A stretch of DNA of 64,000 bases. It comes from Plazaster borealis. Lineage: Eukaryota > Echinodermata > Asteroidea > Forcipulatida > Labidiasteridae. The stretch is from contig CM037461.1 of the NCBI GenBank assembly GCA_021014325.1, positions 3,497,501-3,561,500 of the forward strand, read 5' to 3'. Under the pieces are notes generated by a model. It had not been told where the DNA came from, made no database searches, and was given only the letters and a program-made list of their open reading frames with translations. Made by a program: the position numbers and the translations under genes. This document shows, in pieces, positions 1 to 64,000 of the stretch (positions within the stretch are counted from its first letter, which is position 1; each line of letters opens with the position of its first letter).

Positions 1-35
1 ACTATTGCTTATGTGAAATAAATTACATACTGTTT

Positions 36-262
36 GGTGAGGTTTGCGGTGACACCATGCATACTTAGCTGCGGTGGTTCTGAGAGGAACCGCTGGTTGG
101 CATGTTGACGTTTCGATCAGTGTGCTGTGATTGTCTTCAGGAGAATACAGCCTTCTATTGGAGACGATCAGAGCACTCTGATCGAAACGTCGAATATACC
201 AAAACAGCTCATAGAGCGAGTTTTGTGTACATGGTGCCTCTCTGCAAACCCAACCACTATCG
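36..262. repeat. Inverted pair of CTGAAGA...GAAACGTC motifs
   Basis: The minus-strand motif near 106-142 and the plus-strand motif near 161-192 each contain the hairpin GATCAGAGCACTCTGATC or a variant, followed by GAAACGTC. Outer sequences GTTTGCGGTGACACCATG and CATGGTGCCTCTCTGCAAAC are also roughly inverted. The same kind of element is at 45185-45592. Probably a dispersed inverted-repeat retroelement or foldback unit. Confidence 0.6.
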
Positions 263-265
263 TGG

Positions 266-636
266 CGTGTCGTGGCCGAGTGGTCTAGTGGTCTAATTCA
301 CCGGACCCAAGCTCTGGTGTTGTCAGCAGCAGAGTGTGGGTTCAAATTCCGGTCGTGACACTTGTGCCCTTGAGCAAGGCACTTAATCATAATTGCTTCG
401 TAAAAAGTTGGGAAGGTATTGCATCCTGCTCTACCAGCCAGGCTCCTAGTGGGTGATACCCATGTCTACATCCTTACGGACTGTGAAGGGTTAACCCTGT
501 TTCAGCCTTAGGAGTAGGTGGCAGCGTGCCCCTTGTGACAGTTGATTTGGGTCGATAGCCCAAATCAGTTAAGTGTAGCCCTCACCTTGAAGTGGCCGTC
601 CGGCCTTGTGAGTTGGGCGATATCTCATTAACATTT
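266..636 (+). repeat. tRNA-derived SINE, near full length
   Basis: Box A-like GTGGCCGAGTGGTCTAG and box B-like GGGTTCAAATTCC are 70 bp apart, followed by the family body (CTTGAGCAAGGCACTTAATC, CCTGCTCTACCAGCCAGG) and a 3' end near GGGCGATATCTCATTAAC. This copy is the reference for the interrupted copies at 6228, 11519, 24830, 30906 and 61128. Confidence 0.8.
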
Positions 637-790
637 TTTTTAAACTAGGTCGCAATCCTGCCCAATGCAAAGTTTCAAAATCCTACTGTCGGGTGGGCAA
701 TACTGGGCACTCTCTCCTCTTGTCTGGATGCTGCGGGTAAATAATAATAATAATAATAAAGATAAATTTATAAAGCGCAAAGCAAATGGA

Positions 791-977
791 TTAAACAAAA
801 TAAATGAAAAACAAAGATAATTTAAAAAATTACAAAAAATTACGCCTAGACCATACAAATACATAATAAGCTAAAATATGAACTAGTTAAAAAATAGTTG
901 TAGAAATTGAATAATAGATACAAACTTTTAATAAGTTACAATGTATCAAAATTACTGTTTGAGAAGATGAGTCTTAA
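791..977 (+). repeat. Left copy of a 183-bp direct repeat bounded by TTAA
   Basis: It begins TTAAACAAAATAAAT and ends GATGAGTCTTAA. The right copy (1344-1532) has the same ends, and a family A transposon lies exactly between them. See the finding on TTAA-bounded duplications. Confidence 0.85.
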
Positions 978-1347
978 AGGCACTGAACACGTTTGGTAAT
1001 TGTCAAAGACCAGTGTTCTCACTTGGTGTATCCCAACATATGCATAGAATAACAAGCCAGTCAAATTTTGGGCTCAATTGGTCATCGAAGTTACTAGAAA
1101 ATGATGAAAGAAAAAACACCCTTGTTGTACAAATTTGTGTGCTTTCAGATAGGAATAAAAACTTCTTGCAAGAAGTTTTTATTATTTTAGAGAGAAATTA
1201 CCTCTTTCTAAAAAACTACGTTACTTCAGATGGAGTCGTTTTCCACAATGTTTTTTACTATCAACAGCTCTCCGTTGCTCGTTACCAAGTAAGTTTTTAT
1301 GCTTAAAGATATTTTGAGTAATTACCAAACGTGTACAGTGCCTTTAA
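974..1347 (+). mobile_element. TTAA family A non-autonomous transposon
   Basis: Terminal repeats are TTAAAGGCACTGAACACG and CGTGTACAGTGCCTTTAA. The body includes the palindrome ACTTCTTGCAAGAAGT and no transposase. Orientation here is defined as plus. Confidence 0.88.
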
Positions 1348-1532
1348 ACAAAATAAATTAAAAACAACGATAATTAAACAATTTTACAAAAATTACGCCT
1401 AGACCAGACAAATACACAATAAGCAAAAAAGATGAACTAGTTAAAAAATTAGTTGTAGAAATTGAATAATAGATACAAAATTTCAATAAGTTACAATGTT
1501 ACAAAAATACTGTTTGAGAAGATGAGTCTTAA
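1344..1532 (+). repeat. Right copy of the 183-bp direct repeat
   Basis: It matches 791-977 with scattered substitutions and small indels. The final TTAA is followed by GGGTTTGG, the unoccupied flank. Confidence 0.85.
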
Positions 1533-2235
1533 AGGGTTTGGGTACCTTTTGTAGATCAATTTTTTGGCCATGGCCTGAATCCCTACTCACTGTGAACGAA
1601 AATGTATTTATGTAATATATTACCTGTAGAAGTTTCAGCTTCATTATTCGTCAAGTTTTTGAAGAAACAAAAAGGGAAAATCACAGAGCGATGTTTTCAG
1701 GTGAGTTGCAGTAGGCCTACTGGTAAATACATTGTAGGCCTACATGCTAAAATAATTTTCGTCTCCTGAGACGAAAATTATTTTCGTGTAATTGTTTTAC
1801 TCATTTCGCAAAAACTACAGCACCTCAGCATGTAATATTTTAAGGGAAGCTTTTTATCATCTTCATCTTCAAACCGTGTAAGTTTAATGTAAATCTGTGG
1901 ACAGTGTGTTTTGTGTCGCACAAAAAGTACCCAACCCCTGAAACAAGCTCGGCTGAAGTCATAACAAAGTGTTTATGACTCTGTGTAGAGTTACGTCACT
2001 TGTCTCGCAGGGTTAAGGCGAGACTTTAACAGCTCGATAGCTGGGCCTGGCGGTGGTTTTTCCACCTGGTTTCCTGATGTTATTTCCATTGTTGTATTTT
2101 CTTGGTCATTTTTTAGCGCTGTGCATAATGCGCCAATGATATCAATATTGTTATTATAGGTGTACTTTGACAATTAACAATGTTGTCCTTGTGCTGATGA
2201 AATAAGTCTATAGATTGGTTGTGTAGGGTGATTAC
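1533..2235. other. Non-coding stretch, mostly unassigned
   Basis: No gene seen. It contains a perfect 17-bp-arm palindrome at 1749-1784 and, near 2160-2215, a short match to the family F end (ACTTTGACAATTAACAATG). Confidence 0.6.
1749..1784. repeat. Perfect palindrome with 2-base loop
   Basis: AAAATAATTTTCGTCTC, then CT, then its exact reverse complement. It could extrude as a cruciform; no role is assigned. Confidence 0.9.
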
Positions 2236-3083
2236 CAGCGGCGTAACTAGGGTAACATTTCAGGAGGAGGGGGGGGGCACAAGGGGGCGCACCATTTTTT
2301 CTAGGGGGCTTTTCTGGCCAGGTTTCCGTTAAAACAAGCCCATGCGCGTAATCGGGGGGGGGGGGGGGTCGGACGCCCCCCCTAAAAGATAAAAAATAAA
2401 TAAAACAAAATATATAAAATAAAATAAAAGTCTGAAGAAAAAAGAAATAATAATTTTAAAAGTCTGCATCGTAACTGTGAATAATATACAAAGATGAAAA
2501 ATAGAAGACGCAGTGGGTGGTATCCGTCTGAACATTAAATATGCAGAAATAACATTGATACAAAAATGTAATTGAGTTGTTTTCAGATATAATATCCAGT
2601 ATCATAGCGCAAATATGGTGCACCAAATGGCTTGAATTGGGCATTCTTTTTTACAAAATATCGAACTTCTGAGGGGGGCACATCTTCCTCCACTCCCCCC
2701 TGCGTCGCCACGTGTGGCGGCGCTAGCGCCGATGTACATTTTCTTTCATATTCGCCCCCCCCCCAAGAAAAAAAACAAAAAAACAACATGGTTACTGGCC
2801 TGAACAAGCCACTTTTTCATCGCCTTTTTTATGTTACTTACTATTTTTTATAAGATAATCTGGCGTGAGTGTAAAAATAATATATTTTCTGCATGTAAAT
2901 GGAAAGATAGTTTTAAAAACATCGAAATTATCTCATCAAAGTGTATATTGAAATGTAACATTTTACTCTTGAAATTTCCAAAAACAAAAGTCCAGATTTC
3001 AAATGGGGGGGGGGGCACCGGGGGGGGCACGGACACCAATTGGGGAGGCACGTGCCCCCCCCCCCACCTTAGTTACGCCACTG
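2236..3083 (+). mobile_element. hAT-type non-autonomous element, copy 1
   Basis: The termini CAGCGGCGTAACTA and TAGTTACGCCACTG are inverted. The 848-bp element is flanked by a perfect 8-bp target duplication GTGATTAC (2228-2235 and 3084-3091), the hAT hallmark. Long C and G runs occur near both ends; no transposase. Confidence 0.9.
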
Positions 3084-3091
3084 GTGATTAC

Positions 3092-3834
3092 TGATAGATT
3101 AAGCCATTTGCTTAGCTAGGGTTTGTCACTGTTTTCTTGTGACTCCAATATCTGATTGGGCAAAAACTTTCACAGGTTTGTTATTTCATATATGTGTTGG
3201 GTCACATAAAGTGTGTATACTGTACTTTGACAATTACCAATGTTGTCATTGTGCTGGTGAAGTCTATAAAATGGTTGGCTAGGGTTATGGACTAAGCGAT
3301 TTGCGAGTTATATTTAAACAGTGTCTGGTACCTTGTCTCACTCAGTCACACGTTACCGCATGATGCCATCGGTCACTTATTGAGTGTCCGTTTTTAATTA
3401 AACAGTCGGTACTCCACAATTTTTTTCTTTTCAAAAATCAAACAAATTCCAAGTTCCCCAGCTACACCTAGCCAAATAGCATGCCAATTGTCTTGTTGCC
3501 ATCGGGGGGGTTTCTTCGCATTAATGACCAGCTCTCCCGGAATTCCCATAGGAATTTCACGGCAGTTACTTGACCTTGGGGTCAATAGCCACTACTGGGT
3601 GAAATGAACCAATTGGTTTCCAGATGGCTTCTTCTGTGTTCTTGTACAATGTCTGTCAGCAGTGACCTGAATTTATTTTATTTAGTCAGAAGGGTCCATA
3701 TCTAATGGTTGGGCCATTTGAAAATGATTTGTTTTCCTCATAAAAATGTGTTATACGCTAACATCAAAACGGTCACTCAAAAAGTGACTGGTGTTGTCCG
3801 AGTGTGAATTTTGTGTTGATGCTGTCACTCAGGG
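3092..3834. other. Mostly unassigned non-coding DNA with a family F relic
   Basis: 3118-3290 matches the right part of the TTAA family F element (GTTTTCTTGTGACTC, then TTGACAATTACCAATG). Nothing recognised in the rest. Confidence 0.5.
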
Positions 3835-4210
3835 TTAAAGGTATCGTACACGTTTGGTAATGACTCAAAACAAATATTAGCATAACAACTTACTTGGTAA
3901 CAGGCAACGGAGAGCTGATGATAGTATAAAACATTGTGAGAGACGACTCCCTCTGAAGTAACGTAGTTTTTGAGAAAGAGGTAATTTCTCACTAAAATAA
4001 TAAAAACTTCTTGCAAGAAGTTTTTTTTACATTATCTGAAAGCACACAAATTTGTACAACAAGGGTGTTTTTTCTTTCATCATTTTCTTGCAACTTCGAT
4101 GACCAATTGAGCCCAAATTTTCACAGGCTTGTTATTTTATGCATATGTTGGGATACACCAAGTGAGAACACTGGTCTTTGACAATTACCAAACGTGTCCA
4201 GTGCCATTAA
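3835..4210 (-). mobile_element. TTAA family A copy
   Basis: TTAAAGGTATCGTACACG to GTGTCCAGTGCCATTAA; inverse orientation to the copy at 974. Confidence 0.85.
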
Positions 4211-4440
4211 ATATGAATTTCCCCAGACAACATGCTATGTCACATGATTCGGGGCAACTTTTGTATATTAACGGTTAGATGAGCAAACCCTAATACCATT
4301 CTACCATACGTATTCATTCAGAACTGTGTATGGGTGTTCGCATTCTCTTACGTAACTACGCAAAAGCTTGCCCCGAATCATGTAACACGGCAACTAACTC
4401 TAGAGTCTGAGGAATTCAAATTTAGGCGGGAACTTGTGAC
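4211..4440. repeat. Dispersed repeat also present at 21180-21370
   Basis: Both copies share AGATGAGCAAACCCT, GTGTATGGGTGTTCGC and CTACGCAAAAGCTTGCCCCG. Type unknown. Confidence 0.6.
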
Positions 4441-4847
4441 TAAGCAAGTCATTGTACAAGACATTATTCAAATCGAACTCGTAAATGGTTTATTGGATGT
4501 GATATATTGACGTACTTTAAAGCACAGGGACAACAATGGTAATTGTCAAAGAACAGTTTCCACACTTTATGTGACCCAACATATTCATGAAATAACAAAC
4601 CTGTGAAAGTTTCAACCCAATCAGTCATTAGAGTCACAAGAAAACAGTGAAAAACCCAATTATATGTTTTCCCTCTGTTTTCAAACATCAGGTTTTGGAC
4701 TCCGAGATCAAAACCAATTGTTTTATTCTTTTCTCAAAACCTATGGCATTCCAAGCGAAAATATTTCAAGGGAAGTTTTCCACCATGGCCATGTAACATG
4801 TGTGCAAATCTGTGAACGTTTATATTTTCACTTTTACCAATGTTTTA

Positions 4848-5410
4848 ATAGATGTTAAATTTGCATCGGGGATAAAGAATATTATATTTGGTTTTACCCG
4901 TACACCGATGTGTGTAAAGCACTGTATACTCAGTACTTTCCCGAGTCCTGTGAAAAAAATCACAAGCATATTACTCGGGTGGGATTCGAACCCACGACCT
5001 TTGCCATTCTAGAGCAGATGTATTACCAACTAGACCACCAAGATTGCCCGGTAGCTAGAGGCAGTTCGAATCCTACATTTTAGCAGCGGGGACCGCGACA
5101 ATTTTAATAGATGTTAAATTTGCATCGGGGATAAAGAATATTATATTTGGTTTTACCCGTACACCGATGTGTGTAAAGCACTGTATACACTGTCAGGGGC
5201 GGATCCAGGATTTTCCAAACGGGGGGGGGCGTGAAAATATACCAAGCAGCAAAATGATAAACGAAGTTTGTTTCCCCACTTCTCCCTCCCCTTCTCTCTC
5301 TCTCCCTCTTTTTTTCTTTTCTCCCTTTTTTTTTTATATGAAATGGGGGGCGTGCGCCCCCCACGCCCCCCCTGGATCCGCGCCTGACTGTAAAGCACTG
5401 TATACTCAGT
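4848..5410 (-). repeat. tRNA-derived SINE with partial tandem copy
   Basis: On the minus strand, TGGTCTAGTTGGTAATAC and GGGTTCGAATCCCACCCG form box A and box B. The 3' module (GATGTTAAATTTGCATCGGG on the plus strand) is present twice, at 4851 and 5108. A relative lies at 48361-48690. Confidence 0.7.
5194..5386 (+). mobile_element. Short CAGGGGCGGATCC inverted-repeat element
   Basis: Termini CAGGGGCGGATCCAGG and CCTGGATCCGCGCCTG. Only ACTGT is repeated on both sides, so the superfamily is uncertain (hAT-like ends, but no clean 8-bp duplication). Related to 56958-57332. Confidence 0.7.
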
Positions 5411-5454
5411 ACTTTACCAATGTTGTACACACCCTTTAAAAGTCATAAAATGTG

Positions 5455-5465
5455 TTCCTTTTCAG
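5455..5465 (+). promoter_or_regulatory. Possible 5' UTR splice acceptor of gene 1
   Basis: TGTTCCTTTTCAG lies 15 bp before the gene 1 ATG and has a good polypyrimidine tract and CAG. If used, the transcript starts in an unseen upstream exon, and the transposons at 4513-5437 would be intronic. The alternative is a promoter just upstream; I see no clear TATA box there. Confidence 0.4.
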
Positions 5466-5480
5466 TGTGTTTACGCCAAG

Positions 5481-6147
5481 ATGGCCATCGCAGGGATGTT
5501 TCAATTCCTAGTCATGACCTGGCTGCTGGTCGTTGCCGTCAGCAGCGGCAGCACAAACCAGGACCAACCCATGGAGATTCTGCGACGCGAATGCATCAAC
5601 TTGACCCTCCACGAGTCACGCCGCCCCGAAGAACCAGACGCCGACGTACCGATACCCCTGCAAGCCTTCTTCAACAAGTCCGTTGAAAAATGGCTGACTA
5701 AAGACAACAGCTCGATTACACAAAAAGGGTTTCAAGACATCCTCGATTACTCCATGGAGAACTTGATCCTGCTTGACGTGTTTGGTAAGATAGCTGAACA
5801 GGTTACAGAGGCATCCGTACACTGGGGACGAGTTATCATGAACATGACAACAAACCACGTGAATGACACGGAGGTACACCAACTCGACATGACCACTGTG
5901 ATGCCGAAATCAAAAGGTCGAGGTGACCCCGAAGCGGGACGTGTAAACGACCAATCTCCTACGCCAACATCACCACCCGAGGAGATAAGCGTCCCGAGGC
6001 GGGCAAAACATCTCCGCAGACTCGCTTCCTATGGCATGGCTTTCTTTTACGAACAGCAAGCCGAGACAGGCGACCCGCCACCGTTTGAACAGTTTCTTGA
6101 CGGCCTGCTGCAAGAGCAAATATCAGAAGCCTTAAAGAAACCACATG
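5481..6147 (+). CDS. Gene 1 exon 1: signal peptide and first half of a four-cysteine module
   Basis: This is the first coding exon of an unrecognised secreted protein, 222 codons plus one base. The ATG has a strong context (A at -3, G at +4) and is the first in frame. Residues 1 to about 23 form a signal peptide with the hydrophobic core FLVMTWLLVVAV. Cys38 (ECINL) opens a module shared with gene 2. A helical stretch follows (LILLDVFGKIAEQV, about 94-107), then a Pro/Ser/Thr-rich loop, then the module signature LRRLASYGMAFFYEQ (from residue 178) and PFEQFLDGLLQEQ. Several N-glycosylation sequons are present (NLT, NKS, NSS, NMT, NDT). The exon ends at G|GTACGT in phase 1. A pyrimidine-rich TTCCTTTTCAG ending at 5465 could be the acceptor of an upstream 5' UTR intron. 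The function is unknown; extracellular location is inferred from the signal peptide. Confidence 0.87.
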
Positions 6148-6227
6148 GTACGTATGGTATATGTTTAAATCACTATTTGGGCTTTACTTTAATAGTTACC
6201 ATTACCCCCAAGTCGATTTCTCGTAAT

Positions 6228-6830
6228 GGCATTTCGTGACCGAGCGGTCAAGCGCACCGGACTCGAACTCTGCCGTCGATTTCACCAAACTCTTCCTAAC
6301 TTAGGATTAATCTTAGGACTTAGGACGAGTCCCAGCCCATGCACTGTAACATGTAAACCTTAAGATTAATCCTAAGTTACTCGAGATAGGATTAATCCTA
6401 ACGTTTCGTGAAATCGGCTGCTGGTGTTTGAGATCAGCAGAGTCCCGGTCTTGGCACTAGCAAGATGCTTTACCAGTAGGCCTAATGTTTCGTCCTTCAG
6501 ATGGGACGTTAAGCCGTAGGTCCCATGTGTGCACGGTATACAATGGGATATCTGGGCGTATGAACACATCAATCAGCTTTGACCTCATGTGTATAATGCA
6601 CGTAAAAGAACCCGGCGGTTACCCCTATTACTAAGAGAAGGTGTTTGCCCAGTATTTCTGCAGAATGCACCGCGCACCTTGTAAACCCTTTAAGGTGTTA
6701 CATAATTCAACAAATTCAAAAGCTTGTCTGAAATGTTTTTCTTTGTTCAAGCGCCTTGAGTACCTAATATAGATACGAGCGCTATGTAAGACTCCGGTAT
6801 TATTGTTGTGCACGTCTGCATAAGGTTAAT
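6228..6830 (+). repeat. tRNA-derived SINE in gene 1 intron 1, interrupted
   Basis: The tRNA Leu/Ser-like head (GTGACCGAGCGGTCAAG, then CACCGGACTCGAACTCTG) is followed after an insertion by GGTGTTTGAGATCAGCAGAG and CCCGGTCTTGGCAC, the usual order of this SINE family. The tail runs through CCTTGAGTACCTAATATAG to a short ATTATTG. The head is split by a foldback element at about 6275-6418. It is not a functional tRNA. Confidence 0.75.
6275..6418. mobile_element. Small foldback element inside the SINE
   Basis: Inverted arms: GATTTCACCAAACTCTTCC with TTAGGATTAATC on the left, and GATTAATCCTAACG with TTTCGTGAAATCGGC on the right. The insert interrupts the SINE between GAACTCTGC and GCTGGTGTTTG. Probably a non-autonomous inverted-repeat transposon. 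Confidence 0.6.
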
Positions 6831-6836
6831 ACAGCA

Positions 6837-7525
6837 AATTACCAGACTTTGGACACGAAGCGGGTAAAATCCAAGCATATCCCACCGCTGACACCATATG
6901 CCGTTAGTTCATACCAGAAGCTGCTGATATTTTCCTCGATGGCTTGACCCGCTCGTGTACATAAACCATTATCTATTTTGCCTCGACATCATCTGTACAG
7001 GAGGGCGGGTAGTGAAACAAAGGGTGAATTCCAACCCTATCCCACCGCTGGCACCATATCCATAGTTCATATCAAAAGCTGCTGATATTTCCCTCGATGG
7101 CTTGACCCACTAGTGTACATAAACCATTATCTATTTTGCCTCGACATCATCTGTACAGGAGGTGGGTAGTGAAACAAAGGGTGAATTCCAACCCTATCCC
7201 ACCGCTGACACCATATCCATAGTTCATATCAAAAGCTGCTGATATTTCCCTCGATGGCTTGACCCGCTCGTGTACATAAACCATTATCTGCCTCGACATC
7301 GTCTGTACAGGAGGTGGGTAGTGAAACAAAGGGTGAATTCCAACCCTATCCCACCGCTGACACCATATCCATAGTTCATATCAAAAGCTGCTGATATTTC
7401 CCTCGATGGCTTGACCCGCTCGTGTACATAAACCACTCTCTAATGTTTTTCCTCGACAGCATATGGACACGACGCAGGGAATAAAACAAAGGATGAATTG
7501 CAAGCCTATCCCACCGCTGACACTC
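6837..7525 (+). repeat. Tandem array built from the intron 1 / exon 2 junction
   Basis: Four degenerate copies precede the real exon 2 start, at about 6837, 6981, 7139 and 7291, with the genuine junction at 7451; spacings are 144, 158, 152 and 160 bp. Each carries a CCTCGACA-type acceptor region and a version of GAATTCCAACCCTATCCCAC, matching the exon sequence GAATTGCAAGCCTATCCCAC. The copies diverge from the exon after GCTGACAC and run into stops. They look like expanded, now decaying duplicates of an acceptor plus about 60 bp of exon. Confidence 0.85.
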
Positions 7526-7870
7526 GTGAGTTAAACGACCTCAAGGCAAACCTAACGCGCCGTCTAGAGTTCGTCAGGAGACTGATGACAATAAGAAAAA
7601 AGGTGCAAATATGGTTCACTGATGTGGAACAAAACTACACTTCAAACGACAAGACCATTCCCGCTTTCTTTAGAAACATTTGCAATCAGAACATGGACCG
7701 CATCACCTGTAAGACCTGCCCGGCTGTGAGCCAAGAAGTTAACTCAAGCCTGGAGACGCTGAAACGTAATCTCCAAGAGCCGTTATCGATTCTCCAACAT
7801 GAGCTGCAGAGTGTGTCGAGTGAGATCGGCGAGAGGTATCGAAGATTCATGGCCGAAAAACGGAGAAAGG
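7460..7870 (+). CDS. Gene 1 exon 2: second half of the four-cysteine module
   Basis: The acceptor is CCTCGACAG ending at 7459. The exon starts with two bases that complete the codon split at 6147 (G+CA, Ala223), and the reading frame stays open to the donor G|GTAAGT at 7870/7871, again phase 1. Residues 223-359 read YGHDAGNKTKDELQAYPT, then a helical segment, then the cysteine triplet Cys297-x8-Cys306-x2-Cys309, then a heptad-like C-terminal helix (LKRNLQEPLSILQHEL) ending in a basic MAEKRRKG. The same triplet and following helix recur four times in gene 2. There is no stop, so at least one further exon is expected; I could not find it. A family A transposon begins only 36 bp after the donor. 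The matching phase and the homology make the exon very likely real. Confidence 0.87.
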
Positions 7871-7906
7871 GTAAGTGCATTAACCCATATCCACCTGTAA
7901 CAGTAC

Positions 7907-8286
7907 TTAAAGGCACTGTACACGTTTGGTAATGACTCAAAATATTATATTAGCATAAAACTGACTTAGTAACGAGCGACGGAGAGCTGTTGATAGTATA
8001 AAACATTGTGAGAAACGACTCCCTCTGAAGTAACGTAGTTTTTGAGAAAGAGGTAATTTCTCACTAAAAAAATAAAAGACTTCTTGTAAGAATTGCCTTT
8101 TATTCCTATCTGAAAGCACACAAATTTGTACAACAAGGATGTTTTTTCTTTCATCATTTTCTTGCAACTTCGATGACCAATTGAGCCAAAATTTTCACAG
8201 GTTTGTTATTTTATGCATATATTGGGATACACCAAGTGAGAACACTGATCTTTGACAATATTACCAAAAGTATTCAGTGCCTTTAA
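7907..8286 (-). mobile_element. TTAA family A copy just after gene 1 exon 2
   Basis: TTAAAGGCACTGTACACG to TATTCAGTGCCTTTAA. It starts 36 bp inside the intron. Confidence 0.86.
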
Positions 8287-8697
8287 ACACTTTTCTTTGC
8301 CTTAGCCCCTGTAGCGCTTTTATAGGCCAAACAAAAACATTATTAGTTTGTCCTCATCGCGACCGATTTTTTTTATTAGGTGTTCGTGCAATACAAGGAC
8401 GAACACCTCCTTGTTATATAAATATATTATTATTATTATTTTTGTTTTTTACAATTCTTTTTCATTAAAATTCTCCAATACATTTGTCAAAAAATGTTGA
8501 AACAGGAAGAAACTATATATTGAATATAAAGCAGTTTACAAATCCACGGTGTTCATACATTCCTGACTTTTTATTCTGGTGAAAAATCAGTACTGCAGAA
8601 GTGCTATGCACTCATCGGCTGGTAGCTCCCGGTAAATCATTCATCTCAACAATATAAAATTCTGTTGTTAGGGTGTTAAAATACTATTCAAAGACAT
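8287..8697. other. Unassigned DNA with small hairpin and ATT microsatellite
   Basis: AGGTGTTCGT and ACGAACACCT form a 10-bp stem near 8379-8410; a short ATT run lies near 8425. Nothing else recognised. Confidence 0.5.
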
Positions 8698-9069
8698 TTA
8701 AAGGCATGGACACGTTTTGTAATTGTCAAAGACCAGTATTCTCACTTGATGTATCCCAACATATGTATACAATAACAAGCCTGTGAAAATTTGGCCTCAA
8801 TTAGTCATCGAAGTTGCAAGAAAATGATGAAAGAAAAAACACCCTTGTTGTACAAATTTGTGTGCTTTCAGATAGGAATAAAAACTTCTTGCAAGAAGTT
8901 TTTATTATTTTAGTGAGAAATTACCCCTTTCTCAAAAACTACGTTACTTCAGAGGGAGTCGTTTCCTACAATGTTTTATACTATCAACAGCTCTCCGTTG
9001 CTTGTTACCAAGTAAGTTTTTATGTTAATATTTGTTTTGAGTCATTACCAAACGTGTACGATACTTTAA
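8698..9069 (+). mobile_element. TTAA family A copy
   Basis: TTAAAGGCATGGACACG to GTGTACGATACTTTAA, plus orientation. Confidence 0.85.
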
Positions 9070-9687
9070 TAAAATACCTCAATACAGTAAAATTGTTGTG
9101 TTTTGTGTTTGGACTTAATATTTAAATACCAAAAGACTTTATATTCCCAAATACAATATCCATATAACAAAATATATTTAAAAAAACTACCGAGCCTACC
9201 TTTTCAGGACCCTCTATGGACAAACAAACAAATTGTTTTGCTTTATTTGTGCGTTACAATCACCATTCATTATTTACTACCTTGCAAATAATCATCCAGG
9301 GCTCTAAATTTACACTGGACCGCAGGCCTGAGGCCAGTGGTTTTAGCGTCGGGCCAGTGAACTTGTGACCGGACAAGTCCAGTAGCCTTTTTTTCGAATA
9401 ATAATCACTCGCCTCATCTATAGTTTTACAAATTATGTTCAAATGATGACTTTAAGTCCAATCTGAAAGTGTTACCAATAATGCAAATCAGATACCTGGT
9501 ACTTGTTCAAATAAAAACAGTTTCATTGTGACACTGTGTATATATATTTTTTTCTCATTTTGATTCTGGTCTTGTAACAAAGTTCTGGTCCAGTAAAAAC
9601 TGTCAATTACAAGCCCTGTGGTCGTGTGTTTTTCCCATCAAATTCGAGCCCTAATATCCCACTGTTGCAAAGAGCATATAGTTCTCT
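9070..9687. other. Unassigned non-coding DNA
   Basis: AT-rich; no gene, repeat or motif recognised. Confidence 0.5.
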
Positions 9688-10057
9688 TTAAAGGTACGTT
9701 TGGTAATTACTCAAAATATATATTAACATAAAAACTGACTTGGTAACGAGCAACAGAGAGCTGTTGATAGTATAAAAACATTGTGAGAAACGACTCCCTC
9801 TGAAGTAACGTTGTTTTTGAGAAAGAGGTAATTTCTCACTAAAATAATAAAATACTTCTTGCAAGAAGCCTTTTATTCATATCTAAGAGCACACAAATTT
9901 GTACAACAAGATTGCTTTTTCTTTCATCATTTTCTTGCAACTTCGATGACCAATTGAGCCCAAATTTTCACAGGCTTGTTATTTTGTGCATATACTGGGA
10001 TACACCAAGTGAAAACACTGGTCTTTGACAATTACCAAACGTGTTCAGTGCCTTTAA
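9688..10057 (-). mobile_element. TTAA family A copy
   Basis: TTAAAGGTACGTTTGG (shortened left end) to GTTCAGTGCCTTTAA. Confidence 0.84.
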
Positions 10058-10549
10058 CATGATATTTGTTTTGCCTTGTTCCCTCATTCTTATGACTAGT
10101 TATGAGAGTACAAAGATATACACTAACTTCTTGTTCATCTTTACGGGTTTTCCCGTATTTATGCGCTAACTGTGTTTGTGTGTTCTAAAGGAAATTACGT
10201 AGTTAGGCAGGAATGGGTTAACTTTTTTTAGTTGTCATCATCAGTGGCATAACCTGAGTGATGGGTAGCCCCCGCCCCGCCCCTCCCAAATGAACCCCAA
10301 ATATTTCACAAATGAATGTTTCGATACATTAAATAGCCCCCCCCCCACAGTTATATCTTTTCCCCATTATGTCTTTGCCCCCCCTATTTGTGTCTTTTCC
10401 CCCTCCCCAGCTTGCTCAACCCCACCACTAATTAAAATGTCCACGCCATAAGCTATCATGTCTAAGTTACCAAACTAAGTTACCATCAGGTTGGTCTCCT
10501 GATAATACAATTTAAGAAACAGACATAGTTAAATGACAAATTGATGTTG

Positions 10550-10597
<48 letters not shown>

Positions 10598-10990
10598 TGT
10601 TTTTTGTTTTGGGGTTTGGGTTTTTTCGGGTTTTTTCTTCTCTTAGGATAGTGCCAAAGGCTTGTGGAAACGAACTTCTGTCTGAAAGTATCCTTTGGAC
10701 CACTTTTCATTTCAATGCCCCGTCGCATCCCCCCCCCCCTACTCCCATAGTAGAGAATTGTGCCACATATTTGTAGAATCGACTCAAGACTATTTCTGCT
10801 GATTACCGTAAGTTCTTTCAACAGCGCCCCCACAGTTCACTTTATTTGGGGGCGTTGGCTGTCGTTTCACTGTTGGTGAGAGAACCTCAAGAGCTGCATG
10901 TTTCCCCAAAGCAAACATCGCCATCAGTTCCCGACAGAAATAGAGGGCATTTATAAGATTCAGTTTCTCATCTATTTACAAAGTCGTCGC
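10058..10990. other. Unassigned DNA with C-runs and a CTG repeat
   Basis: Several C8-C9 runs and a triplet array at 10543-10595. No supported gene. Confidence 0.5.
10543..10595 (+). repeat. CTG/CAG trinucleotide repeat
   Basis: About 17 GCT triplets with interruptions at both ends. No coding context is supported. Confidence 0.9.
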
Positions 10991-11346
10991 TTAAAGGCAC
11001 AGTACACGTTTGGTAATTACTCAAAATATATAATAGCATAAAAACTGACCTGGTAACGAGCAACAGAGAGCTGTTGATAGTATAAAACATTGTTGCAAGA
11101 AAAGGATGAAAGAAAAAACACCCTTGTAGTACAAAAGTGTGTGCTTTCAGATAGGAATAAAAGGCTTCTTGCAAGAAGTCTTTTATTATTTTAGTGAGAA
11201 ATTACCTCTTTCTCAAAAACTACGTTACTTCAGAGGGAGTCGTTTCTCACAATGTTTTATACTATCAACAGCTCTCTGTTGCTCGTTACCAAGTCAGTTT
11301 TTATGCTAATATATATTTTGAGTAATTACCAAACGTGTACAGTTTA
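10991..11346. mobile_element. Rearranged family A copy forming a long hairpin
   Basis: It starts in minus orientation (AATTACTCAAAATATA), then switches near 11095 to plus-orientation sequence, so both ends are the same arm, inverted. The right terminus is truncated to GTACAGTTTAAG. Confidence 0.75.
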
Positions 11347-11518
11347 AGCAGCTCGATGCAAATGGCCCTGTAGTTAGTTTCTGTACTGTGGTATGGACCC
11401 CATTGTGACGTTGTGTGTTTTAAAGGGCCACATTGCTTGCAAATCTCTCAGCATTTTGCTGTTTGGAATTCCTTTTTATCGTTTATATGAAATGTCCATG
11501 CACTAAAACACCCAATTC

Positions 11519-11634
11519 ATGGCTTGTCGTGGCCGAGTGGTCTACTGCATCGAACTCAAGTTATGATGGTTCAATCACCAGAGTATGGGTTCGAATCCCG
11601 GTCATGACACTTGAGCAAGGCACTTAAAGGCCCT
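11519..11634 (+). repeat. SINE 5' part, split by a family C element
   Basis: GTCGTGGCCGAGTGGTCTAC and GGGTTCGAATCCCGGTCATG, ending GAGCAAGGCACTTAA, where the SINE normally continues with CATAATTGCTTC. Confidence 0.8.
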
Positions 11635-12185
11635 GTACACCATTGGTATAGATCGAAATACACAAATGTTCACAGATTCACACACAACTTACATGATTTA
11701 AAGTAAGTAATTGTAGAAAGGGTTCCTTTTAAAATATTTCTGCCTAAAATGCTATCGTTTCTGAGAAATGAGTAAAACAATAGTTTTTATCACGCGCGAT
11801 ATTTTGAAAAAAACAGAAAACAAGGTCTCTTTTCGCTACTTTCTCGTGATCTCGATGACCAATTGACCATATTTTTGACCGCATGAGGGCGCTTTCTTCA
11901 GGGAGTGTCTTGCATCACAATTACAGTTTCATCTTATTTTAATTGCCTGTATGTAGTTTTCTTGCATCATCGACGAAATACATAAACATAGGAATAACAA
12001 AAATGAAAAAAACCTGTTTGTTTACTTTTTTTCATCACGTAAAAATTGGTCCACAAACGCCCTCACGCGGTCAAAAATACGGCGAATTGAGCTCAAACTT
12101 TCACAGGTTTGTTTGTTCATGCATATGTTGAATCACACAAAATGTGGCACTGATTTTGAGCTGTTACCAAAAGTGTACAATATTG
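11631..12185 (+). mobile_element. TTAA family C element inserted in a SINE
   Basis: Left end TTAAAGGCCCTGTACACC; right end AAAGTGTACAATATTGTAA. The inner arms GACCGCATGAGGGCGC and GCCCTCACGCGGTC are inverted. The SINE resumes immediately afterwards, so the insertion duplicated TTAA (now GTAA on the right). Confidence 0.75.
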
Positions 12186-12389
12186 TAACCATAATTGCTT
12201 CTCTTAATCCAGGTGTATAAATGGGAACCTGAGAGGGCTGAGACAGTATTGTGTTGTATTAAACCCCTTAGAGCTAATTTAAGCAGCTTGGGGTTGTATG
12301 CTCCTCGGAAAAGCATTGATCTAGCTCAATATGTGCGCTACATAAGAAACCATTATTATTATTATAAAATAGTGGCAATTGTATAGCGC
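12183..12389 (+). repeat. SINE 3' part
   Basis: It resumes with CATAATTGCTTCTCTTAATC and ends in a short ATT run followed by a GCGCTT-like tail. Confidence 0.7.
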
Positions 12390-12772
12390 TTAAAGGGACA
12401 CGTTGCCTTGGATCGGACGAGTTGGTCAACAAAAAAGCGTTTGTAACCGTTTGTTATAAAATGCATATGGTTAGAAAGACGTTATACAAGTAGAATACAA
12501 TGATCCACACAAATATGCTTCGAAATGGCGTGGTTTTCCTTTTACTTTGTGAACTAACACCGTTACACGGTCGGCCATTTTGTGGAGTCAAAATGTTGAC
12601 TCCACAAAATGGCCGACTGTGTTTGTTCACGATGTAAAAGGAAAACATATTTGTGTGGATCATTGTATTCTACTTTTAAAACATCTTTCTAACCATATGC
12701 ATTTTATAACAAACGGTTACAAATGCTTTTGATAGACCAACTCGCCCGATCCAAGGCAACGTGTCCCTTTAA
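12390..12772. mobile_element. TTAA family D near-perfect hairpin element
   Basis: TTAAAGGGACACGTTGCC to GGCAACGTGTCCCTTTAA, with roughly 190-bp inverted arms meeting at the perfect palindrome around 12600 (TTTGTGGAGTCAA, AATG, TTGACTCCACAAA). No coding capacity. Confidence 0.88.
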
Positions 12773-13559
12773 ATCCATCACTCAGCGATGCTCATGGCGC
12801 TCCAACATTATTACCCCTGGTCACTGGGCCATTTATTTCATTGTAATTAGTGAGTAATGATTAATAAACCGTCGCCCAGTTGAAGGGCATAAGGTACGCC
12901 GTAAATAACAAAATGGCTTCTGACAAAAAAAGTGGCATTACTGTTACATGTTTGTGGCTAGAATTACCCCCAAAGAGATGTTTTCTCATTCCCATGCAGA
13001 ATTTAACCTTCCTATGATGACTATCGAATGGCGCAGAAAACTGAGCACACTTTCACGCTGGGTTTTTCTTGAAACACAATTTTGCGCATGAATTGCTTTC
13101 TCCCTTTCTCCGCTAACTGTTCGTAATGTCCTTCTTCCACGGATATGACAAAACATAAATATTCGCCTCTTGAATTACAACCAGTGCACCACGAGGTCCG
13201 CCATTTTGTAGAGTCAAAAATGTGGTTCTACATAATAGCGGACTGTGTTCTCTCATGAAATTACAGGGGAAAAAAACCGCACTATTTCGGGGATATTTAT
13301 GTAGAACAAACCCTTTGTACTGCCCAAAGCGCTCAATTCGAAGGCAACGTTCCCGGCCTTTTAGGCTTGTCAAAATAGACAGGTGTAAGAATTGTGCTGA
13401 GGCGTGGGGGCTATATGTCACATGGTGTATAGACGGTCAATAGGCTGTCAAATGTAGATAATATTGTCATAACGCACGAAAATAATGTCAACATTGTACT
13501 GCAACGCCCTTGTGGTACGTTGTCAACACATGTCAGCTCATAAACTCTGCTAACCGTAA
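12773..13559. other. Unassigned DNA with a decayed family D relic
   Basis: 13190-13355 keeps GGTCCGCCATTTTGTAG, AGAGTCAAAAATGT and GAAGGCAACGTTCCC from family D. Nothing recognised in the rest. Confidence 0.5.
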
Positions 13560-13953
13560 TTAAAGGCATCGTACACGTTTGGTAATGACTCTGAAAATTT
13601 GTGGCAATAAAAACTTACTTGGTAAGAAGTACAGCAGCTTTGGATAGTATAATGCATTTTAGAAACATTTAACTTTGAAGTAATGTGGTTATTGAAAAAT
13701 ATATCACTTTTTATCCCCAAAATATTTTGAATATTGAGAAGCGTTACGGTAACCTTCTCAGAGTGTGTATTCCAATTGCAGATTATTCTTCCTGCGTGGA
13801 CATAACCGCTCCAGATTTTTGGCAATATCTCAAAAACGCTACCACTTTTTGAAATGAAATTTTCACAGGTTAGTTTTATGGTATATATCTACAACTATAT
13901 AGGATTGAAACAAACAATAGGCTCCAATTACCAAACGTGTACGATGCCTTTAA
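13560..13953 (-). mobile_element. TTAA family B element
   Basis: TTAAAGGCATCGTACACG to GTGTACGATGCCTTTAA. The outer 30 bp are shared with family A, but the body differs (CAGCAGCTTTGGATAGTA, CTTCCTGCGTGGACATAAC). Confidence 0.85.
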
Positions 13954-14015
13954 AGCAGAAGGCTTCTAGCTTGCCGGCGGTGTTTGTATAGTTGCCCCCA
14001 CTTTCATAGCGCTGC

Positions 14016-14390
14016 TTAAAGGCACTGAACACGTTTGGAAATTGTCAAAGACCAGCGTTCTCACTTGGTGTATCCCAACATATGCATACAATAACAAGCC
14101 TGGGAAAATTTGGGCTCAATTGGTCATCGAAGTTGCAAGAAAAGGATGAAAGAAAAAATACCCTTGTTGTACATGTGTGCTTTCAAATAGGAATAAAAAC
14201 TTCTTGCAAGAAGTTATTATTATATATTTTAGTGAGAAATTACCTCTTTCTCAAAAACTACGTTACTTCAGAGGGAGTCGTTTCCTACAATGTTTCATAC
14301 TATCAACAGCTCTCTGTTGCTCGTTACCAAGTAAGTTTTTTTTGCTAATATTTGTTTTGAGTCACTACCAAACGTGTACGATACCTTTAA
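14016..14390 (+). mobile_element. TTAA family A copy
   Basis: TTAAAGGCACTGAACACG to GTGTACGATACCTTTAA; inserted after CATAGCGCTGC, a recurrent target. Confidence 0.86.
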
Positions 14391-14591
14391 AGCTTTTTCA
14401 ATAGGTATAGGGAAGGTTTGTTTTACGTTTTTTCAATGATTTATTTATCTAAGTTTGTTGTCTACATGTCCAGGTGTTGCGTGGGTTAATGTAGACATTA
14501 TTTGATTAATTCATCAATTTAAATAATTTGTTTCATCTACCATTGACAAATTGTATGGTGTTCCATATGTGCCACTCCTTTGGAAAAAATA

Positions 14592-14885
14592 ATTCCGTCG
14601 CATTTTTTTTTTCCGTCGCATTTTTTTTTTTTGCGTCGCATTTTTTTTTTTCCGCCTTTTTTTTTTTTTTGCGTCGCATTTTTTTTTCCCGTCGCATTTT
14701 TTTTTTTTCCGTCGCATTTTTTTTTTTTGCGTCGCATTTTTTTTTTTTTGCGTCGCATTTTTTTTTTTGCGTCGCGTTTTTTTTTTTGGCGTCGCATTTG
14801 CTTTTTTTTTTCCGTCGCATTTTTTTTTTTGCGTCGCATTTTTTTTTTAAGGCGCCTTTTTTTTTTTTAAGGCACATTTTTTTTA
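14592..14885 (+). repeat. T-run / GCGTCGCA minisatellite in the left arm
   Basis: About 15 units of 9-12 T followed by GCGTCGCA or CCGTCGCA, ending in AAGGCGCC and AAGGCACA variants. The matching position in the right arm (16280-16503) is an almost pure A tract. Confidence 0.9.
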
Positions 14886-15480
14886 TGAAAAGGTCACGTG
14901 ACCGTCACAGGATGTCCATGTGATTATTTTTTTGCTCCGCTATTGCAGTTGGCGTGTGAACAATTCTATTCTTCTCAATTCTATTCTTCTCCAGGGTTGC
15001 GGCCATTGCTGTATTACAATTCGTTACAACTGTTTTTGACCATGTAGTGTTAAAACGCGCGCGTCTAACATTTTTTTCAAGTGTTGAAACATACTGCTTT
15101 TCTATAATTAATGCATGCCTAATTCACATTGTGCGTGGGACGCGCGCGTATACTAAGTGAGGCCAACGCAAAAAACAAAGGAAACACAATTTACATTCAA
15201 AATTAATGTCCCACACCCGTCATCTGTGGCACCGCTGTTGCGAAAAAATATAACCATTCCATTCTAGGGGGTAATGATAACTGATCTCTTGGCTAGCGGG
15301 TTTCTGTCGCACTAGCACTGTAATACACGCTTCCGTTGCTCGGTTTTTTTTTTAACTGTTCTTCTCCATTCCTGGAAGACCTTAGAGTCATGTTTTAGTG
15401 TATTTGGTAGCCTTAATAGCCCAGTGTGTCGTGTCCTTTTTAGTTTAGGGGTAAAGACTTAACTTTAAGTACTTAAGTAG

Positions 15481-15720
15481 GCAGGGGCACAGGCACTTGC
15501 TTGCTTGGCACAAAAATTTCAGAGAGAGAGAGAGTCCGAAGGCAGCTAGCATTACACAGGACGCAGACACGGGACACACACACGGCAGCAGGGCAGCAGC
15601 GAGAGCTTATCTCGGCGAGTATCTCGCGGCGGAAACCGCGCGACAGAAACCCCAGCCGCGATAGCTGTACCTGGAAGCTCATGAACATGTGGGAGAGGTA
15701 GGGAACCAGACCACTAACTA
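15481..15720 (+). other. GC-rich segment in the centre of the long inverted-repeat element
   Basis: It holds a GA run (15519-15534), CpG-rich sequence and an exon-like ATG AAC ATG TGG GAG AG followed by GTAGGG. It could be a captured host 5' exon. No homology recognised. Confidence 0.3.
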
Positions 15721-16279
15721 TACGTTGTTGTTACTGCGGGTTTGCTAGTCGGCACACCTCGCTGATCGAATCCGTTGTTTCAAAATTCTACATGACTAAA
15801 TTACGTAAACAGGTAACCGGTGTGTCCCTTTAAGTGGGGCGCTTATTAGTAGCTATTCACAAAACATCTAAGTACCCCACTTATCTTAGTACCCCACTAC
15901 AACCTAAAAAAGTTAAGTTGTTAGATTAAGTTATTGCACATGCGCACAAAACATACGTCATCAATGGTTACTATGATGACTCGGACGCAATCAATCAGTT
16001 ATCATTAATTACCCCCTAGAATGGAATGGTTATATTTTTTCGCAACAGCGGTGCCACAGCGGTGCCACAATGTGAATTAGGCATGCATTAGTAATAGAAA
16101 AGCAGTATGTTTCAACACTTGAAAAAAATGTTAGACGCGCGCGTTTTAACACTACATGGTCAAAAACAGTTGTAACGAATTGTAATACAGCAATGGCCGC
16201 AACCCTGAAGGAGAAGAATAGAATTGTTCACAAAATCATCACATGGACATCATGTGACGGTCACGTGACCGATTCAGAA

Positions 16280-16505
<226 letters not shown>

Positions 16506-16560
16506 ATTTTTTCCAAAGGAGTGGCACATATGGAACACCACAATTGACATACCAATTTTG

Positions 16561-16936
16561 TAGATAAAGGATGCAGCGCAAAATCAATTTTTGTAAGCTG
16601 TTGTTTTGTTGTTTTTGTTTTTGCAAATTAGTTTAATTTTTCTATTTTTATACTTGATTATTATTATTTAGTTCACTCTATCAATAAAAAGCTATGACGC
16701 GTCAACATTTGAATAAACCGACGTATTTAAGACGCATGCGGCATGACATGTGATCTTCTTATTAATAGTATACGGTACCGTTGTGTTTCCATGGAAACAC
16801 GTCAATTGTATAGACCCGGTCTAACGTTGCCTAGCAGCCGCTGGTGAGGTTTTTACTAAAATAACTACGCCTTTTGTTATAGATTCTCCCTTCCTGGTTC
16901 AGTTTCGTAACAGCAGGGTCCAATTCGTTAAAGCCT
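16561..16936. other. Unassigned non-coding DNA
   Basis: No gene or repeat recognised. Confidence 0.5.
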
Positions 16937-17312
16937 TTAAAGGCATCGTACACGTTTGGTAATTGTCAGAGACCAGTGTTCTCATTTGGTGTATCCCAAC
17001 ATATGCATAAAATAACAAGCCTGTGGAAATTTGGGCTCAATTGGTCATCGAAGTTGCAAGAAAATGATGAAAGAAAATACACCCTTGTTGTACAAATTTG
17101 TGTGCTTTTAGATAGGAATAAAAGGCTTCTTGCAAGAAGTATTTTATTATTTTAGTGAGAAATTACCTCTTTCTCAAAACTACGTTACTTCAGAGGGAGT
17201 CGTTTCTCACAATGTTTTATACTATCAACAGCTCTCTGTTGCTCGTTACCAAGTCAGTCTTTATGCTAATATATATTTTTGAGTAATTACCAAACGTGTA
17301 CTGTGCCTTTAA
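16937..17312 (+). mobile_element. TTAA family A copy
   Basis: TTAAAGGCATCGTACACG to GTGTACTGTGCCTTTAA. Confidence 0.86.
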
Positions 17313-17399
17313 GCATACTTGTTTCTGCTTACGGAGCGATTAGCACAGTTTTCGGTCATAAACACTGCTAACCGTAAGCAAAGCATGAAGGCTGCTAGC

Positions 17400-17650
17400 T
17401 TTCCAGGGTTCTTGTATAGCAGGCCTCACTTTCATAGAGCTGCTTAAAGCAGCAAAAATATTGCTTAACAGTTTTCTGCTTAGCAAAAAACGAGCAGGGT
17501 AGCAGTCAAACATTCTACATTTTACATGGTATTTTTGCTGATGACCGTAATCTGGTAAGCATTTTAGTGTTGCTGTGCTAAGCTACTGTTTGTGCTTAAG
17601 GAGTTCTATAATGATCACGATCATTTTGTTAATACACTTATGCTTACGAA
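17400..17650. repeat. Dispersed repeat carrying the empty target of family A
   Basis: CATAGAGCTGCTTAAAGCAG is uninterrupted here, followed by GCTTAACAGTTTTCTGCTTAG and GGTAAGCATTTTAGTG. Relatives are at 40085-40240, 56195-56350 and 60985-61120. Confidence 0.6.
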
Positions 17651-17771
17651 CGTGTTTTTCTTCTTCTAATAAGTAGTAGGCCCAGGTTGAAAAATAACAT
17701 GAATATTTATATTGAATTCCTGAATATTCATATCGAAACACTTACGTCATAAATACCCCTGGAGTAATTTC

Positions 17772-18013
17772 GTGGCAGGTACACTGCAAACACCGGGGTG
17801 CTAAAAATTGACATCTTGGGTGTTGTCACACATAGATACCGAACAAATAAATTTACACTGTAGTGTGGTAAAATAGCACTGATATCTGCCAACAAAATTA
17901 CAGTTGATTTATTTTATTACCATAAATATGATGTTAATTTTGATTCTCTCTTGGGTATCTATATGTGACAACACCACTGGTGTCACTTTTAACACCCCAG
18001 TTTTTTTGCAGTG
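17772..18013. mobile_element. ACACTGCAAA foldback element
   Basis: Left end ACACTGCAAACACCGGGGTG; right end CACCCCAGTTTTTTTGCAGTGT, inverted. The inner motifs GGGTGTTGTCACACATAGAT and ATCTATATGTGACAACACC are also inverted. Relatives at 46016-46228 and 26915-27640. Confidence 0.75.
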
Positions 18014-18267
18014 TGGTTTTTCCCGGTTATAATTCTAGTTACGTACTTTTCTATTCAAAGTGCTGTCAAAACGAACATAAGAGAGCTAGGTGCGAAACAA
18101 TATATTTGTTTCTTTATTACTTTACTTTATGATTCATTTATTTGTGTATTCGTTTATTTGTTTCATTACGCTTGCAACAGCGCAATAAGCGCCAATAACA
18201 GAATGAGTAGGCGACAATGAGGAAATGTTCAGTTTTACATGTAGGGAAAAAACCCCAATGGGGAAAA

Positions 18268-18382
18268 CCCATGCAATCAGGTAGGGACAGAAAACCCACG
18301 CAATCAGGTAGGGACTGAAAACCCAGGCAATCAGGTAGGGACAGAAAACCCATGCAATCAGGTAGGGACTGAAAACCCAATC
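18268..18382 (+). repeat. 27-bp minisatellite
   Basis: CAATCAGGTAGGGAC recurs at 18274, 18301, 18328 and 18355, exactly 27 bp apart. Confidence 0.9.
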
Positions 18383-18529
18383 CACATTCAAGGCTTCAAT
18401 CCATGGTGGGATTCGAAAGCAAGGTCCAATGGCAGTAAAAGAAACCTCTGAGCCCAACCTGTTCCCCTGATTTAATATTTACATTTTTTGTAGATATTTA
18501 TTTCATAACTATATATTTAATTTGAATTC

Positions 18530-18766
18530 GCCGTATTTTTGACCGCGTGAGGGCGTAGTGCACAAATTTCACGTTATGAAACAAGTAAACAAACGTGTTT
18601 TCTTTTTCATTTTTGTTGTTATTATGTTCATGTATTTCATCATTGATGAAAGAAAACTACATACAAGCAATTAAAATAAGATGAAACTGTAATTGTGATG
18701 CAAGACATTCCGTGATGAAAGCGCCCTCATGCGGTCAGAAATATGGTCAATTGATGTTAAAATTGC
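18530..18766 (-). mobile_element. Family C fragment
   Basis: GACCGCGTGAGGGCG and GCGCCCTCATGCGGTC flank sequence inverse to 11880-12080. Confidence 0.7.
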
Positions 18767-19480
18767 ATCGGGCATGAAGACTATTATTAATTATTATTAT
18801 TATTATCATTATTATTTATTCGGCCAAAACAAACATGTACATACAAAGTAAGAAATATCATACATCAAGGTCAGTCAAGATGAAAGATAAATTATATAAC
18901 AAATACCAAACAAAGGAACAGATGTATAGAGGTACAGTAGGTAAGAATGAGATGGGGTAGAGATGGGGGTGGGGATAAGGAATGTATAGAAGGGGAGCCG
19001 AATGTGTGTCAAGCCCAGACAGACTCAGTACTTTCCCGAGTCCTATAAAAACAAAAGCATTAATTTGAGCAGTTGCTGTACCCGCTACAAAAAGTATAGG
19101 ATTCGAAAAGCATTGCTTAAAAATGCGCACCACACTTGTGTATAAGCACACGGGAGACATTGGCTCCCAAAAATGCGCAACCAAGATTATTGCGATGATG
19201 ACGTCAGGTGTATTGGGTCAATGGTCAGCAAAAAGGGTCTGACACATCTATGATGACAGTTTTTTAAGCTTTTGTCTTGACCCGGACAATTTTAAAAATG
19301 TATATATGTACTTTTGTCCGAAGATTTAAAATAAAAATAAATAAATAAATAAAAGATTATAGAGCGCCGAAAGCGAAAAATGTAGAAACTGGGGCTGTAC
19401 TTTTATCTCTCTCTTTTAACGATGGACAACTGTTATTAAAAAAAGGAGTGTAGGCCTATCCAAAACACGATTGCAAATGA
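18767..19480. other. SINE-tail relics and unassigned DNA
   Basis: GTTAAAATTGCATCGGGCAT and CAGTACTTTCCCGAGTCC match the SINE at 4848, with an ATT run between. No gene seen. Confidence 0.5.
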
Positions 19481-19839
19481 TTGCGCAATACCCCCCCCCC
19501 CCCAGCTCTATCTATGTTGGAACTTGAAAGACGCACGGGCATCATTTCAGGAAGCAAATGTTTTGTTTTATCATGGACAGCAATGGTTATTGTCTGTACT
19601 GATCTATTGTTGCATCAAAAGAGTTGCTTCCTAAATTGGCGTCCAGTGCACATTATTTTGAAAAACACTCTGAGTAATCGATATCAGTGTCATGTTGTTG
19701 GTTATAGAGCCGCTTATCATTGGTGACATGTCAGACGGGACAGGCCGTCAACCACACAATGTCCTCAGTTGTCTGTGTTAAATCTTGTTTAATTTTGGGT
19801 TGAACAAAGAAAAATATACTAAAATTCTGAATTTGAACC

Positions 19840-19905
19840 AACGACCTCTGGATTAACGTGCTGGCGCTCTACCAACTGAGCTATCTAGCCCTAACGTTGA
19901 CGGTC
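19840..19905 (-). repeat. tRNA-like SINE head
   Basis: The reverse complement reads GGGCTAGATAGCTCAGTTGG and TCGTTGGTTCAAATTC, so box A and box B are intact. The 3' acceptor strand does not pair and the anticodon loop lacks U33, so it is a SINE relic, not a tRNA gene. Confidence 0.6.
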
Positions 19906-19969
19906 TCCCTATTTTGTCAATATCTTTGCTCGGGGTGCTGTTCAGAAGCCATGCAACCGTAAACTTCTA

Positions 19970-20155
19970 TAGCCTGCCCGATATGGGGCAGAGGGTTCCC
20001 CCGCCCCAATGTTCCCATACTATAACACACTATTTTCCTCTTGTATAGATCTCCCCCCTAAAATCCTCAAAAGAATTCCTGAGATTCCAAGCACACAATG
20101 AAGACACAATGGAGGGGGGTACACCATGCCCCATATCGAGCACCAATTGTAAACT
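19970..20155. repeat. CCCGATATGGGG inverted-end repeat
   Basis: GCCCGATATGGGGCAG on the left and GCCCCATATCGAGC on the right. A related copy sits at 30786-30905. Confidence 0.5.
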
Positions 20156-20280
20156 TCCGTATAGCCGGGGATTACACCCAAGTTTACGATACAACATGGG
20201 AAGCGGTAGCCAGGGGAATCCCCTTAAGGGGATGCGACTTTTTGATTTCAAATATCAAGTAATATTATATCATGAGGGAA

Positions 20281-20335
20281 AATGTTAAACAAAGTAAAAT
20301 TTAACAAAGTAAAATTGAACAAAGTAAAATTGACT
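20281..20335 (+). repeat. 15-bp tandem repeat
   Basis: AACAAAGTAAAATTG repeated 3.5 times. Confidence 0.8.
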
Positions 20336-20553
20336 AGAGCGGGATTTGAACCTAATTCTTGTTTGTCACTCTTCCATTACTTCCGGTGTCCCCCACCCCA
20401 CTCCCTTGTGCCCAATATGTATACTTTGTATTTCTACCTTCACATGTTCAAACGGTTGCAGTAAATTTGAGCTCGAGTAATTTTTTAGGGATATAAACAA
20501 CAAACAGAATCGACCGTCTTTCGGGATCATTGAGGTGATGCGAGGCGTCCCCA

Positions 20554-20677
20554 TTAAGAAAACGTATAGACTCAAGGTATAATCATCATCAGCAGGACCA
20601 CAGGCTATACGATTTGAATAATGTCTGGTACAGCGACTCGCTTAGTCACAAGTTAACCGCAAATTTGAATTCCTTAA
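20554..20677 (+). repeat. Left copy of a 120-bp direct repeat bounded by TTAA
   Basis: Begins TTAAGAAAACGTATAGAC and ends TTTGAATTCCTTAA. The right copy is at 21043-21176. Confidence 0.85.
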
Positions 20678-21046
20678 AGGCATTGTACACGTTTGGTAAT
20701 TACTCAAAATATATATTAGCATAAAAACTTATTTGGTAACGAGCAACGGAGAGCTGTTGATAGTATCAAACATTGTGAGAAACGACTCCCACTGAAGTAA
20801 CGTAGTTTTTGAGAAAGAGGTAATTTCTCACTAAAATAATAAAAACTTCTTGCAAGAAGTTTTTATTCCTATCTATAAAAACACAAATTTGTACAACAAG
20901 GGTGTTTTTTTCTTTCATCATTTTCTTGCAACTTCGATGACCAATTGAGCCCAAATTTTCACAGGCTTGTTATTTATGCATATGTTGGGATACACCAAGT
21001 GAGAATACTGGTCTTTGACAATTACCAAACGTGTTCAGTGCATTAA
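20674..21046 (-). mobile_element. TTAA family A copy between direct repeats
   Basis: TTAAAGGCATTGTACACG to GTGTTCAGTGCATTAA, exactly at the junction of two copies of a 120-bp unit. Confidence 0.86.
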
Positions 21047-21176
21047 AGAAAACGTATAGACTCAAGGTATAATTATCATCATCAAGACAACTAAGCCATT
21101 TGCGAGCTATGATTTGAATAATGACTGGTACAGGGACTCGCTTAGTCACAAATTATCCCAAATTTGAATTCCCTAA
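21043..21176 (+). repeat. Right copy of the 120-bp direct repeat
   Basis: Begins TTAAAGAAAACGTATAG and ends GAATTCCCTAA. Confidence 0.8.
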
Positions 21177-21179
21177 GAC

Positions 21180-21480
21180 CATATAGAGACAGTTGCTATA
21201 TGTCAAATAGTTAGAGGCAAGCTTTGTATAGCAACCTCGAGATGAGCAAACCCTGGTACCATTGTGCCATACACAGCCATTCAAAATATTGTGTATGGGT
21301 GTTCGCCGTCTCTTACGTCTACGCAAAAGCTTGCCCCGAATCATGTGGCATAGCAACTGTCTCATTAGTTAATTCAAACTTAAAGGCATCGTGTACTTTT
21401 GGTAATTACTTCACAGGTTAATGACAATAAGTACTTACTTGGTAAACAGCACTGTCCAGAGAGCTGTATATATTATATTA
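21180..21480. repeat. Dispersed repeat and truncated family B piece
   Basis: 21180-21370 matches 4211-4440. 21381-21470 keeps the family B left end (GGTAATTACTTCACAGG and CTTACTTGGTAAACAGC). Confidence 0.5.
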
Positions 21481-21772
21481 TACCTTGCCTACTGACCTTG
21501 TCAATAATTTATTTTCATGTGCCCCCTTACCGGATTTTTTATGTAAGCTTAAGAATCATTTTGATACCTAGGATTGCCTTTTTGTTTTGTTAGGCCTTTT
21601 TATTGTTCTGTGATTTTTGAATAATCATTTGTGTTGTTTTTTGTATGTCTATGCCCGTCTTGCCTTAATCCTTGCTTTCTGGGTTTTGGGAGACATACGC
21701 CTTTTGGCGACAGTTACATTTTTAACTTTTATGCTCTCCAGGGCATCCCACTGTTGTTTAACGTAAGTTTGT

Positions 21773-22125
21773 TTAAAGGCACTGGACACGTTTGGTAATT
21801 ACTCAATAGCATAAAATCGTACTGCGTAAAGAGCAACGGAAAGCTGTTGATAGTATAAAACATTGTGAGAAATGACTTCCTCTGAAGTATTGTAGTTTTT
21901 GAGAAAGAGGTAATTTATCACTAAAATAGCCTGAAGCCTTTCTCAGGCATCTGAAAGCACACAAATTGTGCAACAAGGGTGTTTTTTTCTTTCAATATTT
22001 TCCTGCAACTTCGATGACCAATTGAGCCCAAATTTTCACAGGCTTGTTATTTTATGCATATGTTGGGATACTCCAAGTGAGAATACTGGTCTTTGACAAT
22101 TACCAAACGTGTCCAGTGCCTTTAA
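21773..22125 (-). mobile_element. TTAA family A copy
   Basis: TTAAAGGCACTGGACACG to GTCCAGTGCCTTTAA, followed by GCAGCTCTATGAAATT, the inverted recurrent target. Confidence 0.85.
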
Positions 22126-22529
22126 GCAGCTCTATGAAATTAGACCCAGGTTACCAAATGACCCCGTTTGTAGCTTGAGACGCCATCTCTTCGTTTTTTG
22201 TTTTTCTTGATTCGCCGACTACTTCTACTTTACGTGACTATACATCAAAGACCACAAAATCATTGAAAATATAGCTACACGGTGATCGCAATATAATAAT
22301 ACCTCAATTAGGACCATAACGGCATTGCATGGCGTTGGGCAATGTTATTGACTGTTTACTCCGGATGCCATGGTAACGGCTTCCAGTTTTCAACAAGTCC
22401 GACCTTCGTAGCCATTGACAGCGACTTGAACGGGACCGTTTTCTATGCGGCGATCGATAGAGCTTCGCTGCCGGTATAGAGGATGGAATAAACCCGGTGA
22501 ATAGTGGGTCACCACGAAACATACAAAGA

Positions 22530-22898
22530 TTAAAGGCATTGAACACGTTTGGTAATTGTCAAAGACCAGTGTTCTCACTTGGTGTATCCCAACATATGCA
22601 TAACATAACAAGCCTGTGAAAATTTGGGCTCAATTGGTCATCAAAATTGCAAGAAAATAATGAAAGAAAAAACACCCTTGTTGTACAAATTTGTGTGCTT
22701 TCAGATAGGAATAAAAACTTCTTGTTAATAATTATTTTAGTGAGAAATTACCTCTTTCTCAAAAACTACGTTACTTCAGAGGGAGTCGTTTCCTACAATG
22801 TTTTATACTATCAACAGCTCTCCGTTGCTTGTTACCAAGTAAGTTTTTATGCTAATATTTGGTTTGAGTCTTTACCAAACGTGTACGATACCTTCAAA
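22530..22898 (+). mobile_element. TTAA family A copy
   Basis: TTAAAGGCATTGAACACG to GTGTACGATACCTTCAA; the central palindrome is deleted. Confidence 0.85.
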
Positions 22899-24010
22899 CG
22901 AGCTTTTTGTTGAAACTCTGCAAAAATGTTATGTCCGTTTGAATGAAGATGCAGATTTTGTTGGTTTTGGAGGGGTCAACTGAAAAGTATCATGCCTATA
23001 ATTCTCACTGTTGTAGTTCCATGAATCTTGTGTTATCATGTGATATCTTGTGGTATTATCTTTGCTTTCTCTTATACTTAATAACACAAAGACACGTATT
23101 GTGTTAAGGAGATTAGCGAAGCACTTGAGTGACACGTGCCAGCAGCCCTTTATTTACATAAATATATCAGTTTGTATCCAAACAATAATTACTTAAAAAA
23201 CTGCAAGTATAGTTCAACAATACTCTTGCTATTGCAATAAAATAACTTTGTGCTATAAATCTTTACGCTTGATTACAGCGGCCTACTTTCAATCCCAACG
23301 ATCAAACTATCGGGATATTATAATATGTAACAATCGCCGCTAAAATAACCATCCGTCACAATGTCAAATGACATTTCAACTCACTTCATCAGAGAACACG
23401 ACGTCCAGGCAAAAACAGAGATCTTTAAAATTCCTCTGAAAACCTGTGCCCAAAAACTTTCAGTGCCCTCCTCCGTGAGGGTGTTGGACCTCACCCTATT
23501 CAATAGCTATTTTATAGCCCAAACAAAATTAATAAAAATTAATGTGTGTGTCCTCTGTGTGTGTGTGTGAAACGCTTTAACATAACTCTATTCAAAATTT
23601 CTCCTCTATTTAAACCTCCCGCTACCACACCCCGATTACGTAATCAACATTCTTGTACCACAATGCGCTCAATGCGCATTTCTAAGTCAACTATTTCCTG
23701 CTATTCTATGAAACGCTGGAAATGCATATTATCTTGTGTTATCTTCCACGAATATTGTGTTGGCTGGGGGTGGGGGCTGGCGACTGGGCAGCGCGGGTGT
23801 GTTGGTTTTTTTTAATCTTGGTGTTACTTCTCAACGTATTTGTATTAGTTTTGCAATAGCTTTAAAAAAAAATTAAGTGTTCGTGTCTCTGATCTTGATG
23901 TTTTTTGGAGGGGGGGTGCGAGGCTGTGATCTGAGGTGTTTTACTCTTGCCAATGTTCTCTACATGTTGTACCCCACTGTTTAAAATATCGATGTTGTCT
24001 TACCTTTTTT
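22899..24010. other. Unassigned non-coding DNA
   Basis: A short TG run near 23542-23568. No supported gene. Confidence 0.5.
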
Positions 24011-24132
24011 TTTCTTTTTTTGTAATGTTACTGTACAGTCCTGTTTTGGAACTTTAATCAATTTTAGACATGTAAAGTCTCCATTTTTATCATTTTAAAG
24101 AGTGGACAATAAAGATTTTAATAATAATAAAC
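24011..24132 (+). repeat. Probable non-LTR element 3' end
   Basis: AGAGTGGACAATAAAGATTT followed by an AATAAT tail is typical of LINE 3' ends; no coding part kept. Confidence 0.45.
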
Positions 24133-24154
24133 ATCGTTTGAGCATGGGAGGAGC

Positions 24155-24290
24155 TTAAAGGTATTATACAGGATTGGTAGAGCTGACAAAAGTCGCAGAC
24201 AGTGTTCATGTTTTGTGTGATCAATTAACCATATAGGCCTACATGGAATATAACCCCGTGAAAATTTGGGCTTTTTAGATTAAGATTAAA
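24155..24290 (+). mobile_element. Family G fragment (TTAA-type)
   Basis: TTAAAGGTATTATACAGG and TTGGTAGAGCTGACAAAAGT. The inverse of a fragment at 53925-54013. Confidence 0.5.
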
Positions 24291-24399
24291 CAATGAAAAA
24301 TTGCGCATGGTTTTTCACTATTGTCTTAGATGTGACCGGTGGGGCCGAGCGAACTGCACTCACAAAGTTTACACACTACCGCGTGCTCGAAAGCAGGCA

Positions 24400-24755
24400 C
24401 GTTTTGTATCTCAAAAATTGCCAATTTCATCGTTCAAAAGACAATCTTACGACAAAAACTTATAACATTTCTTGCATAAATCTTCAAAGAAAAACTACCT
24501 GCAGGCATACGTTTTGTACGTGTGTATAGCTTTACCGTAAATCGCCAATTTCATCGTTCAAAAGACAGTCTTATGACAGAAACTTATAACATTTCCTGAA
24601 TAAATCTTCAAAAAAAAAATACCTGCAGGTATACGTTTCGTACGTGTGTTTAGCTTTACCATAACTCACAAATTTCATCGTTCAAAAGACAATCTTATGA
24701 CAGAAACTTATTACATTTTCTTGCGTAAATCTTCAAAGAAAAACTACCCAAATTC
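24400..24755 (+). repeat. About 123-bp tandem repeat, nearly three units
   Basis: AATTTCATCGTTCAAAAGAC recurs near 24423, 24547 and 24670, each followed by GACAGAAACTTAT-like sequence. Confidence 0.85.
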
Positions 24756-24829
24756 CGCACCTTTTTGGCTTATGGTACTAAGTGGAGCCAGTTTGTGCGA
24801 AGTGGGCGTGGCTTACAGTGGAATTACGT

Positions 24830-24855
24830 CACACTTGGCTGAGCGGTCTAGTTCA
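24830..24855 (+). repeat. SINE head interrupted by the telomere foldback
   Basis: GGCTGAGCGGTCTAGTTCACC; the SINE resumes at 25147. Confidence 0.7.
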
Positions 24856-25150
24856 CCCCGGACGCATATTCTTTTGTTTACACCGCAGCGAGGTTTTTTC
24901 TGTATTACTGCCAGTTCCTGTCTTGAGATGAGACTACAAACATTTATGCCTATAAAGGGTTAGGTTTAGGGTTAAGGTTAGGGTTAGGGTTAGGGTGAGG
25001 GTTAGGGTGAGGATTAGGGTTAGGGTGAGGGTTAGGGTTAGGGTTAGGGTTAGGGTTAAGGGTTAGACGTAGTCTCCTATCTCAAGACGGAATTGACAGT
25101 GTTGCAGTACAAAACCCTCGCTGCAGTGTAAAAAAAAATACGCCCCCGGA
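24856..25150. mobile_element. Foldback element with telomeric repeats in its loop
   Basis: The left arm (to 24936) and right arm (from 25066) are inverted: TTTACACCGCAGCGAGG versus CCTCGCTGCAGTGTAAA, and TGTCTTGAGATGAGACTAC versus GTAGTCTCCTATCTCAAGAC. The loop holds TTAGGG repeats. It sits inside a SINE, with CCGGAC on both sides. Confidence 0.8.
24957..25064 (+). repeat. Interstitial TTAGGG array
   Basis: About 17 units, mostly TTAGGG with GTGAGGG and TTAAGG variants, the animal telomere repeat. Confidence 0.95.
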
Positions 25151-25310
25151 CCCAAGCTTTGGTGTTGTCAGCAGCAGAGTGTGGGTTCGAATCCCGGTCA
25201 TGACACTTGTACCATTGAGCAAGGCACTTGACCATAATTGCTTCGTAAAAAGTTGGGAAGGTATTGCATCCTGCTCTACCAGCCAGGCTCCTAGTAGGAA
25301 TACTCCTTAA
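25147..25310 (+). repeat. SINE body resuming after the foldback
   Basis: CGGACCCAAGCTTTGGTGTT, GGGTTCGAATCCCGGTCATG, CCTGCTCTACCAGCCAGG. Confidence 0.75.
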
Positions 25311-25485
25311 ATTTCGCCCAAAGTGGTAATTTGTAATTAATATTTTTACAAAATAATTCTACTTCTGGATTAGCCGATTGCAGCCTAACCTTGACAAATG
25401 CTTCATTAGCTTGAGGTGCATTTGGGGTGCACACACATTTTGGCCAGAGGTCACCTGTCGATCAGTAGTGCTCATAATATGAACA

Positions 25486-26049
25486 TTAAAGGGTCGTTAT
25501 ACGTTTGGTAATTACTCTGAAAATTAATGGCAATAACAACCTACTTGGTAAGAAGCACAGCAGCTTTGGATAGTATAATGCATTTTGAGAAATATTTCTC
25601 TTTGAAGTACTGCGGTTATGGAAAAAGATATCACTTCTTATCCCCAGAAGTTTGAATCCGAGAAGCGTTACTGCAGTAACGTTTCTCAGATTGTGTCTTC
25701 CAATTGCAGATTACTCTTCCTGCGTGGACATTAACTGCTCCGGATTTTCGGCAATATCTTTAAAACGCTACCACCTTTTGAAATGAAAAAGATATTACTT
25801 TATATCCCAACAAATTTGAATCTGTGAGAAGTGTTACTGCAGTAACGTTTCTCAGATTTTGTATTCCAATTGCAGATTATTTTATCCTGCGTGGACATTA
25901 ACCGCTCCGGATTTTCGGCAATATCTCAAAAACGCTACCACCTTTTGAAATGAAATTTTCACATGTTAGTTTTATTGTATATACCTACAACTATATAGGA
26001 TTGAAACAAATAGTGGGTTACAATTATCAAACGTATACAATCTTTTTAA
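25486..26049 (-). mobile_element. TTAA family B element with internal duplication
   Basis: TTAAAGGGTCGTTATACG to CGTATACAATCTTTTTAA. The block around CTGCGTGGACATTAAC is present twice (25670-25790 and 25830-25950), about 160 bp apart. Confidence 0.8.
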
Positions 26050-26914
26050 AGATTTCATTTTTACATTTTGAATTTATCTCTGGCGGTTGGTACCAGTGCG
26101 TTATTGTGAAGCACGTTGGCTCTAGTTGTTGTTGTTGTTGTTTACATCATCACAAACCGACGAATCTCTCAACAATTGGTAAATCAATTCTTGTACAAAA
26201 TTTTGAAGATATTCATTGCTGTTAGCAGTTTCAGGACCTAGTACGTCTCGTATTTTTTTTATGCGCTTTATAAATCTCTCTTTATTATTATTATTATTAT
26301 TAGCATGACCAACAAATCACTAGATTTGCTATTTTGCGTTTTCACTGTTTTTACACAGAGCTCTGCGTCTTTCGTTCATTTTCACAAAGTAGCGAATATG
26401 TTTGGAAATTAATAACTCACCAAAATAATTGCAAGATTGAAAACGTTTTAACTATTCTGTATGTCTGAAAAAGTCAGCTTGACTTTGGTAGTAAAATTTA
26501 CAAGAAAAAACTATGAAGCAGTCACCGAAACGGCATTGTGAAAAATAGCTCAACTTCAAACGCGTTTTACTCCAAACACGGAATTTAGGCTGTGGTGCAG
26601 ATTCGACACTTCGCGTAAACAGTTACGATACGTACTTTATAATACAAACCCTAATAATTTATTTTCCAAGTTCTGAAACAATTCTGTCATTTTCATATAC
26701 AAAAAACCCCTCTAAAAACACGTTTTTCCTTCCCCTTCCCGTGTTTGCCATTATGAGAAACCCACGCTTATAATATAATAAAGCATCGATATGGTTGCCA
26801 TGGTAACCGACTAACAAACTGTAAACAGACCTTGGGTGTTGAGGTGCCCATTAAGCTTGAGCTGTAGAGTGACAAATTGTGTAATATTTCTAACTGGAGG
26901 TGTCCATGCCATCA
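26050..26914. other. Unassigned non-coding DNA
   Basis: Short TTG and ATT runs; nothing else recognised. Confidence 0.5.
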
Positions 26915-26997
26915 ACTGGCAGAAATTAGTGTTATTTTAACACCCTATGGTGTAAATGTTGATTCTTGTTTGCACCGGCTCCCCATCCATCAAAGAG

Positions 26998-27364
26998 TTA
27001 AAGGCACTGAACACGTTTGAAAATTGTCAAAGACCAGTGTTCTCACTTGGTGTATCCCAACATATGCATAAAATAACAAGCCTGTGAAAATTTGGGCTCA
27101 ATTGGTCATCGAAGTTGCAAGAAAACGATGAAAGAAAAAACACACTTGTTGTACAAATGTGTGTGCTTTCAGATAGGAATGAAAACTTCTTGCAAGAATT
27201 GTTTATTATTTGAGTGAGAAATTACCTCTTTCTCAAAAACTACGTTACTTCAGAGGGAGTCGTTTCCTACAATGTTTTATACTATCAACAGCTCTCCGTT
27301 GCTTGTTACCAAGTCAGTTTTTATGCTAATTGTTTTGAGCCATTAACAAATGTGTACGATACCT
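26998..27364 (+). mobile_element. TTAA family A copy
   Basis: TTAAAGGCACTGAACACG to GTGTACGATACC; the right end is truncated against a LINE relic. Confidence 0.82.
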
Positions 27365-27365
27365 C

Positions 27366-27471
27366 ATATCGCAGCACCGAGGCCCTACCTGAAGCTGTGA
27401 AACTTTCAAATTCACTTGGTATATTCAAGAACAGTTTAAAATCCTACCTGCATAAAAAAGCATTTTGTTAA
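27366..27471 (+). pseudogene. Relic of the C-terminus of a non-LTR reverse transcriptase ORF
   Basis: The frame STEALPEAVKLSNSLGIFKN followed by SLKSYLHKKAFC and a stop matches the general LPxxVRxSxSLxxFKxxLKxxL ending of CR1/L2/Jockey-type ORF2 proteins. Only about 33 codons survive, with a 3' UTR-like stretch after them. Confidence 0.55.
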
Positions 27472-27746
27472 CTCTATTTCTACTATATGTAATGCTACTT
27501 TCTCTTTTGTTTTGGTTGTTTTTGCAGAGCAGCGCCATTAGCGCCGCTTGCGGCGGATACCGGCGCTTTTAAAAGTTTCCATTACTATTATCAACACCCA
27601 TGGTGTAAATTTTAACACCCCAGTTTTGTGCGGTGCACACATACGTGATGCTGTTGCTGAAAAAACAACCCAATTCAAGTAAACAATAGAGAAGAATGGG
27701 GGAATATAAAAGAACCCAAACATCAATGACTCCGAATTAGCTTCCC

Positions 27747-28158
27747 TATACTTTTTTTTTTTTTTTTTTTTTTTTTTGCAATGCTCAAGTTTACATATAA
27801 CAATACAACATAAAGGTACAAATTACATACCAAGGAAAAACAAAAGAGCAGAAAAAACAGACAATCCGGTAACCTGGCATATTATTTAAAAAGGCCATTT
27901 CTAAGAGCAGTCCACTTATTATCAAATTTGTACAGGTTGTTGTTGTCCAAAGCTATTTTTTCTCCAATGTGTAGTGAAACTTAACTAAGTTCAAAAAAGA
28001 GGTCATATTAGGTTTCTTGTTCTTGAATACAGTTATAGATAACTTTCTTCGCCAAAATAATACATAAGTTTTCCAAAAGTACCTCAGAATTATGTACATC
28101 TACGCCAAAAATGATAGATTTATACTCCAATCGGATGGCATCATGAAATAGCTTCCCT
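27747..28158 (-). mobile_element. 5'-truncated L1/Tx1-like LINE insertion with poly(A)
   Basis: A run of about 30 T at 27747-27777 is the poly(A) tail on the minus strand. The flanks TAGCTTCCCTATACTT (27739 on and 28148 on) form a target duplication of about 16 bp. The minus strand reads EYKSIIFGVDVHNSEVLLEN, then LCIILAKKVIYNCI, resembling the end of L1-type ORF2 proteins, with stops after EQET. Confidence 0.7.
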
Positions 28159-28164
28159 ATACTT

Positions 28165-30110
28165 CGGTCGACCCAGGTCTGACCCCAGTGCGCTCGAGTA
28201 CATCATTGTCGTGGCTCACCCAGGTTGAACCCAAGTACCCTGCTTGTGGAGCGGGTTGCTTGGGGCTGACCCTTCTGCATGACGTCACGACGAAAAACTT
28301 TCTCAATTGCCACCATTTTGTTTGTAATTTAGCAGGACTCTTTCAGTAAGTTTGACAAACAGTTTCACCCTTAACCTTCCGAGCAGCCACGGGAGAAAAA
28401 TTACATGCTGGACCCACTGGAGGCGCTTGGAAGGCAGATTGTATTACTGTGTTTGGGGGCACAATTCTTTTTTCTAATGATCTGAACAGACGAATAGATG
28501 TTCCCTGGACCCACCCACTAAAGATTGAAGCATTCTTGAAATTAACACGTTGGTTCACTACTAATTTTCAAAACCTAGTATATTTCGAAAGGATTAAGTT
28601 TTTGTGCACACACTAAGATTTGTGTGTGCACGTTATAATGTGACCCAGCTTTCCCACACTATTTGTCAACCTCTGAGTTCACTCACCCATAAATCACTAC
28701 AGTATATGAAAGAGGGGTGTTTTAATAAAGGTAGTTAAAAACAAAATCAGCGGAATTGATCCACACATTTTGTAGTTATTAAAAGTATACCTTTGGTCTT
28801 TGGAACCGTTCGACTGCTTAACCATATACAAATGGAGATATATACAGTAAAACTAACCTGTGTGTGAGTCAGGAGAAAAATAATAGTGAAAAACCATGCA
28901 CAATTTTCAGCATGTTAACACATTGTCCTTAATTTTGGCTGTAACAACCGAAATCAGCTGTTTTTAGGTTTTCAGATGCAGTTTTCTCGATTATAACTTC
29001 ATTTTAGAGGGATATATTTCACTGGGGTAAATGGTTCTAGTATGAAATTCATAATCAGTAAGGTTTCAGAATAAATTTCAGCAATGATGTGTTTTATAAT
29101 TACCATACTGTTTAATTTAAATTAAATTTTTTCCGAAATTTATTTTTGAGAAAACCTCAAAATTCGAACAAAATCAAGCTTACACCTCACTTACTCGCCG
29201 AACAGGTCTTACAGAAACGTTCGCACTGAAGAAGAAAAGAAAAAACCTCCAGTAAAGCTACGACACCAAAATATTCAACAGGTTCTGAATTACCTCTGCG
29301 TTAATCTCGATGAAGGTCAACCTTGCTCCCAACAATGCCTTCTAAAATTACCCCCTTGCAATTTTTTCCCCATGGCTCGCGTCAAAAAACCTTCAAATAT
29401 CGATCTTTCCACGAGCCGCTTTGTATAGATAATTTGTTGACCGTCACGAGGACCACGACGTGTTTTGATGAAACTCCACGAGGCGTCCATCAAAATAAAA
29501 TGGCTCGTCACCTTGGGGGAGGGCAAACAAAGAAACGAACCTGGTGCTATTTAAAAAAAAATTATATATACTTCTTAGGAAAACGAATATTTCTCGACAT
29601 ATACTGAACACAAAACAGTTATATAGATTAGGTTAAGGATGGTATATATTTGTTTTGTTGTTTGTTTGGGGACTTCTCGTTTATTTGTTGTACTTATTTA
29701 GCTAGATTTTAATGATTAATTTATTTGTTTATTAATGTATTTTTAAATAATAAAAAAAAACATTTATTTAAAAATAATTCGAGTGTGGCATGTTTTAGAT
29801 CATTTATGGACCTTTCTATTGTTGATAAACAAGCCACGCTGGTTGGCATGGGCGACCGAAAGTTAGCAAAAAATTCAATCGTGTTAACACATGTTTTTAC
29901 TAAATTCAACATTTCTGCAAACTTCCAAATTAAAAAAAAATGCACCCCGTGTTTGGTTGCTTTGTTTCCAACAAATTCAACACTATTTTTGTGTAACATT
30001 GTTAACAAACTGTGGATATAGGCCTATCTGTTTTTGCTTTTCATTTAAGACTTCCCGTAGTTTTTCCAACCTTGGTTGACAAAAACTAGAGCTTTGACGA
30101 TGCAATAGAA
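28165..30110. other. Unassigned, apparently unique DNA
   Basis: No transposon recognised. A minus-strand frame at 29317-29526 starts MPSPKVTSHFILMDASWSF in locally CpG-richer DNA and might be a first exon, but has no homology I can name and no decisive splice site. Confidence 0.35.
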
Positions 30111-30129
30111 AGGTCTATTAAGGCCATAA

Positions 30130-30592
30130 GCAGCGCCATCTTGGATTTTAATAGCGCCATCTTGTATTTTAGTAGCGCCATCTTGGATTTTAATAGCGCC
30201 ATCTTGGATTTTAATGACGCCATCTTGTATTTTAATAGCGCCATTTTGGATTTTATTAGCGCCATCTTGGATTTTAATAGCGCCATCTTGGATTTTAATA
30301 ACGCCGTCTTGGATTTTAATAGCGCCATCTTGAATTTTATTAGCGCCATATTGGATTATAAGAGCGCCATCTTGGATTTTAATAGCGCCATCTTGGATTT
30401 TAAGAGCGTCGTCTTGGATTTTTAATAACGCCATCTTGGATGTTAATAGCGCCATCTTGGGTTTTAATAATGCCATCTTGGATTTTAATAACGCCTTCTT
30501 GGATTTTAAGAGCGCCATCTCGGATTTTAATAGCGCCATCTTGGATTTTAATGGCGCCATCTTGGACTTTCATCATAATGCGGCGCACAGTG
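30130..30592 (+). repeat. 21-bp minisatellite, about 22 units
   Basis: AGCGCCATCTTGGATTTTAAT at exact 21-bp spacing. Because 21 is divisible by 3, all frames look like repetitive proteins; none is supported as a gene. Confidence 0.92.
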
Positions 30593-30783
30593 AGGTTTTT
30601 CTCCACAGAGTTGAAACCTTCAAAAGCGCAGCCATCTTTGTTGGGTTCCTAGTGTTCCGCTTGTGTTTTTTAGTACTAATGATATAAATCTACAAAGAAA
30701 CCAGTCTATTTCAACGCCTTGCAAAAATGTGTTCCTAAAGTAGAGAACGGGCCGAGTGGGAGTTGATGAGGTGCTTCATGTAC

Positions 30784-31012
30784 CATGCCCGATATGGGGC
30801 GGGAGGGTACCCCCCCCCCCGCCCCCAATGTTCCAATACCACAATATTTTCCTCTTGTGCAGGAGTACCCTAACATTCTCTGAGGAATTCCTGAGATTCC
30901 ATGGCTGAGCGGATAAGAACAGCGGACTCGAACCCTGGTGTTTCTGATCAGTAGAGTGTGGGTTCGAGTCCCGGTCGTGACACTTGTGTCTGTAACCCTG
31001 TAGTTCCTGCAC
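30784..31012 (+). repeat. CCCGATATGGGG repeat followed by a SINE head
   Basis: 30784-30900 matches 19970-20110. 30903-31000 has GGCTGAGCGGATAAGA and GGGTTCGAGTCCCGGTCG. Confidence 0.65.
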
Positions 31013-31546
31013 AGTTCAAATTTCAAAAGATACATAAAGCTTACTATGTACGTACCTTTTTCTTTAATATTTGTCATCGAATAACAGATTGTTTCAAGTT
31101 CAGAAAGGATCAGAGAACAACAAGTGCACCTCGTTGTTGGCTACCGGTAATTTTTATGGCGCTTTTATGGTTAAAATTAACACAATTGTTTTTGAAGGCT
31201 TTTTAATTACCTGGCATCAAATGCTTATACCGATTAATACTAAGGCAAAAGTTTTTGACATTATCATCATGAAAGAAAATTACATGTTTATTGGTTAATG
31301 AGCGTGGTGTTGCGGTAAGAGCTTCACAATTCCATCACCATTAGCGTTAACATTTTTACTAGTCAACTGTGAATGGGGAAATTATTCATGAGTTATATAA
31401 ACGATTGCCCTTGACTTGACTATCTAGTTTTATTTGGATGTTACGTTTTTTTTATACCATCACACGCTGGTGAGCGTTTCCTCTTACCGCATGTTTTGTA
31501 TCCCTTTGGGCGGCTGGGCGGTCGCTGCGGTCCAGTGGCTAAAAGG

Positions 31547-31885
31547 TTAAAGGCACTGAACACGTTTGGAAACAAGCAACGGAGAGCTGTTGATAGTATA
31601 AAACATTGTAGGAAACGACTCCCTCTGAAGTAACGGAGTTTTTGAGAAAGAGGTAATTTCTCACTAAAATAAAATAATAAAAACTTCTTGCAAGAAGTTT
31701 TTATTCCTATCTGAAAACACACAAATTTGTACAACAAGGGTGTTTTTTCTTTCATCATTTTCTTGCAACTTTGATGACCAATTGAGCCCAAATTTTCACA
31801 GGCTTGTTATGTTATGCATATGTTGGGATACACCAAGTGAGAACACTGGTCTTTGACAATTACCAAACGTGTACAGGGCCTTTAA
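31547..31885 (-). mobile_element. TTAA family A copy, internally deleted
   Basis: TTAAAGGCACTGAACACG, then a jump to CAAGCAACGGAGAGC, to GTGTACAGGGCCTTTAA. Confidence 0.83.
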
Positions 31886-32700
31886 ATGACAAATCTGCGA
31901 TGACATAATATTTTTTCTCATGACATACTCCGACTGTGTGCCAAATTCCATGCTTGTATCATTCAATTTGATAGGCACAATTCCGCCAAATAATTCCCCT
32001 ATCTGCCACACTGAAATACAGTCACCTATTTGTAAAATGGATACGAAGATGACTATTCTGGGTTTTTTTAGGTGTGATTGATTTCTTACATTGCTCAAGA
32101 TTGTCTTTCTTTGATGATTTGTTAACCCAGGTCTTTGATTGGTTTTAGTGTTTTCCCCTTTTTCTTACTGCGCGTTTTGTTTTATATTGCTACGTTACCA
32201 CGATACCTTTAAAAACAGATATTTGGTCGAAACACCAGCAATTTTCAAAGTTTTCCAATTGGCTGACATTGCTTGTAATTCTACCTATGTTTTTTTTTTT
32301 CAAAGGACAAGTCTTCGATGGCTCTTTTAGCCAGTCCTTCTCATTGCATTCTCTGACTGTGTGCTCAATTTTATGATTGTACGAGCAAAGGCAAATAATA
32401 TCACCTGCCTGCCGTAATATTATTGGAAGTTGCTCTTTTCGAAGCCCTGGCTCCTAGAAGATGCTCCCAACAGGTTAATTTTTAACTGCCTTGTTTTTAT
32501 TTTTTTTTATTTACAGCTTAAAATTGTCAATATAGTCAAATAAATTGCAATCGAAACGGGTTTTTAAAGCGACCAATTTTTTTTGTGTGCAAATTTCTCC
32601 TCCAAATTGTGAAAAACATGCTCCAGATTTTACGAATCAATATAATTTTTCTAGGCTAACTACTCAAAAATTGATAAACTCCCGTTATTTGTTAGCAATA
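31886..32700 (-). other. Unassigned DNA with possible minus-strand coding relics
   Basis: A frame near 31880-32098 contains LQIGDCISVWQIGELFGG and VPIKLNDTSMEFG. It looks protein-like, but no family or exon borders can be named. Confidence 0.25.
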
Positions 32701-32721
32701 TAGTGCACATTCTGTCTAGTT

Positions 32722-33153
32722 TAAGGTTCAAGGGATAAACTAATCTATCCCCTCCTCTTTTTTCGCTTGGTTTGAGCAGATGATAAAAATATTTATCCCT
32801 TCCACTTTTCGTCTGGGTTTTAGGAACAAGGGATGCAAAATTCTATCCCCACCTCTTTTCGGCTGGGTTTGAGGAACAAGGGATACAAAATACTACCCCT
32901 CCTCTTTTCGGCTCGGTTTGAGGAACAAGGGATACAAAATTCTATCCCCACCTCTTTTTGGCTAGGTTTGAGCAACAAGGGATCGAAAATTCTATCCCCT
33001 ACTCTTCTCGGCTGGGTTTGAGCAGCAAAGAACATAAAAATCTATCCCCTCCACTTTTCGGCTGGGTTTGAGCAACAAGGGATAGAAAATTCTATCCCCT
33101 ACTCCTTTCGGCTGGGTTTGAGCAGCAAAGTATACAAAATTATATCCCCTTTT
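32722..33153 (+). repeat. 50-bp minisatellite, 8-9 units
   Basis: GGCTGGGTTTGAG recurs at 32861, 32910, 32960, 33010, 33060 and 33110, with TCTATCCCCTCCTCTTTTC between. Confidence 0.92.
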
Positions 33154-33599
33154 TAAATTATTACCACTCGAACCACAAATAAACTCTCTTTTTTGTCAGC
33201 TTTCTCAATAATGAAGTTTACATTGAAAATAAAAAGGTGTGCGTAATTTTCTTTGATATTATGATGCAATAATAGTTTGGAGTAAAAAAATGTGGCAAAT
33301 TTGTTTGCTAACAAAAAGGTATAAATCAAAAGACTGTTTAAAATATTGTTAAAAGTGCACCCGATTCTTACTTTGTTCCCTCAGCAATATTTTATGAAGA
33401 AAAACACATGATTTTAACATTTTAAAAAACAACTTCAAGAAAAGCTGCTATTTTTATGAAGAAAAAAAAAGTAAAATATGAAAAACTGTATTTAAAAATT
33501 AACCTGTTTCCCATACTTTTTAATTTTCTGCCTTGTCAAAATATGCATTCATGGTTACTTCTTTAATTAATTATAAATTTTTTGTGATGTATTGTTTAA

Positions 33600-34329
33600 A
33601 ATTTTCCATGAAGTATGCCAATAGTGTGAGTTTGAATCGAACTGAAAAGATAATCATCGCGGGTACCCAAATACTTCATTAGTTTCTTATTAAAGGCATC
33701 GTACACGTTTGGTAATTACTCAAAATATATATTAGCATAAAAACTGACTTGGTAACGAGCAACAGAGAGCCGTTGATAGTATAAAGCATTGTGAGAAACG
33801 ACTCCCTCTGAAGTAACGTAGTTTTTGAGAAAGAGGTAATTTCTCACTAAAATAATAAAAACTTCTTGCAAGAAGTTTTTATTCCTATCTGAAAGCACAC
33901 AAATTTGTACAACAAGGTGTTTTTTCTTTCATCATTTTCTTGCAACTTCGATGACCAATTGAGCCCAAATTTTCACAGGCTTGTTACTTTTTGCATATGT
34001 TGGGATACACCAAATGAGAACACTGGTCTTTGACAATTACCAAACGTGTACGATGCCTTTAAAGCTTCAAATTGGTTCCCATGCGGTTGAACAAAAATGG
34101 CAAATGCACGTTAGTTACGCATGTAATAGTTCCTTTACGGGTATAAACTTCATTTTCCATGAAGTATGTAAATAAATAAACAAATGTGAGTTTGAACTGA
34201 ATTGATAAGATAATCATCGCGGGTACCCAAATACTTAATTAGTTTCTTATTAAAGCTTCAAATTGGCTCCCATGCGGTTGAACAAAAAAGGTAAATGCAC
34301 GTTAGTTACGCATCTAATAGTTTGTTTAC
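33600..34329 (+). repeat. Tandem duplication of about 190 bp, first copy holding a family A insertion
   Basis: Copy 1 is 33604-33693 plus 34059-34147; copy 2 is 34150-34329. Shared: GGGTACCCAAATACTT, AGTTTCTTATTAAAGCTTC and GCACGTTAGTTACGCAT. Copy 2 keeps the empty transposon site. It lies just upstream of the gene 2 5' region. Confidence 0.88.
33690..34062 (-). mobile_element. TTAA family A copy with a paralogous empty site
   Basis: Left junction TTTCTTATTAAAGGCATCG, right junction CGATGCCTTTAAAGCTTC, empty site TTTCTTATTAAAGCTTC at 34243-34259. Confidence 0.93.
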
Positions 34330-34935
34330 GGGTATAAACACCACAGCAACTGGCAGATTTTTAGTGCGTGGAAACTATTCTGTGATTGGTAGCGGCACAG
34401 TGGGAGAATGGAAGCTTCCGATTGGACGGCTGTGATTGTGGGCGTGTCTTCATCCACGACTGCACGACATAAGGTTGTGGCTAGTCGTGTCGATTTCAGT
34501 CGAACTTGAACGTGCGGACAAATTACCACGTGGCGCTTGCGACCAGAAAACAAATCTGTGTACTTGTTACAAAGGGAATTTCAAAGAAGAGTTTTTTATC
34601 TGTGTTGAACAATTGTTAATCGCTGTTCCAAATTACACCATTTATTTATCGGAAGGAGGAGAGGCTTGAGGAGGTTTGGAGGGGCAAGAGGGCCGGCAAC
34701 TACCAGGTTGTTCCTGTAATCAGGTAGGCTTATAACAAATCTAACTATTTCAACAGATATGTAAACTTTTGAAGTATTGGCATATTGTGGATGACATAGG
34801 TCTCTACCGTTGTACGTTTTAAAGTTGTTGTATACCGGTTACCCAAGGACTCATTTGATTGGCTTCAATAATTTACTCGTTTGTGGGTGGTTTGACGATT
34901 TGTTGGGGGGCAAGGTTTTTGGTGATCCGACGACT
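34330..34935 (+). promoter_or_regulatory. Presumed 5' region of gene 2
   Basis: About 600 bp with no recognised transposon, richer in GC and CpG than its surroundings, directly upstream of the gene 2 ATG. It contains a CACGTGG E-box-like site near 34530 and a donor-like CAG|GTAGGC near 34721 that could end a 5' UTR exon. No TATA box is obvious. Promoter assignment rests on position only. Confidence 0.35.
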
Positions 34936-37900
34936 ATGGCTTGCCTACGGGCTTGGTTCGTTGCCGTTAGCTCCCTAGTTGTCTGCCTTTCAGTGCTGGC
35001 CCAAGAAGATATCGTACCCAATGTGCTACCCGTCTCCGAAGGCTACTGTTTTTCTGTTGAGTCGGTTGGTGGCATCCTTAAGGACATCGAAGCCGCTCAG
35101 TTTCCCCGGAGTGACGCTTTTGGGTTTTCTCGGTTATACAAGCTTTGGGAGAGGCGTTTCCCTCAAGGGGCCCCGATTTGGACAGAGAGCTTCAAAAAAG
35201 CTGTGAACGTGTCCGGGGCCGATCTGATGAAAGTAGCCGTTTACGAACGCCTGTTCCTGCAACTTGAGCCAATTCTCAGGCGCGTTGAGGATTCCCCTAA
35301 CACAGAAGACCCCAAAGCGCATTACATCCAAGATAACGTCAACTTGTCCGCAGAATTGAAGAAATTCGGTCTCTATGGCATGCTCCTCTACCCAAGCCAA
35401 GCCATACTACAAGTACACGGCCTCCAGTCAGACGAACTTGTTTCCGCAGAGAAGAGGGATCGTCAATTCGAAGGGTATCTCGAAAACATCTTCGCTCTTT
35501 TCGCAAATAAGATTGTTCCTGTCATATTCGAGGGCGATTATGTATACCTTTTAGACGCTGCGGGTAACTTAGGTGGGATGCAAATCGCTAATCCGATTAG
35601 TCTAATCCAGCAAGAAATTCAAACGGCATTTGCAAATGTGATGGCACAATCTGGCAACTACATACATTTTTGTCTAGGGAACACGTCGTGTTTAATCTGC
35701 GAGGGACCGTTGTTTTTCACAATCTATGAAAAGTCCTTAAAATCTAAAGTTGAGGAATTTCACAACCGAATGCTGACACTCGGCCGCGAACTTCAGCTTC
35801 TCCTTCATGCTTCAGACGCGGACGGTTCGACTGGTGAGAGCTTAACCGGAAAAGATGGCGATGCTGACGGCACACCAACCGGAACAGGTGGCGATGCTGA
35901 CGGCACACCAACAGGAACAGGTGGCGATGCTGACGGCACATTCGCCTGGTCGGACGGAGACGCTGACGGCGCGATCAACTGGCCGTACGTAGATACTGAC
36001 GGCACCTCACCTGGTACAGATGACCAACACAATATGACAGGGAAAAGGAACATCCTTCCCGTTCCAACATCGATGTCAATCCTGATTAAGAATAAGACCT
36101 GCCGCTCTTTCATGTTCGGCCAGAAAAAGCGCACGTACAGGCCATATCTTTCTGGTGTTAACCCAGAAGAGTTGAGGGGGCTCCTGATGAACCTTATTGA
36201 TACTTTCAACTGGGACATCGCGCTCGAGAACAAAGACGGTCAAATCAGGGAGTTACTCAACGAGATTGCACAGAAATCAACCGTACCTTTGTTAAGGTTG
36301 GAAACATTAGATCGGTGCATGAATCTAACCATCAGAGCTCTGAGTTTCGCCGTTGATCTTAAGGCAAGTGTAACTAGAGCATACGATATGGAAGGTGTGT
36401 ACCAGTATATCCCATACAACACACAAGGTAACATGGGTGAAGATGCCATCGCAAATTTCAAGACGGCAGCCCTGGCTGCTTTGCTTCTTTACGATAATGC
36501 AGAAGCGTCCACTACTCCGCTCGATGTCAGTGAAAAGCCGCAGACTTTGGAAGTCTTCACAAGAGATGCATTTCGTAAGATAAAAGAATACTTCCTATCA
36601 ACGACTTGGCAGACAACAGAAACAACATACTATGTTTCAGACTATCTTAATTTTGAAGAATTTCTTGATACAGTTGATAAGAATCTAGACATTTTCTTTG
36701 AGTCCCTTTCGAATGCACCTTTTATGTCAAGTGCACAATTATTTAGCATGATAGGCCCATTTTCTGTGCAGAATGAGTGCACTGACTCTGGTGATCTACT
36801 CTCCTGCAGTATATGCAACCAACCTGAAATGCTAACGTATTATACGCAACCGCTTGAAGCCATCAATCAAGCTCTAACGGCATACCACAACTCACTTGAG
36901 CAGAAAGCGAAAACCTTTCAAGAAAGGGTGGATACGCTCATCAAAAGCATGACACCCATTGATCCCTATGTTACGCAAACCGATGACACCGATACTGGTG
37001 GCGAAACGGGAGTCGATACCGACGATGGAACTCACACCGGCGACGGAGGGGGAGTCGATACTGACGATGGAACTCACACCGGTGACGGAGGGGGAATCGA
37101 TACCGACGATGGAACTCACACCGGCGACGGAGGGGGAATCGATACCGACGATGGAACTCACACCGGCGACGGAAAGGGTGACGACACCAGCGGTGTAACC
37201 GACGGCGATACCACTGGCCAGACAGAAGACGAAACAACCGACGAGATGGGGCATGACGAGACTTACATCAAAGATCCGGTACGCATGCAAGACCTCTTTA
37301 TCGACTCTTCTTCATTGTGCCGTGACATTAAAATCGCCATGGAGACCAGGGAACTAGATTTAATGGCGGTCGTTCCTGCCGATTTGAAGATGGAGTTAGA
37401 AAACCTGCAAACTCATGTAAACTGGGCGGATAGGGTTAATAAAGCTTTGACTGACGATACCCAAACGCCCCAGCAGTTACTCAACAATATCGCCCAACAA
37501 TCTACAAGTGGTTTGGTTCTCCTTGAGGCCTACCGTAGCATCTTCTATCAAACCGTCCAACTACTCAGAATCGTCGCTGAGCAGAAGTCTAAAATCGGTA
37601 ATCCGTTGCCCATGCCGCCCTCTATGACGTACACCAGTAGCAAAATCGAGAACAAGTTATTTAAAAGTTTCGAGCGAGCGGGTTTGGCCGCAGTGCTTCT
37701 CTATCACGAAGAAGTTACAACAGATTTAACACGAAAGCCCAGCACACACAACGAGGAATCAACACCGTTCGAGCAATTTATCGAAGGGGCAATCTTCCAG
37801 CTAGAAAATTACTACAAAATGAAACTTGGTCTCACTCAATTAAGTGAAGATGCCGACATTTGGAAATTGTTCAGTGACAACCTAGAGAGAGTACATGTTG

Positions 37901-39313
37901 AACTAGGTGACGTCATGTCGGACTTGAAGAGTGTCGAGGTAATGTCCTCCGACACCTGGAAACCCTTTAATGTTCATGAGTGCGACGTAATGTCGACAAG
38001 TCCGTCTGACTCCTTAAACGGACAAGTCTTTTACTCATGCCAGATTTGTGTCGACCCCGACATCTGGAGTGAACCCCCTGCTACGCGCCGGTTGGCTGCT
38101 GCATCTTTTAGTGGAATTGACGAATCACTCAATGAATACCACGACAATGTAATGAACATCGCAACCAGTTTGAAAGAGAAGGTAGATGAGCATGTAGAGT
38201 CCCAAGATCAAGGTGGCCTCGATGACGAAGTCACTGTTCTTCCTTCCCCTTCACAAGAAGAGCCCGGCGATAAAATTGACCCTAATCGATGCATAGGTTT
38301 AACAGCTTCTCAGAATTGGTTGATTGAAACTCCCGGTCAAGCCATGCTAAGTGACGCCCTGCGCGGGCTGGTTGAAAACTTTACGGTATCCTATCTGGAG
38401 AGGTCACAACAGCTTCGTCGCAAGTTGCAGGGAAATAGAAACATGATCACCTCATTTCTCCCCACAACCGTGGACTTCCAGTCTGAAGATGTTTTCAAAA
38501 TCATGATTGCCGCGGGCGTCGGTGAGGAGATAATGCATTCATTCAGAGAGATGTTGGGTATGCTGAAACCTGCTCAGGAGGCAAAGAACAAAACGGCTGA
38601 CGTCACCGCAGCGGGGAACCCATATTTTGACGGCACTTACACTGGGTACGGAGGCTACGAAAGGGCCACCGAGACAGATACCCTTCAATGGGGGATGATG
38701 CCCAATCGCCCGCATGGTCTCCTGGCAAATTTGAGCCTTCCCGGGGTATTGTTTTTCCCATCAAAAAGTACTCTGCAGTACATAAACACCACCCACTCGG
38801 TCACCATACCAGCCATCAACAGCTCCCTCCTCCGGCTTCTCGCTCCTTTCGAATCCAAATTATTTCAACCTACTATAACCGATAAATACATCTACACTCT
38901 CATCAAAACCATGATCTCAGAATTGATTGAAAAATGCAAAATGGAAAACATCGAGGCCGATGGCACGGTCAAGGAAGTATTTGCCACAGTGTTCGCTCAA
39001 GTAGACCTAACTGACACCCTCTCCCATATTTTCGCGGCTGTTGGCAACGTGTTCGGTGAGCAAATGGACGAAACAGACGAACTGGTAGCCGGTGCGTTCA
39101 CGCAGCAGTTGTCACCGCCTAGTCCAAGTTTATTAGATGTCCAATGCACGAGTGACAGAGAAAGAAACGCTATGTGTGACGTTTGTGTCAACGATGATGG
39201 AAAAAAGATGATGTCGATGCTCATGGGCGAAAGAACCGACGCCATCTTAGAACCTCTTCGCGAGATGCTCAAACAGCGTGCCGAAAAACTACGCATGTAT
39301 TTGAATCCAGACG
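34936..39313 (+). CDS. Gene 2: secreted protein with four four-cysteine modules and acidic repeat linkers
   Basis: One uninterrupted exon of 1459 codons plus one base. The first in-frame ATG has a strong context, and residues 1-23 are a clear signal peptide (hydrophobic FVAVSSLVVCLSVLA). Four modules follow. Their first cysteines are C38, C389, C795 and C1119. Their C-terminal triplets are C246-x5-C252-x2-C255, C615-x8-C624-x2-C627, C1016-x18-C1035-x2-C1038 and C1404-x9-C1414-x2-C1417. Each module has a GLYGMLLY / ALAALLLY / GLAAVLLY / SLPGVLFF signature (from residues 141, 508, 912, 1263), then an amphipathic segment such as FEQFIEGAIFQLENYY, and ends in a coiled-coil-like helix. Linkers are 11-residue GDADGTPTGTG repeats (about 294-375), 14-residue VDTDDGTHTGDGGG repeats (about 676-775) and a short one (1094-1118). 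The exon ends at G|GTGAGT, phase 1; reading through would add an unrelated 42-residue tail. Family not recognised; probably an extracellular structural or binding protein. Confidence 0.92.
35815..36045 (+). repeat. 33-bp coding repeats of gene 2 linker 1
   Basis: GGCGATGCTGACGGCACA recurs at 33-bp spacing, encoding GDADGTPTGTG units that degrade downstream (GDADGAIN, DTDGTSPG). The repeat stays in frame. The Asp/Gly/Thr composition resembles flexible or calcium-binding acidic linkers; binding is not shown by sequence alone. Confidence 0.8.
37012..37179 (+). repeat. 42-bp coding repeats of gene 2 linker 2
   Basis: Four nearly identical 42-bp units encode VDTDDGTHTGDGGG. High nucleotide identity between units points to recent expansion or homogenisation compared with the diverged modules on either side. 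Confidence 0.85.
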
Positions 39314-39709
39314 GTGAGTTCCATTTTGTTTTACGGTACAATAGACCCCCTTGCATCAACCTCGTCCCCATGGTTTACTTTATTTCCAACCATGTTTACA
39401 ATAGTAAACCCTTGGAGGGAAACTCCTTACTTGGACCCTGATTGGGCAACGACTGGTGTACACAAGTCTAACGTAAACATGTTAAGTTGTACTCATTCAG
39501 TATTCACCATGTTCACAGTCAGACTATTCTAATTTGCATACGTATCCAACAAAATTGGATATGCAAATGATCCAATACCAGGGTGAGATAGCAAGAGGTT
39601 GCCTCTTGCATATGATGTCACATGCCCAAACAGAGGGCCCAATGCAAGGGGTCTATTACAGCGTTGTTTTCCAATACATCCCGACCACGGCCAAATTTCA
39701 TGGAGATGC

Positions 39710-40084
39710 TTAAAGGCACTGAACACGTTTGGTAATTACTCAACATATATATAAGCATAAAAACTTACTTGGTAACAAGCAACGGAGAGCTGTTGATAGT
39801 ATAAAACATTGTGAGAAACGACTCCTTCTGAAGTAACGTAGTTTTTGAGAAAGAGGTAATTCCTCACTAGAATAATAAAAGACTTCTTGCAAGAAGCATT
39901 TTATTCCTATCTGAAAGCACACAAATTTGTACAACGAGGATGTTTTTTCTTTCATCATTTTATTGCAACTTCGATGACCAATTGAGCCCAAATTTTCACA
40001 GGCTTGTTATTTTATGCATATGTTGGGATACACCAAGTGAGAACACTGGTCTTTGACAATTACCAAACGTGTTCAGTGCCTTTA
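39710..40084 (-). mobile_element. TTAA family A copy in the gene 2 downstream intron
   Basis: TTAAAGGCACTGAACACG to GTGTTCAGTGCCTTTAG, after CATGGAGATGC. Confidence 0.86.
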
Positions 40085-40828
40085 GGCAAAAAAGTTACTA
40101 AGCACAAATTATGCTTACCAGACAAGGGTTACCAGCTAAAATACCAATTTACATGTACACAATGTAACCGGTAATCTGCTTGCTTTTGCTTAGCAGAAAA
40201 TTGTTAAGAAATATTTTCTGCTTGGGCAGCTCTATTCAATTGGGCCAAGCGGCTGGTGACGAGGGGTTTCGATACGGTGCATTGCCTATGGTGGCGGGGT
40301 GGTCCCATTCTGTGTACACGATTTTGTTTCTTCAAAGTTTAACCTAGTTTATGGCTATACAACTGATTATATTATCGTTTGGAATGTAAAATTTAGCCAT
40401 GATAAAAATATGAATGTAAAATAAAAATCAATTATGAAAACCCGAGATATGAGACTTGACCTCTGTTTCTGTTTGCTTGTAAACAATTAATAATTTTGCC
40501 CAACTGACGTTAATGTTATCATTAAACCTATGTAATGGTCGCACAATTGACAAATGGAGTTTCTTAAAAATCGTCCAAAGTTTAAATTTTGTTTCGCTGT
40601 TAATAATAACAATTTATTTGTATTATGTACAAATTGAAACTGCGTTGTTAACAAATTGCTATGGCCTTTTTTCAAGAATTTTGTATAAATAGAATTTAAA
40701 CAGAAGAGTTTTATTTCATAGAAAAATATAGTCGTTGTTCGAGTTGTTTTCTCGTTTTCAAGACGCGTGAGACTTGCACAGTCTAATGTTGACACCCCTT
40801 TGTTGTCTGGCATTTATGTCATAGATTT
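40085..40828. other. Dispersed-repeat remnant and unassigned DNA
   Basis: 40090-40240 belongs to the repeat described at 17400 (GCTTAGCAGAAAATTGTTAAG). Nothing recognised after it. Confidence 0.5.
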
Positions 40829-41228
40829 CTAAGGCATCGTATACGTTTGGTAATGACATTACTCTGAAAATTAATGGCAATAAAAACTTACTTGGTAAGA
40901 AGTACAGCAGCTTTGGATAGTGTAATGCATTTTGAGAAACTTTTCACTTCGAAGAACTGCGGTTATGGAAAAATATATCACTTTTTATCCCCCAAAACAT
41001 TTGAATCTGAGAAGCGTTACGCGTAATGCTTCTCAGAATGTGTATTCCAATGCAGATTATTCTTCCTGCGTGGACAAAACCGCTCCAGATTTTCGGCATT
41101 ATCTCAAAAACGCTACCACCTTTTTAAATGAAATTTTCACAGGTTGGTTTTATGGTACATATCTACAACTGTATAGGTTTGAAACAAACAACAGGCTCCA
41201 ATTACCAAACGTGTACGATGCCTTTAAG
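40829..41228 (-). mobile_element. TTAA family B element
   Basis: AAGGCATCGTATACGTTTGG to GTGTACGATGCCTTTAA; the left TTAA is lost. Confidence 0.82.
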
Positions 41229-41241
41229 GGCAACGTATACC

Positions 41242-42116
41242 CAGTGGCGTAACTAAGTGGCGGGGGGGGGGTCACGTGTCCCCCCGGGTGCCCCCCCCCC
41301 CATTTGAAATCTGGAATTTTGTGATTGGAAATTTCCAGAGTAAAATATTTTATTTTATACGCTTTGATGAGATAATTTCTATGTTTTTAAAACTATTTTT
41401 TCCACTTACATGCAGAAAATACATATTTTTGTACACTCACGCCAGACTATCTTATGAAAAAAATAAGTAACATAAAAAAGGCGATGAAAAAGGGGCTTGT
41501 TCAGGCCCGTAACGAGGATTTGTTTGATTTGTTTTTTGGGGGCGAATATGAACGAAAATGTACATCGGCGCGTTAGCGCCGTCCGTCACGTAGCGACACA
41601 GGGGGGAGTTGCCGGAGGATGTGCCCCCCTCAGAAGTTCGCAATTTTGTAAAAAAAGAATGCCCAATTCAAGCCATTTGGTGCACCATTTTTGCGCTATG
41701 ATATTGGTTATTATATCTGAAAACAACTCAACTACAGCTTGGTATAAATATTATTTCTGCATATTTAATGCTCAGAGACGGCGTATGCCACCCATTGCGT
41801 CCTCTATTTACATCTTTGTATATTATTTTGTTATAAATGTCATAATTTAACGATAATAGGTCACAGTTACGATGCAGACATTTTTGATTAATTATTTTTT
41901 GCAGACTTTTTTATTCAATTTTGTTTTAATAGTTTATTTATTTATTGTTTATTTTTTATGGGGGCCGTCCGACCCCCCCCCCCGATTATGGGCATCTGCT
42001 TGTTTTAAAGAAAAAGGCAAACGGAAACTTGGCCAGAAGTGCCCCCCTAGAAAAAAATGGTGCACCCCCTTGTGCCCCCATAGTTTTTAGAAAATTTTAC
42101 CCTAGTTACGCCGCTG
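41242..42116 (-). mobile_element. hAT-type non-autonomous element, copy 2
   Basis: CAGTGGCGTAACTAA to TAGTTACGCCGCTG, 875 bp, inverted relative to 2236-3083 and clearly the same family. The target duplication is CGTATACC / AGTATACC (7 of 8). Confidence 0.88.
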
Positions 42117-42169
42117 AGTATACCCTTTGATGTTTGGAACCTTTCGATTGATTAATCCTACATTAAACT

Positions 42170-42681
42170 AATCTGCGAAAATGTAATTTCAAAAGGTGGT
42201 AGCGCTTTGGGGATATTGCCGAAAATCTGGAGCGGTTATGTCCACTTCGGAAGAATAATTTCATGCAGAAACGTTTCTCAGATTGAAACATTTTTATAAC
42301 CCCTGTCTCTAAAAAAAAAACATTCCTTTAGTAGGGAGTCGTTTCTCAAAATATTATACATTATCAACAGCTGCAGTGCTTCTTACCAATTAGGTTTATA
42401 TGGATTGGATTAGATTAGATTATATATCATTTATTGTCCACAATTAAAAATACGGAAATTTGATTTCCACTGGCAATAGGAAAATAACAAACATGTATTT
42501 TACAATATGTACGCACAAAGTACAACGAACAATAAAAGACCAGCGTTAAAATACGAACATACGAGTATGTCCATTAAAAACTACCAAAAAACAAAAGATA
42601 CAGCACATCAGAAGATTAAAAGCAACAACGATAGTCATTAGTTTTTACAGTAATTACCAAAGGTATACCATCCCTTTAAGC
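42170..42681 (+). mobile_element. Family B element with a nested LINE 3' tail
   Basis: AAAAGGTGGTAGCGC, CTTCGGAAGAATAAT and ATTACCAAAGGTATACC are family B in plus orientation. 42400-42640 holds, on the minus strand, TGTGGACAATAAATG and an AATCTAATCT tail typical of non-LTR 3' ends. Confidence 0.6.
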
Positions 42682-44975
42682 AATGTTCCCCTCTGGTTCA
42701 AATTAAACAAATTGTTACACCACATTTTGAAATTCTTGCTAAAACCCGTGGTTTGCTGCGTGTTACACAATTGAAGAGGACAAACGAGACTGTTGGGCCG
42801 TTTCCAAATTGGTGGCTACGGCTAGGCTGTTGCTAAGGGCTGCTGCTAAGGACGTCCTATACTTCAACGCATGATGACGCGGTGATCCAGCCGTAGCCAC
42901 AGCCGTAGCCGCAATTTCAGCCACGTCCCGAGTTTAGTCTCGCTGTTATTCACACCTTGGGCGTGTTTTGGCGGCCATGACTGGGAACAACTTTCTGACG
43001 TAAAAATCTCTGACCGAAACAGTTTTCGAGAGCTACGCGAAAACTAATCGAAAACCGGAAACAGTTTATGACGTAGGTACATCTCGTGAAAGTTCATGTT
43101 CTTAAAAAATACAACCTTCGTTTTATTTTGAAGTGATGCAACTTAGTCTTTGTAACTAATCAACATTATTTAATTGTTATGTTTCAGCGGGATTTCATTT
43201 TTAAATAAATACCATTGACATTGTTTGAAAGTTTTTAGAGTCTGCAATCTTGAAACCAAGTCTATAACCGATCCAATAGATCGGTTACGGTTTGGTCGGA
43301 ACAGCCGCGTCACGCAGTTCAAACGAAAACGCGAAAACGCTTAACCGATAACCAAAGCTCAAACATGTTTCTGGTTGGGGTCGTCAAAACGCACTCCTTT
43401 TAACTTGAACGCTGGTCTCGGATAGGTCAGTGTGCGATTTCGATTCACACGATTTACAAGTGCTTGGGAACCCGAGGTCCCCGGTTTTCTGAATGACCAT
43501 GTGACCTGTCACATGTTTACAAAAGAGCCACAGAGCCTGTGCTGCGTTCTACTTTGCGCATAAAAAAAACCCACAACCATTCGCGCAAACATTGTGATCG
43601 TTTGTGACCGATTGGAACGATTGGTTGCGCACTTCGTGATATCAATATGAGGGCGCTCTGTAATGAAGATGGCGACACCGTATTGTATTGTAGGTATATG
43701 TTAATCCTCGTTTGTACATCACGACATCAACTAATTAAGTTGTTATTTCAACTCCAGCCGACTGCGTTACCAATCACTGAAACACATTTCAATTGTTTTT
43801 GTGACAAGAATATCGTCTGCTTATCTTTCGTTCTTCACCCACCAACACATCATAAAACACGCTCGCCTACGGTTGCTAACGTTGTTGACTTCCGACTAGT
43901 GGTATTTTGGGTGACATAGGCCCAGAAAAAAAATGGTCCTATATGCCGAGAGGTGTAGGGACATTCTTCAAGATTGATGCTTGGACGTTTGGAAAATTTC
44001 ACTGCTGTAGGGGTGTTTTTATTTGGAGGGAGAATAACTCTCCGGGCCTTGGGACTCCCCATATTGAGCAGAGGATAAAGGTTCAATATTCAATGGATAA
44101 TTTTCTGTTTACTGTAAAAAGCTGTGAGACTTATTGGTATTTTGTATTTTTGAATATTTAGCATTTTGCACTGTATGCTTTTGGAGTGTATTTAGTGGGG
44201 TGCACCCCTAACGGATGGACACTCGCCATTTACAACCAACACAAGAGGGCGCATGTTTGTTCGTTTAGGGGCGCACCACTTAATAAGCAAACAGTGCTAA
44301 ACGCTAATTATTCAAAAATACTCAACAAATATTTAAAAGTCCCTCAGCTTCCACAAGACAAACCAAATATATTTGCTAACATCTAAACTTTGTTTTATTT
44401 TCAATTTTTGTTAGGTTAGCCGTTTGGCTTTTGAACTAGGCTCATCCAAATTAAAAACACCCCTAAACGGCTAAACTGGCCAGACTCCATCTTGGAAAAA
44501 TTACCCTACACCTTTTAGCAAAATAGGGCCAGTTTTGGAGGGCAGGTGTACCCCTAAATGCTCCAGGTTGGCAGTCAACAATTGTCATACTCCATAAAAA
44601 CCATGACCTGTAAATCTTTGATCTACAGAAAAAGTTGTGGGTTTACACTTTTTTGAAAAAATGAGGCTCCGCTCATGAGTTTCTCTCTATTCAGTCTGGT
44701 GCCACCCTTGTCGGTTATTACCCGTATGACAAAACACGACTAACGTCGGGGAGGGACACTAGTCGAACACATCCAACTTACTGTTTTAAAAACAATGATA
44801 ACATAAACTAAACAAAATAGTCCAAAAGATAAAGCAAAAAGTACAAACAATTATACGACACAATGTCTTGTAAATGTTGGGCGATTTGTACAGTTCTTGC
44901 GATGCATGTATAGCACTAAGGCGATAATGTCCATGCCTCATAATATAAAACACATAATATGGAATGGCATGATTC
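42682..44975. other. About 2.3 kb unassigned DNA
   Basis: No transposon or convincing gene recognised. CpG-containing non-repetitive sequence with short frames only. Confidence 0.4.
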
Positions 44976-44981
44976 AGTCAT

Positions 44982-45122
44982 TAGTGCTAGTCTACCCCCC
45001 CCCCCCCCCCTCGGGCATGTGAGTGACCAGAAGATGGACATATTTCGATCGGCCTTCGGCTCGTGAAATAGGTCCCTCTTCTGGTCACTCACAGTCCCTC
45101 GGGGAGATAGACGTGCTCTAGT
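44982..45122. repeat. Hairpin with CTTCGG loop
   Basis: GTGAGTGACCAGAAGA and TCTTCTGGTCACTCAC are the arms of a roughly 65-bp-arm inverted repeat with TTTCGATC...GAAATAG inside; a C run of about 17 sits in the left arm. Confidence 0.8.
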
Positions 45123-45184
45123 GTATAATAATAACTAAACTATATAGGATTTGAGGCATTGCATGGTGAGGTATCAATATATTT

Positions 45185-45592
45185 GGTTTGCGGTAACACC
45201 ATGTGTGTATCTACTTGCTAGGTAGAGTTTGTTCTTAGAGAACTGTCTTGCTTAATTCTACCACCGCGGAGTAGATTGTTCGGGTGTTCGGGAGACTTCT
45301 CCTGACGATGACTAGAGCAAGCTAGTCGAAACGTTGAGACCAATCCAAGAACTGACTCCGCGGTAGTACAGTTAATTACGATCTATAAGCTAAAGTAGTA
45401 GTCCCAACCTATTTCTATACCATCCGCCCAGGTAGTAGTTAATAAGCAGGACAGTTCTTTTCAGAACTGAGAAGTCTCCCGAACACCCGAACAATCTACT
45501 CCGCGGTAGTAGAATTAAGCAAGACAGTTCTCTAAGAACAAACTCTACCTGGCAAGTAGATACACACATGGTGTTACCGCAAACCAAATAAT
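45185..45592. repeat. Large inverted repeat with CTGACGA...GAAACG motif
   Basis: The arms (about 45187-45310 and 45465-45592) are nearly identical: GGTTTGCGGTAACACCATG, CTAGGTAGAGTTTGTTC and CGAACAATCTACTCCGCGG recur inverted. In between, CTCCTGACGATGACTAG with GCTAGTCGAAACGTTG forms a hairpin. Related to 36-262. Confidence 0.85.
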
Positions 45593-46015
45593 AACTAAAC
45601 TGTTTTAATTCACAAACTCACGAGCAAATCAAAAGCATTTCATCAATAAAAGGAATGGTTTAAGTTTCCTCAAATTCAGCTGTTATAATAGTCGTTCACT
45701 GTTCACATCATTAGAGGGCGCTGTAACCAGTCAAACAACTTAAGTATTTGTCTGGTTCGGGACTATTTCCCGCAAATTATGCTTGCGCGATGTCTTGACG
45801 CGCATCTAGTTCACGGTGGCACAAATCTCATGCACTAGCCCATAATAGTTAACCCCACGTGACCTTGTTTTAGCCAATCAGTATACAGAATTAGCAAGAG
45901 GTGTGTTATACATCTATATATTTATTTATTTATTATCTTTTATCAGAGTATAACACGTTCACAAACAATCTGATCTCTAGGTGCCACGAAATATCAAAAG
46001 CACAAAGACTGTACA

Positions 46016-46228
46016 GTGCAAAAACTTGGGTGTTTTAAATTGAAACCATGGGTGATGTACCCAGGAGAGAATCAATTTGTTTTAAAGGTGTTAAAATAAC
46101 ACCAATGTCATTTTGTTGGCAGAAATTAGTGTTGTTTTCACACCCTATGTTGTAAATGTTCATTCTTTTTTCGGGTTTCTATATGTGACACCATGGTGTC
46201 AATTTTAACACCCCAGTTTTTGCAGTGT
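46016..46228. mobile_element. ACACTGCAAA-type foldback element
   Basis: CAGTGCAAAAACTTGGGTG to CACCCCAGTTTTTGCAGTG; same family as 17772. Confidence 0.72.
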
Positions 46229-46665
46229 AACTTGCGGATTGAAACGTCAACTAAAAGGAGCAAATAGACAATAAAAACACATTTACAAAACTGCAAAATC
46301 TCTAAGATGAAAATTTGTTTTAAAATATTTTCGCCTTTTTACGAAGCTACTATAATTAGCGAATATGATTTTTAGAAAATCATGTTTGAAGTTGGACTAA
46401 TCAAACTAATGTATAGGACACTACTTACTCTTTTTTCTTTTGAAGGGAACGTATAGGCTACCTTTGCTTTTTTGAACCGTTCGGTTGTTTTAATCATAAT
46501 ATAAATGTAGATAGGTGAAATTTTTAAAAACATCGCAAAACAATTTGTTTTCAAAAACAACTTACACAATAGGCATACACTCTGTGGCTGCTATTCGATG
46601 TGCCCGGAAGTCCAGATTCTCGCGAAAGCTCGTACGCTCTCGAGGTCAACTTACACACTTCTATC

Positions 46666-47001
46666 TTAGAGGCGTCGTACACGTTTGGTAATTGTCAAAG
46701 ACCAGTGTTCTCATTTGGTGTATCCCAACATATGCATAAAATAACAAGCCTGTGAAAAATTGGGCTCAATTGGTCATCGTAGTTACAATTGTGTGCTTTC
46801 AGATAGGAATAAAAACTTCTTGCAAGAAGTTTTTATTATTTTAGTGAGAAAATACCTCTTTCTCAAAAACTACGCTACTTTAGAGGGAGTCGTTTCTCAC
46901 AATGTTTTATACTATCAACAGCTCTCTGTTGCTCGTTACCAAGTCAGTTTTTATGCTAATATATATTTTGAGTAATTACCAAACGTGTACGATGCCTTTA
47001 A
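46666..47001 (+). mobile_element. TTAA family A copy, internally deleted
   Basis: TTAGAGGCGTCGTACACG to GTGTACGATGCCTTTAA. Confidence 0.83.
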
Positions 47002-47479
47002 ACACATTTCACTTTGTAAACCACCCCCCCCCCATAAAAAAAAAACCAGACCTGCCCGCAGAGCGCTGTGTATAAAAAAGTATTTAGGTTTGTCACCTCG
47101 TAAAAACCGCAAATGAAATGTTTTGTCACTTCGTAAAAACCCAAACAATAAACCACACCTATTTTGGCACCGTGCCCACGCCACGTAGTTCAATGGATTT
47201 CAGTGGCGAATTTTGATTTGTCACTTCGTAAAAACAAAAAAAATGAAAAAGATATTATTCATCGGTTATTCTAATTAGTGTAAATTACGAAAATATTACA
47301 TATTAGCTCCTGAAACTTTGTGAAAACCCCGATTTGCTAAATGTTATGGTTTTTGACACATTTTTCACTTAAAAAAAAACCGACAATATATATGTAAACA
47401 TGTATCTAAATTTACATAAAACAAGTCTCATATATAATGAATTAAATAATAATGAATAATAAACTATTGGACTTCATGT

Positions 47480-48136
47480 ACAAACCTCTCCAGTTTTTTG
47501 TGCAATTTCTCAAAAACGCTGCCACCTTTTGAAATGAAATCTTCACAGGTTAGTTTTATGGTATATATCTACAATTAAATGATTGAAACAAAGAGTGGGC
47601 TCCAATTACCAAACGTATACAATCCCTTTAAAGGGACACATCCATTGGGCGATTTGAGATTATAAAAGCGTTTGTTATGAAATGAATATGGTTGGAAACA
47701 TGTTTTAAAAGTAGAATATAATGATCCACACAAACTTTCCTCGAAATTTTGTGGTTTTCCTTTTACCTCGTGAGTTAACACGGTCCGCCAATTTGCAGCA
47801 GAACCAATTTTTTGACTCCACAAAATAGCGGACCACAAAATGGCAACAAACATCTTCTCAGAAAAACCTTTCAAAAGGTGGTAGTGTTTATGAGATATGT
47901 CCACGCAGGAAGAATAATCTGCATTAGAATACACACTCTGAGAAGCGTTACGCTTCTCATATTCAAATGTTTTGGGGGATAAAAAGTGATATATTTTTCC
48001 ATAACCGTAGTACTTTTAAGTAAAACGTTTCTAAAAATGCACTATACTATCAAAAGCTGCGGTACTTCTTATCAATTAAGTTTTTATTGCCATTATTTAT
48101 CAGAGTCATTACCAAACGTGTACGATGCCTTTAACG
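47480..48136. mobile_element. Composite of family B, truncated family D and family B
   Basis: 47515-47635 is a family B right end. It runs into TTAAAGGGACACATCC (family D, 47632-47850) and then into another family B body ending GTGTACGATGCCTTTAA. The pieces share or abut TTAA. Confidence 0.65.
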
Positions 48137-48360
48137 GTAATCACCTCTTTTAAGAATGGAGTTCACCCAAACTGCGATTGCAAATGATTGCGCAATACCC
48201 CCTTCCACCCCTGTCCTATATTAAATAATGGAGCGTCGCGGTAGTTTACATGGCAAAATAAAGTATGACACGTGACCCGTGTTCCACCAATCATAATCAA
48301 CATTATATGCAATAGACGCACCCAACAGCCAACCAGGACACGTCTTTCGGCAAACGGAGA

Positions 48361-48690
48361 ATGTCTTTAAGGGTTTGTTTTTTTTGCATCGGGGATAAAT
48401 AATTTATTTTGTTTGTTTACCCTTACATCCGATGTGTATTAAGCACTTTCCCATTAACTTTTTGTTTTGTTTTCTGTGAAAGAAATTCAAAGGCAAATTA
48501 CTCGAGGGGATTCGAACCAACGACCTTTGCATTGCTAGAGCAGATGTCTTACCACTAGAGGCAGTTCGAAACTAATGTTTTAGCAGCAGTTACCGCAAAT
48601 ATTTAAGAGATGTTAATTTTGCATCGTGGATAAAGAATTTAATTTGGCTTTTTACCCTTACACCGATTTGTATGTAAGCACCCTATACAC
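48361..48690 (-). repeat. SINE related to 4848
   Basis: GGGATTCGAACCAACGACC and GCAGATGTCTTACCACTAG are box B and box A on the minus strand. The 3' module GATGTTAATTTTGCATCG is again present twice. Confidence 0.65.
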
Positions 48691-49125
48691 ACTAAAAATT
48701 CCTGGGTCAAAACTGACCCAAAATGGGTCAAATTTGACCCAAATTCCGCATCCGGATCTGCACGACTCTTTCTGAGTCAAAATGACCCCGATTGCTGGGT
48801 CAGAAAGTATTAACCAGTAAATTGGGTCAATTTTCAACCCGTAATACTGGGTCAAATATTACAACACACAGTTTGGGTCAAATAATCAACCCAAATGTGG
48901 GTCAAGATTCAACCCGGTAACTTGGTGAAACCATACCCCAAACCTAGGTGAAATCTTAACCCAAACTAAGGTCAAAGTTCAATCCTGCTCCTGGGTCAAA
49001 GGTTATCCCCATTCTTGAGTCAATTTTCAACCCAGCAGTTTGGTTGAAATTTAACTTCAAATCTGCATCAAATCTTATACTTAATTCCTGGGTTAAAGTT
49101 CAATTCAGTATCTCGGTCAGAATTA
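48690..49125 (+). repeat. Degenerate TGGGTCAAA / TCAACCC repeat
   Basis: About 15 irregularly spaced (25-35 bp) copies of CTGGGTCAAANNTCAACCC. Each unit is partly self-complementary. Confidence 0.75.
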
Positions 49126-49458
49126 GAGCCCTTTCTTTGGGTAAAGATCCAGCAACTTTTTTATATACTAAGTATTTTCCCGAGATATGTGGAAGCAGGC
49201 AAATCACCTACAGGCAAATCACTCTAATGTCTTGTTCGTGATTCTGCGCACTTTTCTGTTAATATCCTCATTTTCGGTAATGCCAAACCAAGACTGGTTT
49301 GGTTTTTAATCATTCGCTCTATCGTTAACCCTTAACCTTGATAATATCAAAGGATTTTTTGATTATCCATTACCTTCAATCTTTTCGATCGATGTCATTA
49401 AAAAAGGAGCGTAATTACACCAAGACCTCACCGGTATTGATTTTTGGTCGTGTAGCAC

Positions 49459-49466
49459 TATAAAAG
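49459..49466 (+). promoter_or_regulatory. TATA box of gene 3
   Basis: TATAAAAG lies 56 bp before the ATG. A start site about 30 bp downstream, near CCAGTCGATT at 49497, would leave a 5' UTR of roughly 25 bases. This supports an independent promoter, so the exon at 49522 is a genuine first exon. Confidence 0.7.
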
Positions 49467-49521
49467 GAAGGTGATTACATCAGGGAGCCATAAAAACCAG
49501 TCGATTCTCCAGCGAGCAGTC

Positions 49522-50920
49522 ATGCAGAGCGCCACGTCGCTCCGCGGGTTGTCAGCCGTTTTCTACGGGGGGTTGATTTTGACTTGTACGCTGAGTGTCT
49601 GTTCGGTCCGCGGAGTTAAACCGTTTTCGACGATTGGGAATGAAACGGAACCGACTGTTCCGCAAGGTGACCAAGAGGGTGGTGCGACCACATCAGCGGG
49701 ACAGGGGAGTGATCAACAGTCGCATGATGGAAACAAAGTCACAGAAAACCCAAAAGGAATTGCTGCTTCCGGGACGACAGCAGGGAGTAAACGCGAAGAA
49801 ACACCGATCAATCTGAAAGAAAATGTAACACAGTCTTCGAAAAGCGACTCCGCACTTGGGACGACAACGAGTAGCAAACACGAGGCGCCGACCGAGAAAG
49901 ACAGCGATTTGACGGCAGAGAAAATTGACCCAACAACGGTAGGAGCTCCCGGCTCGGTGGACGACAAAGAGAGTGATATAACCGATGAGCGATCTGAAAC
50001 TTCAACAGTCAAAGAAAATGAAGGAACGGGTGATAAAAAGGGCGAAGTAACACAGACTTCGAACAGAGACTCCGAACTTGGGACGACAGCTAGTAGCAAA
50101 CACGAGGCGCCAACCGAGAAAGACAGCAATTTGACGGCAGAGAAAATTGACCCAACAACGGTAGGAGCTCGCGGCTCCGTGGACGAAAAAGAGATTGATA
50201 TAACCGATGAGCGATCTGAAACTTCAACAGTCAAGGAAAGTGAAGGAACGGGTGATAAAAAGGGCGAAGTAACACAGACTTCGAACAGAGACTCCGCACT
50301 TGGGACGACAGCTAGTAGCAAACACGAGGCGCCAACCGAGGAAGACAGCGATTTGACGGCAGAGAAAATTGACCCAACAACGGTAGGAGCTCGCGGCTCG
50401 GTGAACGACAAAGAGCGATCTGAATCCTCAACAATCAAAGAAAGCATGGATGATAGACAAAGTGAAACAACAACGATCAAAGACAACCAATTCTTTGTGA
50501 ATAAACCCAAAACTACTTCTGAAACCATTACTTCAAACAAAGATGATGATTCTAGAAATCCTCCGTACTACCAACGAGATGGCACGACGACCCAGCCTTC
50601 AGACAAAGACCAGCGGGCGCCAACGGATGCAGCTACCGGCGAGAAGCTCAATACGACGGCGGCTCCTTCTGGAGGCAACTGGCAAGATGGTCACGATTTG
50701 GGCAACGTTGGCGAAACTACAACCGAACAGGCGGTGGATGGTGGCGGCCCACAGCGGCCAGACCACCCACCTAAGGGTAGCAAAACCGAAGCGCCCGAGC
50801 TTGAACCTTCAACAACGGCACAACCAAACAATACAGACGACACTGGTAGGGAAAAGGTCACAACACCAGGGTTAAAGGTCAATCAAAGTGTCACAGCGTA
50901 TTCGAAGTTCAACACAACAG
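49522..50920 (+). CDS. Gene 3 exon 1: signal peptide and Ser/Thr/Glu-rich repeat stalk
   Basis: 466 codons plus one base. The start chosen is the first in-frame ATG, just below a TATA box. Residues 1 to about 31 contain a hydrophobic signal segment (AVFYGGLILTCTLSVCSV). The mature part has no cysteine and is rich in Thr, Ser, Glu, Asp and Lys. From about residue 103 it has two full and one partial copy of a 74-residue repeat with cores SSKHEAPTEKDSDLTAEKID and ITDERSETSTVKE. Downstream are Thr-rich segments (SKTEAPELEPSTTAQPNNTD) likely to carry O-glycans. The exon ends at G|GTGAGC (50920/50921), phase 1; without splicing the frame would add 36 unrelated residues. The nearest compatible downstream exon starts at 62198. 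It resembles a mucin-like or elastic stalk; the function is unknown. Confidence 0.85.
49828..50440 (+). repeat. 222-bp coding tandem repeats in gene 3
   Basis: Units begin with ACACAG at 49828, 50050 and 50272, exactly 222 bp apart (74 codons). The first two are complete; the third breaks off after VGARGSVNDKE. Differences are mostly single substitutions, so the duplication is recent. Confidence 0.9.
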
Positions 50921-51149
50921 GTGAGCCGCTGTCTGTTGATGACAAGGGACGGGACACAGAAAATTCAAATCGAAAATTCAAATACCCGCAAACCTTGTTG
51001 TGTTGTGTTTGTCGAGCCGTGTATGACTGAAACTATTTTCAAGTCGGCTCAAATCATTTATGTACATCATGCTTGTGTAACAGGGGATTTTGTCCGTGAT
51101 TCTGTCCAGCCTGTTAGTGTTAGCGCCACACAAAAAAACTAATTAGGTT

Positions 51150-51700
51150 TTCCCGGCCAATTTCAACAAAAATTCATTCAATTTCATTAACACGCATTCA
51201 AAAACACGCACTGAAATTTTGTAGGAAAGCTTTTTTTTAAAAGCGTTCAACTTTAAACGCCGTTTTCTCCGATTGTTACTTTTTACTGGTATCTACCTCT
51301 GTGCTACGTCGTGGCGTCGGTGACAATGCAATCAATTTCGTTTTCGTACACACATGATTTTGTTTTTCTAATTCAGATACGTTTCAGTCATTATATTTCA
51401 TTTATAGGCATTGAAGACTTTACTTTGACCATTCTTAAGTTGAATTTCTACTACCTATTTACACTTGATGAATTTGAAGGGAAACCAGCTCTTGTTGCTG
51501 GCTTTTACGAAATTGAATTAGTCTTGCGGCCCAATGAAATTGAATGATCTTATTTGACCAGTGAATGCTTAACTGGTGAAATTGAATTACTCCTTTTGAC
51601 TGTTGAATGCTGATTCAACTGAGCATTAATTTTCAAACGAAATTGAATGAGCCGGGTGTTTAAATGAATAGATTTTGTTGAAATTGGCCGGGAAAATAGT
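51150..51700. mobile_element. Inverted-repeat element just inside the gene 3 intron
   Basis: TTTTCCCGGCCAATTTCAAC and GTTGAAATTGGCCGGGAAAA are perfect inverted ends. The inside has repeated GAAATTGAAT motifs; no transposase. Target duplication unclear. Confidence 0.78.
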
Positions 51701-51721
51701 TTTATTTTGTTATATTAAGGA

Positions 51722-52105
51722 TTCACAATCCGTTATAACGGGACTCAATATCCGTTATCAAGGATACACAATTCGTTATAACGGGATTCAATATCCGTTA
51801 TAAAGGATAAACAATCCGTTATAACGGGATTCAATATCCGTTATTAAGGATACACAATTCGTTATAACGGGATTCAATATCCGTTATAAAGGATAAACAA
51901 TCCGTTATAACGGGATTCAATATCCTTTATTAAGGATTCCCAATCCGTTATAACGGGATTCAATATCCGTTATTAAGGATAAACAATCCGTTATAACGGG
52001 ATTCAATATCCGTTAGGATAAACAATCCGTTATAACGAGATTCAATATCAGTTATTAAGGATACACAATCCGTTATAACGGGATTCAATATCCGTTATTA
52101 AATCG
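51722..52105 (+). repeat. 43-bp palindromic satellite, nearly nine units
   Basis: CCGTTATAACGG recurs at 43-bp spacing with GGATTCAATATCC between; both are self-complementary. One unit is shortened near 52010. Confidence 0.92.
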
Positions 52106-52179
52106 TTGCGATAGGCCTACCCGCTGCTACAACATAAGGTTCGCCACACCCGAGTGATTGGCTTGTTTTTTTTTTCACA

Positions 52180-52560
52180 TAACTCGGCTAAGTACTTTAT
52201 ACACATCGGTGTAGAGGTCATAACAACTTACTTTGTAAGTAGTAGGCCTACAACAGCTTTGGAAAGTATTATGCATTTTGAAAACTTTTCACTTCGAAGT
52301 ACTGCGGTTATGGAAAAAGATATCCCTTTTTATCCCAAACAATTTGAATCTGAGAAGCGTTATACTGCAGTAATGTTTCTCAGAGTGTGTATTCCAATTG
52401 CAGATTATTCTTCCTGCGTGGACATAACCGCTCCAGATTTTCGGCAATATCTCAAAAACGCTACGACCTTTTGAATGAAATGTTAAGAGGTTAGTTTTAT
52501 GGTATATATCTACAACTATATAGGATTGAAACAAACAGTGGGTATCAATTACCAAAACAA
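52180..52560 (-). mobile_element. Family B element, ends eroded
   Basis: CAACAGCTTTGGAAAGTATT, CTTCCTGCGTGGACATAAC, TATATAGGATTGAAAC. Confidence 0.7.
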
Positions 52561-53029
52561 ATCGCATGACCCAAAAGAACAATGATAGTCCATTATGTAT
52601 GCCCCAATGCGCATGATCGGCGCACGAAGGATCCTGGGTGAAATCCGAGCCCACGTAACACTGGCAACCAACATGGCGCGCTGATTTTGAAGCAATGCCG
52701 TGCACAGCTATAAAACCTGGCATAGTTACATTTTAACTATACAGCATGGCGTCCATCTTTGCAGCTTGATTTATTTTGTAATCTTCACTCGGTTCCCAAA
52801 GATGCATTGCGGTTAATTTGTAAGATGGCGCTTGTGCATGTGGCCTGTAACCAGCCTCGCTACCATGGGCAGCGCGCCGTATCGATACCTCTCACCACTA
52901 TGTATAATCGAGCAAGGCATTCTGGGAAAGAAAACAAAATGGCGCGGCGAGATCATACACCATGGGAACGAGGTTGGCCTGGAACTGAATGACTGCTCTG
53001 GGGAGCTTTAAAATTTGGCGCGAAATAGA
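52561..53029. other. Unassigned DNA
   Basis: No gene or repeat recognised. Confidence 0.45.
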
Positions 53030-53345
53030 ACGAAGAGACGTTTTAATGGGGCTATACGTCTCTCTGCCGAAAATGATCGGGGAAACTGAAAATATAGGTT
53101 TTTCCCGGAAGCCCCCCCCCCAATCCAACCCCACCCCTATCGCTTAAAAGCTTTTTACCAAGCAAACACGTCACTATGGTGCGATCGATCGTTGCCCATA
53201 GCAACATTGTGTCACACAACAAGTAGTAGAAGTGTAATTTTGTTCGGCAAATAATAATATATCACTGTTGACCCTATAATTTGGTTCATTATTGTGTCTT
53301 GGCTCAGTAATTGCGCACGTTCCAATATTAGTGACGCTTGGGTTA
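53030..53345 (+). repeat. Segmental duplication, copy 1
   Basis: CTCTCTGCCGAAAATGATC, GCAAACACGTCAC and TTGTTCGGCAA recur at 54050-54320 in the same order, about 1 kb away. Confidence 0.8.
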
Positions 53346-53480
53346 CTGTGATTAATTGAGGACACTGGTGTAACTGGTTGGCCATTGTCATGAGTGGCAC
53401 AGGATTTATCTTTTGTTTGTATACCCAAGGTGTTTAATTAAATTGAGTCAAATCGGGCCCTACGTACATACTAGTTAACT

Positions 53481-53862
53481 TTAAAGGCACTGAACACGTT
53501 TGGTAATAACAAAATTGTCAAAGACCAGTGTTCTCACTTGCTGTATCCAAACATATGCATAAAATAACAAGCCTTTGAAAATTTGGGCTCAATTGGTCAT
53601 CGAAGTTCCAAGAAAATGATGAAAGAAAAAACACCCTTGTTATACAAATTTGTGTCCTTTCAGATAGCAATAAACACTTCTTGCAAGAAGTTTTTTATTT
53701 TTTTAGTGAGAAATTACCTCTTTCTCAAAAACTACGTTACTTCAGAGGGAGTTGTTTCCTACAATGTTTTATACTATCAACAGCTCTCCGTTGCTTGTTA
53801 CCAAGTAAGTTTTTATGCTAATATTTGTTTTGAGTCATTACAAACGTGTACGACTACGATAC
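53481..53862 (+). mobile_element. TTAA family A copy
   Basis: TTAAAGGCACTGAACACG to an eroded ACAAACGTGTACGACTACG. Confidence 0.84.
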
Positions 53863-53924
53863 ATGGTTTTCCACTATTTTCTCCAGACTCAAACAACGGA
53901 TTGCGACGACACATTTTTACAGGT

Positions 53925-54013
53925 TTGTTATTTTTGTAAATGATTGATCACGCCAAACTGTCTGCGATTATTTTGTCAGCTCTAGGCCTACCAAATCTTT
54001 AATAATACCTTTA
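53925..54013 (-). mobile_element. Family G fragment
   Basis: AACTGTCTGCGATTATTTTG and ATAATACCTTTAA are inverse to 24155-24290. Confidence 0.5.
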
Positions 54014-54039
54014 AACTTTTCGCGCGAAATATAATAACG

Positions 54040-54325
54040 CGATGTTTACAGTGGCTACTTCTCTCTGCCGAAAATGATCATGAAAACCGGAAATAGGTTT
54101 TCCCGGTCGTATTATTATAAGCTCTCCGTCCTTTAGCGGCGTTTTACCGAGCAAACACGTCACGATGGTGTAATCGATGGTTGCCTATAGCAACATGGTC
54201 ACACAACAGGTAGTAGAATTGTGCTTTGTTCGGCAACTTATATCACTTTTGAGCCTGAAGTAGGTTTAATTGTTCTGTGGCTCAGCATGCGCACGCTTCA
54301 ATTAGTAACGCTTGAGTTCTTATTG
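54040..54325 (+). repeat. Segmental duplication, copy 2
   Basis: Paralogue of 53030-53345 with many substitutions, so an old duplication. Confidence 0.8.
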
Positions 54326-54367
54326 GGGACACAAGCAATAAGTCATTTCTTGAGAAATAGGCGACGC

Positions 54368-54560
54368 AATACTATGAAACTTTTTTTTAGAATGGTGGAC
54401 ACTATATGGAGTGCACTGTTTGGTTAGGGTGTATTCAGACAAATTTACCCAAACCTAATAGTGTCATAGTATTGTGTCCACCATATCTCAAAATGGCTTA
54501 TGGCACTATAAAGTTTAGGGAAAAGTTGTCTGTACACACCCAAACCAAACAGTGCACACA
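54368..54560. repeat. Inverted repeat
   Basis: GTGCACTGTTTGGTTAGGGT and CCAAACCAAACAGTGCAC are opposite ends; AGACAAATTTACCCAAACC and GTTTAGGGAAAAGTTGTCT pair further in. Confidence 0.8.
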
Positions 54561-54596
54561 CTGTGTAGCAGTCACTCTGTAGACTTTCCTTTGTAC

Positions 54597-54904
54597 TTAA
54601 AGATATCATACACGTTTGGTAATGACTCAAAACAAATATTAGTATAAAAACTCACTCGGTAACAAGCAACGGAAGTAACGTTGTTTTTGAGAAAGAGGTA
54701 ATTTCTCAATAAAATAAAAAAAAACTTCTTGCAAGAAGTTTTTAGTCCTATCTGAAGGGTGTTTTTTCTTTCATCATTTTCTTGGAACTTCGAAGACCAA
54801 TTGAGCCCAAATTTTCACAGGCTTGTTATTTTATGCATATGTTGGGATACACCAACTGAGAACACTGGTCTTTGACAATTACCAAACGTGTTCAGTGCCT
54901 TTAA
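54597..54904 (-). mobile_element. TTAA family A copy, internally deleted
   Basis: TTAAAGATATCATACACG to GTGTTCAGTGCCTTTAA. Confidence 0.83.
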
Positions 54905-55232
54905 AGATCAACTTCAACGAAATCACTAAAACAAATTTGACCCTTAATATTTGTTTATTATGTGTTTAGTTTTTATTTGGTTGTAAGTTTGAAGTTTTCT
55001 GTGCTGCAGTTTTGCTGAAATTTGATCGGAAAAAATAGCCCCCTGTTTTCAATTTTTGAACTAGTGTTTTTTATCGCCGTTGGCGGCGCCCTCGCATTTT
55101 TCAAACCAATACGTCATGATACTGCTGACTGGTGAAGATTGTTCATAACTCGTCTCTATGAATTTACTGGATCTTTGGATCATTTCCTTTTTCGTAGAGG
55201 TTAATTTTCAATAACGTATGTAAGTTTCCATC

Positions 55233-55451
55233 ATGCCGAGCCAAAAATGTGCAGTCGGTGGATTCCAGAAACAACAAAAAGAGTCCCGAGGTTATTTGTT
55301 TGCCTTTCATTTTACGAGGAATCCAGCGATGTTTGTTTACAACTCTCGAAAGGATTTCAGGTTGTCAAAATGGTCATTGAATGGTTTATATGATGAAGGG
55401 ATCACCAACAAAGTTGTTATAAAAGCTTGTTACTGCAAAAGCTCGAAATGA
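55233..55451 (+). pseudogene. Short ORF with faint THAP-like start
   Basis: The 72-codon frame starts MPSQKCAVGGFQKQQ, followed by GYLFAFHFTRNP, reminiscent of the beginning of THAP DNA-binding domains. The second zinc cysteine is absent and no later C-x2-H is seen. It could be a relic of a P-type transposon or chance. Confidence 0.25.
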
Positions 55452-55765
55452 TTTTTTTCTAAATCAATTAGTGGTCTCAAAAACATTTCGCTCGAAATCA
55501 TTTCGAAATCTCAAATAAATGATTAAGAGAGCTCGAAACAAATTATTGCGATTTGATTCGTGCTGTAAAAATGATTTCTTTCAAAGTCATTCCGAGCTCT
55601 CAAATAATTTTATTTTATGCGCTCGGAATACATTATTTGATGAGCTCGAAATAAATTATTGCAAGTGCTCGAAATAAATTATTGCAAAAGCTAAACAAAT
55701 TTAAATCAAATCATTTCGTTATCTAAAAATCGGTTCGCTCGAAATCACTTCAAACACTCGAAGTA
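55440..55765 (+). repeat. Degenerate GCTCGAAATAAATTATTGC repeat
   Basis: At least ten loosely spaced copies of GCTCGAAAT with AAATTATTGC; high AT content. Confidence 0.7.
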
Positions 55766-56800
55766 ACTTGTTTTGAGTGAATAATTTTGTGAGCACTTAA
55801 AGGACTCAAAGTTCATTACATGCTTGTCTCTTTAGGCGCTCCTTAAAGCCTCACTGGCATTTGACTATTTTAGTTGAATAATTATTTGCTGTTCATAAAA
55901 ACTTATCATGACCTACTCATATAAAGAAGTACCAACTCTGATCCAGAAAACTATACTCGAAATAAATATTTTCACTAGGCACACAAACTCAGTCTTAAGA
56001 AAATACAAGGGTCTCAAAAAGGCATCAGATTTTCTTGATGACTGTAATAATATCAGGCGATTTGCTTGTGCTTGCTGCCAGTTGTTTGATCCGGTTTGGC
56101 TCAGCTCCGCGGAAGTTGGCAATGCCCCTCCAAAGTTTGTCCTGTCCATTTTCTCGAGAACTCACCTGGGCCCTAACCCTGTAAGCACAAATTGAGCTTG
56201 CTCGGCACAAAAACCTGTTGCTTAGACAAAATAGGTTACCAGCCAGAATACAGTTACCATTGCTGGGACTGTTACCCCACTCATTTCTTGCTTGGCAAAG
56301 GAATTTTCTAAGCAGAATTTTCTGCTTAACAGCATTATGAAATTGGTTAATTGAGCTGATACCACTCCCATCAGAAGCGCTTGACAGAAAAACTTCTTCT
56401 CCATCAACACTGTAATAACGAACCGCTGCCTTCCGACATTATGATCAGCTTAATTTTCGTTTCAGAGATGCTTTTTTGCATGTAATATGCCTAATACAGT
56501 ACGTTGGTGTGGGGTTACAAAAACTAGTCCGGAGTACGATGTCACTGAGTGTTGTTTTGATTAATAGGCGCTAAATATTTATAAGGGCTTTTCGTGAAAC
56601 TCGGCATTTTTGCCCAGCGAACGCTGATCAAAGTGTGTGTTTTTTTATTTTTTTATTTTGAGTAATGATACAAATTAATTGAGTTCCATTCATTTATATG
56701 TAATCATTACGCACTCGTTTAACTTTCTACAAAAAAACCCAATCATGTTAATTTCGTTCAGGTTGATCTTTAAGGAAAACCATATTCTTCAACAATGTAA
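55766..56800. other. Unassigned DNA with a dispersed-repeat segment
   Basis: 56195-56350 contains CTTAGACAAAATAGGTTACC and TTTTCTGCTTAACAGC of the 17400 repeat. No supported gene in the rest. Confidence 0.45.
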
Positions 56801-56806
56801 AAAAAA

Positions 56807-56850
56807 CACTGTGTGGACGTGTGTAAGTCCACATAGTGTTTCAAGTCCCT
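56807..56850. repeat. Short hairpin
   Basis: ACACTGTGTGGAC, GTGTGTAA, GTCCACATAGTGT: 13-bp arms with one mismatch. Confidence 0.85.
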
Positions 56851-56957
56851 ACATTATGTGGAGCTCTTTTGTTCTAAGGTCGACACTTCGTACTTCGTAT
56901 GAAGCGTTAAAACAATCTATAGTGCCAATCAAATCTCAAAAAGGCCAATGGGTTGGG

Positions 56958-57332
56958 CAGGGGCGGATCCGGGGTTGGGCGTGGGGGCGACGCCCCCTTT
57001 TTCTTCATAAAACAAGTGAGAGAGACATCAAAGAGGGGAAAAATGAGGGAGAGACCAAATTTATTACATACCTGGTGTTTTTTGCAATTTAAGCCACTAT
57101 TATCTCGTACCCTTGTGGACCACTATTATTTCACTGACGGACATTGTCTCAGATATTGCCTGAGATCGCACCACAGTGCATCTATAATCCAAAATTTTCC
57201 CGGGCCCTTAAGCGGGCCCCGGACCCAACACAGTTACGGCTACGCGCTCGCAGGCGCCACAACTTGCCTTTAAGATTTGCTGCTTGGTACATTTCATGTC
57301 CCCCTTTTTGAAAATCCTGGATCCGCCCCTGT
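56958..57332 (-). mobile_element. CAGGGGCGGATCC inverted-repeat element
   Basis: CAGGGGCGGATCCGG to CTGGATCCGCCCCTG. Its minus strand matches 5194 on (GGATTTTC, TACCAAGCAGCAAA). Confidence 0.72.
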
Positions 57333-57412
57333 TTGGCGTATAGTCATTGGGGCGACTCATATTTTTGTTTGTATGCCTAAGGTGCTTAATGAAGTCGAAC
57401 GCAAACATACTA

Positions 57413-57789
57413 TTTAAAGGCATCGTACACGTTTGGTATTTACTCAAAATATATATTAGCATAAAAACTGACTTGGTAACGAGCAACAGAGAGCTGTTGA
57501 TAGCATAAAACATTGTGAGAAACGACTCCCTCTGAAGTAACGTAGTTTTTGAGAAAGAGGTAATTTCTCACTAAAATAATAAAAGACTTCTAGCTAGAAG
57601 CCTTTTATTCCTATCTGAAAGCACACAAATTTGTACAACAAGGTTGTTTTTTCTTTCATCATTTTCTTGCAACTTCGATGACCAATTGAGCCCAAATTTT
57701 TACAGGCTTGTTGTTTTATGCATATGTTGGGATACACCAAATGAGAACACTGGTCTTTGACAATTACCAAACGTGTACGATGCCTTTAA
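57413..57789 (-). mobile_element. TTAA family A copy
   Basis: TTAAAGGCATCGTACACG to GTGTACGATGCCTTTAA; among the best preserved copies. Confidence 0.87.
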
Positions 57790-57894
57790 CATTAATGTTA
57801 ATTGCTAGCATAATTGACATAATACTTCCATTGTATTTTACTTTTTACTGTGTGTTAACAGGGCCCCTTACATTCTAAAAACTGCCGTTGTCCC

Positions 57895-58060
57895 AGGGAA
57901 ATCTGTCCCCCGGAGATTCTGTCCCCATACGGGAAATTAACATGGGCTGGAGGAGGATGATTCAAAAGAGGGCGCTATCAAAATAAATTTGTACATTGTA
58001 CACAGTTCGCCGTATGGGGGATGGACAGAATCTCCGGGGGGGGGGGGGGGGTGGGGGCAG
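57895..58060. repeat. Inverted repeat with G18 run
   Basis: CCCCCGGAGATTCTGTCCCC and GGACAGAATCTCCGGGG are inverted, with CATACGG/CCGTATG further in. Confidence 0.8.
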
Positions 58061-58079
58061 AAAATCCTGCCACACCGGG

Positions 58080-59100
58080 TCAGTTTCCGGTTCATTACCT
58101 GACTCAGAAATTGATCAGCCCCCGCCTCCGGAACCTTGAATCCGGGTCACACTCTGATCCGGGTTTGGTTTTTATAGTGTAGGCATAGCAGTTGTCATAC
58201 TGCAAATCAATAAATAAATAAATGAATAATAAACAACACTTCCCTACGATCGAGGAGCAGTGCAGTAATTAGACAATCTCATTTGAAGAAAAGGGCCAGC
58301 GGGGACAAAGTGATATTGGTTTTGATTTTATTTTAAAATAATGTGTATTGTTATTATTATTATTTTTTTACTTGGCCTTACCAATGTACATGTAGGCCTA
58401 CCTATGCGCCGACATTTAGTGGCGTGGGTCCATGGTGTTTCCCCACCCTCCAGCCAGTGGAGAAAAACAGTGTAGCGGGAGTTTGACGAAAATATTGCTC
58501 CAATTCAGACAACAGTCGTTGTGTAACCTATTTCTTCGATTGTTTACATGAAATTAGTTTGTGCGGCATAGAGCATGGTTTGTGGAGCATGTGCAAGTGG
58601 CCAGTTCTTCTCTTGTGTTTTTAACGAAATCCGCTCGATCGATTTTTGTACCTACCAGACATGAGTATTTGCTGTTAAAAGGGGAGTAGAGTTTGTGTTT
58701 GATTATCTTTGACCTTTTTCTTTGTATTATTCATAACATCCTTTTTTGAGTAAAGAAATAATTATACGATCGTACGGTAGTCATTTTTAAGTATACGCGC
58801 TGATTGGCACACGAGTTCAATCTGAGTGTACAAACAAATTTGGAGGAATTTGCTCAATCACGAGATTGCGCTGCGCAATGTTGAGATCGTGCAGCTTAAT
58901 GTGTAGATTGAACAGAATTTTGTTTTGAATCCCATCCATGCATGTGATGATTTAATATAATTATACCATTAATTATGGAGCTTGGGCTACAGTACTAGCC
59001 TACTACTAATATTAATGATACTATGGTCGTACTACACCCAATAACTGGAATGATGTATGCCTGCTAATGTTTTGAAATTTCAACTTAATCGAGTTATATT
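58080..59100. other. Unassigned DNA
   Basis: A (TAAA) run near 58208 and an ATT run near 58350. No gene seen. Confidence 0.45.
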
Positions 59101-59117
59101 GTAAAATCAGCGGATAG

Positions 59118-59190
59118 CTTTTGTAGGATTCGAACCTCTAGTCCAGGTTGGACTCCTCCGTTGCATACAGTGCGACAGAGTCCAGGGTAT
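59118..59190 (-). repeat. tRNA-like fragment
   Basis: TAGGATTCGAACCTCTAG is a box B on the minus strand; no matching acceptor stem. Confidence 0.35.
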
Positions 59191-59824
59191 AAAGGTCCCG
59201 TAGCATTGCGACATAATTTACACTTCAAATTTTTCATATTTTTACCTTATTGAGGAAGCTGAACTTTTACTCACATGTTCCTTGGTAGCCGGAACTCCAT
59301 GGAGGCCGGTTTGAAAATTGTTGAATTTTCTCCTTTGATGTTATTATTTGTGAAAATATATTGACATGATTTACGGCTCCATCACTGCACGTCATATACC
59401 AAGAGCTTGTAAAGGCTAACACGCACGTGCGAGTTTTGTATATGCATAGCAACCACGATTGGCCGAAAACCGCTGTACACACACGCACGTGTATATCCGA
59501 TTAAGCAAGCACCATGCGTGACGAGAATGAAAACAAACACGCCCACAAATGAAACGCCCATGTCGGGTTGCTATGCATTTCACACATGCGTATATGATTT
59601 TACACGGTCGAGCGGTACACATACATGATGGTTAAAATTACAGTGCAGACCTCCGACATATTTTTGGAAATAATCTCACCCATGGATATATTTGTTAGTT
59701 GTGAACTCATCCAAAGTGTAGTAAATGCACCAAGAAAAAAAAATGAGCGGAATTCCAGCTTCTCAAATAAGGTAAAAATAGGAAAATATTGTGGTCAAAT
59801 TTGTGTTCGCATTGTAAAGAAGCT

Positions 59825-59960
59825 TTATACCCAGGACGTCAGTGCAGTGGCACTGACTGACGTCCTACCAGGGCTAGATTCGAACCCACAACCTTGTGCT
59901 TGCAAGTCCTGCAGTCTAACCATTTGACCACGGTGACCGTGAGACTAGAGTGGTTCAACC
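59825..59960 (-). repeat. tRNA-derived SINE head
   Basis: The minus strand reads CACCGTGGTCAAATGGTTAG and GTGGGTTCGAATCTAGCCC, with a TTGCAAG loop between. The T-stem and acceptor stem are mismatched. Confidence 0.6.
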
Positions 59961-60079
59961 TGTTTTGCTAGACTGTCAGCTGTTTCCATATTTCACTTTA
60001 CTTATTAGTAGTGAATGCAGCGGCAGGTTACGTGCAGTCTGTCGTAGTATGGATGTTTTGTCGAGAGGGCCGAGTAAGA

Positions 60080-60461
60080 TTAAAGGCAAGGAACACGTTT
60101 GGTAATTCAAAATTGTATGTCAAAGACAAGTGTTCTCACTTGGTGTATCCCAACATATGCATAAAATAACAAGCCCTGTGAAAATTTGGGCTCAATTAGT
60201 CAAATTTGCAAGAAAATCAAAGAAAAAACACCCTTGTTGTACAAATTTGTGTGCTTTCAGATAGGAATAAAAACTTCTTGCAAGAAGTTTTTATTATTTT
60301 AGTGAGAAATTACCTCTTTCTCAAAAACTACGTTACTTCAGAGGGAGTAGTTTCCTACAATGTTTTATACTATCAACAGCTCTCCGTTGCTTGTTAACAA
60401 GTAAGTTTTTATATAGTAATATTTGTTTTGACTCATTACCAAACGTGTACGATACCTTTAA
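60080..60461 (+). mobile_element. TTAA family A copy
   Basis: TTAAAGGCAAGGAACACG to GTGTACGATACCTTTAA. Confidence 0.85.
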
Positions 60462-60691
60462 GAAGTAATGAAAGAATCGGTTTGGCAATTATTCAATTCA
60501 ATTATTCAGGATTTTGCACTGAAATTGATTGCCGGTCGAAATAACGTCATTTATATTTCCGGCATTACCGAGAATGGTTTCTTCCAACTGGCACCAACCA
60601 ACTTATTTAGCTACCCCTGTCGGTATGAGTGTCAAAGTATCAAGTAGGCTACCCACCATTTACCCCAACTGGGCCAATTTCATAGAGCTGC

Positions 60692-60984
60692 TTAAAGGCA
60701 CTGGACACTTTTGGTAACTCAAAATATATATTAGCATAAAAAACTTGCTTGGTAACGAGCAACGGAGAGCTGTTATAGTATAAAACATTGTGAGAAACAA
60801 CTCCCTCTGAAGTAACGTAGTTTTTGAGAAAGAGGTAACTTCTCACTAAAATATTTGAATCTGAAAAAGACTTCAGGTCTGTAAGCCTTTTTCAGGCATC
60901 TGAAAGCACACAAATTTTTGTTGGGATACACCAAGTGAAAATACTGGTATTTGACAATTACCAAACGTGTCCAGTACCTTTTAA
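60692..60984 (-). mobile_element. TTAA family A copy, internally deleted
   Basis: TTAAAGGCACTGGACAC to GTGTCCAGTACCTTTTAA, inserted after CATAGAGCTGC. Confidence 0.83.
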
Positions 60985-61127
60985 GCACTGAATATTGCTT
61001 AAAATAGTTTTCTGCTCAGCAAAACTGATACCAGTCACAGATGGTACAAGTTAAATGGTATTTTGGCTGGTAATCATTTCTGGAAAGCATAGGCCCTACT
61101 TTTGTTGTGCTTAGGCTTGTGGCGTTT

Positions 61128-61380
61128 GGTGGCCGAGCGGTTAAGAGCACCGGACTCAAGCTCTGGTGTTCTGACCAGCAGTGTGTGGGTTCGAGTTCTG
61201 GTCGTGGCACTTGTGTCCTTGAGCAAGATACTTTACAATAATTGCTTTGTCCTTCGAGTGGGACATTAAGCCATAGGTGCTGTGTGCTAGGGTTGGTAGT
61301 ACACGTAAATGAACACTTATCGTGGAAGACTGGTGTTAACCCCATTGTTTCATGTTTACATATTTCTTCAGGCTTGCGAG
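61128..61380 (+). repeat. tRNA-derived SINE
   Basis: GGTGGCCGAGCGGTTAAGAG, GGGTTCGAGTTCTGGTCGTG, then CTTGAGCAAGATACTTTAC. Confidence 0.75.
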
Positions 61381-61399
61381 CTACAGTGATTAAGTTCAC

Positions 61400-61795
61400 T
61401 TAAAGGGTCTGTATATGTTTGGTAATGACTCCGAAAATTAATGGCAATGAAAACTTACTTGTTAAGAAGTACAGCAGCTTTGGATAGTATAATGCATTGA
61501 GAAACTTTTCACTTGGAAGAACTGCGGTTATGGATTAATTAGATATCACTTTTTATCCCCAAATATTTGAATCTGAGAAGCCTTACTGCAGTAACGTTTC
61601 TAAGATTGTGTATTCCAATTACAGATTATTCTTCCTGCTTGAAAATAACCGCTCCAGATTTCAGGTAATATCTCAAAAACGCTACCACCTTTTGAAATGA
61701 TATTTTCACAGGTTAGTTTTATGATGTATCTACAACTATATAGGATTGAAACTAACAGGTGGTTCCAATTACCAAACATTTACAATCCATTTTAT
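61400..61795 (-). mobile_element. Family B element
   Basis: TTAAAGGGTCTGTATATG to CAAACATTTACAATCC; the right TTAA is lost. Confidence 0.78.
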
Positions 61796-61797
61796 GG

Positions 61798-62140
61798 GGC
61801 ATGGGTGACTAGTGTGTAAAGCGCTTCCCATTCACCACTGTAGCCACCTGGTTCGATTCCCGGCTAAGACCAAATGTGAGTAGAGTTGTGCGTTGGTTCT
61901 TTCCTGTGCCACGAGGTTTTTTTCTCCAGGCCCTTCGGTTTTCCTCCCTATGGAAAAATATAACACTTTTGATCTCTGGCTGTGCTCCGTGGTCTATATA
62001 TGCATTATGGAGACTGCCAAGGGGCGCCCTAAAATGCCTGCAGCTCAAACACGTAGCTGCGTCCTTCACAATTCAGCTTCTCAGCTGCAAGTAAAGAATG
62101 ATTAGCCTCTAAAATTAAAACTATTATTATTATTATCCTC
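61798..62140 (+). repeat. tRNA-derived SINE of a second type
   Basis: A TGGGTGACTAGTGTGTAAAG head with CTGGTTCGATTCCCGGC as box B, a body with GTGCCACGAGGTTTTTTTCT, and a 3' ATTATT microsatellite at 62122-62136. Confidence 0.65.
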
Positions 62141-62197
62141 GCTTTCATTACCAGAAATATTTAATATTATTTTCTAATTGTGTACAATTTTAAACAG

Positions 62198-63202
62198 GTG
62201 AGGAAGAGGATGGGCATGATGGAGAAGGAGGCGACAAAGAAGGGGAAGAGACAACAGACACTGATGGCGGGGATCATGGTGAAACACATACGACAGGCGG
62301 AGATCCAACAGATGAAGACAACAATGATAAAGGAGGTGGTGGTCATGAGGGTTCAGATGGAGGTACCACTGAAGTAGATAAAGATAACGACCGAGGAGAT
62401 GGAACGGAGAAAACAGATGTCAATACCGAGGAAGGTGATGGTCATGACGTCACAGACGGAGGTGCTGGTGGCGGCAACACTGAAGGAGGTGACGACGGAG
62501 ACACTGGAAACGGAAAAGACAAAACGGATGGTGGCAACACTGAAGGAGGCGACGAAACCACTGAAGGAGGTGACGACAACACCGAAGGAGGTGACGGTAA
62601 TACCGAAGGAGGTGACGGCAACACCGGAGGAGGTGACGGCATTACCGAAGGAGGTGACGGCATTACCGAAGGAGGTGACGGTAACACCGGAGGAGGTGAC
62701 GGCAACACCGGAGGAGGTGACGGCAACACCGGAGGAGGTGACGGCAACACCGAAGGAGGTGACGGTAACACCGGAGGAGGTGACGGTAACACCGGAGGAG
62801 GTGACGGCAACACCGGAGGAGGTGACGGCAACACCGGAGGAGGTGACGGCAACACCGGAGGAGGTGACGGCAACACCGAAGGAGGTGACGGTAACACCGG
62901 AGGAGGTGACGGCAACACCGGAGGAGGTGACGGTACCACCGGAGGAGGTGACGGCAACACCGAAGGAGGTGACGGTAACACCGGAGGAGGTGACGGCAAC
63001 ACCGGAGGAGGTGACGGCAACACCGAAGGAGGTGACGGTAACACCGGAGGAGGTGACGGCAACACCGAAGGAGGTGACGGTACCACTGAAGGAGGTGACG
63101 GTAACACTGAAGGAGGTAATGCTGGAGGAACTGGAGGCGGAAAAGACAAAACGGATGGTGGCAACACTGAAGGAGGTGAAGGTGATGGCAGCACAGATGA
63201 AG
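62198..63202 (+). CDS. Internal exon encoding acidic (E/G)GGDGNT heptapeptide repeats
   Basis: No in-frame ATG exists, so an ATG-based search misses it. The acceptor TTTTAAACAG ends at 62197. The frame starting GT|GAG GAA GAG is open for 334 codons to the donor GAAG|GTATTA at 63202/63203; both ends are phase 1. It encodes [17 protein letters not shown], then mixed Asp/Gly/Thr sequence, then 27 heptapeptides of 21 bp (62542-63108), then a closing [16 protein letters not shown]. Composition and style match the linkers of gene 2 and differ from the frames on either side, which would give TPEEV or Pro-rich repeats. It most likely continues gene 3, but the phase also fits gene 2 (donor 39313) and gene 1 (donor 7870). 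The donor is weaker than the others. The next exon lies beyond the window or was not found. Confidence 0.8.
62542..63108 (+). repeat. 21-bp coding minisatellite, 27 units
   Basis: GGAGGTGACGGCAACACC-type units at 21-bp spacing with no frameshift. The peptide GGDGNT(E/G) is reminiscent of glycine/aspartate calcium-binding repeats but lacks the hydrophobic position of RTX nonapeptides, so calcium binding is only a suggestion. Confidence 0.9.
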
Positions 63203-63292
63203 GTATTATTTTTGTCATGTGTAAATGTGCACCATAGAAGAGAATTCCCAAATTACCCTGTGGTAGTGACTAATGAAAGAGAAAGCTGAACC

Positions 63293-63700
63293 TTAGGGAT
63301 CTTGTCAAAATTAGTTCAGGACAACCAGCGGATAAGTACCATCCAGGGCAAGGTTTTTTTACCCGCCGTTAATTCACCTTGTTTGAAATTGCCTATCTGC
63401 TGGAAAACAAGCAGGGGGTCTCTACATGGTTGACTATAATCAACTCCTCTACACATCTTAGTTAAATACAATGACCTTCCATATCACTCAAAAACCGCAA
63501 CCAGTCGAACCACAGAGCGCTCAGCGGGGTGCATTGGCATGGGGCATGTCTTTAGTGCATCGGAGAACTGTGTGCCTTTCAGTGAGTAAAACCATGTCTG
63601 TCATAGAAATACAGTCCGACAGAAATCCAACAAAAATTTGACATCAGAGAATTGTTATCCGACTACCTGCCATGGATTAATTTTGACAAGACCCCTTACA
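63293..63700. mobile_element. Inverted-repeat element after the last exon
   Basis: AGGGATCTTGTCAAAATTAG and TTAATTTTGACAAGACCCC form inverted ends; CAGCGGATAAG and TTATCCGACTACC pair further in. No coding part. Confidence 0.6.
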
Positions 63701-64000
63701 ATTCCTTTCCCTCCAAGATTTTTTAGGCGAACCACTTCACGTTTTGTGTGCTTTACCGCAGTATTATTTTACAGAATTTTTTTAGAACTTCTTGAGTAAT
63801 CATTTTCCTTTGAAAGTATCGTTGCCACAATGAAACCCAAAGTTGGCAAAGGAAAGACTACAAACGTTTTTATAATTAGTTCCGGAATTTGATGTTGTCG
63901 TATGAGAAAATTGAGTAGGCACTCACATGATTTGCAGTGAGCCACTGGCGAAAATCTACCATGGTATGCTGGCATTTTGGAACCCTTGTACATTACCTCT
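63701..64000. other. Unassigned DNA at the window end
   Basis: No exon with a phase-1 acceptor could be supported here. Confidence 0.4.

Follow-up and report, generated by a model that had tools for sequence, protein, structure and literature searches.

Results

The window analysed here, a 64,000-nucleotide stretch of a contig of the starfish Plazaster borealis, contains two adjacent genes that carry five copies of a four-cysteine segment (hereafter module; one, G1, in gene 1 and four, M1 to M4, in gene 2), together with the probable 5′ part of a receptor gene that continues beyond its right end. Features are as follows, with exon ends as predicted.

5481..6147, forward strand: gene 1 exon 1; signal peptide, opening cysteine (residue 38, codon 5592), helix LILLDVFGKIAEQ followed by signature LRRLASYGMAFFY, PPFEQFLDG block; ends in phase 1 at donor GTACGT at 6148
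7460..7870, forward strand: gene 1 exon 2; cysteine triplet (codons 7681, 7708 and 7717), closing helix; phase 1 on both sides, donor GTAAGT at 7871
34936..39313, forward strand: gene 2, single known exon; 4.4 kb open frame with signal peptide and modules M1 to M4; donor GTGAGT at 39314, phase 1
35038..35859, forward strand: M1, residues about 35-308; cysteines 38/246/252/255
35866..36087, forward strand: M1-M2 linker, Gly/Asp/Thr-rich, partly a 33-bp minisatellite, with DADG motifs
36091..36984, forward strand: M2, residues about 386-683; cysteines 389/615/624/627, extra cysteine 461
36985..37305, forward strand: M2-M3 linker, 107 residues, net charge -30, containing a 42-bp minisatellite
37309..38199, forward strand: M3, residues about 792-1088; cysteines 795/1016/1035/1038
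38281..39312, forward strand: M4, residues about 1116-1459; cysteines 1119/1404/1414/1417, extra cysteine 1334
49522..50920, forward strand: gene 3 exon 1; signal peptide, Thr/Ser/Glu-rich 74-residue repeats, phase-1 donor GTGAGC; TATAAAAGG at 49459
62198..63202, forward strand: acidic Gly/Asp/Thr-rich exon, phase 1 on both sides

Codon-usage scores were 63 and 25 for exons 1 and 2 of gene 1 and 374 for gene 2, from a table trained on these same three exons, and 121 for gene 3 exon 1, on which the table was not trained. Upstream of gene 1 we recognised by eye a TTTAAAAG box and a TTTTCAG site; no further exons of this gene were found downstream of exon 2. Past the donor at 39314 the gene 2 frame runs into a dispersed genomic repeat, and when the full frame was compared with its own genome 29 of the 30 scored matches fell within its last 52 residues. 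A short frame at 39558-39692 (score 12) was considered as a further gene 2 exon and rejected, as part of its peptide recurs, by eye, in an unrelated frame at 96145-96306.

The first-pass annotation of this DNA had described one module recurring in a pair of genes for secreted proteins, and this description is supported: signal-peptide-like starts aside, the known exons of genes 1 and 2 hold no hydrophobic stretch (highest 19-residue mean 1.30), and G1 carries 9 N-glycosylation sequons against 2.3 expected, with no such enrichment in M2 (1) or M3 (0). Both products are thus probably secreted, although a membrane anchor could still be encoded, since the 3′ exons of both genes lie outside the known frames.

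Five segments, one module

All five segments present the same landmarks in the same order: an opening cysteine (at residue 38 in both genes, as had been noted earlier), a helix, an aromatic signature, a FEQF-like block, the cluster C-x(5-18)-C-x2-C and a closing helix. M2 and M3 match each other with an E of 5.6e-16 and recover each other in a search of their own genome, so that their homology is certain. For the set as a whole, the joint cysteine layout was reproduced in none of 200,000 random placements; and, with cysteines masked, the remaining blocks stood in register to a degree reached by 3 of 1,500 shuffles, which preserve no helical periodicity. A profile of M2 and M3 matched the helix and signature of M1 in register (P 0.0021) and matched gene 1 exon 2, also in register (P 0.018).

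It is conceivable that M2 and M3 alone are related, and that M1, M4 and the gene 1 segment are unrelated helical stretches which have reused leucine, alanine, glutamate and cysteines. Pairwise scores other than that of M2 with M3 are marginal and uncorrected; the G1-M2 signal is lost once cysteines are masked; a profile-profile comparison of M2 and M3 with M1 and M4 gave no match; and the pattern C-x(4-20)-C-x2-C by itself is frequent in chance frames (118 across the fetched loci). The shuffles' indifference to helical periodicity points the same way. M4 is, by these scores, the weakest copy: its similarity to M2 or M3 is not significant, the M2 and M3 profile meets it at the cysteine triplet alone (P 0.072), its best partner is M1, and its value in a top-5 register test was reached by 140 of 1,500 shuffles. 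Against this stand the joint cysteine layout, the cysteine-masked register and the M1 match given above, and we consider a relationship confined to M2 and M3 unlikely; judged on sequence, the repeat of the module across genes 1 and 2 is real. The two disulfides per module suggested by the first-pass annotation are a less certain matter, because M2 and M4 each have five cysteines.

Searches for known families and further copies

Six query rows (M1 to M4 and the two gene 1 exons) gave nothing above the curated cut-offs of Pfam (best E 0.014) or NCBIfam (best E 0.0065, at 15.5 bits, where the cut-off is 400), and PDB sequences held no match to the module. No match was found in a collection of 5.8 billion proteins, which is not known to hold echinoderm proteins, with gene 2 residues 1-1460, an M1-M3 alignment or spliced gene 1 as queries; here the candidates sharing most words were scored, the best 7993 for gene 2 and the best 7996 for the M1-M3 alignment. 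The earlier view that the module is undescribed thus stands against Pfam, NCBIfam, PDB sequences and three protein-collection searches, and extends as far as these libraries, none of which is known to contain echinoderm proteins. Among the papers listed by our literature searches, none dealt with a module of this kind or with the REJ locus of a starfish.

Within its own genome, M2 and M3 recovered just themselves and each other, and M1, M4 and gene 1 exon 1 just themselves; distant copies could have escaped, since the prefilter passed only 1-3 candidates to scoring. No module was found in the 50 kb on either side of the window (best E 0.31), nor upstream (20 kb) of two of the roughly 12 REJ sites in the genome. 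Ten further frames of the window, from 124 of at least 80 residues, gave no Pfam family at E <= 0.01.

The module might instead be a highly diverged form of a known helical domain (a helical cytokine, GAIN subdomain A, an apolipoprotein-like bundle or similar) that lies past the reach of sequence search. Stray sub-threshold matches are of this kind: EPO_TPO (E 0.17, 12.5 bits against a cut-off of 25), TPR_IPO5 (E 0.014, 13.4 against 27), Focal_AT (E 0.058, 13 against 23.3) and apolipoprotein A-IV (E 0.34). However, the three Pfam scores are about half their cut-offs, each of the three helical Pfam families was met by one row of the six, and the family differs from module to module. The structure prediction proposed by the first-pass annotation was carried out with AlphaFold, and its two models (pLDDT 37.6 and 35.8) neither establish nor contradict a shared fold. 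Both are mainly helical at pLDDT below 40, with a similar order of helices and with short strands in the M1 model; the alignment used for the first (A2) had the first triplet cysteine of M1 out of register. Foldseek returned no matches at E <= 0.001 for this first model, which is too poor for the result to count against a known fold. The module is probably helical, and descent from a known helical domain seems to us possible but doubtful.

The neighbouring REJ receptor gene

A gene for a receptor of the sperm receptor for egg jelly (REJ)/polycystin family, with both a REJ and a GPS domain, starts at the window's right end. Downstream of genes 1 and 2, a REJ domain (PF02010) was matched with an E of 1.3e-13 (50.8 bits against a cut-off of 25; a second exon gave 12.8 bits), and was also located by a genome scan at position 3571024 of the contig; a GPS (PF01825) followed with an E of 4e-6 (27.7 bits against 22.5). 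At 5.4 kb past the GPS lies a hydrophobic segment whose mean hydropathy, 3.65, exceeds that of every other frame among the 170 examined; its exon could end at either a stop codon or a phase-0 donor. The downstream gene accordingly has both a REJ domain and a GPS before its first transmembrane segment, as in the REJ/PKD1 receptor family. No PLAT domain was detected in 10 frames around the hydrophobic segment, and none of 18 PKD channel matches fell on this contig.

We infer that gene 3 exon 1, whose phase is compatible with splicing to the REJ exons, is the first exon of this receptor gene, and that the exon at 62198..63202 also belongs to it; an exon at 65732-65896 (window coordinates) fits the latter in phase and resembles, by eye, the start of a REJ domain.

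This arrangement raises the question of whether the receptor gene has an alternative 5′ end in gene 2, and possibly in gene 1 too, spliced at 62198, so that a four-module ectodomain would precede the REJ domain, GPS and transmembrane helix. In genes 1, 2 and 3 alike the exons finish in phase 1, the phase in which the 62198 exon starts; the coding scan between 39314 and 49522 gives weak segments only (scores 9-12); the gene 2 linkers are slightly closer in composition to the 62198 exon (distance 0.70) than is the gene 3 exon (0.91); and REJ and GPS domains do lie downstream. Phase 1 is, however, common among extracellular exons, and the gene 3 exon, which lies nearer, comes with a TATA box, a signal peptide and a phase-1 donor of its own. 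It also resembles sea urchin SpREJ9, a protein with a single predicted transmembrane segment that is described in passages of PMC1934368 as Ser-rich near its N-terminus. We regard such an alternative 5′ end as improbable. For this species, the genome paper reports 7.28 Gb of RNA Nanopore reads (PMC9270726).

Discussion

We propose, with a probability of roughly 60%, that one mainly helical extracellular domain has diverged into all five segments, and that gene 2 encodes a secreted, multivalent beads-on-a-string protein. Such a domain would span about 270-340 residues, and a probable bridge from its N-terminal cysteine to the C-x(5-18)-C-x2-C cluster on the C-terminal side would hold its beginning and its closing helix together. 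Gene 1 would secrete one copy; the gene 2 product would carry four, joined by flexible acidic linkers of which two are encoded by minisatellites. M2 and M3 would have arisen by duplication within the exon, with M1, M4 and the gene 1 copy representing older splits. The role would most likely be in matrix, coat or cell-surface binding, with one binding surface offered per module. Our reading is that this is probably a lineage-restricted, extracellular domain of beads-on-a-string glycoproteins.

The downstream gene resembles the sea urchin SpREJ proteins of the PKD1 family (of which SpREJ1, 8 and 9 have a single predicted transmembrane segment) in its REJ domain, its GPS and the hydrophobic helix after the GPS, and is like the SpREJ relatives in its putative low-complexity first exons and in the lack of a PKD channel match on its contig. 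In contrast, Pfam found no REJ domain (PF02010) in the gene 2 frame or gene 1 exons, and the known exons of genes 1 and 2 show no GPS or transmembrane helix. The extracellular SpREJ domains given in the passages of PMC1934368 are CRD, EGF, SUEL, PKD and WSC, and the module is absent among these.

ARIS and asterosap, of the starfish egg jelly, are secreted reproductive substances of starfish, and were considered for comparison with genes 1 and 2 as substances of that kind. The ARIS-related passages of PMC3528131 describe sugar chains, and a full-text search of the literature returned nothing naming two of ARIS1/2/3. A gamete-surface role for genes 1 and 2 is a guess, taken from the REJ receptor neighbourhood alone.

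A more speculative thought, and to our minds a long shot, is that a fast-evolving, echinoderm-restricted domain family supplies interchangeable ligand-binding ends, genes 1 to 3 being alternative phase-1 first exons of a single REJ-GPS-transmembrane receptor body. If this were true, the receptor ectodomain could be one-module, four-module or mucin-like.

Should the module belong, after all, to an ordinary family of orphan glycoproteins, its main contribution would be one further lineage-restricted secreted domain. If it holds, it would be a protein domain that the searched reference libraries lack and that is repeated within one exon, at a locus adjoining a gene of sperm-receptor type in a group that is classic as a fertilization model, and would offer a candidate for the poorly known gamete or coat proteins of starfish.

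Gene models and their surroundings

The module, which runs from an opening cysteine through a helix, an aromatic signature, an FEQF-like block and a cysteine triplet, C-x(5-18)-C-x2-C, to a closing helix, is carried once by gene 1 (copy G1) and four times by gene 2 (copies M1 to M4):

5481-6147 and 7460-7870, plus strand: gene 1 exons, joined in phase 1
34936-39313, plus strand: gene 2, a single open frame that starts with ATG and is followed at 39314 by a GTGAGT donor

No exon of gene 1 was found past 7870; nor was a second exon of gene 2 recognised beyond the 39314 donor, past which its frame enters a dispersed repeat. When the full gene 2 frame was compared with the genome (eukaryotic, 560.6 Mb in 717 contigs, the window's own contig C7 being 24.84 Mb), 29 of the 30 matches scored, from 1,562 candidates, lay within the last 52 residues. 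The frame at and after the donor (about 39283-39438) is a piece of this repeat, with 29 further genomic sites among the 30 matches scored. In a codon-usage scan gene 2 scored 374 with a table trained on genes 1 and 2; the only scores independent of that training are those of gene 3, a downstream Thr/Ser/Glu-rich exon (121), and of the low-complexity exon at 62198 (201).

A 152-bp tandem array (6862-7523) occupies part of gene 1 intron 1 and extends into the start of exon 2. Its units hold diverged copies of the exon 2 acceptor region and first codons (two at 81-82% over 72-73 bases, a third at 92.5% over 40), so that the intron seems to have amplified a portion of coding sequence from the exon. 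A repeat of roughly 300-400 bp, found by eye in both orientations with CACGTTTGGTAATTACTCAAAATAT variants close to its ends, looks like a MITE-type element, and two further matches are perhaps tRNA-derived repeats:

7910-8290, 8690-9080, 9690-10070, 11000-11340, 39710-40090, 60080-60460 and 60690-60980: copies of the 300-400 bp repeat
4971-5044, minus strand: tRNA-Ser-like gene (Rfam, 34.8 bits)
11521-11610, plus strand: tRNA-Leu-like match (ARAGORN only)

Evidence for a five-copy module

The first-pass annotation had claimed five copies of a cysteine-framed module, and this is borne out by the cysteine layout, by the homology of M2 and M3 and by the register of blocks shared once cysteines are masked. 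Each gene 2 module has one opening cysteine, all four CxxC motifs have a preceding cysteine at the triplet spacing, and when the 18 gene 2 cysteines were placed at random, none of 200,000 trials yielded four such triplets. M2 and M3 are clear homologues (E 5.6e-16; 27% identity in genome searches). The other nine pairs are singly at noise level (best uncorrected p 0.01-0.02); the G1-M2 signal was lost on cysteine masking (0.26 local, 0.16 global), and M4 showed no significant pairwise similarity to M2 or M3.

Taken jointly, however, the evidence for the remaining copies is stronger than pair by pair. With cysteines masked and M2-M3 left out, the best ungapped 12-residue blocks of the nine pairs coincided in relative position in 13 of 45 cases (5.4 expected), which was reached by 3 of 1,500 shuffles, these preserving composition but not helical periodicity. 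The corresponding counts were 7 for M1, 42 for G1, 140 for M4, and 37 when G1 and M1 were compared with M2 and M3, each of 1,500; under different settings, an earlier run returned p values of 0.007 to 0.033 (150 shuffles). Among the common blocks are the landmarks originally named (LKKFGLYGMLLY/LRRLASYGMAFF/FERAGLAAVLLY; GMLLYPSQ/GVLFFPSK; PFEQFLDG/PFEQFIEG). A profile of M2 and M3 matched M1 in register over helix and signature (P 0.0021) and gene 1 exon 2 in register over the triplet region (P 0.018), but the match was confined to the triplet in M4 (P 0.072) and to the FEQF block in gene 1 exon 1 (P 0.12); it did not match an automatic alignment of M1 and M4, in which the triplets are out of register. 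On these sequence comparisons we accept five module copies, M4 least firmly.

The argument that an even number of cysteines implies two disulfides per module fails in two of the five, because M2 and M4 carry a fifth cysteine (461 and 1334), and bridges may also form between modules. N-glycosylation sequons number 9 in G1 (2.3 expected), 5 in M4 (2.1), 3 in M1 (1.1), 1 in M2 (2.5) and 0 in M3 (2.2). The first two gene 2 linkers are acidic and partly minisatellite, with DADG-type motifs that could bind calcium. A membrane helix usually has a 19-residue mean hydropathy of about 1.6; past the signal peptides the known exons lie under this level, with maxima of 1.30 (gene 2) and 1.03 (gene 1).

Database and structure comparison

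The module had been put forward as belonging to no named family, and Pfam agrees (best E 0.014; whole frames were also run). The best NCBIfam match had E 0.0065 (15.5 bits, where the cut-off is 400); among PDB sequences the gene 2 frame had no match at E <= 1, and the module profile did no better than E 0.34. Gene 2 (residues 1-1460), an alignment of M1 to M3 and spliced gene 1 each matched nothing in a collection of 5.8 billion proteins, which may lack those of echinoderms, so that this negative counts for less than it might seem to. AlphaFold models built with three or four input sequences were mainly helical and alike in helix order, at mean pLDDT (37.6 and 35.8) too low to evidence a common fold; Foldseek with the first gave no match at E <= 0.001.

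The neighbouring REJ receptor gene

Flanking DNA shows that a receptor gene of the sperm receptor for egg jelly (REJ)/polycystin family leaves the window at its right end:

49522-50920, plus strand: gene 3 exon, the nearest candidate first exon for the receptor; it is Thr/Ser/Glu-rich, encodes a signal peptide and has a TATA box of its own
62198-63202, plus strand: acidic exon, probably of the receptor gene, inside the window
65732-65896 (window coordinates, past the window end): receptor exon agreeing in phase with 62198-63202

The receptor gene encodes an REJ domain (E 1.3e-13) and a GPS motif (E 4e-6), followed near 102650 by a helix of very high hydrophobicity; it extends to about 102750 (both window coordinates), about 39 kb past the window. 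Sea urchin SpREJ1, 8 and 9 are described as having one predicted TM each (PMC1934368); our gene is consistent with this one-TM type, with more TM exons possible. The Thr/Ser/Glu-rich start of gene 3 resembles the Ser-rich region described close to the N-terminus of SpREJ9 (PMC1934368). Within gene 3, a Thr/Ser/Glu-rich repeat with a unit of 222 bp (74 residues) is present 2.7 times at 49825-50415 and is probably of recent origin, given the 94% matches between copies. REJ is matched 32 times across the genome, at about 12 places, and two of these places (on C685 and C143) have identical scores and may be duplicates; none of the genome's 18 PKD channel matches lies on C7, in keeping with the one-TM type.

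A less likely possibility is that the gene 2 exon is itself spliced into the receptor gene, because it too ends in phase 1, with no continuation recognised. No module was found within 20 kb upstream of either of two other REJ places. As the best mechanism, we propose that the gene 2 product would be a multivalent extracellular protein, built like beads on a string. The module is real, so far unnamed and probably secreted, and is possibly lineage-restricted; a conjectural link to fertilization comes from its genomic neighbourhood.
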